From Antedon mediterranea (Eukaryota > Echinodermata > Crinoidea > Comatulida > Antedonidae), in assembly GCF_964355755.1 (NCBI RefSeq), contig NC_092679.1, positions 3,658,001-3,722,000 on the forward strand: DNA of 64,000 nt. The letters run 5' to 3'. The position numbers and the translations under genes are program-made. Position 1 is the stretch's first letter; each line of letters begins with the position of its first letter. The notes beneath the pieces are model-generated. The model saw only the letters and a list, made by a program, of their open reading frames with translations. It was not told where the DNA came from and searched no databases. Positions 1 through 64,000 of this stretch are shown here, piece by piece.

Positions 1-475
1 TGATGCCATAGCTATCTAGATCCGCAACTAATGTTACGTCTCCCGATCGCGTGCAAGAACTCGTTCCGACCTCCAACCATTTCCCTCAGTCTTCTTACAT
101 TGAGCGAACTAGTTTACCATAAAACTCGCCCTTCTTCTAGTATACTCGTTCAGAATTACCGAGTTATACTGTGACTGAACTAAATTTACCGTTGGAATCT
201 TTCGATTGAATTAGTCACCAATGAATATAGTAGGCACATTTAGAAAGAACACACAGAACAATATCACAATGTAAGCTAATAATAAATTCTTTATAATCTC
301 AAATAAATGTCCACTTCATTGATTCCTAAAACAACTACAACCCAACAGTAAATAATCGCGTAATAATAGAATTCTGAGCATTCGCCTGAGCGTACCGGCG
401 TGCGTATAACTAAAACTCACATCCACATCCTAAAAATAGTATTCTAAAAATAGGATGTTTCCGTAAAGTAAATAG

Positions 476-659
476 CCAATCAGAAACTATTAGTACATAG
501 AATTCTTTCATTGCTCAACCAATCAGAGTACGCACGTAACCGCGTCATCATCGCTTGCATTTTCATTCCCTGGATAATGCACAGCTCGCGCTGCACGACC
601 CTCTCAGGTAGCGAGTATGCAAATGCAATGATCTGATTGGTTGCTGTAGCCTAGCCAAT
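476..659. promoter_or_regulatory. Cluster of four CCAAT boxes with an octamer
   Basis: CCAAT occurs at 476-480, 519-523 and 655-659, and its complement ATTGG at 636-640. An octamer ATGCAAAT lies at 617-624. CCAAT boxes bind NF-Y and the octamer binds POU factors in animals. The arrangement resembles a promoter, but no exon next to it is recognisable. It may serve a gene reading leftward out of the window or be a distal element for the C19orf47-like gene 1.1 kb downstream. Confidence 0.35.
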
Positions 660-1102
660 CGTATGATGCCCAAGAACTGCGCGGCAGTTTGTTCGAATGG
701 AATAAGACCTGGATGAGATCTGAAACAATATCGAAAAACTATCGCCCAAAACTCGGCGGAGGATCTAGGCCTAGGCCTACCCTAATACAATTGACCAGCA
801 TACCTTAAATACATTCTCAACCATCTTCCCTCTAATGAAAAAAGATTTTTTTTTTTTTTCAAAAAAGGCAAAGTTTTTATTTATTTTTGCGGTTCCTGAT
901 AAACTAATAAAATAAATAAATAAATTCTTCCAACACTGCCGACTTCCAGTGAAGGAACGACGTAAACAACTGGCCCACTAATATGATAACTAATACTTCC
1001 TAGCCTAACCTAATCGTATATTTTCCGAAATCGGACATGAAACACGGGCCATGTCGTTTCGTTCTGGAATCACGAGTCCAACGGGTTAACATACAAAACC
1101 CA

Positions 1103-1162
1103 TTCACGTCACGAGCGTGAACATTCATGTCACGAGCATGAAATTCATGTCACGAGCATGAA
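1103..1162. repeat. Three tandem mini-hairpins with compensatory changes
   Basis: Three units of 20-21 bp each carry 6-bp inverted arms around the same 7-nt loop TCACGAG. Unit 1 pairs TTCACG (1103-1108) with CGTGAA (1116-1121). Units 2 and 3 pair TTCATG with CATGAA (1124-1142 and 1144-1162). The base change between unit 1 and the others occurs on both arms, so pairing is kept. Function unknown. Confidence 0.6.
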
Positions 1163-1766
1163 TAATAATATTCTTATACTACAGTTTCATCTAGTATAGG
1201 CCAATCGTTCATTCGTCGAATATTAAATATAAAAAATAAAAATAATAAATCCTAATCAACTATTCATCCCCAACTCTCGGAGAGAACATGAACTTATAAG
1301 AAACATTCACGTTCTTATCCTCGAGACGGTGATGAATTGGCGAGGGCCGATACATTGCATGTAAATAAATAAACAACGCACGTCCAGATTCGCGTATTTT
1401 CGGCGTCATATTTCGCCAGAAAAATATCGCGTTTAATTTTAATCCTCGTCGCCAATAAAGAGATTGCTAGTCTCTTGGTTTAGTTCCTTAACTACGATAA
1501 AAGACTACAACGTAAAATACTCACCATTATAATAGTCTTTGTATGATAATAATGAGTGAGTAGTAATAATATAGGTTTAGTTTCCGTCGTCGACTTCTCA
1601 AGTGTCCCAAACGTACTTGACGTTCCAAGATACGCACGGCGGAGCGCGTCCAGGTGTTTAGAACGACGCGCTCCGCTTAAGCATCTGTGTAGCGGCACTA
1701 CATTGTTTTTAGGCTTGGCTAGTTAGGAATTTTTTTAAATTTCACTGTATTTTAGCTACACAAACC

Positions 1767-4700
1767 ATGGCTTCAAACGGTAAGTCTATTTTGAATACAT
1801 ATTTATATTTAAGTTCTACAATTTATTATTGTTATGCTGTAAAGTTTGAAATCCATCATAATAAACGCATAAATAAATAGGCCAGTACCGGCGTACACCA
1901 CCACCAGGCTAGGCCTGGCTAAGCTCGACTCATAAATAGAAGCCAGTTAATGAGTTAGGCTAAGCCTATCTCCCCGTGTAGAGTAGGAAAGGAGTTGTAG
2001 GCTGTCAGGGCAACCCTAGCTAGCCTAGGCCAGAGCTAAAAAAGTTATTTAGAGGCTTTGTGTAGCTAGGCCTAGATAGATTTACTTTTATTTAAAATTG
2101 AATGTCTAGGCTAGCTAGGCCTACATCAAACTTTCACTGGACTGCAACTTTTTTTAAATTTTCTTTTTTAGAAATGTCGGAATGGATAAAGTTTTTTACA
2201 AGTGCTGGTGTACCGGCTGGGGCAGCGACAACATACGCAGTCACATTTATTGATAATCGTATACAGAAAACAATGCTTTTAGATATAACAAAAGAATATC
2301 TTAAAGAAATGGGTATCAATGTTATGGGAGATATCATATCCATCTTGAAATACTGTAAAACATATCATGCCCAGGTAAAAATAAAAACTTCTGCGAGTAG
2401 AGAACTGGTGTCTGCCAAGTTGAGATTGGTTTGTTAAAAAAGATTGTGATGTATGCACATTAATGTAGTGGTGTGTGTCGATAATGTTCTGAGGTGTGTT
2501 TGTAAAACAGTTCTGTTTATTTATCGATTTTGAGGGTAATTTTTTATGTAGTATCTTTAGATAGTCTGGACCTCAATCACAATGTGGCTGACACTGGTTC
2601 TTTAACTTCAAGTAAAAAAAGAAACCATTAACTAAGAAATAAGGCTAATCCACTTTTTAGCTTCTTTTTCATTAGCATCTACTAATTTTTTATTTTGTTC
2701 TTCAATGCAGTATGAACGTGATAAGCCAGCCGTATCAGCCATGCCAGTTTCAGATGACGGAAAAGTGGAGGTGAAAAGACAGACAACTGGTATGAAAAAA
2801 TTATATTTTCAAAATACTGTTGTGATTTTAGATATCTTTTTATTCACTCTTCCCTAGTTTTTAATCAACAAAGAGGTCATAAAGTGTCACAATTCTAACA
2901 ATGCGAACAAAAGAATGATTTTCAGTTACATAATGATTGAAATTAGTCAATGACCTAAAATACATAAGTCTATTAAAACAACTGTTACACCCTCTTAACA
3001 TTTACACATGTGTTACTGTGAACAATAGAACAGTGGAACACAGTTAGACGCCAATTTGAGACTAAAAACTGGTTACAAAACTTTTCACTTGTTTTCCTAA
3101 ACTCACTTTTTCATTAAAGCTGGTAGTCGAATGCTTGAACATTACATGCGTAAACAAGGTGTGATGGATGGAGGTGACTGCAAGGTCAAGGTGTCGACAG
3201 GAATGGCGGCAAGACTGGGAGCTGTGCCTGCAGTAGGTAGGTAGATGAATGATGGCCTGATTTATTAATAGCATATGTATTTTTATATTCATTATGTTTT
3301 TGAGATATATTTTTTACCTATATTTTTATACTTACAATTTATATATATTTTCATTATTATTTTTGTTAAACTTCAATTTAAATGTTTTATTTGAGATTGC
3401 AATAAACTTTCCTCGTATCGTACTGAGGAATGGTTAGTGTTGCCACCAAAAAGCTCTGCAATTTCTTTCTGGCTGTTTTACCTTATAATTTTTATTTAGC
3501 TCTTTTCATATTTTATTTTGTAACTAGTAATTTTCCTTTTGATTTACTATATACATTTATACTATATATACCAGGCATGTTGTACACTATAAATAACTTC
3601 TTCAGACAACTTTTTTCTTTTGTAAAGCTCTGTCTAAACTACTTTGACAAAAAGGTGTGATGTGCTCAATGGTAGTGATATACCCCTTTTTTTTTTGTTT
3701 ACAGGTGCCAAGAAAAATGCTGTAGCAATGCCTCAGTCTGTTGAAGTCGTACCAATGAAGAAGGTTCGACGTGTTACACCAGAACAAGAAGGCAAATACA
3801 TCATAAATATGCCAGAGGGTACTACTGCCAAGACTAAAAAGATACTAGAAGACCAGAAAGCACAGGGTATGGTACTTAATTTTCTCTTAAGCTCTGTCTA
3901 CACTAGTCACACAGAAAGATATTAGGCAGATATTGTGGTTTAAATTAACCAGTCTATAACTTTCAATATTGAATATCGAAACTTGGCAGATTATAGGCGC
4001 TTGACCTTTGACAAGATCGCCTAAAATTTATAATTTAAAACTACGATACTTAGTATTGTATATTCAGGAATAGCCGCTCCATAGTCTCTTTGCTTTTCTT
4101 CCTTATATCTTATTCTTATTAACTCAAAATTAATTTTACTAACAAACATTACTATTTATATGCCTAGTGTGTAAACATTATTGACATAATTTCATTAAAC
4201 ATCCACATACAGTACAACTCTTCTTAACAATTTTTTCAATCTTCTATCAACTAAAAGTCGTAGTTAGTCATGTCTCGGGTCACATTCTATGGTCACCGTA
4301 CAGATAGGCTACTACATCAGTACTTCTATGAATGGATGACTAGTTGGTGACAAGAACGCTAGTTGGTCATACCCAGTACCGTTTTGATTTTACGATCATT
4401 CGGGAAACCACCTCATGACATAATATAATCTCCCAATAATGTATAATTTTACCAATTCTACTAGTTTACTATTCTCATCTAATTTGATTTACCTTCGGCC
4501 AGCCCATTAATATATATTACCCATCCCCATCTAAAATATAGCGGACTCTTCTGACAATTCTATGTTATCTTTACCGGTACATAAAGTATTGAAAGATAAA
4601 CACACCCTTTGGAAATATAGGTATATTATGGCAAATTTTTCTTTTCTTAACATACTAATTTAATGTTTAATATCTCATAATGAAATAAATGTTCATAATT

Positions 4701-5921
4701 TTTTAATTAGCTGTTATTCAGGGTAAAAAGACAGTGTTTGACAGACTTGGAGATGAAAGCAAACAAAAAACCTCACCAATTAAAAAAATGGTAAATTTGA
4801 ATGATTGTTTGATATTTTTATTTGTATATATTAATTATAAAGAAAGGAATAACACTGTTTATTTTATTGAATGTATGATCCATTTTTTAATATTGATTTT
4901 ACAGGAAAGTCCGAATTCTGTCTTCAAAAGACTGGGTGGAAAGAAAAAGGTCCGTTCATTGTCAGAAATTTCTGATTCAGTTTGTGAGTATGAAGGAGTG
5001 TTAAGATCACCACCAAACAGCACCGGAAAGATCTTCACCAGAGTGGCAAGAACCAAAGTGGTAGCAACATCATCACCTGGTGTCGCTTCACGTCTTGGGG
5101 CTAAGGTACTCCAGACTGGAACTCCTGGCATTACTTCTCGTCTTGGAGCCCAGGTACTCCAGTCTGGATCTCCTGGTGTTACTTCACGTCTTGGGGCTAA
5201 GGTACTCCAGATCGGAACTTCTGGTGTCCCTTCTCGCCTTGGGGCTAAGGTTACTACCCCAAAGAGAATCCAACCTCCAGTTACTTCAACATCAAACACA
5301 TCAAAGATGGACCAGATGAACTTGAAAATGAACATTAAAGATCGGTTAGGGCAACAAAAACAAGAAGTCTCCAGTACAAGTCAAAATGTGCCAAGAAAAT
5401 CACAAGCCATTGCCTCTTCAATCAAGAAATCTGTGATTACTTTAGATAAGTCTGGTCTTAAAAGAAGCATTGGTGTTAAGCAAGGGTTAGGTATCAAAAA
5501 AGGCAGTGGTGTAGTCAAGAGGCTTGGGACACAACTCAAATCAGCTGAACAAACGGTAACGATTCGCATCCCGAATAATAAACTAGGCAAGTCAACGGCC
5601 ATGTTAGCTCGACTCGGAGCAAAGGCAACCACCGGTGGTAGCACAGTTACGAGAGGAAGTCTAAGACAGACAGGAATGCATGTACGTTTAGGTACGCCAG
5701 CGAAGATTGCAGCTAGCCCTAGTGTCAAGGAAAGGCTAGGGCTCCAGAAAGCCGAGGCTAGCTCAACCACTCCATCTGTTACAGTCATGATCAACCAGAA
5801 AAAGGCAGGCCTAAAATCAGCCAAATTAAATGCAAAGCGAATGAAAAATTTAAACCTTACAAGAACTGTTTCTAACTCTGCAGTAAAAAATGTCTTTAGC
5901 CGGCTAGGTTCATCGGAATAA
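1767..5921 (+). CDS. C19orf47: C19orf47-like protein, SAM domain and RLG repeats
   Basis: Seven coding exons: 1767-1779, 2172-2374, 2711-2789, 3120-3236, 3705-3866, 4711-4790 and 4905-5921. They total 1671 nt, giving 556 residues; all introns are GT-AG and phases agree. Exons 1-2 encode an N-terminal SAM-like domain (residues about 6-72, with EWIKFF and FIDNRIQ motifs) that matches the SAM domain of vertebrate C19orf47, a protein of poorly known function. The rest is basic and low in hydrophobics, with about 13 copies of an RLG tripeptide, often preceded by F or V (FDRLG, FKRLG, FSRLG at the extreme C-terminus). Four of these sit in a 48-bp tandem repeat. Human C19orf47 is shorter (about 420 residues, from memory). 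AATAAA overlaps the stop. The acceptor of exon 6 must be 4709-4710, because the AG at 4720-4721 would bring an immediate stop. Identification is good; molecular role is unknown. Confidence 0.88.
3624..3688 (+). mobile_element. Fragment of the TA-MITE family beside exon 5
   Basis: Begins with the family end AAAGCTCTGTCTA and continues through the TAGTGATAT motif. It stops at a poly-T run that leads straight into the splice acceptor of exon 5 (exon starts 3705). A second family end, AAGCTCTGTCTACACTA, lies just after exon 5 at 3889. Only the terminal part of the element remains at each site. Confidence 0.7.
5088..5249 (+). repeat. 48-bp coding tandem repeat (SRLGAKVLQ units)
   Basis: Three full 48-bp units (5088-5135, 5136-5183, 5184-5231) and a partial fourth encode 16-residue repeats starting SRLGA(K/Q)VLQ inside exon 7 of the C19orf47-like gene. 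The period keeps the reading frame, so copy number can vary without breaking the protein. Confidence 0.9.
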
Positions 5922-6925
5922 AATAAATTCCATTATTTATTTGATAATGGTATAATTTCTTGTCACAAGTAATCATTGGTGTGTAATACTGTACTTAATG
6001 TTTTAACTTATTAAATACTGTACATACTTTGTGGAATTAATTGTAGCATATGAAATGTACTTTTAACTTCTTATCAGGCAAAATTTTATAGATTCAGTTT
6101 TTAGATTTTAAATGAGTTTATGCTTTTTCCCCAGTAAGTTATTTTTGGTCAAGGCTGATCTCGCACAGAATTTCTACATTTTGTCAGATTTTTATGCTTT
6201 TTATATTTGGATTTTCCTTTGAAAATTTCACTATTTTAAGTTGTAATATTAAAGGTTTTTTTTTTAATGTCTGAGGTGTTTTAACAATAGAATGTATTAT
6301 GTATTATTTTATGCAAGGATGCAATACTATTGCGAATAGGATAGGAGTGTTAAAACATAATATCAATAGAGAGAGCACTTCCCCTTGAAGCCTGGTTTCC
6401 ATTAAAATCGCTACACGCGCATGATGTTGCCGACGCAATCGGGAAGGCTCCCCGATTCATAGCAGTCAAATCGGCAAAGTTCAACCATGTTCAACTTTGC
6501 CGATTTTGTCGGCGATGAATCGTATACGCGTACCAAAGAATATTTAGCGCTCACATACTAGATCCCCGATAAATTCTAGCATAAAAAGCAGGCCTAATCT
6601 GCCTCTAAATATCTACCTTAAGTCACTTCTATGTCTCTCAACCTCAATGATACTGGCATCGTTATTATTTTTAATGTGTAGTGTTTAAACAAGTATTTAA
6701 AACCTTATTTGCTCAGATGTCTATTTCGCAAATCATCAATGTTGTATGTTTACTGTACTATTTCCCAGTGAGTTTACCTGCTGTCTGCCATGCAAACATT
6801 CCTTGTACAGTAACATACAATTCATCCATTTAATAGGCTATCTTAGTATTCAAAGTTACCATATAATATTTAACAGTACCTCCAATAAGGGTATTAAATA
6901 AATTCCTGTTTTTACATTTCTATTT

Positions 6926-7357
6926 AAAGCTCTGTTTACACTATCAAACCCCTGATCAAACTAGTTTGACAAAAAAGTGATGTGCCTAAATATTGTAGTG
7001 ATATGCCCAAATATGGAAGTGATATATGTCAAAGACTGATTTCCCAGAGGGCCCAGTTGGTGATCAGTGGCTGTGATGTACTAATACACCGGGGTAACCC
7101 CCTACTCGTCTCGAAAGATGTACTAGGTTCTTTAAAGTGCACACGAGCAAGTTGTGTACACTGGACCTACGGTTTATAGTCCTTATCCGAGAAGACTCGT
7201 TCTACCACCAGAACCATGGAGTAAGTGAGCCTCGAACCCCTGCCGATGTTATGGCTACGTGATTACGGTTCCACTGTCTTAACCGCTCGGCCACTCACTC
7301 ATAGTGTCCATATTATGGGCACATCACATTTTTTTGTCAAAGTACAGACAGACCTTA
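6926..7357. mobile_element. TA-MITE copy interrupted by a SINE
   Basis: Left end AAAGCTCTGTTTACACTATC, then the internal motifs ACTAGTTTGACAAAAAA, GATGTGCC and TAGTGATAT. The matching right part (CATATTATGGGCACATCACA, then TTTTTTTGTCAAAG and ACAGAC) resumes after about 280 bp of unrelated sequence. The inserted DNA is a tRNA-derived SINE, so this MITE is older than the SINE insertion. Confidence 0.75.
7023..7304 (-). mobile_element. tRNA-derived SINE nested in the MITE
   Basis: On the minus strand the element begins with a tRNA-like head: A box TGGCCGAGCGGTTAAG and B box GGGGTTCGAGG. A non-tRNA body follows, containing TTCTCGGATAAGGACTATAA and CTTTAAAGAACCTAGTAC. The same body occurs at 49970-50352, so this is a dispersed family. 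The A box is close to tRNA-Leu/Ser, which suggests its origin. Confidence 0.75.
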
Positions 7358-8399
7358 ACAGTTGAATCACAGTGAATTTGATGTGATAGGATCCAATAAC
7401 TTAGTGTTGATATTAGTCAAAAAAAGTATTCTTAAAACTAAGTATTATCCAGTGTTTTTAATTAAAAAACTGAGAGGAAGTTGAAGTAATAGTATTTTGG
7501 TCCTGCAACAACATTTTTTTTTCAAAACAGATAAATGAAGTGGGTAAAAAACTATTGACATATGAATTGAAAACTGACTACAGTAACAACATAAATAAGA
7601 TTTTAAGATTTAAATTGTGAAATAAAAAATATATTATTATTGCAATTATTTCAGCGTGTGTTTATTTCATTTTATGTAAGAAATATTTAAAAAGAAATAT
7701 TTCTTTCTAATTATCTAGTTTAGTCTCTTGGAACTTGTGCAGTGCTTGGTGCATTTAATAAATTATTCTTGATAAACATCGATTGTAAAAAAGTAATACA
7801 TTATTTTAATTTAAAGTTAATTTAGGCCTACAGTATCATCATAAAGACTTATCTTTTTGTAAAGATCTTAGAAATTTAAAAACCAATTTACTTGTTGTCC
7901 ATACTATCTAATTTATTGTCATGAACTTTATTGGTTCTCTGTAGAGGCCTACTAATAAACTATTGTAACAAGAACAACCACAGTAGATGCAAACCTACGT
8001 CCAATCTAAGGTATGGGCACTATAATAATAATAACAGTACTGTATATTGAATCATTATTATTAGAACTTAGTCCGCTAAATGACGGTCTACTTTAACCAG
8101 GCTTGAATAGTCCTAGGCCTAAAAACTGTATCTAATTCAAATGCACCGCGCTCACAGCCACACTGACCGGTATTCGCCAGATAACAAACAGGAAAAAGCT
8201 TGCGTAGGCGAGAAAAGCCATGTTTTCTATGTTGTTTCAGTATATAGAACAGCTATATTAAGTATTACACAATTTTAGAGAAATGAAACAAGGATAGTTT
8301 GTATAATAATACAGTAAAATCTCAAAATATTAAACTGAAAATCCAAAATATTTTGTTCAGCAAGATTGCGGTAAAGTAGAACCATTATACTCTCAACAA

Positions 8400-8481
8400 G
8401 GTAGCGTGGCCGAGCGGTCTAAGGCGCTGGTTTTAGGCACCAGTCATTTCGATGGCGTGGGTTCGAATCCCACCGCTGCCA
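8400..8481 (+). tRNA. trnL-UAG: tRNA-Leu(UAG)
   Basis: An 82-nt cloverleaf. Acceptor stem GGTAGCG (8400-8406) pairs with CGCTGCC (8474-8480), with discriminator A at 8481. A box TGGCCGAGCGGTCTAAGG. Anticodon stem CTGGT/ACCAG with loop TTTAGGC, anticodon TAG at 8434-8436. Long variable arm typical of leucine tRNA, and B box GGTTCGAATCC. No intron, no mismatches in the stems. A six-T run follows for RNA polymerase III termination. Confidence 0.97.
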
Positions 8482-8485
8482 GATA

Positions 8486-8491
8486 TTTTTT
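8486..8491 (+). terminator. Pol III terminator of tRNA-Leu
   Basis: Run of six T residues starting five bases after the tRNA 3' end, the usual distance and signal for RNA polymerase III. Confidence 0.8.
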
Positions 8492-9185
8492 ATTTACTAT
8501 TTCAAATTTTTTGTTCTTTCTTTAAATTCGTTTTTTTTACATTTAAATTTCGTAAATAGATACATTTTTTGTAGAGTACAAGAATTTTCTTTTATAATTT
8601 TTCTTTAAACATTTTTTTATGATAATAAAAATAATTATATTTTTTTTTAATTTACCAGAAATAGCCTATAATTTATAAAAATTTTTTTTATTTAACAACA
8701 CCAAAAAAAAAAAATCATCCTAGCCTTCTAAAGGTTATATGCTATTTAATATTAAGCCAATTTTAAGTCTATCGAATTCTTTAAATTAAATACTAGGTAT
8801 AATAAAAGGATCTGCAGACGCATGTGAATAAATAAAAAGAACCATATCAAACTAGAAATAATTTACATTCATTTCACTAAATCGCCACAGTGTTAATTAC
8901 AATACATAAATACGAACAACGTACTATACTTACAATACAATATATTTATACAGATCGTTGCACTGGACTCAATATGTCACTCACATTCATTCATCATCGA
9001 CAAATTTATAAAATTCAATTCACTTTTGTCAAAATTGTCCACAAATAGGCGGAACAGAATACATACATAATACATCGACATCATTGTATATAGTCTACAT
9101 ATCAAAAACAAACTTCATTTCATTTATTTATTTAACCAAAAAAACATAAGATAAAATACAACCAATTTGATTGCACTTGCACACA
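8492..9185. other. AT-rich intergenic stretch
   Basis: No gene seen. Very AT-rich, with several poly-T and poly-A runs, leading into the 68-bp satellite array. Confidence 0.6.
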
Positions 9186-10880
9186 GTGATAATAAATAGG
9201 ATTCAGTTTAGCACTGTGCGCTACCATACCCATTTTGATTGCACTACTTGCACACAGTGATAATAAATAGGATTTAGTTTAGCACTGTGCGCTACCATAT
9301 TCATTTTGGTTGCACTCGAGCACAGTGATAATAAATAGGATTTAGTTTAGCACTCTGTGCGCTACCATATCCATTTTGGTTGCACTCGCACACAGTGATA
9401 ATAAATAGGATTTAGTTTAACACTGTGCGCTACCATATCCATTTTGGTTGCACTCGCACACAGTGATAATAAATAGGATTTGGTTTAACACTGTGCGCTA
9501 CCATATCCATTTTGGTTGCACTCGCACACAGTGATAATAAATAGGATTTAGTTTAGCACTGTGCGCTACCATACCCATTTTGATTGCACTTGCACACAGT
9601 GATAATAAATAGGATTTAGTTTAGCACTGTGCGCTACCATATTCATTTTGGTTGCACTCGCACACAGTTATAATAAATAGGATTTAGTTTAGCACTGTGC
9701 GCTACCATATCCATTTTGGTTACACTCGCGCACAGTGATATTATAAATAGGATTTAGTTTAACACTGTGCGCTACCATACCCATTTTGGTTACACTCGCG
9801 CACAGTGATAATAAATAGGATTTAGTTTAGCACTGTGCGCTACCATATCCATTTTGGTTACACTCGCGCACAGTGATAATAAATAGGATTTAGTTTAACA
9901 CTGTGCGCTACCATACCAATTTGGTTGCACTCGCGCACAGTGATAATAAATAGGATTTAGTTTAGCACTGTGCGCTACCATATCCATTTTGGTTACACTC
10001 GCGCACAGTGATAATAAATATGATTTAGTTTAGCACTGTGCGCTACCATACCCATTTTAGTTACACTCGCGCACAGTGATAATAAATAGGATTTAGTTTA
10101 GCACTGTGCGCTACCATATCCATTTTGGTTACACTCGCGCACAGTGATAATAAATAGGATTTAGTTTAACACTGTGCGCTACCATACCAATTTGGTTGCA
10201 CTCGCGCACAGTGATAATAAATAGGATTTAGTTTAGCACTGTGAGCTACCATACCCATTTTGATTGCACTCGCACACAGTGATAATAAATAGGATTTAGT
10301 TTAGCAGTGTGCGCTACCATATCCATTTTGGTTGCACTCGCGCACAGTAGTGATAAATAGGATTTAGTTTAGCACTGTGCGCTACCATACCGATTTTGGT
10401 TACACTCGCGCACAGTGATAATAAATAGGATTTTATAGTTTAACACTGTGCGCTACCATACCAATTTGGTTGCACTCGCGCACAGTGATAATAAATAGGA
10501 TTTAGTTTAGCACTGTGGGCTACCATACCAATTTGGTTGCACTCGCGCACAGTGATAATAAATAGGATTTAGTTTAACACTGTGCGCTACCATACCAATT
10601 TGGTTGCACTCGCGCACAGTGATAATAAATAGGATTTAGTTTAGCACTGTGCGCTACCATACCGATTTTGGTTACACTCGCGCACAGTGATATAAATAGG
10701 ATTTAGTTTAGCACTGTGCGCTACCATACCAATTTGGTTGCACTCGCGCACAGTGATAATAAATAGGATTTAGTTTAGCACTGTGCGCTACCATATCCAT
10801 TTTGGTTGCATCCGAGCACAATGATTATAAATAGGATTTAGTGTAGCGCACAGTGCTAAACTAAATCCTATTCATTATCA
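9186..10880. repeat. Minisatellite, about 25 copies of a ~68-bp unit
   Basis: Tandem units of 66-70 bp containing GATAATAAATAGGATTTAG. Each unit has an inverted pair: GCGCACAGTG on one side and CACTGTGCGC about 25 nt later, so every monomer can fold as a hairpin. Units differ by a few substitutions and small indels (for example loss of ATA at about 10350). The last unit (about 10846-10880) is in reverse orientation, which creates a larger palindrome at the array edge. No coding potential. Confidence 0.95.
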
Positions 10881-11178
10881 CTGTGCCGGTCTGAAAATAA
10901 TATCATTTTTGTTATTTGTGAAGTTATTAATAAACCAATTTTGTTGATTTTCAATAGGCATATAGTCTACACCCAAAAATTCAGAATGGTAACTTGAAAA
11001 CTGTAACGTGCTAACAAACAAACAAACAAACAAACATACAAACATACAAACAAACAAACATACAAAGTAAATACTGTACTTGGCAAAATTGTATTTTGCC
11101 AAGTTAGTAACAAACAAACAAACAGACAAACAAACACACGCGGTCGATTACATGTACCTCATTGGCGGAGGTAAAAAA
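10881..11178 (+). mobile_element. Probable non-LTR retrotransposon 3' tail (RTE-like)
   Basis: After the satellite come a unique body (GTTATTAATAAACCAATTTT), (ACAAAC)n and (ACAAACAT)n runs, then CGGTCGATTACATGTACCTC and TTGGCGGAGGTAA. The GGCGGAGG-type end following a CAAA-rich run is, from memory, typical of RTE-type retrotransposon 3' ends in marine invertebrates. A related body in reverse, next to a (TTTG)n run, is at 29405-29575. No reverse transcriptase reading frame is present. Confidence 0.5.
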
Positions 11179-11709
11179 TGGTTTAATTCAATTATACATT
11201 AAATAAAAGGTTTGCGGATGACACTCCGACTAAAAATAAATAAATGAATTGGTTGTATGATATATACAGGTGGTGTAAACTTCCTGATTTATATGCCTGT
11301 GATCTGTTGGGTTATTTTGTTTGTTTGATATATTGACGTATCTTGTTTAAACTCTCTAAAAAAATAATTGCCTCTGTCGCCTACAACTTGTTTGATTAGT
11401 AACGTTCATTATGAGCTGTTCATTCATACTAAGCCGACTACCACCACCACCACCACTGCACAGTCTTTTATATTATTGAGTAAATCTATTATGTTTAGTA
11501 GCCATTTAATATCACTAGTGAAGCATAGAGTTCGAGGGCGACGAGACAATTAGAACGCGAGATACAGTCAGAATGCTTAGTTGTGTACCAAAGAACCATA
11601 CTTTATGATCGAATGATTATATATGAAATGTGAAATTCATTTTACATTCGAAGACATTTTGCTATTACCATGAAGATCTTAGTGAAGTAGGATATATAAG
11701 ACTGTCGTG
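11179..11709. other. Region upstream of gene A
   Basis: No exon recognised. A TATATAAG sequence at 11693-11700 lies only about 10 bp before the chosen start codon. It is therefore either not the TATA box of gene A or implies that transcription starts within or after the annotated start. Confidence 0.5.
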
Positions 11710-14700
11710 ATGGTTTCTATTTGTACGGCAACCGTTGCTCTCGTTACGATAATTTGGGGTGTTGATACAGGTAAATTGTAGGCTTGTTGTGACATTATTG
11801 ATCTCACATTAGTATAATAATCCATCGTTATAGGCCTATCCATCAATGTCTCTCTGCGTCATGATTTGCAAAAAAAAAACTATGGAACTTGTTCTTGGTT
11901 CTGGTGTAAGCTCCTACGGTACTGGTTCAGGTTAATTTAAAATCGTCTACCATGACAGGTATACCATTTGAACCAAAGGCGTCAGAGACAGGATTAATAG
12001 ATGGACCATCAGAGCCTACTAATTACATCGACTACGCTAAAGCTCTGTCTACACTATTTTATGTGACAAAAAAATGTGATGTGCCCATATACTGTATGAA
12101 CATGAAATTGTCATATCACTACCGTATTTGGACATATCACTGCCATATTTGAGCACATCACACAAACCATGGAGCTATAAAATGTTATAGCTCCATGCAC
12201 AAACCAGTTTGATAGTGTAGACAGAGCTTAGTGATAGGTGTTTAGTGTATACAGTAACAGTGTAGAACCGATCCTTTTGGGACACACCTTCAAGAGACAG
12301 CCCTATAATTCAGGACACCAGGGTAATATATTAAAATTATGGGCAACCCTTATTAAAGGAACACCATGTTAAGACATGTTTGGCCTCGAAGGTATCCCCT
12401 AGTAGTTGTTCTTCTGCTGAATTCATGTATCTCTGTGGGTAGAGGAATGTTTCTATTTAACGAGTAAAATAAGTTAGCTTAAGAAGTATATTACAGTATC
12501 TTATATTCTCTGGTAAGAGTAATTGAGTCAATTACAAAATGCAACATCATTATAATGTTAGGTTATTCATTACTGTTTCTTATTGTAGCATTTGTATTCC
12601 CTAAACGTATGCAGTTAATATTCGAATTAGAATACAATTTTGGTTTTATAATGTATGTATTCCCTTATTGACTAATCAATTAGTATTGTCTAAATGTTCT
12701 ACGGATATGCGTCATAAAAAAATAAAATATTCCTCTACACAATGATGTCTAGTATAACGAATTCTTTTCGGTATTCCGACCTTTTATTATTTCTCATACG
12801 GTTGATGAGTCCATTAAAAGCAAAATTTTAAATAAAAAACCACAAAGAATGTGGGTTAGTTCGGTACCAGTTGGTAATAATAGAATAAAGAACTTGATTA
12901 TTTTGCTAACACGACAGGCATTATTATGAATAAAGGCAGCTATCAGAATTCGACGTGAATACGACGTCCACACAATAGCAATGAATCTATCGTAACTATA
13001 AATAATACGTCAATATGTTTTTAATGAATATATTTATTATTTTGCTTAGTCATTTTCTCTTTTTTAACACACGATGTCTAGGCTATTAAACTGTCAAACA
13101 ATATAGTCAGTTGATGTAATAAATATAGACTATATTCTCTCAAAATATGCATGATAATAAATGTTATTTTGTTTTTATTTCATATACTGCAGCAACGGCA
13201 CAAACAGAGTAAGTGAATGTAGGGAATTTTGAATAATTGTACAAGTATATAAATGAATGGTCAACAACAATAGAACAAATATTAAAGTTTTGTTTTTTTT
13301 TAAATTAAAAAATTTTCAAAAAAATTTTCAGTGTCAAAGTTGATTTTGTTAGCTTAATTAAAAATTACGTCACCAAAGTAACGACTTCATTTTTGTTGGG
13401 GAAGTGGAATTACAAATAAAGGGGAGGGGGATGGTCAATGGTTGATATAAAATGATGAATTTTTGATAATTCAATTCATATTTTATTGGGCTAATTCATA
13501 TAGAAATAAAAACCAGAACATCATTGTTAATACACTGCAGTTTAAAATACAATATTTAAAACAATAGTAAAGTACAGACAATATTTAAAAGTTATAACAA
13601 ATAATTCATATATACAATATACAAATTTGGCAAAGAATAATTGTTGTATCATTTCTATAGTTACAAGAATGTAAGAACGACGTTTGAATTTAATTTGAAC
13701 CAAGTGTACGTTACAGCAGAACCAACCATGGTGGATGATGAGGCAGGGTTTCGATCGTAAGTGCCATACTCATTGTTTTAGGCCTACTTAGTATGTTACA
13801 GTACGTCTGCCGCCTATAGATACATGACTGTGTCTGGCGGTTATAGCATTAGTTGAGTGATAAGAATCCCCGTCCTGTAGGCTAAGTGGAAGGTTGTTCG
13901 TATCCGTTCTTGTTTGGTTAGCCGTTCTCGATTGAGAACTTCAGTCCGTCATTGACTGAAGTTGACATATTGCCTTTGCGTGAGTGAGACCAATTGGTCA
14001 AATATTTTGCCCTACTCTGACGTAATTTTTACTTTATACTAAGTAAGTTTGTGAGTAATTCTCGGGTGGGACTTGAGTAATTGGTTAGATGTTTTGCCCT
14101 ACCCTGACGAGCAAGATACTCCACAGTAGTTAAATACAATTACAACCCTGAGAGAGACCAGCAACGTATGTATCATAGTTATTACATTTTTTGGTGAGAG
14201 ATGATACTGAGATAATGTTCCTAAATGTTCCTAGAATGTACTACCAATTGTTAGACGCCATTTTTAAAAATTGTAATAACAATGTATGTTATCGTTCAGG
14301 TCTGTTATTTCACATATAATGAAAACGTTCAACGCAACTATAGAGGACACTAAAGTAAGTGTGTGTTACCATTATCACCACCATCATAACAACAACATGT
14401 CCAAAGAATTAAGCAATGGTCAGTACAACCATCAGAGCTGACCACATCGACACTAATCACCACCATAATGACCAACATCTATGTACAAGGCATTGGTCAG
14501 TACAGCCATCAGAGCTGACCACATCGACACTAATCACCACAATAATGACCAACATCCATGCACAAGGCGTTGGTCAGTACAGCCATCAGAGCTGACCACA
14601 TCGACACTAATCACCACCATAATGACCAACATCCATGTACAAGGCATTGGTCAGTACTACCATCTGAGCTGACCACATCGTCATCGACACTAATCACCAC

Positions 14701-17700
14701 CATAATGACCAACATCCACGTACAAAGCATTGGTCAGTACATCCATCAGAGCTGACCACATCGACACTAATCACCACCATAATGACCAACATCAATGTAC
14801 AAAGCATTGATCAGTACAGCCATCAGAGCTGACCACATCGTCATCGACACTAATCACCACCATAATGACCAACATCCACGTACAAAGCATTGGTCAGTAC
14901 AACCATCAGAGCTGACCACATCGACACTAATCACCACCATAATGACCAGCATCCATGTACAAGGCATTGGTCAGTACAGTCATCAGAGCTGACCACATCG
15001 ACACTAATCACCACCATAATGACCAACATCCACGTACAAAGCATTGGTCAGTACAGTCATCAGAGCTGACCACATCGACACTAATCACCACCATAATGAC
15101 CAACATCCTTGTACAAGGCATTGGTCAGTACTACCATCTGAGCTGACCACATCGACACTAATTACCACCATAATGACCAGCATCCATGTACAAGGCATTG
15201 GTGAGTACAGTCATCAGAGCTGACCACATCGACACTAATCACCACCATAATGACCAACATCCATGTACAAAGCATTGGTCAGTACAGCCATCAGAGCTGA
15301 CCACATCGTCACCAACACTAACTCACCATCATTGTAATTAATCAACATTACCATATCATCACTATCATTTTATGTACTTTCACTATTATATATTTATATT
15401 TTAGTCTACTCTGTAGCAATGTTAGTATACTTAGGCATACGGGAGTCACGACTTAAAGTTCAGTGAACTTACTGTGACTTCCATCCACCCACATTTAATA
15501 TATGTTATGTTATGTAAATGTAAATGATATATATATATATATATAAGTGAGTGGAAAAAATAAATAAACGAAACGAAACGAATCATGAAACAACACCAAC
15601 ATAATCATAATATATTTTGCTTTTCTTCAGGTTTCGCCCGACTCAAGATGGGAAACGATTCAAACATCTTACAAACTAGTAACGAATATAGAAGAGACGT
15701 ACTCGTTAGCTGTTCGAGATAATATGGAATTAGTAGTAAGTATTTTACCCATTCAATATTTTCGGAGTTGAACCTGGGCTTAATAGGCACTAAGCTAATG
15801 TGCCACTCTAAAATACCAGACAGTATTAACACAGTCTACATTGCGGTACTGTATATATTTAACTTATTTAACAATTATAATTATTTCCCACATTAGAAAA
15901 TCTCTACAGGTAAACGCGTGATAAAAATCGATTTTCGATTCAAAGGGACTTTAGTGTCCACAATGCCAAGCAGACAATTTATACATTGATTATGGCTACA
16001 ATTCACACATTTTGATTCCATGTGATGTTACCATCAAAGATACCATAATTCCGTGAAATATATGAAAACATCAGTGTTGCAAATAGAAGGGCAAGGGTAT
16101 AGTCTGACAATTAGCAGAATGACGAAATATTAAAAAATAAGTCGCATATGTTATGTAGGCCTAATATTTATTGCTATAAACAAAGTAGAGAAGATCAATA
16201 AAGGTGTGCAAGTTAAAGCTCTGTCTACACTATCAAACTAGTTTGACAAAAAAAAGTATGATGTGCCCAAACATAGTAGTGATATTCCCAAATGTGGTAG
16301 TGATATGACATCATCATGTCCATATATGGGCACATCACATGTTTTGTCACATAAAGTTTGATAGTGTAGACCAAGGCTTTAGAAACACAAATGTATGGTA
16401 GCAGACGATGACTCTCGCAAATGATTTAGTTTTTTTTGCTGTTGGGTTGTCTCATTGCAGTAATGGCATATTAGGCCTATATAATAATAATATTACTGTA
16501 TAATAAAAGAGAGGACGGGTGTTTACTAAATAGCTGCGACTTATGGTTATTTTTTGTTCGAGCACTCTAAGAACTATGGATAGAAAGTCCCTGCATTGAT
16601 TTAAACGTCACAGGTATAGCCTGTAGCCTATGTGGGGGTGACTCGAACATTACTCGCGCGTACGTTTTTAAACAAATAAATTAAGCATTTAAATATGACA
16701 AATGATGTTTAAATATGTTTTTTTTAGATTGGTCTTGGCGAGTACGTGTTCTCGTATAATACCATCGTTTTCAAAAGTGATACTAAAAGCCTTATTACGA
16801 AAGAATCTTGGAAAGAAACGTGGTACGAAATAGGTCATCAAATACTCTACGCCTGCATAGTTGCCATTGTCAGTATATCAATATTTGCCATAGCCGTTTA
16901 TTATACAGTAAGTGCAAATACAGTACTGTCGCAGTACAAAACATGGAAGGAGAATTTGTTTTAATAGATCAGTTTGCTATAAAGCTCTGTCCGAACTAGT
17001 GTGATTTTCCCATGGTAGTGATATACCCAAATATGGTAGTGATATGACAACATTATGTCCATATATGGGTACATCACAATGTGGTCACATAAAGTTTGAT
17101 AGTGTAGACAGAGCTTTAGATCCAGTATAGGCTCACTTTCAAATCCAGGATGCAGTTATACTTAAATGTTTAACATCTTAATTTTTAGTGTCGATGGGGA
17201 AAACGACGACCGGCCACTGAAGGACGATACATTTTAAACGAAACCCCGCGCACGAGTAGGGTTATTACGTCTGGTAGCCTTTACTCACCGGAAATGACGT
17301 CAGAAGAGGCAGAAAATAATCTCACAACCACTGTCGAAATGAATGGGCATGCGCAATCGAATGGTGGACTACCAGAAAAAAAGGATAATATAGAAATGGA
17401 GGGAATAAATGTGAGCTATTATTGTTTTTTTGGATATGATTAAATTATTCTGTGTATGTGAGACCATAAAAACTAAGACGACAATGAAAACAATAACAAA
17501 TGTATTTATTTATTTCTTTTATTTCGGATAGTACATCCCTATACAAATCATACAAACAAAAAAACAAAACATTTCACCAGGAATTAACAATATAAACTTC
17601 CACAAAAACAACCTACAATATCCTAAAATATCAATTTGCACCAACGCTGATGTAGGTTGGATTGTGGAAGTACATTAACTACCGGTATGGTTTAATCATA

Positions 17701-18142
17701 CCATTACAACTGTCATGATTTCTTAAACTATTGTTCCTACAATATTCATAGAATAATGAAATAAATAGATTTTTGAAATTATGATGATTGTGGTGTGCGG
17801 TGAAGTTGATGATATGATGATGATAATGATGACGATGACTAAATTGATGATAATAACGATATCGTCGATGAAAACGACGTCGATGGTAATTGACAATGTG
17901 AAAGAAGACAAGATAGTCTTCTCCAGTTTGGAGTCAATTTGATGTCAATCATCGACCCAGTCCATAGTCATCGAATGATACGTGTTATCATTACCATTTA
18001 CCTTCTATTTCAGCAGGAAACATCTCAAGCTAACGGTGGAACAGAAAACAAAGGTTTTGAGAAAGAAGAGAACTCGATGTTTGCCAAACTCGTGTATTCC
18101 GAGTATTCGGTGCCACCAAAATTTTCAGATGAGTTTTTATAA
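11710..18142 (+). CDS. Gene A: single-pass membrane protein with SEA-like ectodomain
   Basis: Eight coding exons: 11710-11770, 13193-13208 (16-nt microexon), 13661-13756, 14300-14354, 15631-15735, 16728-16907, 17189-17410 and 18014-18142. They sum to 864 nt, 287 residues, with all phases consistent. The first exon gives a hydrophobic signal peptide (TVALVTIIWGV). Exons 3-5 form a small alpha/beta extracellular domain that resembles the membrane-proximal domain of genes B and C and looks SEA-like. Exon 6 ends with a membrane helix (ACIVAIVSISIFAIAVYY). Exons 7-8 are a 115-residue cytoplasmic tail, rich in E, N and T, with tyrosine motifs such as LVYSEY near the end. The last acceptor is CAGCAG, so one glutamine may be optional. 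I recognise no named family. A signalling or adhesion role is possible but unproven. Confidence 0.8.
12039..12229. mobile_element. TA-MITE copy, intron 1 of gene A
   Basis: Terminal inverted repeats AAAGCTCTGTCTACACTAT and GATAGTGTAGACAGAGCTT with TA on both sides. The interior carries the TATCACTACC motifs and also a private hairpin, CATGGAGCTATAA at 12167-12179 against its complement ending at 12196. Confidence 0.88.
13193..13208 (+). other. 16-nt microexon of gene A
   Basis: Bounded by CATATACTGCAG and GTAAGT. Its length is 3n+1, changing intron phase from 1 to 2, which is required to join exon 1 to the SEA-like exon at 13661 in frame. It encodes A-T-A-Q-T. Genes B and C have microexons at the equivalent place. 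Confidence 0.75.
13840..14110. repeat. Intronic repeat fragment with hairpin
   Basis: Contains a 10-bp hairpin, AACTTCAGTC against GACTGAAGTT, near 13938-13965. It also has two diverged copies of AATTGG(T/C)-TTTTGCCCTAC about 110 bp apart. Probably an old dispersed repeat; family not recognised. Confidence 0.35.
14370..15310. repeat. 77-bp minisatellite, about 12 copies
   Basis: In intron 4 of gene A. Unit of 77 bp (some with a 6-bp TCATCG insertion) containing GAGCTGACCACATCGACAC and ATAATGACCAACATCCA. The first repeats of GAGCTG are at 14435 and 14512. Short overlapping open frames in the array are by-products of the repeat, not genes. Confidence 0.95.
16215..16380. mobile_element. TA-MITE copy, intron 5 of gene A
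   Basis: Full-length copy: AAAGCTCTGTCTACACTATC at the left, a slightly decayed complement (GATAGTGTAGACCAAGGCTTT) at the right, flanked by TA. Interior has GATGTGCCC, three TAGTGATAT-like motifs and CATATATGGGCACATCACA. Confidence 0.9.
16981..17117. mobile_element. TA-MITE copy, intron 6 of gene A
   Basis: Left end AAAGCTCTGTCCGAACTAG, right end GATAGTGTAGACAGAGCTTT, flanked by TA. Shorter than the copy 600 bp upstream, lacking part of the left half. Confidence 0.9.
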
Positions 18143-20282
18143 TACAGCTAAAAAAAAAGTAGTGCACCCGTGGCGAGAAAAACTACTGATTACTTTTTCG
18201 GCAAATGCGAGAGTTGAGGCTCAGCAATATTAAAATTAAATCTTTAATGAATGAAGTTTTCTCATACGGCGCATGCAAAATACACAAAATACAACATAAT
18301 GGAGTTTAGTAAAGAAAATAAACGTATATTTATCAACTGTATGTGGGTTCAGTCCTGTTAGTAGGCCCATGATTGAACATATAACGTCACGTAAAAGAAA
18401 CGCGCAAACATGTCGTCATGCATGGAAGGATTCACATTGCGGATTGATATATAAAAAAAACCTTTTGGTTCTTTGCACCATTTTCTTTGTTTTCTTTGAC
18501 GTCGTACTATTTAAATACATGTGGACACTAATCTAATGGAATTTGTAAGCACACGGCGGATTTTATTTGTTGTAAAAAATGCCATGAAGAGCAGAGAGAC
18601 GGAGTATTGCTGGCACGGTAAGAGAAGTAGTTTAGTATTAAGAACATTAAGAAATCGGGAAATACAAGAGCTTTCGGATCAAAATACAATAGTAGGCCTA
18701 TGATTAAAAAATAATGTGAACTTGTTTGTTATTGTTGAAGCCAAAATGAAACGCAACGGAACTGTATGAACACGGCATACACTAGCCTTCGACGCTAAGT
18801 AGCACTTTTCAATTTTAAGTGTCAATTGTAACATATCTGTAAAACGAAATTATATAGCTTTTATTTACTCATTTATTTATAAATACACGCGCATGCGTAT
18901 TTGATGGGCGTAGTTAGCCTACCAAACCTTCAGTATGACGTAGTGACAATTACAAATAGCAATAAGTACATGATGATGCATATTATAAATTTGTTTATTT
19001 ATATATTTGTAGATAATTTTAATGGTAATTAACTTACTGTAAAGGAAAACATTATTCGAATTTAATTTTAAAATATGAAATATTTTAAACATCTGCGAGG
19101 ATACCTTGACTGTTAATACTGTATAAATATTATATTATATTGCATAAACAAGTTATTAAGTTATAAGATATTCTAGATATTGATTTAATGTAATTGTTTG
19201 TGTAATGGTAGAGAAGATGTGGGTGAAGGAAGTCAATGGTGTATCATGAAAGGTTATCATGGTACACACCGACTCCCTGTTCAGTTATGAAATATCAGTT
19301 ACGAATCTAGCCAATCAAGTGGGTCATTTGGTCGTATGGGTTTTTTAAAGTTAAATTTTATATAATAAATCTAGTAATTAATAAATGGGTGTGTCCTGAG
19401 ACAACCGTACTGCTGGTCGCGCCCCTGTATCATAAGTTAACAAAGTTCTACAAAGATATCTAGTTTTTAAAAATATTCAAAACAAAAAGAGGTTTGTTGT
19501 CTCGTTGCTTTTTTGTTATCAAAACATAGAATATGGAGATGAATCAGCATTGTAGATTTTTATTGGCCGTTTAGTGCTAAATAAATTTTAATAAAACATA
19601 TTTTATAAAATAATTATTTGGTTTGGCATTTTCAGAATTAAATGAAAAAACGTAGACTTGCTGACTGTATGACCATTTATTATAATTGGAAACGAAAATG
19701 TCCTAATTTTGAGGTACTTATAGAGGAACCATTTTCCTCAAAAACATCATTTAAAAAAACAATGGAGGAAATTTCCTCTATAAAAAAACTATATTACTGA
19801 CATTTTAAAAAAGAATTCATACAAGATTTCCCAGGATAGCCCGAATAATAAGAGCTTATTTCCATTGGTGTGTATATTATGTACCAGTGGCCGTATTTAA
19901 CAATAGATATTTGAAAGATAAATACAAGTATTTCCCTTAATTTATATTCACTTTTAATTGTAAGTGTTTCCCTCAGCCTAAGTGTGAATGGTGAATACGG
20001 CCACAGGTCCATGATGATGTGTACTAAGATCATGACTGAGTAAGAGGTGAGGATTAGTACAGTACACATAGGTCACTGACGTATGTAAACAAAAGAATTA
20101 GCGTCACAAAAAACACTATTCTTAAAATTCAGTGAAATATTTTAAGCTTAATTTAGGTTATCCACTCATGCACACCTTCAGCTCTTCTTTGTCAAGGCAA
20201 TACTATCAAAAATGATAATACAGTAGGTGGTTTTTGATAGTCTTCCCTTCACATTTTGCATGGAAGTAGTAAACGGTCGAAA
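18143..20282. other. Intergenic region between genes A and B
   Basis: No gene seen. AATAAA at 18317-18322 could end gene A. Includes AT-rich sequence, a TATAGAGGAA/TTCCTCTATA inverted repeat near 19720-19785, and a small inverted-repeat element at 19887-20004. Confidence 0.6.
19887..20004. mobile_element. Small inverted-repeat element
   Basis: Perfect 11-bp terminal inverted repeats, GTGGCCGTATT (19887-19897) and AATACGGCCAC (19994-20004), enclosing about 95 bp of AT-rich sequence without coding potential. Probably a MITE; superfamily unknown. Confidence 0.5.
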
Positions 20283-22785
20283 ATGATGGGTTGCAGAGGA
20301 ATGTTATTATCTATGTTGTTCTCTCTTTGCCTTGGCTCCACAACAGGTGGTATGTACTTTTATGTTTTGTATACACTTAGGCCTAGGCCTCAATTGGGAG
20401 GGGTACAGGTGAGGGTCAGAGGTGTGGCCATTACAATGGTGACATGACAACGCGTTTACATAGGCCTATGATAGAATACGATTGTTTCCAATTCTAATTA
20501 TTTATCTTTAAGGTAAATCATGAATGATTCCACCGAACTTTCGAGTTAGAATAACAATAGTGAGGCATGTAATGAATAGGCAAACTGCCTTAAAATGTGA
20601 CATGTTTCTAAAAACTATTTTCATCATCATCAGAACAGAACAGGCAGTTTGCCTATTCATTAAATGTCTCACTATTGTTTTTTTATCTTTAAGACGTAGA
20701 GATAATTATATAAAAAACCTTAATAATAATTCATATGTTTAATAATATAGTCAAAAAATATATATTTACAATAATTACTTATTTCTGATTTATTTTTGTA
20801 GCAGAATATTGTTGAAAAGGTATTTCCTATTATGACTGTCGTTTTGTCTAATAAAAGCTTTGTGGGCCTAAACTTGATTGAATAAAATCACACACGTTTA
20901 ATACAAAGGCTATACAATATTTTATTTACTAATCATAACTTGTCGTTAATCGAACTTCCTTGTTTCTTTTTCATGTCAACCTGATTGTCCTTCTCACAAC
21001 AGCAAATTCGTAAGTTCGTTTGAATATTTATACAGTAATCTATATTTAAAATGTATTTGACAATGTCTTAAGTTCTGTCTACATAATCAAACTTTGTGAC
21101 AACAACATATAATGTGCCCATATATGGACATGCATGTCATGTCACTACCATATTTGAGCATATCACTACCATATTTGGGCACTCTTTTGTCAACTAGTCT
21201 GATAGTGTACAGTAGACAGAGCTTTATGTTAATATGTGATCTATTAATTACCTATATTTTTAGACTAATTTAGATTTTGCTATTCATATAAAAAAAAACA
21301 ATGTTGTTTTTCTTAATAATGTTTCTTGCAGAGGGAGAACTTTCGTCGACACTGAGTTAGAATTTCGTTTAAATTCGTATACAGACGATCCAAGTGGATT
21401 GGTTACAGACGACGGAGAGTTTAAAACGTACGGTAATATTTCTGTTTATATTTTACCTTTTACACAGTTCAAGTGTTGCTTCCAACCAGAAGTGTTAATA
21501 CAATGTTTAAAATATGTTAAAAATGTGCAGTATACAACTTCTCTATCAAGCCATGTTTGTTTCTTCTATTTAATAAAGTTGAATTTCCTTTATCTTTGGT
21601 TTTTAAATTTCAGATCACTATCAGATGATATTAAAACGAAATACAGATTTTCAAGTGAAACCGAGATTAATGAACTAAGGGTAAGGGCAATAGAATGTTT
21701 AATTCTTGCTTATTTAGGAAAACCAAACTCAAAAACATATACTTTATGCAGAAGAGGAAGAAACGTTCTGAAATCAGTTAATCGGCATATCTTGCTTTTT
21801 AACAAACCTTTATGCAATCCAACATCCCAAAATAAATCATAGCGAGCTTTATACAGAAAGTTCTATTTTAAGATTATTAAGATATCCATTTTTATTTTGT
21901 ATTTAGGTTGAAGTTCATCAAGACTCGATCCTGACCATATCTTTTTTATTACGTTTTGATTATTTCAATGAAGATGATACCAAAGCTAAAGAAGCGATGA
22001 TAAAAGAGGTACCGTACGTATTTATATTATTTTTAGATTAGATGTTATTACTTCAATAAAGAAAATTTTGAGTTTCCTCCACTATCAATGACGCAAAAGA
22101 ATTTTTATTTTCAACCATAGAAAGAAATCAAGAGGACGTAACTAGCTTGACTTAAGCTCTGTCTACACTATCACTGTCATGTACCCATATATGGTAGTGA
22201 TATGTCCAAATATGGGCACATCACATTTTGTTGTCACATAAAGTTTTATAGTGTAGACAGAGCTTTAGCTGAGCCTGAAAAGTTGTAATATACCTTTACA
22301 ACAAATGTTGAAAAAGACACCTAAATCAAGTATTCTCACTTTGCATTACAGATGGATGAAGGCCGGTATGAGTTCTTCTTCAAAGACGATCAAATGATAT
22401 CCGTTTCAGGTTCTCTGACTGTCACCAAAGACTGGAAAGAGAACTGGCACGACATGATCCACAGTGTTACAATAATGGTATTGGCATCGCTTGTTGCTAT
22501 TGCGATTTTTACATTTGCAATTTGGTATCTTGTAAGTGTTTTTTAACTTTATTAAAAAAAATTAAATATAATTTACACGTTTGGCACTGTCTTGAATCAT
22601 CAAATTCTGTGATTTGATTGTAAAACACGAATTATAATTATGTTTTCAATGTGTCTCGAATTTCTTCATTACAGTTGGTAAAACGACGCAAGACGAAACC
22701 GGAGCCCATCGTCCACGAATTTACAGCCGAAAACACCAATGTAGGCCTACAATTTGAGGAAGAGGAAGAGGTTGAGGATAAATAA
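20283..22785 (+). CDS. Gene B: short single-pass membrane protein, paralogue of gene A
   Basis: Seven coding exons: 20283-20346, 21003-21009 (7-nt microexon), 21332-21427, 21614-21680, 21907-22008, 22352-22531 and 22675-22785. Total 627 nt, 208 residues. It begins with a signal peptide (MLLSMLFSLCLG); an in-frame ATG at 20256 would add nine residues. The SEA-like part spans exons 3-5 and the membrane helix (VLASLVAIAIFTFAIWYL) ends exon 6. The cytoplasmic tail is only about 36 residues, basic (VKRRKTK) then acidic (EEEEEVEDK). Exon sizes and phases match gene A exon for exon: 96/96, 67/55, 102/105 and 180/180 nt. The donor of exon 3 is taken at 21428 (GTACGG), since only that keeps frame and matches the 96-nt exon of gene A. 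AATAAA at 22781 overlaps the stop. Function unknown. Confidence 0.75.
20553..20679. mobile_element. Fold-back element with 38-bp arms
   Basis: Arms 20553-20590 and 20642-20679 are inverted copies starting AACAATAGTGAG, with about three mismatches. They enclose about 50 bp. Lies in intron 1 of gene B. No coding potential; a fold-back MITE. Confidence 0.8.
21003..21009 (+). other. 7-nt microexon of gene B
   Basis: CAAATTC lies between a pyrimidine-rich acceptor (CCTTCTCACAACAG) and a consensus donor GTAAGT. Its 3n+1 length turns phase 1 into phase 2, which is exactly what is needed to join exon 1 to the SEA-like exon at 21332. Position and phase equal those of the 16-nt microexon of gene A. 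Inferred without transcript data. Confidence 0.6.
21070..21225. mobile_element. TA-MITE copy, intron 2 of gene B
   Basis: Ends AAGTTCTGTCTACATAATC and GTAGACAGAGCTTT, internal CATATATGGACATG and two TATCACTACC motifs. Confidence 0.85.
22154..22266. mobile_element. TA-MITE copy, intron 5 of gene B
   Basis: Short copy: AAGCTCTGTCTACACTATC at the left and ATAGTGTAGACAGAGCTTT at the right, with one TAGTGATATG inside. Confidence 0.9.
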
Positions 22786-25006
22786 AAGTGAAATAACACG
22801 TAACTTTCTTACTTATACAAATTTAAAAATTCATCATTATATTTTTTCTGGTGGTTTCAACAATACTTTGATGGGCGTTCCGAAGTGGTAACCGTTTGTC
22901 ACACATAGGCCTAATGTGTCGATGAATAAGATTTTGTATGTACTGCAACTGAGTTGTTGACGCTTGTATACTTTTTTTTTTACAAATGAATGATAATATT
23001 TGGAATTTTCCAATTGAGTATTTACTCCAACCAACAACGAAGACGAGAAATGTGATATTTAATAGTAATGATAACAACGACAAGAATGGCAAAATGTATG
23101 ATACTTTATGTTACTTTATTAGTATTTATTAAAAATCTTTTTAAAACTGAAAAACTAAAACTCTTTTTTTGTGTGTGTTTATTTCCAATCATAAGAAACA
23201 TTCAAAACGAAATATTTATTAATGGGATACTGTAAATATAACATTTTATAATTTTATTTATTTGTTTTATTAAGTTTACCTTTGTACTTAGTATATAGTA
23301 ATGCTGTTAGGTAATATTGTTTTCCTTCATGATCGCCCCCTCATTTATCTCATAAACAACCATTTAGGGAAAATAAATGGAATTCCTATATTGTACTGTA
23401 CCAGTATGGTAACAGGACTTGTGTTAATCCTACATAATCCGACAATGATTTTTAGAATTTAATTCCATTGCAGCTGCATAGCAACCGGTGGTTCAGTCAC
23501 ATGTCTATTATGCGTTCGTAATTAACAAGTAGAAAATACATATAAAGGTTTGGGAAAACCTGTTTTTATTTCTGGGATGAGTGTTGAGCGAGACCATGCT
23601 GTATATTGGTATTGTGGTAAGTTATAGTCCTGTGTTTATTCATGGAGAAAACAAATAGGCCTACCCGGATATGACACTAATTAATTTGTTTTTTTGAAAT
23701 GTTAAGTTGTGTCATTGTTTTCGTTTTTACGGTCGGATGAACCCACCACACCCGCTGAAAACACAACTCACTGTTTTTCCTTAAACGTGACAACATTAAA
23801 ACATATTCAAGATTCGGTAAATGATATAAAATTATAGGCTACATACGTCGGTAACTGTTTCGTTTTCCAACATACACTTTATACTGCATGGTGTGACGTC
23901 ATTAAATCGATAAAAAAGGCATCATTTGAGACGTGTTCCGGTCTTTTTCAATTCTTTACACTCATATTTCTTAGAAAATGAAGTACAGGAGTAATATAAG
24001 CTACGGTTGGGGTGTACGTAAACAAAAAATAATTTTTGTCTGAATGCATCGGCAAGCTATAACTAAAGTTCTTAAGGAGTATATTACACTTTTACTACAA
24101 TCTTAATTCGTATACGAGTTACTGAATTTTGTGCGATAGGTTATTAGCATTAATTATACCAGTTTTCGAGTAATAATCTAATATAAACCGCAATTCGTAA
24201 GCGTGTTAATACCTGAAACACTTGAACTAGTATCAAGATTCAAGGTCTTGGTGGTAAAGATACGAATTTGATCATTCTTACACACGGGACACAGAAGGTA
24301 AGACATTTATTGTTATGGTTATGTAGGCCTACTATAAATTGTCATGGGTAATACTTTCGCCTGTAGCCTACTTCGTGGGGACAGAGCGCGGTAATGTTCG
24401 TCCGATAGGCCCACACGTAGACTTGCCCCAAGTCTGTATTTATTGTCTTTTTTTTTTATTTATTTGTTTTTATTTCGACCAAACTCAAGTAATACACGTA
24501 TGAAACGCCATATGTGCAAAAATATTTATATTTTTACAAAACTCCGTCTGGAGCCCAGACTAGCCCACACGGTACTATAGGCATTTAATACGATATATCG
24601 TACTGTAGTATTTATTATGTGCTAGCCCTTATATACCCTCGGTTATGGAAGTAACACCACTCTTTGAAATAAAAAAGATGAAAGAGATTACACTCGTCAG
24701 GTTAGGCCTAATGTTCCAAGTGTATTGTATTATACTCTGAGAAACCATGATCTGAGGCCTGTAGTAGCTTGTACAGATTTCACTGTAATGGTATCCAAAG
24801 GCCTACATTCTTCAATTTATTAAACACAAATCTCCACTGTTCATTGGAAAACATTATTAAATCTAAATGAAGGCCCAACAGACGACGAATATATCTGGTT
24901 CCCTGTTCACGTGCAAGAAGGAAAGTATTTTCAAATGCTTATAAAAATAGTAATAGGAATATGTATATATTTTTAAAACTTTAATTTGCATTTTGTTTAC
25001 AGAAAG
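22786..25006. other. Region between genes B and C
   Basis: No further coding exon recognised. A TATAAAG at 23541-23547 is followed by an exon-like stretch ending GTATTGTG before a GTAAGT donor (23619), a plausible 5' non-coding exon for gene C. Another donor-like AGAAGGTAAG lies at about 24297. The remainder is AT-rich with many short TAGGCCTA words. Confidence 0.5.
23541..23547 (+). promoter_or_regulatory. Candidate TATA box of gene C
   Basis: TATAAAG about 75 bp before a strong donor (GTAAGT at 23619). The next acceptor in the sequence context of gene C is TTTGTTTACAG at 24992-25002, four bases before its ATG. This would give a short untranslated first exon of about 50 nt. Inference only. 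Confidence 0.35.
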
Positions 25007-28000
25007 ATGAGTATTGTTACGAGGTTACTTTTCACACTGCATATAGTAGGACTGTTTAAATGTAAGTATTTAACGGTTCATTGTGAAAATATAACCTGGG
25101 AAGAGTGATACTTTCACTCTTTCCTGGTATAGCCAATTTCATACTTCCGTTAAAAATATAAATTGTTTGACTTAACACGCATGGCACGATGCTTTTATAT
25201 TTGATATGCATATATGTCAGTTGACCTTATTATCATTGCTATATATTTTTACCATTACTTATACTTCCTAAATTCCAAAAGCGTATTTACTGTATATAAC
25301 GATGAACGATAATCATGAAATGCATTAATTAGGCCTATTAATACAAAGTAATAAGTATTGCCAATACCATTACGGATAAACCCGGATCAGTAAATGAATA
25401 GCTGGTGTCATGCATGACGTAGGCAACGATTATAATTCCATCTCATCATTTATTTTTATTGTCAGCGACCTACTTGTATGTCCGCAATATTATCATCATT
25501 ATCGCCATATATCAAGGCATCTTTATTCATAAAAAAACATTAAAAACATTTAGAAACTCAACCTAAATTCATCGCAGTCAATACATTGAAAGAAAGTTTT
25601 GGCAATAGAATTAATTGTCTTATGTCAAAAAGTTGATTAAAAAAGTTATTTTCGTTTTACCTTTATTTCGGAAGTTATATTCATAGAATATTTGATTTAG
25701 CTTTTTGCTTATTTTATTTTGTATCTCCATTAAGATCCAGCCACTGATACCCGCATCATTGTCATTTTTCAGTGCTTATTTTATTTTGTATCTCCATTGA
25801 GATCCAGCCAGTGATACTCAAAGCATTGTCATTTTTCAGTAATTTGCCTTTGGATTTAATAATAATAAATAGCCATATCTGTATTCAGATTATATCAACA
25901 ACATAATTTTCGTCACAATCATCATTGTAATATTCAATATTATTTTCGTCACCATCGTTACTCATCATTATTATCTTCGTCGTCATTATCATCTTACGTA
26001 TTTAGATGGTCTATCTTTTAATTGTTATGATGGAAACGAAAAAGAATACAGAATAGGATATGAAATACAGCAAGACTGTAACACCTGGTGAGTGATGGTA
26101 ATTTCAACTTATGTCCACACAAAAAATAATAATATACAGTAATTTAAAACAATGGAGTATTTTTTTTAAACACCATATTTAATGAGGGTGATCCATCCAG
26201 CAATTGATGATCATTAAATACCCTCAAAGTGGAGTGGAGTTGTAAATTTGTCCTTAGAAAGGATGGGACTTGAACCCAGGACCCTTGAGTGATAGTCAAG
26301 CATCATAACCACCAAGCCACAACTCCACTCCTTGTATGTATGTATGATATTAAGTAGCTAAAAGTTTTATCTATTGTGGTTGTGGAGAGCCATGCAGAAT
26401 ATCTTAACTATAAGTTTGACCATTTAATATAAAGTTAAATAGTAGCAGTAATAATAATTGTAAATTGAGTAAGTTATGGCTTTTTATTGTGGTAAAGTAA
26501 CTGGTTTTTTATATAGTATTTGCTTTCCTATTTTACATCCCTTTTGTCGTTTTTTGTGGGGTTTTTTTTGTAATCGTAGATAATAATTACGTATTTTGTT
26601 TGTAGTATTTGCCAAGAGGAAGGTTGGATCTGTACCCAGCAGCCTTGCTCAGGTAATTTATTATATTTCAAGCTTTAAGTTACAATAAAAAACACTAGCA
26701 ATAAAAGCAATATATATAGATAGACAAAGATAGACAAATTATATATAACAATGGCCTTTGATCTTATAATCCTGCAGATCCTTGTTTGTCATCACCTTGC
26801 ACTAACGATGGTGTTTGTGTGCGGTATGACGACACTTACGAATGCCTTTGCAAAACAGGCTACACTGGACCAAGTTGTGAACTTCAGGGTAAAATATTAA
26901 TTTTTTTAAACGTTAACACACTATAAGTAAATTAAGAACCAGATATGAACATATAGTTGTACATTACATTATATTAACTCGGTTCTTCGTGAGTGGTTTG
27001 CTTTGTAATACACGATTTATAGACAATGCAGTATTTCAGTCAAAAAAAAAATCTACAATGACAAACCAACAACGACAAACCAACAACGAAAAAAAATAGA
27101 GAAACAAAAGTAAAAACGTTACTACAAGAGTAGTTTAGTGACCATCAACTCAGCAGAAAAAATAGTTGATATTTTGCGTCTAATAATGTATTCATACAGG
27201 AAGCGATATGAACATTCATGTGGTTTTTTTCGTTATAATGTGCAACTTCATTGTCTTTTAAAATAGGATCGTGTTTAGACGGAGAATTGGTAGTTGACGT
27301 GTATTGTAATGGGGATTGCGAATGTGTAAATGGTACAGTGTCGTGTGAACCATTCTCAGGATGTCCATCTTTATCATGTGATACCGAGGTGGTTGTGCCC
27401 GGTGACTGCTGTCCAACTTGCTGTAAGTTAACTCTTTTTTCTAGTTTGCTCGGCTTAAATAGGCCTGGTCTTTGGGCATACTGCTTAATATGGAGAAAAA
27501 CAAACAACAAAAGGCATCGAAGTGTTATAAGATCTGTCTACACTATCAAAAAATGTATATGTATGATGTGCCCAAATATGGTAGTGATATGACGTCATCA
27601 TGTCCATATATGGGCACATCACATTTGTTTGATAATGTACATATACTGCAGTGCAGACAATATACATTTCGTTTCACACTATTACAGGGCCTGAACCAAA
27701 AGAAGGGTTCTGTCCCGGAAGTAGCTTCACATCAATTGGGAGCTGTGAGAATACATGTCATGATGATTCAAGTTGCGATGGGATTCAAAAGTGCTGCTTC
27801 AACGGCTGCGGGTTATCGTGTGCGGATCCGCAACCAGGTATTTACAGATGTAACAATATATATAACAGTTTGACCTGAATGATTTTATGATCAATAGACA
27901 GACTTAATTAATGATGCTATTTCTCGATTATTATTTCTTTTTTAAAATGTTCACTACAGAGGAATCGGGAACATGTAAATTGTCCCCGTGTAAAAATGGC

Positions 28001-31000
28001 GGGACATGCTTGGACATAATGTCAGTAATTGCCGTCTGCCGATGTTTACCTGGGTTTAGAGGCGACTATTGCGAAATAACAGGTAAATATTAAAGTATTA
28101 TTTTGTTCTTTTCTAAAAGGGGACCACGGATAGATAGCTAAATCCCAGTATTTCCGTTTTCCTAGTAACTAAACACAGCAGCTTATTAATCGATAAGTAG
28201 TCGGTGATTAACCCATATATATAAAATAAAGGTACTATACCGGAATTAGTTAGTAAACTCACATTTCCTTTCATTAATCTACTTTCTAGTTTCCTTTCAA
28301 ACACCTTAATATGACAGTCCCATATGTTTTGTGACACACAAATATCACTTAAATTTCAAAACAATTGTACGACAAAACTTAAACTTTCCGCCTTCATTTA
28401 TAACCTATAGTCTTCAGCTCTGTCACCACTATTAAAGATTATGTGACACAAAGAGTGATGTGCCCATATATGGACACGATGATGTCATATCACTACCATA
28501 TTTGGGCACATCACACTTTTTTTTGTCAAACTAGTTTGATAATTATTCTAATTGTTTAACAGATGGAAAAGGTTGTGTTGTTAATGGTACAGTTTACAGA
28601 GACACTGAGTTAGTTGACTTTGAATGTTTAAGTTGGTAAGTAAGATCTTCGTCTAATATCATTTGTAGTGGGTCAATTTAGCAAATTCTTTAAATAGAAT
28701 TATGTTTGCATTTAAGAATCTCGAAGTACACACACAAAAACAATTACATTTCGTCATATGATTAATACTATAATACGCGATACTAAAATATCGCAGATAA
28801 TGGATAGCACAAACAACTTTTTTTCGGTTATTTTATCTGTATTTGTTTTTTTTAGTCTTTGTAATGATGGTATACTAGAATGCACCGACAAATGTGGTAA
28901 ATATAACGACAAGTTTTTGTTTATTTTTTACAATTCGAAATTAAATTTTTTTCAATACATGTTTTTCTATATAATGCGTATGTGGTAAGAACCATTGCTT
29001 TATCTTCAATACAAACTTCTCAAACTACTGGTATCCTGCAGTTATTTTATGAAAAAACAGCCCTCTCTTTTCTATATTGTACAGGATTATTTACATTTGA
29101 ATATTTGCATATCTAACACAGGTGACAAACCAGGAGAATGTCCAACTGTAATAGAAGACTTCAACAACACAACTTGCGCAGTGGATCAAGATTGTACAGG
29201 GCAGCGAAAATGCTGCAATCAAACGTGTACTCTGCCTAATTATGGTGAGATTTCACTTTAAATACATCTAAATCATCTCTAGAATGACAGAATACTATCA
29301 GGCTTTAGCGATACCTAATTTACCTATGTTCCACTCGCCGGTAGATTACGATAGTTTTTTTGGGAGTTGTACGAAAAGGTGTGCTGTACATAAGGTGTTA
29401 CAGTACTTCGTTTGTTTGTTTGTTTGTTTGTTTGTTTGTTTGTTTGTTTGTTTGTTTGTTTGTTTGTTTGTATATGCGACTACAATTTTTAAGTTATCAT
29501 TCTGTAAATATGTATATACTTACAGAACATGCCTATAGAAAATCGGCTTATTAATAAATTCACAAAAAAAAGAAGAAAAAGTTTATTCTTTTAACATGGC
29601 CGACATATCAACATGCGCCTTCTGTAGAAATAGTTTGCCAAGTACTTCACTCAGTTTCTGAGTGCTTCCATTTTGAAATGTTAACGCTAATCTATTTCAT
29701 TTTCATAAAGACTCTTTAGCGTGTACTCATGATGGAAGAATTTTACAACGTGGAGACTCGTATCACGAACGTTGCAACTCGTGGTAAGATATATTCACAA
29801 TTACTGTAGGCCTACGTGTCTGAAATCTCGATTTCGTTCTGAGTGTGTAGGATGAGAGTGTAGCGATATATTATTTAAAATGAAAAATCAATAGCTATAG
29901 CCTTTAGAAATAGATCAAAGAGTAAAAACATTACATATTATTTTCAATCTATTTTTCAGTACATGTAATAGAGGAATTTTAGAATGCAGTCGTCTTTGTC
30001 GTAAGTTGTTTGCTATACTTAATATGAAACGCCAAACTATGGAACGCAATACTCGCATAAACAAGCCAAGAGTAAACGAAGTAATTTAGTATAGGCTACA
30101 TTTGATGAAGACAAGTGGAAAAGGTTATGAGTATTACTTGACGGTACATTTATCCTTAATTAATTTTATAGCTGTTAAAAAAGGAGGTTCGTGTCCTATA
30201 AAGTCTTCGGAAACTTTGCATCTGGATTGTAAGCCTAAGTGTCGCGATGACATAGATTGTAATGGAATCGAAAAATGTTGCGGAGATGGTTGTAACGGCG
30301 AATGTATGACACCAATTGAAGGTATAATATGTAGAAAAACTACTATTTTAATAATCACTGTTGTAATCAGCAGCACCATTATCACTGTCAATGTCATCCA
30401 TTTATTGTTGCTTTCTTAGCGAATTCAACATCTTATTGTTTCTTTAATAACCAATGGTACGCGGACAACGACATGTTTTCGTCTGGCTGTCAAAGATGTC
30501 AGTGTTTAAATGGATCCGTTCTGTGTCGAGCACCAATCTGTCCACAGCTGCCTTGCTCAGACCCAATACAGTCGAACGGTGCATGTTGTCCTAAATGCCG
30601 TAAGTAGTAACTGACATTAACTAAGACAACCGCCACTTTCTTACTCGTGCTTCAGATTAAGTTCTATCGGAGAGTGAATAGTTATTCAAATGTTCACACT
30701 TAAACAAAAATTTACATACAAACTTCCTCAGATTGCAGAAAAGTCTACAATAGCAAACTTTAGTTCGGAAAAAACTTAGATTTTGTAAACAAACATTCGG
30801 TAAGGTTTTCTAGACTAGACTTTACGATTGAATAAGACATTAACGACTGTCGAAAGTAAGAGGAGATGAATTCAGTGAATTTATCCAACTATCTTAATGA
30901 CGACAGGTAATTAAATCATGTATTTCAGTCTTAACAAGATTTCTATATACCGTATGATACATGATACATAAATGATTATGTATACTAATTTACATCACAG

Positions 31001-34000
31001 CTTCCCTGTGTATCGATGATCCTTGTTTAAATAGCGGGATTTGCTCTGAAGTTGCTGACGAGTATGTTTACAATTGTACCTGCGTTGGCGGGTACTCTGG
31101 AACGAACTGTGAAGATCCACGTAAGCAAACTTTTTTTGTGTAACCCTTTAATTTGTAATTATTGAAGACTATGAATAAAGTGGTGTCATATGTGATATAA
31201 ATAAACAGTATGGAAGAAGGTTTATTGACGGTACACACGTGCCTCTACCTAGGTAATAGATGTAATAGAAATATTCATATTTTCGACAGCATCAAACTGT
31301 TCTGAGGCAATCTGTTTAAATGGCGGTGTTTGTGTAGAACCGGATTACGACTATAGCAGCAGTGAGCCTCAATGGACATGCCGATGTCCCACTGGATTTG
31401 GCGGAGAAATATGTGAAATACAAGGTAAAATAGCTAGTAAATTATTGCATATCATTGAAAACTAATCTTAAAGAAATAGTGCGGCAGATCAGCAGTAATT
31501 ACTTTTTTAATATATATTTTATCATTATTACTGTTTTTTCAAGATGAACTTTGTAACATGAACAGATGTCAAAATGGAGGAACATGTTATAAAGTATTCG
31601 ACACGATAACGACATGCGCATGCGTAGATGGGTTTACAGGGCCTTCATGTGAACAACGTAAGTTTATTACATTTTTGTTCTGTTGAAATTGACAAACTGA
31701 CGACCAACTCAAAAGTTTACTCGAGGATATTAAACATCGATATTTTAAATGAAGGAAAGAACTTTTTATTATTGTTTTTTATTTAAATAACAGAAAATAT
31801 CTGCCGTAGTCAACCGTGTTTTAATGGTGGAACGTGCATATCTATTTTAAATGCATATTACGAATGCAAATGCCAAGATGATTTCATGGGAGAATATTGT
31901 GAGATGAACAGTAAGTTCTTGCTTTTAGATTGAGAAATGGCGAACAGACAATACAATTATTTTATTAACTTCATATCAAACCGTTGGAGCGGTAATTTTT
32001 CTTATATTTATACATAGTACAGAAATGGTTATACATTTGCAAAATTTCTGTTATATCTACTTCCATTCCATTGTCTATATTACTCTATTATGAAATAATT
32101 CATAATTCTCTTGATTAAAAATGTTTTTTTTAGCTCATAAAAATTGTTCGACTGTGATTTGTGAGAATAACGGTACATGCATAGAAGTTGACTCAGCCAA
32201 GGGATGGCAGTGCCAATGCTCTCCATCTTATGTCGGAGAATTCTGCGAGGAAGAAATCGGTAAAAGTTGTGAAAGTGGAAACAATCAAGTGTTTTTAGTG
32301 ATGATTATAACGATTATGATGATAATAAGTTTAATATTGTGATTGGGCATGATAATGAAAATATGACTTTCTTTCAGAAAATTCTGATTGTTCGACTGTT
32401 GTTTGCCAAAATGGCGGTGAATGTATTGAAGTAGACAGTGTCGGTGATCCCGGTTCCTCATGGTACTGCCGCTGCTCTACTGGAACCAGTGGAAATCTAT
32501 GTGAAATTCAAGGTAATTATAATGACTGCTATAAATTCATCTTCCTAAGAATATAAAATTGCAGATTATCCATGTGTTTCTGGTTATGGCCTTTGTCTTC
32601 ATCCATTTCTTATTATTTTGAAGCTGAGCTTTGTGACGTAAACAGGTGCCAAAATGGGGGTACGTGTTATTTGGTGAATGGTCAAACTTCAGTGACAACC
32701 TGCGCATGCACAGGGGGCTATAGTGGTTCTTCTTGTGATCAATGTGAGTATTGCTATCCAATTTTGTTTCCAATTTAATTCACATCAGATATAATCGCAT
32801 ATTACAATGACAGCAAAGATGGCTAAAGACCATGCACAGATTTGAATTAGAAATATACAAATATAAATTAAAAGAATTAAACTTTTCTTCACTTTTTATT
32901 ATCTTTATTTATATTATTCAAATTTATATTATTATAAAACAGTGGATATTTGCCTTAGTGAACCCTGTCAAAATGGAGGGACTTGCACTCCAGTGTTTAA
33001 CATTTTTTACTCATGCGGTTGTCAAGATGGTTTTAGTGGTGTTAATTGTGAAATTGATGGTACGTATTAATTGATTATTTTTAGACAGATATGTTGTCTA
33101 TGACTTTGCATATATAGGCCTAAGCAAAAATAAACTATTGTTATTAGCATCAGATGTATTAACTTCTTCTTCTTCTTTTAGAAGGACCAGCTAGTTGTTC
33201 AGATGTTGTTTGTCAAAATGGTGGTGAATGTATAGAAGCAACTTTCAATTCACCGTTGTATTGTCAATGCACACCCGAATTCACTGGCGAATTATGCGAA
33301 GAACGAGGTACTACCGAAGACGTTTTCCAATACACATTTTTGATTGGTTGCCCATAACGTCTCTACATTATCCCAATTAGACGTTTTCCAATACACATTT
33401 CTGATTGGTTGCCCATAACGTCTCTACATTATCCCAATTAGACGTTTTCCAATACACATTTCTGATTGGTTGCCCATAACGTCTCTACATTATCCCAATT
33501 AGACGTTTTCCAATACACATTTTTGATTGGTTGCCCATAACGTCTCTACATTATCCCAATTAGACGTTTTTCAATACACATTTCTGATTGGTTATATTAT
33601 CACAAACATAGTCTACTCTTACAAACTTTACCAAATTCAGTTAGAGTTTGGAAACCACAGTGTAGACTTCTCTGTAAACCTGTTTTCTAAACTTTTAAAC
33701 TAAATATAAACTAAGCAAACTTTTTTAAACATTTCTTGACAACCTTTTTAGTTTGCAAACATTTTGGTAAAGTTTTCCTAGTGTAGAAATCGAAATTATG
33801 TCTCATCAAAGTACTGTAAATAGCTATACACAATTCATTTTAAATGTCGGTGTAACACAATTAATTACACATGATTTTGTATTTTAAAGGTAATCTTTGT
33901 GACGTCAACAAATGTCAAAATGGTGGAACGTGCTATAAGATTAGCGAAACATGGACTACCTGCTCGTGTGTAGATGGCTTTACCGGACCATTTTGTGACC

Positions 34001-37000
34001 AACGTTCGTAATAAAAGATTCATTTTATATTACAATGCTTATTATATTACATACCGATGTTCTTCTTCCATTTCATTTTTTGTGTATATTTCGAAAATAA
34101 GGAACAAATCTTTTTTTATAAACAGAAAATATCTGTCTTAGTGAACCTTGTCAAAATGGTGGATCGTGTATTAATACTTTTAACCTTTTTTACTCGTGTA
34201 AATGTCAAGATGGATTCACCGGGATCAACTGTGAAGTTGGCGGTAAGTTCAGTTTCCATCTGATAAATCTCAATCAAATTCTAAGGTATCTGAATCAAAT
34301 AACTGCCCTGTGTGAATCAGCTTCATTGAAAGCAAGTGATGTTTGGACATTTTGTAGGCCTAGCCCACTGTGTACGGACATCTCTTTTTTCATTTCTAAA
34401 AAAAAATTATAAACAAATAAATAAAATAAAATGAAACTTAAAGTTTGCGTATATCGGAGTAGCTGGAACTCGGTAGTCTATTATATGTTTTTCGTTTTAA
34501 GCAGAAGTTCCGATAGACTTGGATTGTTCCATCACGGAATGTCTAAATGGTGGAGAATGCATCAAACCAGATGACTCTGGATCACTTAGTTATCCAGATC
34601 TATGGTTCTGCCAATGTCCTGTTGGATTCCGCGGGAATTTCTGCGAAGAACAAGGTGAGCTATTGAGAGTTTTGTAAACGTAAGGAAAGCTCTGTCTACA
34701 CTATCAAAGTTTATGTGGCTAAAAATGTCATGCGCTCATATATGGACATGATGATGTCATATCACTACCATATTTGGGCAATTCACTACCATTATTTGTG
34801 CACATCACAATTGTTTTTGTTAAACTAGTTTGATAGTGTAGTCAGATCTTTTGGCATTCGGATGTACTTTTTCTGTTTAATTAACAAAAGCATGACTTCA
34901 AGGCAATGTTATTATCTTTTTATATATTTTCAAGATGAACTTTGTGGCTTTAATAGATGTCAAAATGGCGGCACGTGCTATCTTACTGAAGTATCAGGTG
35001 TAACGACGTGCGCATGCGTAGAAGGATTCACTGGCCCTTCGTGTGAACAAAGTAAGTTATCTATCTATATCATTTAATTATTCATTAAAATTATTTCATG
35101 ATTGTAATGAATTGTTTTATTCTTCATTTTAAAAGATCAAAAGAATTGTTCAATAGTTGGTTGTCTGAACAAAGGCTCTTGTATAATAGACGCAACAGAT
35201 GATTGGAAGTGCGAATGCCCAAGTTACTTTAGTGGCGAATTCTGTGAAGAATACGGTAAATATTTAGTAGTAACAAATCTGCAAAAATAACACGTTATTA
35301 AAATATGATTGTGTTGATAAAGTACGCTATTTCGTTTATACAGAACCTTGCATTGGTCAACCTTGTGAAAATGGTGGCCGGTGCCGACCAATAGAAAACG
35401 GATATGAATGCAGTTGCCCCGCCGGAACATCTGGATTTCAGTGCGAAAACACCATTATAGGTAGGGCCTATATCAAATGTTGAATGAATCCGAATATTCG
35501 AAAAAGACCTTCTTCCTTGAAGATCTTTGTAACGTAGTGCATTACTGAACTTTTTATTCCGTAGATCCATGTTTCTTCTCTCCTTGTCTCAACGGCGGCC
35601 GTTGCTCTGCATTTAAAGGATTACCAGATTGTTCGTGTACAGAAGACTTCACTGGACGATTCTGTGAAATATCAAGTAAGGCAGATGTCACACTCTTATT
35701 TCAAATTAAAAGCTTAATAATTTATGTATATCTCGGGTCTATTAAGATGGTGGATATTTAAAAACTGATAATTTATATTTATAGTAAATGAAACGTGTCC
35801 AGATGAAGATCAACCCGTTTCTTGTTTGTTCGATCCCTGTCACGTGACCACCTGTCAAGCTTACCCCAACGCTAGATGCAAGTCAAACTACTGCGGAGGA
35901 TGTAATGCAGAATTCTATGATGAGGATGGAAGTTTAGTGGATTGTTACCCAGAGTGCTTGGCCGGCGTATCTGTTAGATGTGTAATCAATTCGTGTGACG
36001 TCACCACTTGTTCTATAAACAATCCGTCTGCGTATTGCTACGACAACAAATGCGATACGAAATGTAAACCAGTGTTTGTGATAGGCAACAATGAGCTTGC
36101 AATGTGTAATTTGTGCTCAAACCCACTGCCATGTCCGATTGACCCGTGCAATGCTTGTACGTCGATTCCCAGAGGAGCAGAATGCCGTGTGGACACGTGT
36201 ACAAGTTGCATAGCAGAACTTTACGATTCCGACGGAACAAAAATAGGAGAGTGTCCGGACACGATGCAACAATGTTCGCCAGGTCTTCCTTATGTTCCAT
36301 GTTTACACGACCCTTGTCAGGGTATCGTATGTCCTGGTTACACAGAAGCAGTCTGTAAAGCAACCTACTGTGGAAAATGCAATTATGAGTTTGTCGATCC
36401 GGCTTCTGGTGATCGTGTAGAATGCAATGCGTGCCCTAATAATGAGCCCGTGTACCGGTGTGCATCAGACCCGTGTGCGACGGCCACGTGTTCTGCGCAT
36501 CCTGATGCCGTCTGCCAAGTTATTCAGTGCGGATCTTGTTCTGCAGAGTTTCTATTGAGTTCGGGTGAAGTTGCGGACTGTACAGGTAACCTAGCTTAGT
36601 CTACAATAGCATAATTCTTCAACATTTTTGTTTGCAAACTCTTTCTTGAGGTGGAAAAACTAAAAACTAAACTACTACTAGATAACCGCAAACTGTTGTA
36701 GTTTAGGCCAGTTGATAAACTTCAACAAACTGCAAAAAGTTTCAGAAGTTAGGTCGTTCACTTTAGCTTGACCAACTAGAATAGTGTAGACAGGAATTAT
36801 TTACAAACTTCTCCAAACTGGTAATCTCGAAGTTTGCAAAAGTTTGGTAAAGTTTGCTAGATCTTAACATTTGCATTTTTCGAAACATGAAATGAAGTTA
36901 ATGTACTGTATATAATACTCTTCCTTAGATTATTGTAAAGAGAATAAGTGCAGATACGGTTCCAAATGCCACTCTATATCTGCTGGCTACTTCTGTGAAT

Positions 37001-39616
37001 GTCCAGCCTTTAAACGTGGAGAGTTCTGTGAAGAAGATTTCTGTGAACGAAATGGACACACATATACAATTGGAGAAACTTTGGATTCTGATGACGAATG
37101 TAATAAATGGTACGTATTTACTTTTCGATAGAGTGGCAACCATGCTGTGTGTATGATTGCAGTTTTTGCTCATAAACTTTTGAACGCTGCTAATGTTTTA
37201 AATTAAAATCATGAAACCGACTATCTGCAATGTTTTTTTCTAGTATTTGTGGGAAAGAAGGTGCATGGAAGTGCACAGAAAAACGTTGTGGTGAGTAATA
37301 TATTAGGCTAACCATTTGAGATATTATCATATTGTGTATGGAAACATGGAAGAGTCGCTCAACCATAAACATCTGACACTATTCTGTCGTTTTCTAGGTT
37401 CAACGTGTATAGATCGAGGTCAGACATATTATGCAGGTGATCAACGAGATTCTGAAGACGGTTGTAACACCTGGTAAATTATGTTAATATTATATTATTA
37501 TATTTTGAATTATGCTAATAGTAATATAACCTTTTTGGTACAATCGTCTATCGATGAAACAGAATGACGGCAATATTTAGAAGGTTTCTGGTTAACATAC
37601 CGTATATTCAGTAAAGTTTTAGAAGTTTTTAAGCCTACTTAGAGTACATAAACATTTATTTCTATAGTTTTTGTACCGAAGAAGGGGATTGGGGTTGTAC
37701 AGAAATAGCTTGTAATGGTAATATACATTTATTATATTTTTAAATTTTAACTGCAACATGGCTTGTATAAAAGTGGTACAGCAAGTACTGACAATAAGAA
37801 GCCTGAATTTAAATGGTGGTCGTAATATAGTCGCATTCCAGTTCACATGTTAACTGCATTTAATACCGTATTAAATGTGTTATGTTTTTCTGTGATTTTA
37901 TAGTATATGTTTATATATATATATATATATTTATAACATGCTTTGTTTTTTTTAAATTTCATTTTCGGCTGATCAAACTAGATATGTAAGTATATGATTT
38001 TTAAGCTATTAACTATTCAAATTTAGGCCTAAACTAAAAATATATAGAACAAACAAATAGAAGGAAAGATTACAAAATAAAAGGTTAACAATTATACAGC
38101 AATTCCACGTCGTCATCATAAACAGGTTTCTCATCTGCTAGTCCAAAATTTGTGTGTGTATGAATTCAAAAATTCAATTAAGACTAAGATGTAACGTATT
38201 AATCGATTAAAATGTAATCATTTTTTATTCGTTTTAGAACAATAGTTGAGTTGACATTTCACCTTGATTACAATTTTGCAAATATTGAAGATGATATCGA
38301 AACATTCAAACAGTAAGTAAACCTTAAATATAAAAAATCAAATAGAAAGAAATAAATACAATTAAAAATACGGAGACATTAATTAAATGAAATAACCATT
38401 AAATTATATTTTTCAGGAGCTTACGGCTGGACTTGGCTAAGCAACTATCTCTTCCAGTAACATCATTAAGAGATTTTCGGGTAGGTACCTTAACTTCGTA
38501 CTTCGATCGTATTAGTTGAAACAAAGTTTTAGCTATCATGATTCAATTTAAGCTAATGCCGATGTCTCATATATATGTTATCTTGTAGCTATCGCCCGGT
38601 AGTATAGTCGTTGAATTCAAACTTGTTAGCAGTGACGAACTAGCGGAAACAGACGTGACACAGGTTGCTGCTGACATCGTGAAACAGGTTGGTTTTTATT
38701 GGTTGATTGAACTTGTTTATGCAAATGTTTATATTACAGGTAATACCTTATTGGTTGGTTTGACTTTTTATGCAAATTAGCTGTAATCAATACCGTATCT
38801 ATTTATTTCACTATTGATTATTTTGATACCTTTTAGCTTGATAACGAATATATTTTCACATTTGACGGACAAGATATTATGGTTATTCCTGACACCGTGA
38901 CCGTAATATCAGAACCTGAAGCAATCAAGAAAAACAATACGAATTTGGAACTTATTATTGGGGTTACTGCCGGGGCCGTTGGTCTCATTGCTGCTGTTAT
39001 CATATTTTTAATTGTAAGTTTTTTTTTCTCTCAAAATAGTGGTTCTGTCTCGGGTTATCATAATTAGTATTTTACTTTTTCTTAAGATTTTATTTCGTGA
39101 TATACATCAAAACTTCACACGATATAAAACATGTTGAAACTGATGATCTCTACACAAACCCACCCATTACTGCGCATGTTCTAACCGGCAAAACATGTAT
39201 AATCATTACCGTATACTATTGATATATTTAGATTAGAAACAAAAGAAGAAAAGAGTGTAAGTTGCCTACTACATCTAAAAAGGTAAGTCTATAGTTTCCT
39301 TTTACTTGTGTTCCTTCAAGGCTGATTTTTCACTACGAAATTGTTCCGCAGGAGTCGCTTATACGCATGCGTAGAGAGGGATTTGGAAGATGGAAACATG
39401 AATACGCATTCATTCTTTGATTTCCATGTAAAGAGGATTCACCGCAGCACCAGTCTCCGGCAAATTTTTCAGGAAACTAACAAATAACACTATCAGATAT
39501 ACAAGCAATCAATTGTCTTTTATTAATAATGTAATCACTTTCATTCATGTTCACTCTATTGGTTTCAGACTTCTACGTATCCCAATGCCAATTTTGTACC
39601 TGATGCAGTAAACTGA
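25007..39616 (+). CDS. Gene C: giant VWC/WAP/EGF membrane protein with SEA-like stalk
   Basis: I model 42 coding exons, 5034 nt, 1677 residues, all phases consistent. Starts: 25007, 26006, 26606, 26778, 27267, 27688, 27960, 28563, 28856, 29122, 29711, 29960, 30172, 30420, 31001, 31290, 31544, 31794, 32134, 32378, 32624, 32943, 33182, 33890, 34126, 34505, 34935, 35136, 35344, 35565, 35785, 36929, 37244, 37398, 37668, 37982, 38238, 38417, 38589, 38837, 39232 and 39569. Order: signal peptide ([12 protein letters not shown]); VWC; EGF; VWC; WAP; EGF; VWC; WAP; VWC; WAP; VWC; 16 EGF; five cysteine-rich repeats; EGF; two VWC; SEA-like domain; membrane helix; 35-residue basic tail. Likely a cell-surface adhesion or ligand-binding protein. 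The membrane end is paralogous to genes A and B. The donor of the exon ending 34003 is GTTCGT, weak but supported by phase. No named orthologue recognised. Confidence 0.82.
25095..25127. repeat. 33-bp palindromic mini-element, copy 1
   Basis: CCTGGGAAGAGTGA and TCACTCTTTCCTGG nearly self-complementary around a 5-nt loop. Related hairpins are at 56503-56532 and 57603-57636. Confidence 0.6.
26231..26331 (-). mobile_element. tRNA-like SINE or pseudogene
   Basis: On the minus strand, A box TGGCTTGGTGGTTATGATG and B box GGGTTCAAGTCCC in tRNA spacing, in a 101-bp unit bounded by a 13-bp inverted repeat (GGAGTGGAGTTGT at both ends). The extended terminal pairing is longer than a tRNA acceptor stem. 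Sits in intron 2 of gene C. Confidence 0.65.
27529..27658. mobile_element. TA-MITE copy, intron 5 of gene C
   Basis: AAGATCTGTCTACACTATC at the left, interior GATGTGCCCAAATATGGTAG and CATATATGGGCACATCACA, decayed right end TTTGATAATGTACATA. Ends about 30 bp before the WAP exon at 27688. Confidence 0.85.
28416..28542. mobile_element. TA-MITE copy, intron 7 of gene C
   Basis: Left end decayed (AGCTCTGTCACCACTATTAA), interior GATGTGCCCATATATGGACA and CATATCACTACCATATTTGG, right side TCAAACTAGTTTGATAA. Confidence 0.85.
29405..29575 (-). mobile_element. Retrotransposon-tail fragment with (TTTG)n
   Basis: A (TTTG)n microsatellite at about 29410-29471 is followed by sequence that, read on the minus strand (GAATTTATTAATAAGCCGAT, then TAACTTAAAAATTGTAG and (ACAAAC)n), matches the body at 10900-11040. 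So both are copies of one repeat family in opposite orientation. Lies in intron 10 of gene C. Confidence 0.6.
30690..30835. repeat. Diverged copy of an AAACTTT-rich repeat family
   Basis: Contains AAACATTCGGTAAGGTTTTC and TCTAGACTAGAC, resembling the better copies at 33605-33790 and 36625-36872. All three lie in introns of gene C. Confidence 0.35.
33319..33590. repeat. 61-bp tandem repeat, about 4.5 copies
   Basis: Units begin at 33319, 33380, 33441, 33502 and 33563 (partial), each containing GACGTTTTCCAATACACATT and TGATTGGTTGCCC. It starts 11 bp after exon 23 of gene C. Copies are nearly identical, so the expansion is recent. Confidence 0.95.
33605..33790. repeat. AAACTTT-rich dispersed repeat, copy in intron 23
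   Basis: Starts TACAAACTTTACCAAATTC and ends TTTGCAAACATTTTGGTAAAG, giving inverted ends AACTTTACCAAA/TTTGGTAAAGTT. A related copy is at 36625-36872, ending TTTGCAAAAGTTTGGTAAAG. Probably a MITE family distinct from the TA-MITEs. Confidence 0.5.
34686..34851. mobile_element. TA-MITE copy, intron 26 of gene C
   Basis: AAAGCTCTGTCTACACTATC at the left, GATAGTGTAGTCAGATCTTT at the right, interior CATATCACTACCATATTTGG. Confidence 0.9.
35785..36585 (+). other. Gene C: 801-nt exon of five cysteine-rich repeats
   Basis: One large exon encodes five tandem repeats of about 50 residues. The clearest are [14 protein letters not shown] with [15 protein letters not shown], and [14 protein letters not shown] with [16 protein letters not shown]. 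Consensus: DPC-x(3)-C-x(6)-A-x-C-x(4)-CxxCxxxF-x(6)-G-x(3)-C. Repeat 2 is shifted (CDTKCKPVF) and repeat 3 has CTSCIAEL. This module is unlike VWC, WAP or EGF, and I cannot name it with confidence. In contrast to the one-module-per-exon rest of the gene, all five share an exon. Confidence 0.8.
36625..36872. repeat. AAACTTT-rich dispersed repeat, copy in intron 31
   Basis: Many AAACT/AGTTT words and an end TTTGCAAAAGTTTGGTAAAG shared with the repeat at 33605-33790. It also has AGTGTAGACAG, recalling the TA-MITE end. Confidence 0.45.
36929..37717 (+). other. Gene C: EGF plus two VWC modules (exons 32-35)
   Basis: Exon 32 fuses an EGF module ([12 protein letters not shown]) to the first half of a VWC module ([13 protein letters not shown]) in one 181-nt exon. 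Exon 33 completes it ([11 protein letters not shown]). Exons 34-35 make a second VWC ([12 protein letters not shown] with [11 protein letters not shown]). As in exons 2-3, 8-9 and 11-12, the intron splits the TGT cysteine codon after two bases. Confidence 0.85.
37982..37985 (+). other. Candidate 4-nt microexon of gene C
   Basis: Exon 35 ends in phase 1, but the SEA-like exon at 38238 must start in phase 2; direct joining gives a stop after two codons. A 3n+1 exon is therefore needed. ATAT between CTGATCAAACTAG and GTAAGT fits and has the best donor, giving D-I-T-I-V-E-L. Weaker alternatives are 7 nt (TTCACAT, before GTTAAC) near 37848 and a 28-nt exon near 38127-38154. The need for such an exon is firm; which one is used is not. 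Confidence 0.5.
38238..39616 (+). other. Gene C: SEA-like domain, membrane helix and tail (exons 37-42)
   Basis: Exons of 75, 64, 99 and 177 nt with phases 2-2, 2-0, 0-0 and 0-0 match those of genes A and B. The domain runs [11 protein letters not shown], a helix (LRLDLAKQL), a strand ([10 protein letters not shown]), a helix ([12 protein letters not shown]) and a strand (EYIFTFDG). That alternation suits a SEA-like fold, although no GSVVV cleavage site is present. The helix [20 protein letters not shown] crosses the membrane. Tail RNKRRKECK is a stop-transfer signal; the protein ends FVPDAVN. Confidence 0.75.
39315..39440. mobile_element. Diverged half-copy of the 60145-60305 MITE
   Basis: GATTTTTCACTACGAAATTGTTC, then ATACGCATGCGTAGAGAGGG and AAGATGGAAACATGAATACG, parallel the left end and interior of the element at 60145-60305 read on the minus strand. 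It lies in the last intron of gene C. Confidence 0.6.
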
Positions 39617-39775
39617 GAAATCAAAGTTGGAGAACATATCCTAATACAGAGAAATTTGAGTGTAGACTGCTTTTTGTTGGAATGTGAAACATTTTATACT
39701 GTATACTACTTTGTGTGCTAATTTGTATATTGTGAATAATAATTGTGAATATTAATTATATAATAGTTATTACTA

Positions 39776-40735
39776 TCTTATCGATTTTACTAACTTGTCG
39801 GTTATTACTAACTTGTTGGTTATTACTATCTTATCGATATTACTAACTTGTCGGTTATTAGGCCTACTAACTTGTTGGTTATTACTAACTTGTTGGTTAT
39901 TACTAACTTGGTGGTTATTACTAACTTGGTGGTTATTACTAACTTGTTGGTTATTACTAACTTGTTGGTTATAACTAACTTGTTGGTTATAACTAACTTG
40001 TTGGTTATTACTAACTTGTTGGTTATTACTAACTTGTTGGTTATTACTAACTTGTCGGTTATTTCTAACTTGTCGGTTATTACTAACTTGTCGGTTATTA
40101 CTAACTTGTCGGTTATTACTATCTTATCGATTTTACTAACTTGTCGGTTATTACTAACTTGTTGGTTATTACTATCTTATCGATTTTACTAACTTGTCGG
40201 TTATTAGGCCTACTAACTTGTTGGTTATTACTAACTTGTTGGTTATTACTAACTTGGTGGTTATTACTAACTTGGTGGTTATTACTAACTTGTTGGTTAT
40301 TACTAACTTGTTGGTTATAACTAACTTGTTGGTTATAACTAACTTGTTGGTTATAACTAACTTGTTGGTTATTACTAACTTGTTGGTTATTACTAACTTG
40401 TCGGTTATTTCTAACTTGTCGGTTATTACTAACTTGTCGGTTATTACTAACTTGTCGGTTATTACTAACTTGTCGGTTATTACTAACTTGTCGGTTATTA
40501 CTAACTTGTCGGTTATTACTAACTTGTCGGTTATTACTAACTTGTCGGTTATTACTAACTTGTCGGTTATTACTAACTTGTCGGTTATTACTAACTTGTC
40601 GGTTATTACTAACTTGTCGGTTATTACTAACTTGTCGGTTATTACTATCTTGTTGGTTATTACTAACTTGTCGGTATTACTAACTTGTCGGTTATTACTA
40701 ACTTGTCGGTTATTACTAACTTGTTGGTTATTCGT
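39776..40735. repeat. 18-bp minisatellite with ~346-bp higher-order repeat
   Basis: About 50 units of TTACTAACTTGTYGGTTA. A block with TTAGGCCTACTAAC followed by the same series of unit variants occurs twice (39846 and 40192 onward), so an array segment of about 346 bp was duplicated. Open frames made of ITNL repeats arise because the unit is 18 bp; I do not regard them as proteins. Confidence 0.95.
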
Positions 40736-41039
40736 TGTGGTTAACTTTTACTATTTAAAATAGTGCTGTAAATAGATCAACCGAAATATGAACGAATAGT
40801 AAAATAATATACATAATAATGAATATAGAATAATAAATGAATATAGAATAATAATGATAATAAATAATGAATTATATGTAAATTTATTTGGAAATATTGG
40901 TTATAAACAAATGCTAAATGGACGAGGTTTGCAGTATCAAATATAATACACTTAATAATACAGTACAGTAAACTTAATACATTATATATAATATAGTACA
41001 CTATAGGTGCTGCATAGGCGCTGCATAGACAGGATCATG

Positions 41040-41170
41040 TATAAATATAAAACAGACACATTTCTTGTTTCTGCGTCAAAATAAAATATTTATTGTACGA
41101 GTACTTTCGACCATAGGTCATCATCAGGTACTATATATAGTACACTTATAGCCTTATGGTTAAATTATAA
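41040..41170 (-). mobile_element. Possible Penelope-like element end
   Basis: On the minus strand, a CCTGATGATGACCTATGGTC hairpin-type block is followed by GAAAGTACTCGTACAATAAA. A CTGATGA(T/A)G...GAAA block of this kind near the 3' end is seen in Penelope-like and some other retroelements. No protein remnant. Confidence 0.3.
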
Positions 41171-41677
41171 TAATAAGTAGGTGGACAAACGCCAATATCA
41201 ACAGAACGTTCATTATAATGGTAATTTTTTCTATTGTAACGATGACAGTTATTATTAAATTATATTTAGAAAACAAAATAAACGTGACGTTATAGTAGGC
41301 TACTTAATTGTAAAATCTCACCATGACTCGTTTTTCGAGTTTTTATCGAATTTTCCCGACGTTTCCCGACTTTCCTTTCTTAACTCAGGTTGTTTAATCT
41401 ACTCATCTATACGGCCTTTTGTTTCTACCCAGTTTCAACAAAGGACAGTCGATCCAGTTATTTTCAGTTTTTGTTGTTCTTTTTTTAGTGTCATCGTGTA
41501 TTTTTTTCTTTTTCTGTCTATCAAAATATCATTTTTTCAGTGTAATGCGTCCGTTTATGTTTTATGCTTAGGGACTGCAAAGACAAGCCACTTTGGCTTC
41601 TGTGTGTCTTGACATAAACAATGTAAACTGTTAATATTGAATAAATGTTATTGTTTATACTGTATAATAATTTATAC

Positions 41678-41705
41678 CATAGAGATATTATATAATATCT
41701 CTATG
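41678..41705. repeat. Perfect 28-bp palindrome
   Basis: CATAGAGATATTAT followed directly by its exact complement, with no spacer. AT-rich cruciform candidate. Confidence 0.9.
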
Positions 41706-42090
41706 TTTATACTAATATATGCATGTTTTGTACAGGTTGATGTACTTTTTTAAAGATGTATTATTTAATTATAAAGCATTTGCAATCTCATAACGAGACA
41801 TTGCATGAAGAATAATCGCCATTTTTCCAGATACATTATCTTTAATACTGACTAATATTAGTCCATAAAATCGTCTGGTTTCCAACAATTTATATTTGTA
41901 TATATAATAAGCCTACAACTGACCTTACGATAGTTTTACAGTGTGGATCACATTTTAATATATTCGTGGAATTATTATTAAAAGTACTAACGTAATTACA
42001 GTGTATAATTTGAAACAATTTATTGATAGACATTTGCGTTTGATATGACTTACTGAAATCTGCGGGTTGAAGGACTATTATGTACCATGG

Positions 42091-43392
42091 ATGTTTACAA
42101 GCGATTCAAGTGCTTTGTTGTTTCAATACAATAAAGCCATTGATTCGTCGTTTGAAAAAATGAAGTCCTGTATCGGTCAATTGCTTCTTCTTGCCTTTCT
42201 TTTACTTTTGTATCTACTGTCCGGCACACTGGTCTTTTCTTTGCTGGAAAAACCGTACGAAATCGAAGTGATTGAAGATTTTAAAGTGTACGTTGATGAA
42301 TTATATGCGTCCAATAGATGTATTAACCCAAACTCTCTACGCGAGTTATCTGCGATATTCGGTCGCGCTAACCAAGGGCTGTATACCACTATCGATATAT
42401 CATCGGACAACAACACCTTTTTCTCTAGTTGGGAAGTACCCGATGCGTTATTCTTCAGTTTCTCTGCTATATCAACAATAGGTAAGTTTCAAAGTATGTT
42501 GCATTATGACTTTACTGACATTATGACTGAATTATTTCTACTCTACTTGTTTAAATATTAAATTAAATGTTTTAGTTTTTATATCACGGTCGTGTAACCA
42601 TATTTGTTTTTTTAATTGAAATTACTTTTACTGCCAAGTATTTCAAACATGAACTACAGGCCTGAACGTCGTATTATAATTATTAATCTTTTTTAAAAGA
42701 TTTATTTCGTAACAAAAGAAATGACAAAATGTATTGAAATTATTTTTACGTCATCATCAATGTATACGGAAATTCTCGTTCCATAATTTATTTAACCCGT
42801 TCTTCCATTTTTAGGCTATGGAAACATTGTCCCTCAGACGTCAGGAGGTCGATTATTTTGCATTTTTTACTCTATCTTGGGAATTCCAATCGTCATCGCT
42901 GTTGGTAGTTTTGCAGGCTACGGTATTACCACTCTACATCGGAAGTGTGCTTTTCGTCTTGTCGGTAAATTTAAACTTGAAAACAAAAGCATGATTATCT
43001 TTTGTAACTGTCTCATCGCTTCTGTAATTATTTTGATCGGTATAGTCCCACCATCAATGGGCTTCGCAAGTTTATACAAATTTGGAACGTTTGAGATGTT
43101 TTATTTTACATTTGTCACTATGTCAACTATCGGATTTGGTGATTTTGTTCCCGAAGCGGATCCATCTTGGGATTTTAGCTATAGATTGTTGTTGTGTGTG
43201 GCTATGATATCGTGGTGTACTTTGCTTATTGCCGCGTTTACGCTACTTTTCGGATTTGTTGCAGGTCCGCATTCAAATAGAAAAAAAACTCGGAAAAAAA
43301 AAGCGAAAAGTAGGTCTACAATTCAAACGATAGCAATAGCGACTGTCCATTCGCCTGTTGAAAGAAATACTGAAAGTTTATTTAATATATAA
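42091..43392 (+). CDS. Two-pore-domain potassium channel (K2P) 1
   Basis: Two coding exons, 42091-42481 and 42815-43392 (969 nt, 322 residues). First membrane helix QLLLLAFLLLLYLLSG with the K2P signature GTLVFSLLE. An extracellular cap loop has a single cysteine (NRCIN). Pore 1 is SAISTIGYGN, pore 2 VTMSTIGFGD, and a long basic stretch (RKKTRKKKAKSR) lies in the short C-terminal tail. K2P channels are dimeric background potassium channels in the plasma membrane. The intron splits the first glycine codon of GYG. The frame is open for eight codons upstream of the chosen ATG; MKSCIGQ is an alternative start. AATAAA at 43444. I cannot assign a TWIK/TREK/TASK subfamily. Confidence 0.9.
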
Positions 43393-44141
43393 GACAGACC
43401 TGTAAGAAATGTCGTTGATAAATTGTATATACAGTATTTTTATAATAAAACAAAAAAACGTAGAATATGCTGTAGTTTTTGTATTTATAGTACTGTACAT
43501 CACTTTCGTGATAATAATTATCATTGACAATTTACATACATACGGTACACTTAATCTATCGTAATACACTTTTAAGCCGTAAATTTGTTGGCGACACAAT
43601 TTTAGACCCCATCGGGAAGTAGCAATGTGTTCTTTTCTGTGTTTGTTTTGTTTGTATAAAGATCCCAGGGAAGAAGTGGAAATAATGGCCTGTTTAGTTT
43701 TGGAAGCTCACATCCGCCGTGGTCCCTTTTCTGTTTTGTACAGATCCTATCGGGAAGTGGCAATATGCTCTTTGTTCTATTTTTAGCCTACGTCTTCTAA
43801 CACGAGACCAGGAATGATAACCAGACACGAATAACACTACAATCCTTCCAGTATAAATGATAGGTGAGGTTAGTCCCGTGTTCTCTGAACGTAGGGGAAT
43901 GAGCTGTTAGGAGCTCATTGCACTAAGCCTCGGCATTATGTGGTAGGGTGGCCAGTTCCTTTCCACGCCGCCTTTTTTCTCCCTAGTATTTTCAACTAGA
44001 TACTCATTTATACTGCTGAGTGTACTGGAATTGAACCCGGGTCTTTGTATGACAGTCAAGTGTTCTAACCACTCGGCTATCCAACTCCAATAAAATGATA
44101 AAACAGTGCAAATTTTTACATAATTTTTAATATTCTATTTA
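43393..44141. other. Spacer between two convergent K2P genes
   Basis: No gene seen. Contains the 3' flank of K2P 1, a TATCGGGAAGT(A/G)GCAAT duplication (about 43611 and 43747), and a SINE at 43851-44092. Confidence 0.6.
43851..44092 (-). mobile_element. tRNA-derived SINE
   Basis: Minus strand: head TTGGAGTTGGATAGCCGAGT with A-box continuation GGTTAGAACACTTGACTGTC and B box GGGTTCAATTCC, then a body with GGCGGCGTGGAAAGGAACTG. It differs from the family at 7023 and 49970. Confidence 0.7.
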
Positions 44142-45621
44142 TCATTCAACGTTAGTGTCCACACTATCTTCATTTTCTTCTTTCTTGATATATTGCTCTC
44201 GCACTTCTAACAAACGACTGTTGCGTCTTGCTGCTTGTTTTTTATGCGATAGTTTCTTGAGGATAAACCTGGTTTGATCGTGTTGCTTCAGGCCTGTCTC
44301 CACTTGATTTCCAATCGTGTACATGTACACCGCATCGATAACACCCAAAGTGATGATTGAAAACGAAATATTGATTAACGTCATCAAAGAATGGCAGGCT
44401 AAATCGTTGTTTACACAACTACCCAGAAGCGGGAAATCTCCAAAACCAATTGTTGTAGCTGTAATAAAAACTGCGTATACTGATTCCAAGAAAGTCCAAT
44501 CGTTGGTGATTTTGAAGTAAATAGCAGGTAGGAATATAATACCTAACAGCACTATTAGAAACATCCAAAATACGAAGATATATTTCATCACTGCAGGAAG
44601 TTCTGCTAGGTTAATCTTCTTTTTCCATTTTGATTTCCGGAATCTGTAGAGTCTTTTGACGGTGTTGGTGAAAGCTGCACTGCATTTCACAGTAATGGCC
44701 GTTAATAATGGAATTCCAACTATCCCGAATATGACGCAGCTTACTCTACCAGTAATGGTCTTTGGAGTATTATGACCATATCCTGCAGAAAATAAAATAT
44801 TATTAGGCTTAGTGGTAGATCAGAATAGTTGAATACATGTATTATAATCAACCACGTCATTCTTTTCTAGATTTTACTTGAATGATACCTCTTGGTTTAT
44901 TATGAAATTTAATCATTTGCAACAACGTTTCGTCAGCAATGAAACAGTAGTACAGAGCTAGTATTGTGGAAACACCCCCCCCCCCCTTTTTTTTTTTTTA
45001 ATAAAGGTTCTTTTTGTGAAATATAATAGGCCTAATAGGAATTATTTCACGGCACTTCTTCTGCTTCTTCACTTCTGTCGAAAAGAAGGTGGATTTACTA
45101 TGTTGTTAAAAAAGTTTATGTTTTCTAATAAATTAGAAGAGAGAAACTTTGAGTAACCTTTAGCTTAAGCAAGATGTTCAGAAAAGGGAGAAGGTCGTTG
45201 ACAATGCATTTGTTCGTTGCAATTTTAAACATGAAGCTACTGAGTAGTACATACCTATTGTTGTTGGAATGGTACTAACAAACGATAGAGCGTTTGGAAA
45301 ATCCCAAACTGACTCAATCGTTTCGTTGTAAATCACAGAAATGATTCCCTTTCCGCCTTGGTTATAAGCATCACTGACGTCTGAATGAATCTGCAAGACT
45401 TCTGCTAAGTCCAAGCAAGGATGCTTGTTCAAGAATATTTCGATGAGTAATTCGAATTCCTCGACAGAATTTTGTTCATTTTCATATTCTAACAACGGGA
45501 ATACTATGGCTCCAAGCGCTAGATATAGCCAGAAGAATACAACCAGAGCCAGTATCTTCCATTTCACTTTCGTACAATCTGCGTAGCTTTGATCTGCGTC
45601 CATCTCTTCAGTAGGCGCCAT
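44142..45621 (-). CDS. Two-pore-domain potassium channel (K2P) 2
   Basis: Two coding exons on the minus strand, 45255-45621 and 44142-44782 (1008 nt, 335 residues). Helix 1 ILALVVFFWLYLALG with GAIVFPLLE, cap loop with one cysteine (KHPCLD), pore 1 PTTIGYGHNTP, pore 2 TATTIGFGDFP, and a charged tail ending EDSVDTNVE. The intron interrupts the same pore-1 glycine codon, in the same phase, as in K2P 1. The two genes are tail-to-tail 750 bp apart; they are probably an inverted duplicate pair, although sequence identity outside the pores looks low. Confidence 0.92.
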
Positions 45622-48494
45622 CTTTTTGACGTTTATAGTTTTGAAGTTAAACCCCTATTTCCGTTTAATATGCGATTTATATTCTTGTTTTGAGAACAAA
45701 CGTGATATAGGTACCAGTATAATTCATTACAATCACATAATGGTCAGCTTAACAATACACTGTTGTTCTCTAATTTATTTATAAATAATTTCATATTTAA
45801 ATACCTAACGCTTAATGTTTTATGATATTCCGTGGTTTTCAATCAAAACCAATTTAACTAAAAAAGACATCCACGTAAATTAAACAGCTAATGTTATTAT
45901 AACATTATTATGTGTTTTTTTTAATTAGGAAGTAAAAATAATATGGGAAAATATTTTCGTTGCCGATGACCTTGATGACATTATGCTTGCCGTGAGTTGA
46001 ATATCAGCCCTGGGCCGGGATACTAATCTAGCATACAAGGATGGTACTACCATCTAATGGTTTACACAAGACATTTATATGAACATGTTTTAACTCTTAA
46101 AAGGTTTTTATTACAGTAAGCCAAAAACAAAACACATAACAAAACACACAAAAAAACAAAGTTATGAAATTAATTTCAAACGCGCATGTGTAAATCAAGG
46201 TGATTGTATTGATAATCAAAGTAAACATGGAACCACACGAATAATTTTGTTTGACGCGCGTGTTAAAACGGATGGTAAGGTTACGTGTTTTGTACGCGCG
46301 CGTTCAACCTCTGCTTTTTACGCGCGTGTAAACTTCGTGCCTCTAAAGTGGTGCCATTGATTAAATGACTTATCTACAACAATAGTAAATATTGCACATA
46401 TTAGTTTAAACATACATAATTAATTAGGTCTACGCAATATAATGGGTAAAACAGTAAATTAATCGACAATGTCTAAATCTATTTACAATGGCATACTTTT
46501 AACTAATTTTTTTTTAAACTTGTGTTGCATAAAGGAAAACACTTTCCTATTTTTAACCCTAACATTAACAATTACGTTATACTATTAGTTTTGATTACTA
46601 AAACTGTAATACTACTCTACAAATGTTGTTAACACGAGGCATGTCACTTTCAGTATAACAAGAATTATGTGGACGTGTCATTAGGCATGCCCGGATCATA
46701 TGTGTTTTACAATCAATTGTTGAAATGTATTGTTTCTATTGGTACGATACGTTTCAATAGACATTCTAACTGGCATCCACTGTATAGAAACAGGTTGACG
46801 TTCCAGTATGCAAATGTCAACATAATTCTGTAGTGACGTTGAATAGCCCACCTGGCGCGACAACCCGATCTGTAGACCTCTAGGCCTAACTCCATGCAAG
46901 AAAAGAAAACTTGCGTCGAATTAACAACGGATTATACATCACTCAGAAGTGTACAGGATATCACATTTACGGATTATACAAAGTAAGTAGAAGGCCTACA
47001 TAATAAAATGTCACGTACTTTGCATCCTGTAAGTTTGTACTTGTTTTACAATAGGTATTCGTTGCCGACATGAAAATTACATGTTCACTCTCTATTTCCC
47101 TATCACTATTGGTAGGTGCAGTAAACATAATATAGTTAGTACATTTATAGTTAAGGCAGTTAGTCTATCTAGTATAGTATATTTAGAGTATATTTCGTTA
47201 CCATTTTTCTAAATAAACTAATAAATAAGAACGGTAGTATTATCGGTATAATACAGTAATATAAATACAGTAAAAACAAGGAGAAGGTGGTGTGAGAGAA
47301 AAGGGGGTAGACGGGGGGGGGGGGGGCGATTGGTTATGGAATGGTGCGCGGCAGCAAAACAACAGGCTATGTAATTGGTGGTAACACACATATTTGTAAC
47401 TTATAATAATTAAAATTGTAGTTTAAAAAAACACGTCAATTACTTCTAATGCTATAAATCTGCTATAAATATCTGTACATAACTTATCAACTAAGCGCTA
47501 CAAAAATTATTAGCAAATTAAATATTCCTAACAAAAGTATAATACTGTAATAATGAATGTGCATTTTATAGATATTTATATCAATGAATATTAATGTATG
47601 TTAATGTAATAAAGATGTAAATAGGCACATAAACAATACATATTGATCAGATGCTTTCGTGGCAGTGTTACATATTTTTTTGGAGCTTTCGATTTCCAGT
47701 TACAGGACACTGAGCTTGCCAACATATGAATTCGTAACAGTCTGGCTGCGACAGTGTTACATATTTAAAGGCATGATGGAGCTTTCGATTTGCAGTTACA
47801 GGACACTGAGCTCGCCAACATAGGAATTCGTAACAGTCCTTTGATCTTATGTCTGGCTGCGACAAATGTCAACAGTACTGTACTATGTACAAATGTCAAC
47901 AGTACTGTACAATGCACATATTATCTGTGTCGCAGTCAGAGATAAACACTTTGATCTCCAGAGCTCAGTATCCTTTTGTGAGATTGCCTTGGTTACACAT
48001 GAGGACGCGTTTCCTCAAAACAGCTTTGGTGGATTCTAGGGTCCGGACAATACACATGCGTTTGTCGTACTCTAGGTCCTATATCGTCGCAAATTGGAAG
48101 CTCCCAATTATAGTAAACTTCATATTATACATTCATAACTTGAAACATAATACACTTTTGTCCGAAATGCTTTGAAAATTCATAAAACAGGTTCGTTAAG
48201 AATTGCAGTTAAACTAAAAATAAAAATGATTCTACTCAATGCAGCAAACTTATAAAAGTGACTTAAAAACACTGTTTGACATATTTCATTTAAACATTTG
48301 TGGTGTCTATTATAATAGATAAATAATTTTATTTAAAAATATAAATATTTTACAATTAAATAGGTCCATATTTTGTGGTAATGTAGTATTTCAACAAGAT
48401 TGAGGGGACATATTTGGGACACAACAAAGTTTCCTCTTAATAGGGTGTTCTTTCAATTGAATAGGGGTTGGCCGTAATTTTAAAACATTGCTTG
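45622..48494. other. Intergenic region between K2P 2 and the consortin-like gene
   Basis: No confident gene. Includes a patch rich in ACGCGCG(T) words (46165-46335), a run of about 12 G (47316-47327), a tandem duplication at 47655-47840 and AT-rich DNA. A minus-strand open stretch at about 48000-48125 reads like protein (PICDD, VYCPDPR) but has no start or splice context. Confidence 0.5.
47655..47930 (-). repeat. Tandem duplication with a Cys-rich minus-strand frame
   Basis: Two units of about 100 bp share GTGTTACATATTT, GGAGCTTTCGATTT and CAGTTACAGGACACTGAGC. A shorter duplication, AAATGTCAACAGTACTGTAC, follows at 47865-47910. On the minus strand both units encode DCYEFxCWxAQCPVTxNRKL. Because the duplication keeps a frame it could be an exon pair, but no splice signals or partner exons are evident. 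Confidence 0.5.
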
Positions 48495-48735
48495 TTTCAC
48501 ATAAAAGGTGTCCTCTGAATAAGGGTGTCCTCTGAATAAGGGTGTCCCTTGACTAGGGGTGTCCCTTGACTAGGGGTGTCTTTTGAATAGGGGTGTCTTT
48601 TGAATAGGGGTGTCTTTTGAATAGGGGTGTTCCTTGAATTAGGGTGTCCCTTGAATTAGGGTGTCCCTTGAATTAGGGTGTCCCTTGAATAGGAGTGTTC
48701 CTTGAAAAGGGGTGTCATGAATAGAGGTGTTCTAT
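48495..48735. repeat. 17-18-bp minisatellite (GGGTGTCCCTTGAATAG)
   Basis: About 13 units with variants AAGGGTGTCCTCTGAAT, AGGGGTGTCTTTTGAAT and TTAGGGTGTCCCTTGAA. Sits just beyond the stop codon of the consortin-like gene, so it may lie within or next to its 3' UTR. Confidence 0.93.
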
Positions 48736-48752
48736 TGTACACTCAATATAAA

Positions 48753-51700
48753 TTACTGAAAATAGTGCTTAAAAGTATATTGTATTTTCATAAAATAATA
48801 ACTTAGGTCGCTCTTCAACCCGGCGCACATCGGTGATGTTGCTGTCTTGTTGTAGCAGTATATGTACGAACCGACGAGCAAAATGAAAACAGTGCACAGG
48901 ACAAATAGTACCATCATTAATGACGTCATGACAAAATCATCTAGTAATATAAAAAAAATTATATATATTATAGTTAGTACGTATTTAAACTGTGTTTTGT
49001 GGCATTGTTTACAGAAATGAAATATATATAGCAACCGTTGCTGCTTTGTACCCCATAGATTTTGGAGGCGTGCCTTTATAACTATGCCTTTTGTTTGTTA
49101 ACATCTTTGATTGGCTGATTTGTTTTATTATGTAATTTTGTGACTTATATATGTTATCCTTTGTTACAATTCTCTTCACCTGATGATGGGCTATGCCCGA
49201 AACATGTCGCAAAAATAAATCTATATTGAGGCAGTTTTAACTTATTTGATCTTGATTTTTTTCTATATCCTGCCTATGCAGCTCTTTGATTGAAATATAT
49301 ATATATATAAACAAAGTTATTAGAGATATTTATTATAAATTTCATTAAAAATTGATATATATTATAGAATTAGTACAGTATATATAATACACTATATATT
49401 TAAATTATGTTTGTTGTCTAGCATTGTATACATGAACTATGTCTATCATATTGAGTAAAATTTATCAACAAAACTTAAAACAAAATTTTCTATGAAAAAT
49501 TTCTTTGTAAAAAAGTTTTTTTAATGGGAAATGTGCATTTTAAAGTTAATATCTTTTTACCGTGGTCATCCTTGATCGGTGTAGGTTCATATTCCTCCTC
49601 AAACCGTACTTTTCTTATTCCTTTTTTCTTCCGTTCATCCGCTTTATCTTTACTATCGAAAGATGACCTAAAATCACAGACAGAACTTTCAGTGGTAAAT
49701 CATTTTTCGATCTATGTCTTTATACGATTATTGATTGTGCATAGAGATAGGTCCTTGGACAAATTAAGTATTGGAAGACTTTATAAAAGCAGCGCCAACC
49801 CATAGAGGGCACAATAAAGTTGCAAAATATATCCAATATAGAAGGCGCTATTAAACATCTTTGGGATTTAATCAAAATGGGCCTAGTAAAGTGGAGTATA
49901 ACTACTTAGAAACTCTTTGGGAGGTCTGCATAGAGACAGTAGATATTCTTTTATTATCTAACATAGTAAGTGACCAAAGCGGGTTAAGACAGTAGAACCG
50001 TAATTACACAGCCAAAACAACAGCAAGGCTTCGAGCCTCACTCACTCCATGGTTCTGGTATAAGAACAAGTCTTCTCGGATAAGGACTATAAACCATATA
50101 GGTCCAGTGTACATATCTAGCTCATGGGCACTTTAAAGAACCTAGTATATCTTTCAAGATGAGTAGGAGGTTACTCCGGTGTACTAGTACACTCACAGCC
50201 ACTGATCATAACTGGACCCTCTGGGAGACCATTCTTAGACTGAAGGGGTCGCCGGTGTACTAACTCACAGCCACTGATCATTTTTATAGATTGATTGATA
50301 TAGTTCTTATCTTGGCCCACTGGGAGGCCAGTCTTTGACTGAAGAGGTCACCAAGCATAAATAAATTATAACAAACCTTTTCTTTAGAGTAGCCTTAGGA
50401 GCAATTATATCTCCATCTCCACTTAGCCTAGGTAAGATAGTATGTACAGTTTCACTTGAGTCCTCCTCATTTTGACTACGTTCCATTGCCTCTGTATACA
50501 AATAAAAACAGATTTAAATATTGTATAATGCCTTCATTTTCCTTCATGTACAAACTACATACTTGGCTGTATTAAATTTTTTCTATAAACTGTAGTTTTT
50601 TTTCTATTCAGTAGGTGTGTCCTATATTTGATTTACATAGGGTTAGTGTATATCACTAGGCCCTAAAGTTAAATTTCATTCACACTTTTCAATCAGTTAA
50701 ATCTATACTATATATTTGTCTTTAAATATTAATAACTCTTTAACCTTTTAGTTCATGTATTAATTCTTTATTGCACAATTTAGGCACAATATCAGCACAC
50801 CTTTTCTCTTAAAATTGTTATCTGTATGCGTCATACTACTACTACTACTGTACCTGCGTACTGTTTTTTACCAACATCAGCATATATGATTGTAAATAAA
50901 TCTAGAGCCTGTTTGGTTGTGGGATGCTCTTCACCATAAAGTGATCGGTACATTTTTGTTGCCTTAAAACAAAACAAATTGATAATTATTTATGTCAATG
51001 AATACAAAATAATATAATATTCAGAGTTTGGTTGTTGATTACAGGTGTAAATTTTATCAATCTCATTAATTTCTTGGTTATATTATATTTTAATTGTATT
51101 AGTTAGTACAGTATAACAAATGAATCGGTAACTCACTTTCCCGCAATAGTCCAATGCCAGATAAGGGCTGTTGAGTATAATAAAATATAAATAATTTTAC
51201 ATTAAAAATAATGAAAAGGTTCTAAGACATTAGGGCCATCCTAAAATATCTGTTACAATTTATTTTTCAGTAGTAGTAATGTTATAGCTTTGTAGAACGA
51301 TTTCCCAAATAAATTCAACTTATATCTTGTGTAGTTCATTCATGATGATACAAGTATCTATCCCAGATTTATGTTCATTAGTATTTATACATACTTTCCC
51401 TCAGCTTTGCAAAGCCTTGCTAGCTTCTCAAACTGTGTTGCTTTCATTGCTTTCTGACTTGTTTCAGCTGTATCACTTGTAGTCCCGTCTTGTGCATTCT
51501 CTGTGAACAACAACAATGATAATTCATCAGTATGAAAATGCAAGCAAGTTTTTTACAGGCACTGCACGAATATGTTTCATTAAAGTCTCCAGTGGCGTAA
51601 CATAGAGGCCCCTGGTTTAGGAACTCTAAGTGGCCCTCCAACGCTGGAGGTCTCGGGCGTTTTTAGCCTTTTTTCGACATATTATAATGCCTTTTTTTAT

Positions 51701-52839
51701 AATGTTTTTTCCCATGGGCACTGCTCAGGGGCCCCATAAGCTCAAGTGCCCTTCTGGGTTTAGCCAGTGAGCGCTAATAGCCGTTAATACACCGCTGTTA
51801 GTCTCATTCATCATGCTCTTAACATTGGCGGCATGAGGATGAATGCAAGACCCACAAACACAAAACACTTACTAAACTGTAGGTGCAATTTCGCAGCATC
51901 TATAAGAGCTGTTTCATAGTACATCTTCTCCGCTTGAATAAAATGAACAGCTTTTTCATCTAAAAAAACTAATTGAAGGAAAGTATTTATTCTATTTTAA
52001 AACTAAATAATAAACAGGAATACGGTCCACAGATTTGCATAGGATGATCACAATTGGTATTGATGTAGCCACACAAGAATTCAAGATTAATTGATTACAA
52101 AAATGGAACAATCCACTGTGCCAACCACAGGGTTGTTAAAAAGTTGTCGGGTTGAAACCTAAACAACTGTACTGGTGGCTACAGTACTGCCCTGGTGGCT
52201 ACAGTACTGCCCTGATGTTCAAGTTTATTGTTTCACACAATATACAGAACATTTGATAAATTGTGTGAGGAGGACATATTAAGCCACGGCTTTATGTTTT
52301 GGTGATGAATTAACCTTTATCGGTACACAAACTTTTTAAAGGATACATTCGTTTTTAGCAAAGTAAATCTGTGAAACTTGATGTAGGCACTGCGGCAGCT
52401 CTGGGTACGTGACCTGCTCTTGGATGCCGGTCAAACTCTGAAGGTACAGCTTTAATGCCTCCTCTGGTTTGCCTTCTTTTTCTAGATCTCTACCTTGCGT
52501 GAAAAGTTCCGATCTATCAACATCTGTTTTGGTTACAGTAATTTCCTCAACACCGGGTGACGAATCGGAATCTAGAAATTTAAACCACAACAATGTTAAA
52601 TAACAATATTGTGTATTTCAAAATGATTACTGTATAATAGAGTGTAAAATTATTAGGTTACAGTACGTACCATCTGTTGGAGTAGTAGAATCATCTAGGT
52701 TTGTTATCTCATCGTCACCTGTCATGCTAGTACTAGTAGTATCTTCAGCACTTTGTAATTGTAAATCGTTGTGTGCAACATTATTCTCCTGTACCACGTC
52801 ATGCTTGACTGAATTGTCTATTGTTTTATCACTTGACAT
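48753..52839 (-). CDS. CNST: Consortin-like trans-Golgi membrane protein
   Basis: Nine coding exons on the minus strand: 52671-52839, 52347-52571, 51873-51959, 51395-51500, 51137-51167, 50854-50962, 50377-50491, 49561-49667 and 48753-48940. They sum to 1137 nt, 378 residues, in consistent phase. Exons 2-3 hold a TPR-like helical region (KEGKPEEALKLYLQSL, PQCLHQVSQIY, YEKAVHFIQAEKMYYE) resembling consortin. Exon 8 has KVRFEEEYEP and exon 9 the membrane helix (MMVLFVLCTVFILLVGSYIY) with the terminal CYNKTATSPMCAGL segment, matching the consortin C-terminal domain. Vertebrate consortin is a single-pass protein that binds connexins at the trans-Golgi and helps their delivery to the surface; its length is about 725, so this homologue is short. 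Chordate connexins do not exist in most invertebrates, so the cargo here may be different. Confidence 0.88.
49030..49265 (+). mobile_element. Retroelement end fragment in a consortin intron
   Basis: CACCTGATGATGGGCTATGC followed by CCGAAACATGTCGCAAAAAT and AATAAATCTATATTGAGG. The CTGATGA...CCCGAAAC block resembles the 3' region of Penelope-like elements. No coding remnant. Confidence 0.35.
49970..50352 (+). mobile_element. tRNA-derived SINE in intron 7 of the consortin-like gene
   Basis: Head AGCGGGTTAAGACAGTAGAA and B box GCTTCGAGCC, then a body (TTCTCGGATAAGGACTATAA, CACTTTAAAGAACCTAGTA) shared with the minus-strand element at 7023-7304. Its 3' part is internally duplicated (CACAGCCACTGATCAT at two sites). 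It ends about 25 bp before the exon at 50377. Confidence 0.8.
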
Positions 52840-52862
52840 ATTGATTGCCTTTTATAGGTCCA

Positions 52863-53350
52863 GCTGTCAAAAATATAAAAAATCATTATTTTTTAAGATA
52901 TTAATTATTATGCCTAAATGTACTTCAAAGAAAGTAATGTGCTCTATACTTTGATACTACGACTATGCTAACCTACCTAGCCACCCAGATATTTAGTCTG
53001 GACCTGGTCCTAGGCTAGGCCTGATTTGTTACCAATCACATTGTCACTACCCGACAGGCCTATTATACCTTACGCTGGTTAGCCTAGCCTAGCCTAGGCC
53101 TAGTTCTTTTATTTTTGGATCTGATCGACAACGACAGGCCTAGGATTTATACATTGTATAAATCATCCTACACGAGCTTACCTGATTTTAAATTTTTAAC
53201 ATATGATTAACAATATATTTTATTACGTATGTAGCAATTTTATAGGTGTTGGCACAAAGCATAAACTAAATAATTCTAGAAATATAATCAAATGTTTTCA
53301 CCCCAAAAAATGACGCTTCGTTTGTTTGTTTACTCCTCTCGATCCATTAC
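52863..53350 (-). promoter_or_regulatory. 5' non-coding exons and likely promoter of the consortin-like gene
   Basis: Minus strand: a donor CAG/GTAAGC at 53182/53181 and an acceptor TTTTTGACAG at 52864 define an intron in the 5' UTR joined 24 bases before the ATG. The first exon would run from 53182 to somewhere near 53350. Start site not determined. Confidence 0.45.
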
Positions 53351-53776
53351 AATTTTAATAGCGCCCTCTATATTTTTCAGGTTTCTTTAGTACGGAACAT
53401 GTGCAAATTTATGTGCTTATTCGTTTATATAGGCCTACAGTCAATTTAATGTTATAGCATAATTCATAATTGTATTATGTAATATCATTATCATGTTTAG
53501 TATTTTTGTAGAAGAATATAATTTGTCAAACCTGCAGTGCGGCTGAATAAGAGATAATATAAAATAAGCCACATCGCCCTCTCGTAAATTTGGCGCATGG
53601 GATTATTCCATTTTAATACAGGTGGTTACTATTTATATTATATATATTTTAAACTCAATACCGTGTCTTGTTGCTACTTAAAATAGATAGGTCCGAGATT
53701 TCCCTCCCCATTAAAAAAGTATTTTCTGTACCAACCCTTGCTATCATATTATTTATGATGAACAAATCTAGTTTAA

Positions 53777-54109
53777 CGTCAAGTAGAATTTTGGCGTCGT
53801 AGTGACGGTGGGTGCCGTGGCGGCTTATTCTTGTGCTCAGTATGGCGCGCCCTTAAGGCTAAGTTACATGGTTTTAGTGTAGATGACAGACAGATAATAG
53901 AACAAATTAAAGCACTTGACGATTCAATTAAAATAACATGTTATGGAACTAAAATGAGTTTAAATTCATTCCACGATCGACCTTACATTTTAAATAAGTC
54001 AAAAGGAAGGCCGGTTTTTAAATATGTTTATATAATAATAATATTTTCAATATTTTGTAATACTGTAGTGGCCTGTCGATTTAACGACACCAAATACCCG
54101 AGGACGTAA
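53777..54109 (+). CDS. Uncertain ORF or exon
   Basis: A 110-codon open frame with protein-like composition in its middle (LHGFSVDDRQIIEQIKAL, YGTKMSLNSFHDRPYILN) and a hydrophobic end. The upstream GC-rich stretch (GGTGGGTGCCGTGGCGGC) is unusual for the surroundings. It has no good in-frame ATG near its start and no obvious splice partners. It may be an exon, a transposon relic or chance. I do not recognise it. Confidence 0.25.
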   Translation, partial: RQVEFWRRSDGGCRGGLFLCSVWRALKAKLHGFSVDDRQIIEQIKALDDSIKITCYGTKMSLNSFHDRPYILNKSKGRPVFKYVYIIIIFSIFCNTVVACRFNDTKYPRT

Positions 54110-54300
54110 CACAACGCCGCGGAAACATTTGCGTAGCCAAAATGTTTAGTGTACCACCAATTTGAGAATTTGACGTAGTTTCCGGAACTATCAGAATATG
54201 TAAGAGTTCGGTATATATAGACCTATTCATACTGCTGCTGCTTAAACCTAGAGCATGTTTTGTTTACACTATTCATATTGTCAAGTATGTGATTGGACGA

Positions 54301-54339
54301 CGTATGAATAGGCCTGCTTCACGGAGGCCTATTCATACG
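54301..54339. repeat. Hairpin with perfect 15-bp arms
   Basis: CGTATGAATAGGCCT (54301-54315), a 9-nt loop, then the exact complement (54325-54339). A third, direct partial copy CCTATTCATAC lies at about 54222. Confidence 0.85.
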
Positions 54340-54857
54340 ATCACCGAGTGGGCCAATAGACAATTAATAAAGCCAATAACATCATTGTTATAAGATTGAT
54401 TAGCAGAGATTTACAAGGACAGCAAAATATCCCTGACAACATAACGGTTTAGTTGCTCGTCTTCTAAGGCGAATTCACAACAATTGATGACGTCACAAAG
54501 AAACTAATATTGATAGGGCCTTACAATCCACTTCATTAATAATACCCCTCCTTAATTCCATTATTTAAAAGACCTGATAATTGCATGTTTAACATGGTTA
54601 TTAAAATGTATACATTAGACTGATGCCATTTTACACCACAGGAGCTCAAATCCAAAATCCTATAGTCATACAAGTAGGCCTAGCTTTTAAGCCGTATACA
54701 AAAATACAATTTCCTAATAGATTTCCAATATAGAAACGACATAAAAATTACACGCACTTATTACATTTTTTCATGTTAAAGATAATTAGCAAAAAACTAT
54801 TATTTTATTTTCTCAATTTTGTTGTATTCATAATAATAATTGTGAACATCAAGGCTT

Positions 54858-55003
54858 AAGCCTCTCTCTACACTATCAAACTAGTTTGACAAAAAAAAGT
54901 GTGATGTGCCCAAATATGGTAGTGATATGATTAAATATGGTAGTGATATGGGCACACCGCTTTTTTTTCAAATAAAGTTTAAGATAGTGTAGTGTAGAGC
55001 TTT
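54858..55003. mobile_element. TA-MITE copy
   Basis: AAGCCTCTCTCTACACTATC at the left, AGTGTAGAGCTTT at the right, interior ACTAGTTTGACAAAAAAAAG and two TATGGTAGTGATATG. Confidence 0.9.
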
Positions 55004-55458
55004 AGTCTAGAATGTCGCGGTTGTTACGAGCTGCCGGTGCACAATCTTCATATACTAACGGATAATTTACAAAATTTATATCAAATTAAAATTATGAATT
55101 TAATACTAAATGAAAGAAAACCTTAATTCATAAAGTTGATAACCATTGATGATGGCAATACAAGAATTCAAAAATATTAAATTGGTATTATATTTCCTAG
55201 TAGCATACACAATAATTGTGTAATTACATAATGTATATAATGCATCGAGCTAGTTGAGTAATAAAAATGCACATACTGCCTTTATTTAACCACTGGTAAT
55301 TGTACCAATTTACCAGTAATGATATAGGTCTAGTGTAAACCGATATTAAATTCGTGATTCGGGATACTGCATTATAATACGGTAGCCGCCTTTATGGCAA
55401 CGAATAGCACTATATCGCTTGCTCTACTTTCAATAAATTAACAACTATTATTTTGCAG

Positions 55459-55537
55459 GCGTAATTTCATTACGATACACAATGTCATGTTCGACTCTAT
55501 TAGCTAAAGAAGCCTCGTGGTGGAGTTATCAAGGCAG
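55459..55537 (+). other. Orphan exon-like sequence
   Basis: Between TATTTTGCAG and GTGAGG, with an ATG at 55482 opening MSCSTLLAKEASWWSYQG. The EASWWS string recalls the start of mature Wnt5-type proteins, but no other Wnt exon is visible in the window, so the likeness may be accidental. Confidence 0.2.
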
Positions 55538-56502
55538 GTGAGGTTATATTTTGTGAACGTATTGACCAACTATTGTACTATATCGATGTTTGTTTGATAA
55601 TCAAATTATTTTAACACAGACGGCCTCTGAACAACTAGTATTAATGAGCACAGCCTATAACTGAAGCCAATATTAAATTCAAAAATCAACGCCGTTATTA
55701 GATTAGTTGCGAGTCTCTCATTAAGCTCAATAAAGAACCAACTTAATTTATCACGCGGGGTCTTGAAAAATCATAAAACATAGAACTGTATGAAATAGTG
55801 TGTTCATTTTAATGAACAATCTTTAATTAGGCCTAACAGTAGTTTGACGAAAATGAATTAGGCGTAAATAAAATAATTACGAAATTAAACAAACGTAATT
55901 GCTATTTCTACCCATAAAGGAATAACGTACAGGCCTAATGATATACGAAAATCCTGAAAACAAATTAAACATTTAAAATTTTGAAATTGTGTTGAGTTTT
56001 CTTATAATCATTTACAATATGCATGTTACAGTAGAAATAAACAAATTAATTTGGTTTTCAATTTGTTGTTATTTTGCTGTTTTATTATTATTAGCAGGTT
56101 TTTAAAGAGTTTAACCTTTTATTTTCTAAAAACAGGACAATATGTAAAACAGGTGCTACATCTTAAAAAAAACTGTATTTTAAATCAAAAATAGTAAAAT
56201 TGGCTGCCAGCCAATGGATTTTTGGTTAAATGTAATGTTTATTTTGGTGTTTTTTTTTTAAAGTGAAAACATTTTTTTTTTCTACGAAAGTGATTAACTT
56301 TAGTAAAACTTCAAAAGTCTATTTTAATTAATCTTCATTTTTCATCTTTAAATAGAAATAAATTAAATAAAGTAGACCTGTCCATGGTTTTATATTCTTC
56401 GGGCAGGAGATAGTTTTATATTGCGGAGGTGTTCCTTCTCTGGGGGCGGTAGTAGGTCGTGGCAAATTGAAATCTCCTGTAATTAGACACTACTACCAAA
56501 GA

Positions 56503-56532
56503 CCAGGGAAAAGTTAATTTAACTCTTCCCTG
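56503..56532. repeat. Palindromic mini-element, copy 2
   Basis: CCAGGGAAAAGTTAA then TTTAACTCTTCCCTG; same design as 25095-25127. Confidence 0.6.
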
Positions 56533-57283
56533 CAAAGACAGACGAACATTTGATTTTTACGAAGTCCTACCAGTGTATTATGAAGTCGCCACTAGAAATG
56601 TATAGTAATAACATGGAGGTATAGCTCCATGGTAATAATAAACAAAAGTAGCCTAAAACGTAGCAATTACGAATTAAATGTCAATTGATTCGACGGCGAC
56701 AAAACATTATGATCACTGAAGCGTGAAGGTTAAAACTGTCATGTGACATACGTCAATCAAACGTCTGTCAATTGCCAATCACCTAATTTTGTTTGATAAA
56801 GATAAATGTAGCGTAAACGTTATGTCAAATTACACTTTCATAGGCCTAACGGTTAGAAGCCGATTCATCAACAGGCAGGCTAAACCACATTGCATGTTGA
56901 GAAGACGGGTAGGCCTAACTCCTCTGTGTATACTCTTTTTATCTCACCAGTTCCTGGGGAGTTATCTCCCAGTTCTATAACACAAACTTAAAAAATCATA
57001 TATTTGGTACATTTTAAGATGTAATTCTAACCGCTGAGAATACAGTAGAAGAGAAACCCTCTCGACCCCAACATATCCCTTTAATAATATAGGTGCTCCC
57101 TGAATTGTTGGTCGTGTTAAATCACACATACGGTATATTTCCCCTCGTTTGTTTTGGGGTGTCGAAAGGAGTGGTTTCTTAATCTTTACCGGTAAATTAG
57201 GCTACCAACAAGTTTTTGTTCAAAATGCAAAACAAACAAAAAACCCAAAATGGATCAATGAGGAATCACAGTTAGGACAATTT

Positions 57284-57592
57284 TTTTAGACCAATTGTGT
57301 TGCAGTGATAGGCATGGGTTCGAGGTTATTATCTGTACCATACTAATTGCATCCTTAGGCAAGGTGCTTTACTCTCATTGCCTCGTCCTTCGGATGGGAT
57401 GTAAAGCCGTTGGACGTTAAAGAACTTGGTACACTATTCGAAAAAAGTAGGGGATCGTCTCCCGGTGTGCTGATCTGGTAGGCGCTGCACTGCTGGCTGC
57501 CGTGGGTCCGTGGAGGGCCTAATCCGAATTTCCTCAGTTTCCAGTTAAGCTTGAGGACAAATATGAATACCTTTACCTTTACCTTTAAATAA
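57284..57592 (+). mobile_element. SINE with (CTTTAC)n tail
   Basis: B-box-like GGGTTCGAGGTTATT near 57316, then GGCAAGGTGCTTTACTCTCA and CTCGTCCTTCGGATGGGATG, a core seen in SINEs of several invertebrates, and a CTTTACCTTTACCTTTA tail. Third distinct SINE type in the window. Confidence 0.75.
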
Positions 57593-57602
57593 CTTCGTAG
57601 GC

Positions 57603-57636
57603 CCAAGGAAGAGCGTGTAATTTCACTCTTCCCTGG
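57603..57636. repeat. Palindromic mini-element, copy 3
   Basis: CCAAGGAAGAGCG then TTTCACTCTTCCCTGG; lies directly after the SINE tail. Confidence 0.6.
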
Positions 57637-58230
57637 TAGGCTAAAAGACCTTTGATGAACATTGTTGTAGTTGACTTCTAGGCTTAAATATTGCCCATCA
57701 AATCTGTTGTTCATGATTCGTTTGTCTAGATTTGTTTAGAAATATCATATTACTTGACATGGTTGTATTCAAGACAACTCGATACATTTAACTAACGAAC
57801 TAATTCAGTTAAATCTAATTACGACATGTCGCAAATGAAAGCACACATTTGTTTAACAGTGGGAGCTGTAGAGAGAGAATTAGGCCGCCGAAACATGGCT
57901 CTTGCAGGCAATAATTGATAATTCATATGGACACAAAGCCTTGTGCAAATAAACCTGCTTGTTCAGACTACTACTGGTCGTTGTTAATTAGCAGTATACA
58001 CTAATCAGCCTCTAAAATAATTTAATTATGTAGCACTTTGAAGAATTGCATTTTGCTATACACTGAGCGAAAGCAATGATTTTGTGAAAGTATATTTTGA
58101 AAACTGGGTCTCTATACGGGTTATCGCAAATAGCTTGATATCGCGCGAGGAATGTCATTGCACAATGCATGGACGTGGGAAGGATTTGGGAGCAAAAAGT
58201 AAAGAAACAACAAATACCGTACGTACGCGT

Positions 58231-58636
58231 ACCATCATCATCATCATGGTTTTCATCATCATCATCATCCTTTATCTTCATCTTCATCTTCATCTTTATC
58301 TTCATCTTTATCTTCATCTTTATCTTCATCTTTATCATTCTTCATCATCATCATCATCATCATCTTGATCATCATCATCATCATCGTCTTCATCATCATC
58401 TTTATCATCATCATCATCATCTTTATCATCATCATCCTTTATCTTCATCGTTATCATTCTTCATCTTCATCATTCTCATCATAATCTTCATCATCATCTT
58501 CTTCATCATCTTCGTCATCATCTTCTTCATCATCTTCATCCAGGGGTGGATCTAGGATATTGAAATAATCATCATTATCATCATCTTCATCATCATCTTC
58601 ATCATCATCTTTATCATCTTCATCCTTTATCTTCAT
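58231..58636. repeat. (CATCAT/CTTCAT) microsatellite, interrupted
   Basis: About 400 bp of CATCATCAT, CATCTTCAT and CATCTTTAT units, interrupted once by unique sequence near 58541-58570. Open frames on both strands (poly-I/F or poly-D/E) follow from the repeat and are not genes. Confidence 0.95.
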
Positions 58637-58987
58637 CATTATCACCATTACCACACAGCCACAATCATAACCTGTTTGATTAATTGAAATTGTTTATGGC
58701 ATGCCGATCTATGTTATATATATATATATATTTTATCTGTATTTTATTGTTAACCGTTTTTGATGTTGTATTGTTTTATGTTTCAAACCTGTTAGTGGCG
58801 GTATTTATCGCTGTTGGTTTTGATTGAATAAAATAAAAAAATAAATAAAAAATAAACTACAAAAATTGATTAGGCCTAAAAGCGAGTCCTTACTGGGCAT
58901 TGGTAGTCAAAACAAGAATGATAAATAACACAATTCTAAGCACTGATATACTGAATTCAGCTTGTTTAATGTGGTATAAAAACGAAT

Positions 58988-59177
58988 AAAGATCTGTCTA
59001 CACTATGAAACTAGTTTGATAAAAAAAAGTGTGATGTGCCCAGATATTGTAGTGATATGGCCAAATATGGTAGTGATATGGCCAAATATGATAGTGATGA
59101 CATCATCATGTCCACATTATATTGGCACATCATATTTTTTTTTTGTCACATAAAGTTTGATAGTGTAAACAGAGCTT
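58988..59177. mobile_element. TA-MITE copy
   Basis: AAAGATCTGTCTACACTATG at the left, GATAGTGTAAACAGAGCTT at the right. Interior has three tandem (C/G)CCAAATATGGTAGTGAT-like motifs, more than most copies. Confidence 0.9.
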
Positions 59178-59731
59178 AATAATTGCACTGAAATAGTAGT
59201 TAAAATGCCCTCTACTACCACTAACATTGAATACAATACAACTTAATGTCAATAGTGTATTTTCATTTTAGTGGATAAGGTGTATAATCGCATACATTAC
59301 TGAACAAAAATATGTTTGGCCTAGAAATGAATATTGTGAATAGAAAACGTGTAAATAAATATGGCGTTTAAAAAAATAGAATTAAAAGTTAGAAACGCTT
59401 TTTGTACGGTTTACTGCAAACAGGACCCATGTTATAGGCCTACTAGTTCATTAACATCGATTAATATTAAATTTATTTCAGTTTTATTGATTAATTAAAA
59501 TCTCTAAATTCGGCCTATCAAGTGTTTAAAATACATTTTACCGATTCCTAATAATTATTATTGAATATGAATATAAAAAGTCTATTTTTTAATATCTTAC
59601 GATACAACAGTTGAAATGCAACACATATTATATCATTTAAAGTCTATTTACATAAAATCTAAATTCAACTTGAAGAGTAATGAATTCTTAAATAGTATTT
59701 ACAAACAAAGGAACACATAAACGTAAAGTTT

Positions 59732-60549
59732 TTAACAATTATTATTTGTGACGTCATCATCCGTATTTATGACGTCAATATTTTCATCTGATGTTATGTC
59801 ATCCTTTTTCATCGGGTCTAATCTCTTTGATGGTTTGTCATGACTGCTGGTAAAGGTGTCCTTTGCTAGCCTGCATTCGCTAAGCACCTTAGCACTATGT
59901 TCTAATGCCTTGGCCCGTAGGGAGGCAATGCTGTGCGATCGTATCGCCTCCGTGTCGTCTCCACCACCGCTCGACGTTTTCGGTTCAATTTCCTTATAAA
60001 GTGGTTCCGATTTGGTACCTTCTTCGTCGCTCGCATTTTCACCAACTTCTACTGATTTTTTATGCATACCTTAAGAAAATAAGAAATAACGTACACATTT
60101 AATTTGGAATCCTACTGCATTTTATTATGTTACTTATGATCTTTAAGCCGATTTTCCACTAGGCGAATTTGTTCGCGCGAATCGAAAGCGCCAGCTTGTA
60201 CGCATGTGTATTCATGTTTACATCTTCCACATCCTTCTCTACGCATGCGTATTAGCTGACGCCTTCGATTCGCGCGAACAAATTCGCCTAGTGGAAAATC
60301 GGCTTTACACACTACAAACTATTTCGAATGTTTTAAACATTATATGCATCTGTGACTGTTTTAACGACACTCACCAAGTAACCATGGAGCGCATGGTTCA
60401 CCAGTCTTTTCGGATTTTAATATACTTTCTGGCAACGGTAGCGAATGGCGTACCATAGCGCCATACAGACCGTACTCGGCCATCACGCTGCTTCTACCCC
60501 ACGTCTTTTCCTTCTTTCTCCATTTGGCACGTCTGTTCTGGAACCACAC
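59732..60549 (-). CDS. VSX: Vsx-type paired-like homeobox gene, last two exons (partial)
   Basis: Minus-strand exons 60375-60549 and 59732-60069 (513 nt, 170 residues plus stop). The first starts exactly at the classic paired-like intron in helix 3 ([15 protein letters not shown]) and continues with the CVC domain ([42 protein letters not shown]). The second has an OAR motif ([18 protein letters not shown]) and an acidic tail. CVC plus OAR is specific to Vsx1/Vsx2 (Chx10), transcription factors of retinal and interneuron development. The N-terminus and the first two homeodomain helices must lie beyond position 64000, since nothing similar appears in 60550-64000. Whether it is Vsx1- or Vsx2-like cannot be told from this part. 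Confidence 0.96.
60145..60305. mobile_element. MITE with 46-bp terminal inverted repeats
   Basis: Arms 60145-60190 and 60260-60305, starting AAGCCGATTTTCCACTAGGC, match with one mismatch; flanked by TA. The interior has ACGCATG on both sides. Sits in the last intron of the Vsx gene. A diverged relative is at 39315-39440. High arm identity suggests a recent insertion. Confidence 0.88.
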
Positions 60550-61498
60550 CTAGAAAATTGAAGTAAATTATTACATTTAATATTTAAATTAAATAATTCA
60601 GTAAATTGAAAGCAACGAAATTATTAAGTTTGTATCTAATATAAGGCCTAATGTTGCTTAAGTATACACTCAATGAACCTGAAAATACTAAAATGTATCA
60701 TTTTTGTTGAAACACTGCGTATTTGTATTTCGATACTTAAAATCAATAATACAAAGTGCAACTTATATTAATGGAGAAGAGTACTAGTTGTGGAGAAAAA
60801 TATTATACTATATAAAAGATAATTATCAAAAATAAGTACGATATGGAAACTTGTTATTTTGATTACCAAACTTATAAACACTTATTTCCGATAACAAATC
60901 GATAGTAATGATTAATTTGGTGGATTTAGTCACTTTTTATCATAAACCGACGAATTTATCTTTAAAACTGATGTTAATCTCATAAATTGCATTTGAACAA
61001 GCATTTACAAGAGGTATATTTTACTATAGTTCTACATGTTAGTATATCATAAAGTATTTGTATGGAAAGTGAACAGTGTGTTCTTCATGAGTTCATGTAA
61101 ATGTGGAGCAAGCCGTTTAATCGCTACTCCACAAGTATTCTTACGCGGCTCGTAACGAACCATCGTCCATGACCTCATACGACACGCACGCTAGCTTGTT
61201 CTCCTTATTCTCTCTGTTCTTTTTTCCACATTACCCTTATTTTCACGTCTGTCAAAGTTCTTAACAAGATATTCCTAGCTGTTTAGTAGCTTAATTTTTA
61301 CAAAATAACACAGAATTCGTTGATTCTGCAAGTCTACACAACATTTGAAGTGGTAAAGCGAAAACACTTCAAAGATATTATTTAATATTAAAGTAAACAA
61401 GATCAACGTGTCTGAAGATTTGTTAAGAAGACAACAAATTGTAAACAACGAACTGTTATCCGACAGGAAGGAGACGATTTGTAAAAAGAAACTGCTGT

Positions 61499-61895
61499 GT
61501 GATTGGTCCACTTTGGTTAATACGTAAAATCATCGAAATGCAATTGTTCCACTTTGGTTAGGTATGTAAAAGTATCGAAATGTGATTGGTCCACTTTATT
61601 TAGGTGAAAATATCGAAATGTGATTGGTCCACTTTACTTACGTAAAAATATCGAAATATGATTGGTCCACTTTATTTAGGTGAAAATATCGAAATGTGAT
61701 TGGTTCACTTTATTTACGTGAAAATATCGAAATGTGATTGGTCCACTTTACTTACGTAAAAATATCGAAATATGATTGGTCCACTTTATTTACGTGGAAA
61801 TATCGAAATGTGATTGGTCCACTTTATTTACGTGGAAATATCGAAATGTGATTGGTCCACTTTATTTAGGTAAAAGTATCGTAACTTTATTAGTC
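61499..61895. repeat. 38-bp minisatellite carrying ATTGG (CCAAT) boxes
   Basis: About 11 units containing TGATTGGTCCACTTT followed by TACGTRAAAATATCGAAA. Nearly every unit keeps ATTGG. Located in the Vsx intron. Confidence 0.93.
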
Positions 61896-63142
61896 CATTT
61901 CAGCATGTCCACATTTACTGGAGAAATCGTTCTAGCGAAGTCATATTCAACGCAAACCATGCTTTAGTATTTAAAAAATCACTGGATTAAAAGTTATGGT
62001 TAATTATCAGCACCTGACATCACGAAAATAAAGATGTTTACATTTTCTATCAACAGTAACAATTGTTGTTCAACTCTACATTGTGTAATCGCCACAGGCT
62101 TGTTCCACAACAGCTGAAGTTGGAACGAATAATTGGAGAACACTGCTACTGGTACTCTACCAGAGTAATGTATATAGAATAATTATGTAGAAGAAAAATA
62201 TATAGTAGACTATGAATAATGTGTATTTATTTTGAATATCTTTAAATATGATTTAAGTATGTTTTACATGAATATAAAAATTATTCTGAGTCTTGTTGCC
62301 GTAACATTTAATTCAGCAAAACAACTTGCATATTGTAAATGTTTAAGTTAAGGCTTCGCAAATTAATTCACTACACTGTTGATGTTTTATTGTAAGTAGT
62401 TATGTTGTTATAATTAAATATATTAATTACTTATATCTTAATCTTTTTCTTGCAAGAGACTCAATACGTTGTGATTTTTACCATTTGTCTCCTATCTTGT
62501 CGTAGTATACCATCCATCTACATACACCCATGTCTTTGTCCTCCCAATAATTATAATCAAATTAATTGGATAGAATCAGTATAAGGAGCTGATTTATGAT
62601 GGTAACATTTTCATTATGGCTAAATTCGTAATTACATCTAATATCCGAATATACATGATTGTTCTGCATGCACGGCGCTTCAGGCGAGATAATTTACAAA
62701 TCTTCTCACAGATTAAACTTGTAAATATAATCTATTTTTCTTGTGTTCTATCTCGCATTAGACATACTTTATATGAAATTACCCATCCTTTTAGTTGTAT
62801 TAGTAGTCTTTAAATTATTCAAATGACGAGTTACGAGTAAAGATTAGATCTTGATAACATGCAAATCCGTTACAAAATGATCAGATACAACAAATCAAAA
62901 TATTTCTCAATCAAGTTTATCGAAAACGTGTCATCTTGATAAAACTAGAATTTATGTAATAATTGATAGAATAAAAATGTGTTTAATCATCGAATGTGAA
63001 TTATAGGATTTTGTTGTAAAGTTAATAAACTTGATTAGGTTTTAAGAGAGTCGTTGAACCGGATTGTGACTACTTTCTCTGACAAATGCCAATTTTTCAA
63101 AACTAACGACTTTAAATTAGTTATTTAAAGGAAATGTTTATG

Positions 63143-63440
63143 TTTCTACCAATACCAAAACACATCAGACTATAGTTTTATCTTTAAGTTTCTACCAATA
63201 CCAAAACATATGAGACTATAGTTTTATCTTTAAGTTTCTACCAATACCAAAACATATGAGACTATAGTTTTATCTTTAAGTTTCTACCAATACCAAAACA
63301 TATGAGACTATAGTTTTATCTTTAAGTTTCTACCAATACCAAAACATATGAGACTATAATTGTTATGATATTAAAGTTTATACCAATACCAAAATATATC
63401 AGACTGTAGTTATGATATTAAAGTTTTACCAATACCAAAA
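63143..63440. repeat. 46-bp minisatellite
   Basis: Seven units starting TTTCTACCAATACCAAAACA at 63143, 63189, 63235, 63281, 63327 and two diverged ones after; the first five are nearly identical. Also keeps CCAAT in each unit. Confidence 0.93.
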
Positions 63441-64000
63441 CATTTAAGCATGATTACAATCTTGCCATATAAACAAATCTCTGCAGCGAACAGGACATTA
63501 GGAGTGAAGTCGAGGAAGATATTGGTGCGACTGCAGGAAATACCATGCTATATTTAAATGAGTTGAAAAATTGGTATAAAATAAACTAATTCTGCCATTT
63601 AGAAAGAAATAAAGTTTGTTTTGTATTATAGATCTTTTCCTGTTTGATTTGGTTTTTCACTAAACAAATGTTTTTTATTTCACAAAAAAAAATACTAAAA
63701 AACAAGGCAATACAAAAACGCTTGGAATTTTTCAACATCTTCATCTTCTCTGTTGATACAACATTTAGGCCTATAAGATTCTCGTATTTAGACTTTATTA
63801 CGTAATTATTAACATTATTAATTATAATGGTAAGTATCTCATATCCTCACGAACGCCCTTCGCTATTCTATTCATTACAACAAGTGATAAATCTGCAATA
63901 ATTGATAATGAAGTAATTATTTATCGTCGATGCTTATTTTGGTTTACAATGAGCCCTCGATTAAACTTTAATTAATTTAATCAATTAGCAAGGTTACCAA

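Follow-up and report, generated by a model that had tools for sequence, protein, structure and literature searches.

Three predicted genes, A, B and C, lie head to tail on the plus strand of the 64,000-nucleotide stretch of Antedon mediterranea DNA analyzed here (contig NC_092679.1; "the window," whose numbering is used below unless a chromosome is named). Rebuilt exon by exon, gene A occupies 11710-18142 (8 exons, 287 aa), gene B 20283-22785 (7 exons, 208 aa), and gene C 25007-39616 (42 exons, 1677 aa). Neighboring models are 2.1-2.2 kb apart and their introns are GT-AG without exception; the donor of gene C exon 24 (GTTCGT) leaves a small doubt on that model. Close spacing on one strand, with exon joins predicted from DNA, would also suit a single complex gene of which A, B, and C were alternative promoters or terminal exons. 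Such an arrangement is very improbable, given that each of the three has its own signal peptide, membrane-proximal exon cassette, transmembrane (TM) helix, cytoplasmic tail, and stop codon, and that four further genes (D to G) are complete, separate copies elsewhere.

Gene A begins with a signal-peptide exon at 11710-11770 (phase 0-1, donor GTAAAT), followed by a 16-nt microexon (13193-13208) and four cassette exons: 13661-13756 (96 nt, phase 2-2), 14300-14354 (55 nt, 2-0), 15631-15735 (105 nt, 0-0), and 16728-16907 (180 nt, 0-0), the last of these encoding the final strands of the domain together with the TM helix. As argued below, they are the likely counterparts of EPCAM exons 4, 5, 6, and 7, respectively. 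A cytoplasmic tail of 116 aa is encoded at 17189-18142 (exons 17189-17410 and 18014-18142). The intron between cassette exons 2 and 3 also holds a 77-bp minisatellite (11.5 copies, 14413-15312).

Gene B follows the same plan, with a signal-peptide exon at 20283-20346 (an alternative end at 20349 leaves the phase unchanged), a 7-nt microexon at 21003-21009 (the sole candidate of the tested kind in a 985-nt stretch), cassette exons at 21332-21427 (96 nt, 2-2), 21614-21680 (67 nt, 2-0), 21907-22008 (102 nt, 0-0), and 22352-22531 (180 nt, 0-0, with the TM helix), and a tail of 36 aa at 22675-22785. Gene C has its signal peptide at 25007-25061 (phase 0-1) and then a head of 34 exons (26006-37717), which includes a single 801-nt exon of Cys-rich repeats, each of about 50 aa (35785-36585, phase 1-1). 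Its putative microexon is 4 nt long (37982-37985). The cassette exons of C lie at 38238-38312 (75 nt, 2-2), 38417-38480 (64 nt, 2-0, the length of human EPCAM exon 5), 38589-38687 (99 nt, 0-0, encoding PGSIVV, a possible SEA self-cleavage motif), and 38837-39013 (177 nt, 0-0, with the TM helix); a 32-aa tail follows at 39232-39616 (exons 39232-39282 and 39569-39616). The rebuilt models thus reproduce all the cassette exon lengths and the identical phases given by an earlier sequence-only reading, along with its motifs before the helix (YVFSY, YEFFF, and YIFTF in A, B, and C) and the unequal tails of A and B, which it had put at about 115 and 36 residues.

The microexons are predicted because the phases demand a phase 1-2 piece ahead of the cassette. 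In A, B, and C this piece sits between an AG acceptor and a GTAAGT donor, a kind of site with a background rate of 0.047 per kb in the window. Six of the seven family genes have a microexon ahead of the cassette; in G it was not found, and the exon ahead of the G cassette seems to end in phase 2.

Other features of the window lie around and between these genes. Tandem arrays occur at 10000-10847 (68-bp unit), within a gene C intron at 33318-33593 (61-bp unit), and directly downstream of gene C at 39766-40732 (18-bp unit, about 53 copies). A 20-bp motif, AAGCTCTGTCTACACTATCA, has 15 sites over 3889-59177 at up to 3 mismatches, with 0.01 expected; its copies often form inverted pairs about 100-190 bp apart, resembling the ends of small mobile elements. 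A SAM domain is encoded at 2102-2437 on the plus strand (SAM_4, E 2.3e-29), and an OAR motif at 59732-60070 on the minus strand (Pfam E 2e-6) suggests that a paired-like homeobox gene probably ends there.

Common descent of the three anchors is argued for by both alignment and exon plan. Ectodomain alignments exceed shuffled controls with Z = 5.2 (A-B), 5.4 (A-C), and 3.8 (B-C), and the TM exons of A and B retrieve each other genome-wide at E ~3e-4. Pairwise identity is merely 22-27%, and hydrophobic patterns are common to all SEA-like domains, as would suit independent gain of similar anchors by A/B and by C with shared phases by coincidence. Such a coincidence has almost nothing to recommend it against the alignments and the genome-wide A/B match, or against phases common to five consecutive exons in A, B, and C and to the four coding cassette exons in D to G. 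The proposal of a family founded on duplication of stalk and membrane anchor is borne out.

That family extends beyond the window. Single cassette exons used as queries against the genome of this one species (18 contigs, 354 Mb), which its bindin gene (E 2.3e-28) marks as that of an echinoderm, recovered genes D, E, F, and G, and all seven members lie on one chromosome (C10) in clusters at 3.67, 4.41, and 22.9-23.0 Mb. Genes D and E are on the plus strand (ends at C10:4422822 and C10:4411050); the minus strand carries the F cassette (C10:23032241-23030386) and gene G (C10:22942907-22941272). Their cassette exons measure 72-78 nt (2-2), 64 nt (2-0), and 93-102 and 189-210 nt (both 0-0), so that the second cassette exon is 64 nt in C, D, E, F, and G alike. 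A genome search with a consensus TM exon found six of the seven members at E < 0.02 and no other match at E < 1, and the detectable family is thus limited to C10; weak members may have escaped the search. The picture of a local family accordingly holds for the clustering of A, B, and C and fails where it implied an exclusively local one, since D to G have the same exon plan at other places on C10. In a tree of the members, A and B are sisters (93/93), and the remaining branches are without resolution and without a reliable root. Long open frames like those of Gypsy-type and LINE-type retroelements were also seen beside gene D (C10:4425678-4429571, L014) and inside the head region of gene F (L030-L031).

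Variation among the members is concentrated in what precedes the cassette. A and B are headless, their phase 0-1 signal-peptide exon running straight to the microexon. The head of C contains EGF, VWC, and WAP modules by Pfam, as well as pacifastin-like half-modules and the Cys-rich repeat exon, for which no Pfam family scored above the cut-off and nothing was found in NCBIfam (where it was the sole query). The large VWC/WAP/EGF head described previously is thus present, at about 1490 rather than about 1400 residues. The introns of this head are in phase 1, except for phase-2 introns within the half-modules. Read from open frames rather than full gene models, the heads of D, E, and G carry EGF and VWC-like half-modules, and that of F carries WAP, antistasin, Cys-rich repeats, and thyroglobulin-1. 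The Cys-rich repeat type of about 50 residues is common to C and F (F exons within C10:23024001-23054000), and the thyroglobulin-1 exon of F (Pfam E 6.9e-15) lies directly before the microexon.

Since the outer head boundaries are in phase 1, head changes are frame-neutral. The proposed mechanism is that modules ending in phase 1 (EGF, VWC, WAP, thyroglobulin-1, Cys-rich repeats) would enter or leave the gene downstream of the signal-peptide exon and upstream of the cassette; because the cassette begins after a phase-1 intron, modules could come and go without breaking the frame. Exchange of this kind would explain the headless A and B, the large head of C, and the thyroglobulin-1 domain before the F cassette. 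Whether C kept or gained its head had been left undecided; an ancestral head now appears more likely than a gain by C, and head loss in A/B would be the simpler reading because five of the seven members are headed and the headless pair are sisters, in a tree that has no reliable root.

The anchor domain itself is best characterized by a fold model of C, built from window sequences only (three sequences; pLDDT 68, pTM 0.61), in the order strand-helix-strand-strand-helix-strand-strand. A Foldseek search of 350,542 PDB chains with this model gave human EpCAM and Trop2 at ranks 1-6 (best E 9.7e-4), with IA-2 ectodomains next. VIA with the same model gave Z scores of 8.9 for Trop2 and 8.8 for EpCAM over 99-101 residues, with SorCS2 level with EpCAM at 9.0 and thyroglobulin and dystroglycan at 6.5-7.7. 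On its own, the predicted fold of C supports a place within the SEA group, somewhat favoring EpCAM. The B model is of low confidence (pLDDT 48) and a structure search from it was uninformative. The domain had been called SEA-like from the outset, which the predicted fold upholds for C; the Pfam SEA model (PF01390) matches none of A, B, and C, nor any of the seven A-G domains, and its matches in the genome are located away from the A-G cassettes. Sequence searches of Pfam and the PDB gave neither a SEA nor an EpCAM match for the anchor; this says little, since even a domain of this genome that Pfam does recognize as SEA retrieves no SEA structure in the PDB by phmmer. Against four SEA sequences, hhalign aligned just a short segment at the GS motif. 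The self-cleavage motif, GS followed by three hydrophobic residues, is present in sequence as GSIVV in C and E; F has GSIKV, and A, B, D, and G lack it.

Intron positions provide a second line of comparison. For EPCAM, introns are located at c.425/426, 491/492, and 555/556 by splice mutations (PMC7530495) and at 858/859 by deletions (PMC3765447). From these positions the introns have phases 2, 2, 0, and 0; exon 4 is 66 nt (2-2), exon 5 is 64 nt (2-0), and exons 6 and 7 together are 303 nt with phase 0 at both ends. The intron 6 boundary we take to be c.657/658. Across A to G, the cassette introns agree in phase with EPCAM introns 3-7. Positions can be compared in F, which BLASTP aligns with EpCAM along 210 aa with 26% identity (E 2e-5 as a single comparison, thyroglobulin-1 included); the extracellular part of the EpCAM sequence used agrees with PDB entries apart from a few residues at N-glycosylation sites. 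In this alignment, made blind to introns, four of the five introns (3, 5, 6, and 7, with intron 6 at its presumed position) coincide to the column, and intron 4 lies next to a gap with an offset of five columns. In the hhalign register, read by eye, intron 4 coincides as well.

Sequence similarity to EpCAM is weak once the thyroglobulin-1 domain of F is set aside. With F as the query, the phmmer alignment to Trop2 ran unbroken from thyroglobulin-1 through the TM helix, while those to thyroglobulin and saxiphilin covered the thyroglobulin-1 repeat only; the F cassette without thyroglobulin-1 had no match in a PDB sequence search. Likewise, the A-G profile had no EpCAM among its PDB sequence matches, A alone had no similarity to EpCAM and joins through B and the exon plan, and hhalign against EpCAM/Trop2 gave P 0.0018 with a probability of just 15%.

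This weak similarity, the good VIA alignments to SorCS2, thyroglobulin, and dystroglycan regions, and the place of IA-2 behind EpCAM/Trop2 in the Foldseek list speak for a generic SEA-TM family with no special tie to EpCAM, whose intron pattern would be ancient and common to many SEA-TM genes. We consider this unlikely. Our intron comparison covered EPCAM and several canonical SEA domains inspected in the same genome, and these domains have other exon plans, with the whole SEA domain in a single exon (L001) or spread over two (L002-L004). Moreover, EpCAM and Trop2 fill all six of the top Foldseek ranks, and thyroglobulin-1 directly ahead of the F cassette is EpCAM's own order. A search of the literature on SEA intron phases found nothing, and the IA-2 family, sought as an intron control, had no match over the cut-off in the genome.

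Gene neighborhood was also considered. The window has two K2P genes, for two-pore-domain potassium channels, adjoining gene C at 42160-43392 (+) and 44142-45654 (-), and human EPCAM lies near KCNK12; we claim no synteny on this basis, as the two genes are closest in the PDB to TASK2 and TRAAK/TREK rather than to THIK. MutS genes were found on C1, C6, C7, C9, and C11 but not on C10, and the linkage of EPCAM to MSH2 in human is thus not observed here.

We regard homology between the anchor and EPCAM exons 4-7 as very likely. No described family had been recognized in the sequence-only reading; the fold of C, the intron positions and phases, and the domain order of F make the anchor recognizable as related to EpCAM/TROP2. 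Thyroglobulin-1 directly before the CD is absent from A, B, and C by Pfam and present only in the paralogue F, so we do not class A, B, and C among the EpCAM genes, with which they share the anchor. Overall, we think it probable that A, B, and C encode type I membrane proteins and belong to a family of seven members in which one EPCAM-like cassette carries interchangeable heads. The cassette would consist of a microexon, three SEA-like-domain exons, and an exon for the last strands and TM helix, followed by tail exons, and may serve as a membrane pedestal presenting adhesive or protease-inhibitor-like heads. Judging by the GSIVV motif, C and E may self-cleave into a non-covalent heterodimer; in A, B, D, F, and G any shedding would be by outside proteases, as in EpCAM. 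A and B could be partners or decoys of headed members.

A 2024 study found that TACSTD/TROP genes first appear in vertebrates, with none in invertebrates (PMC10797630). On the present evidence it is reasonable to suppose, with somewhat more reserve, that EpCAM/TROP2 is the vertebrate survivor of a deuterostome-or-older family with a fixed anchor and exon-shuffled heads. Echinoderms would still have a range of such forms, among them anchors with no head, giant mosaics of EGF, VWC, and WAP, and an EpCAM-like form with thyroglobulin-1. Our searches were of Pfam, PDB, and NCBIfam, and automated annotation in other databases may already use EpCAM-like names. Both EpCAM and Trop2 rank among the major markers of carcinoma and serve as drug targets; if the proposal is true, EpCAM gains an invertebrate relative, its anchor predates vertebrates and is the old part while the head is the exchanged part, and the origin of EpCAM signaling becomes testable in echinoderms.

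Several known systems invite comparison. The SEA domain of MUC1-type transmembrane mucins belongs to the same fold group, with the TM helix adjacent and the GS-hydrophobic triplet matched in C and E; unlike those mucins, the present family has no Pfam SEA match and an exon plan different from that of the canonical SEA genes inspected in the same genome, and no Ser/Thr/Pro-rich mucin region was found in A and B (short domain only) or in C (Cys-rich modules). The IA-2/PTPRN ectodomain and the membrane-proximal regions of SorCS2 and dystroglycan have a comparable fold in searches with the predicted model, with partner domains that differ from those found here. For EpCAM, a review reports no significant sequence similarity of its CD beyond its own family, and cutting of the CD by outside proteases, with no GS self-cleavage motif (PMC7349879). 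Unlike EpCAM, A to G have variable or absent heads, GSIVV in C and E, an extra microexon before the cassette in most members, and, in A, the long tail. The resemblances are these: EpCAM (EPCAM/TACSTD1) and TROP2 (TACSTD2) of the GA733 family likewise join a SEA-like membrane-proximal domain to a TM helix, EPCAM exons 4-7 share the cassette phases of 2-2, 2-0, 0-0, and 0-0 and the 64-nt second exon of C to G, an intron falls at the TM/tail boundary, the juxtamembrane residues are basic, and, as in F and unlike A, B, and C, thyroglobulin-1 stands ahead of the SEA-like domain.
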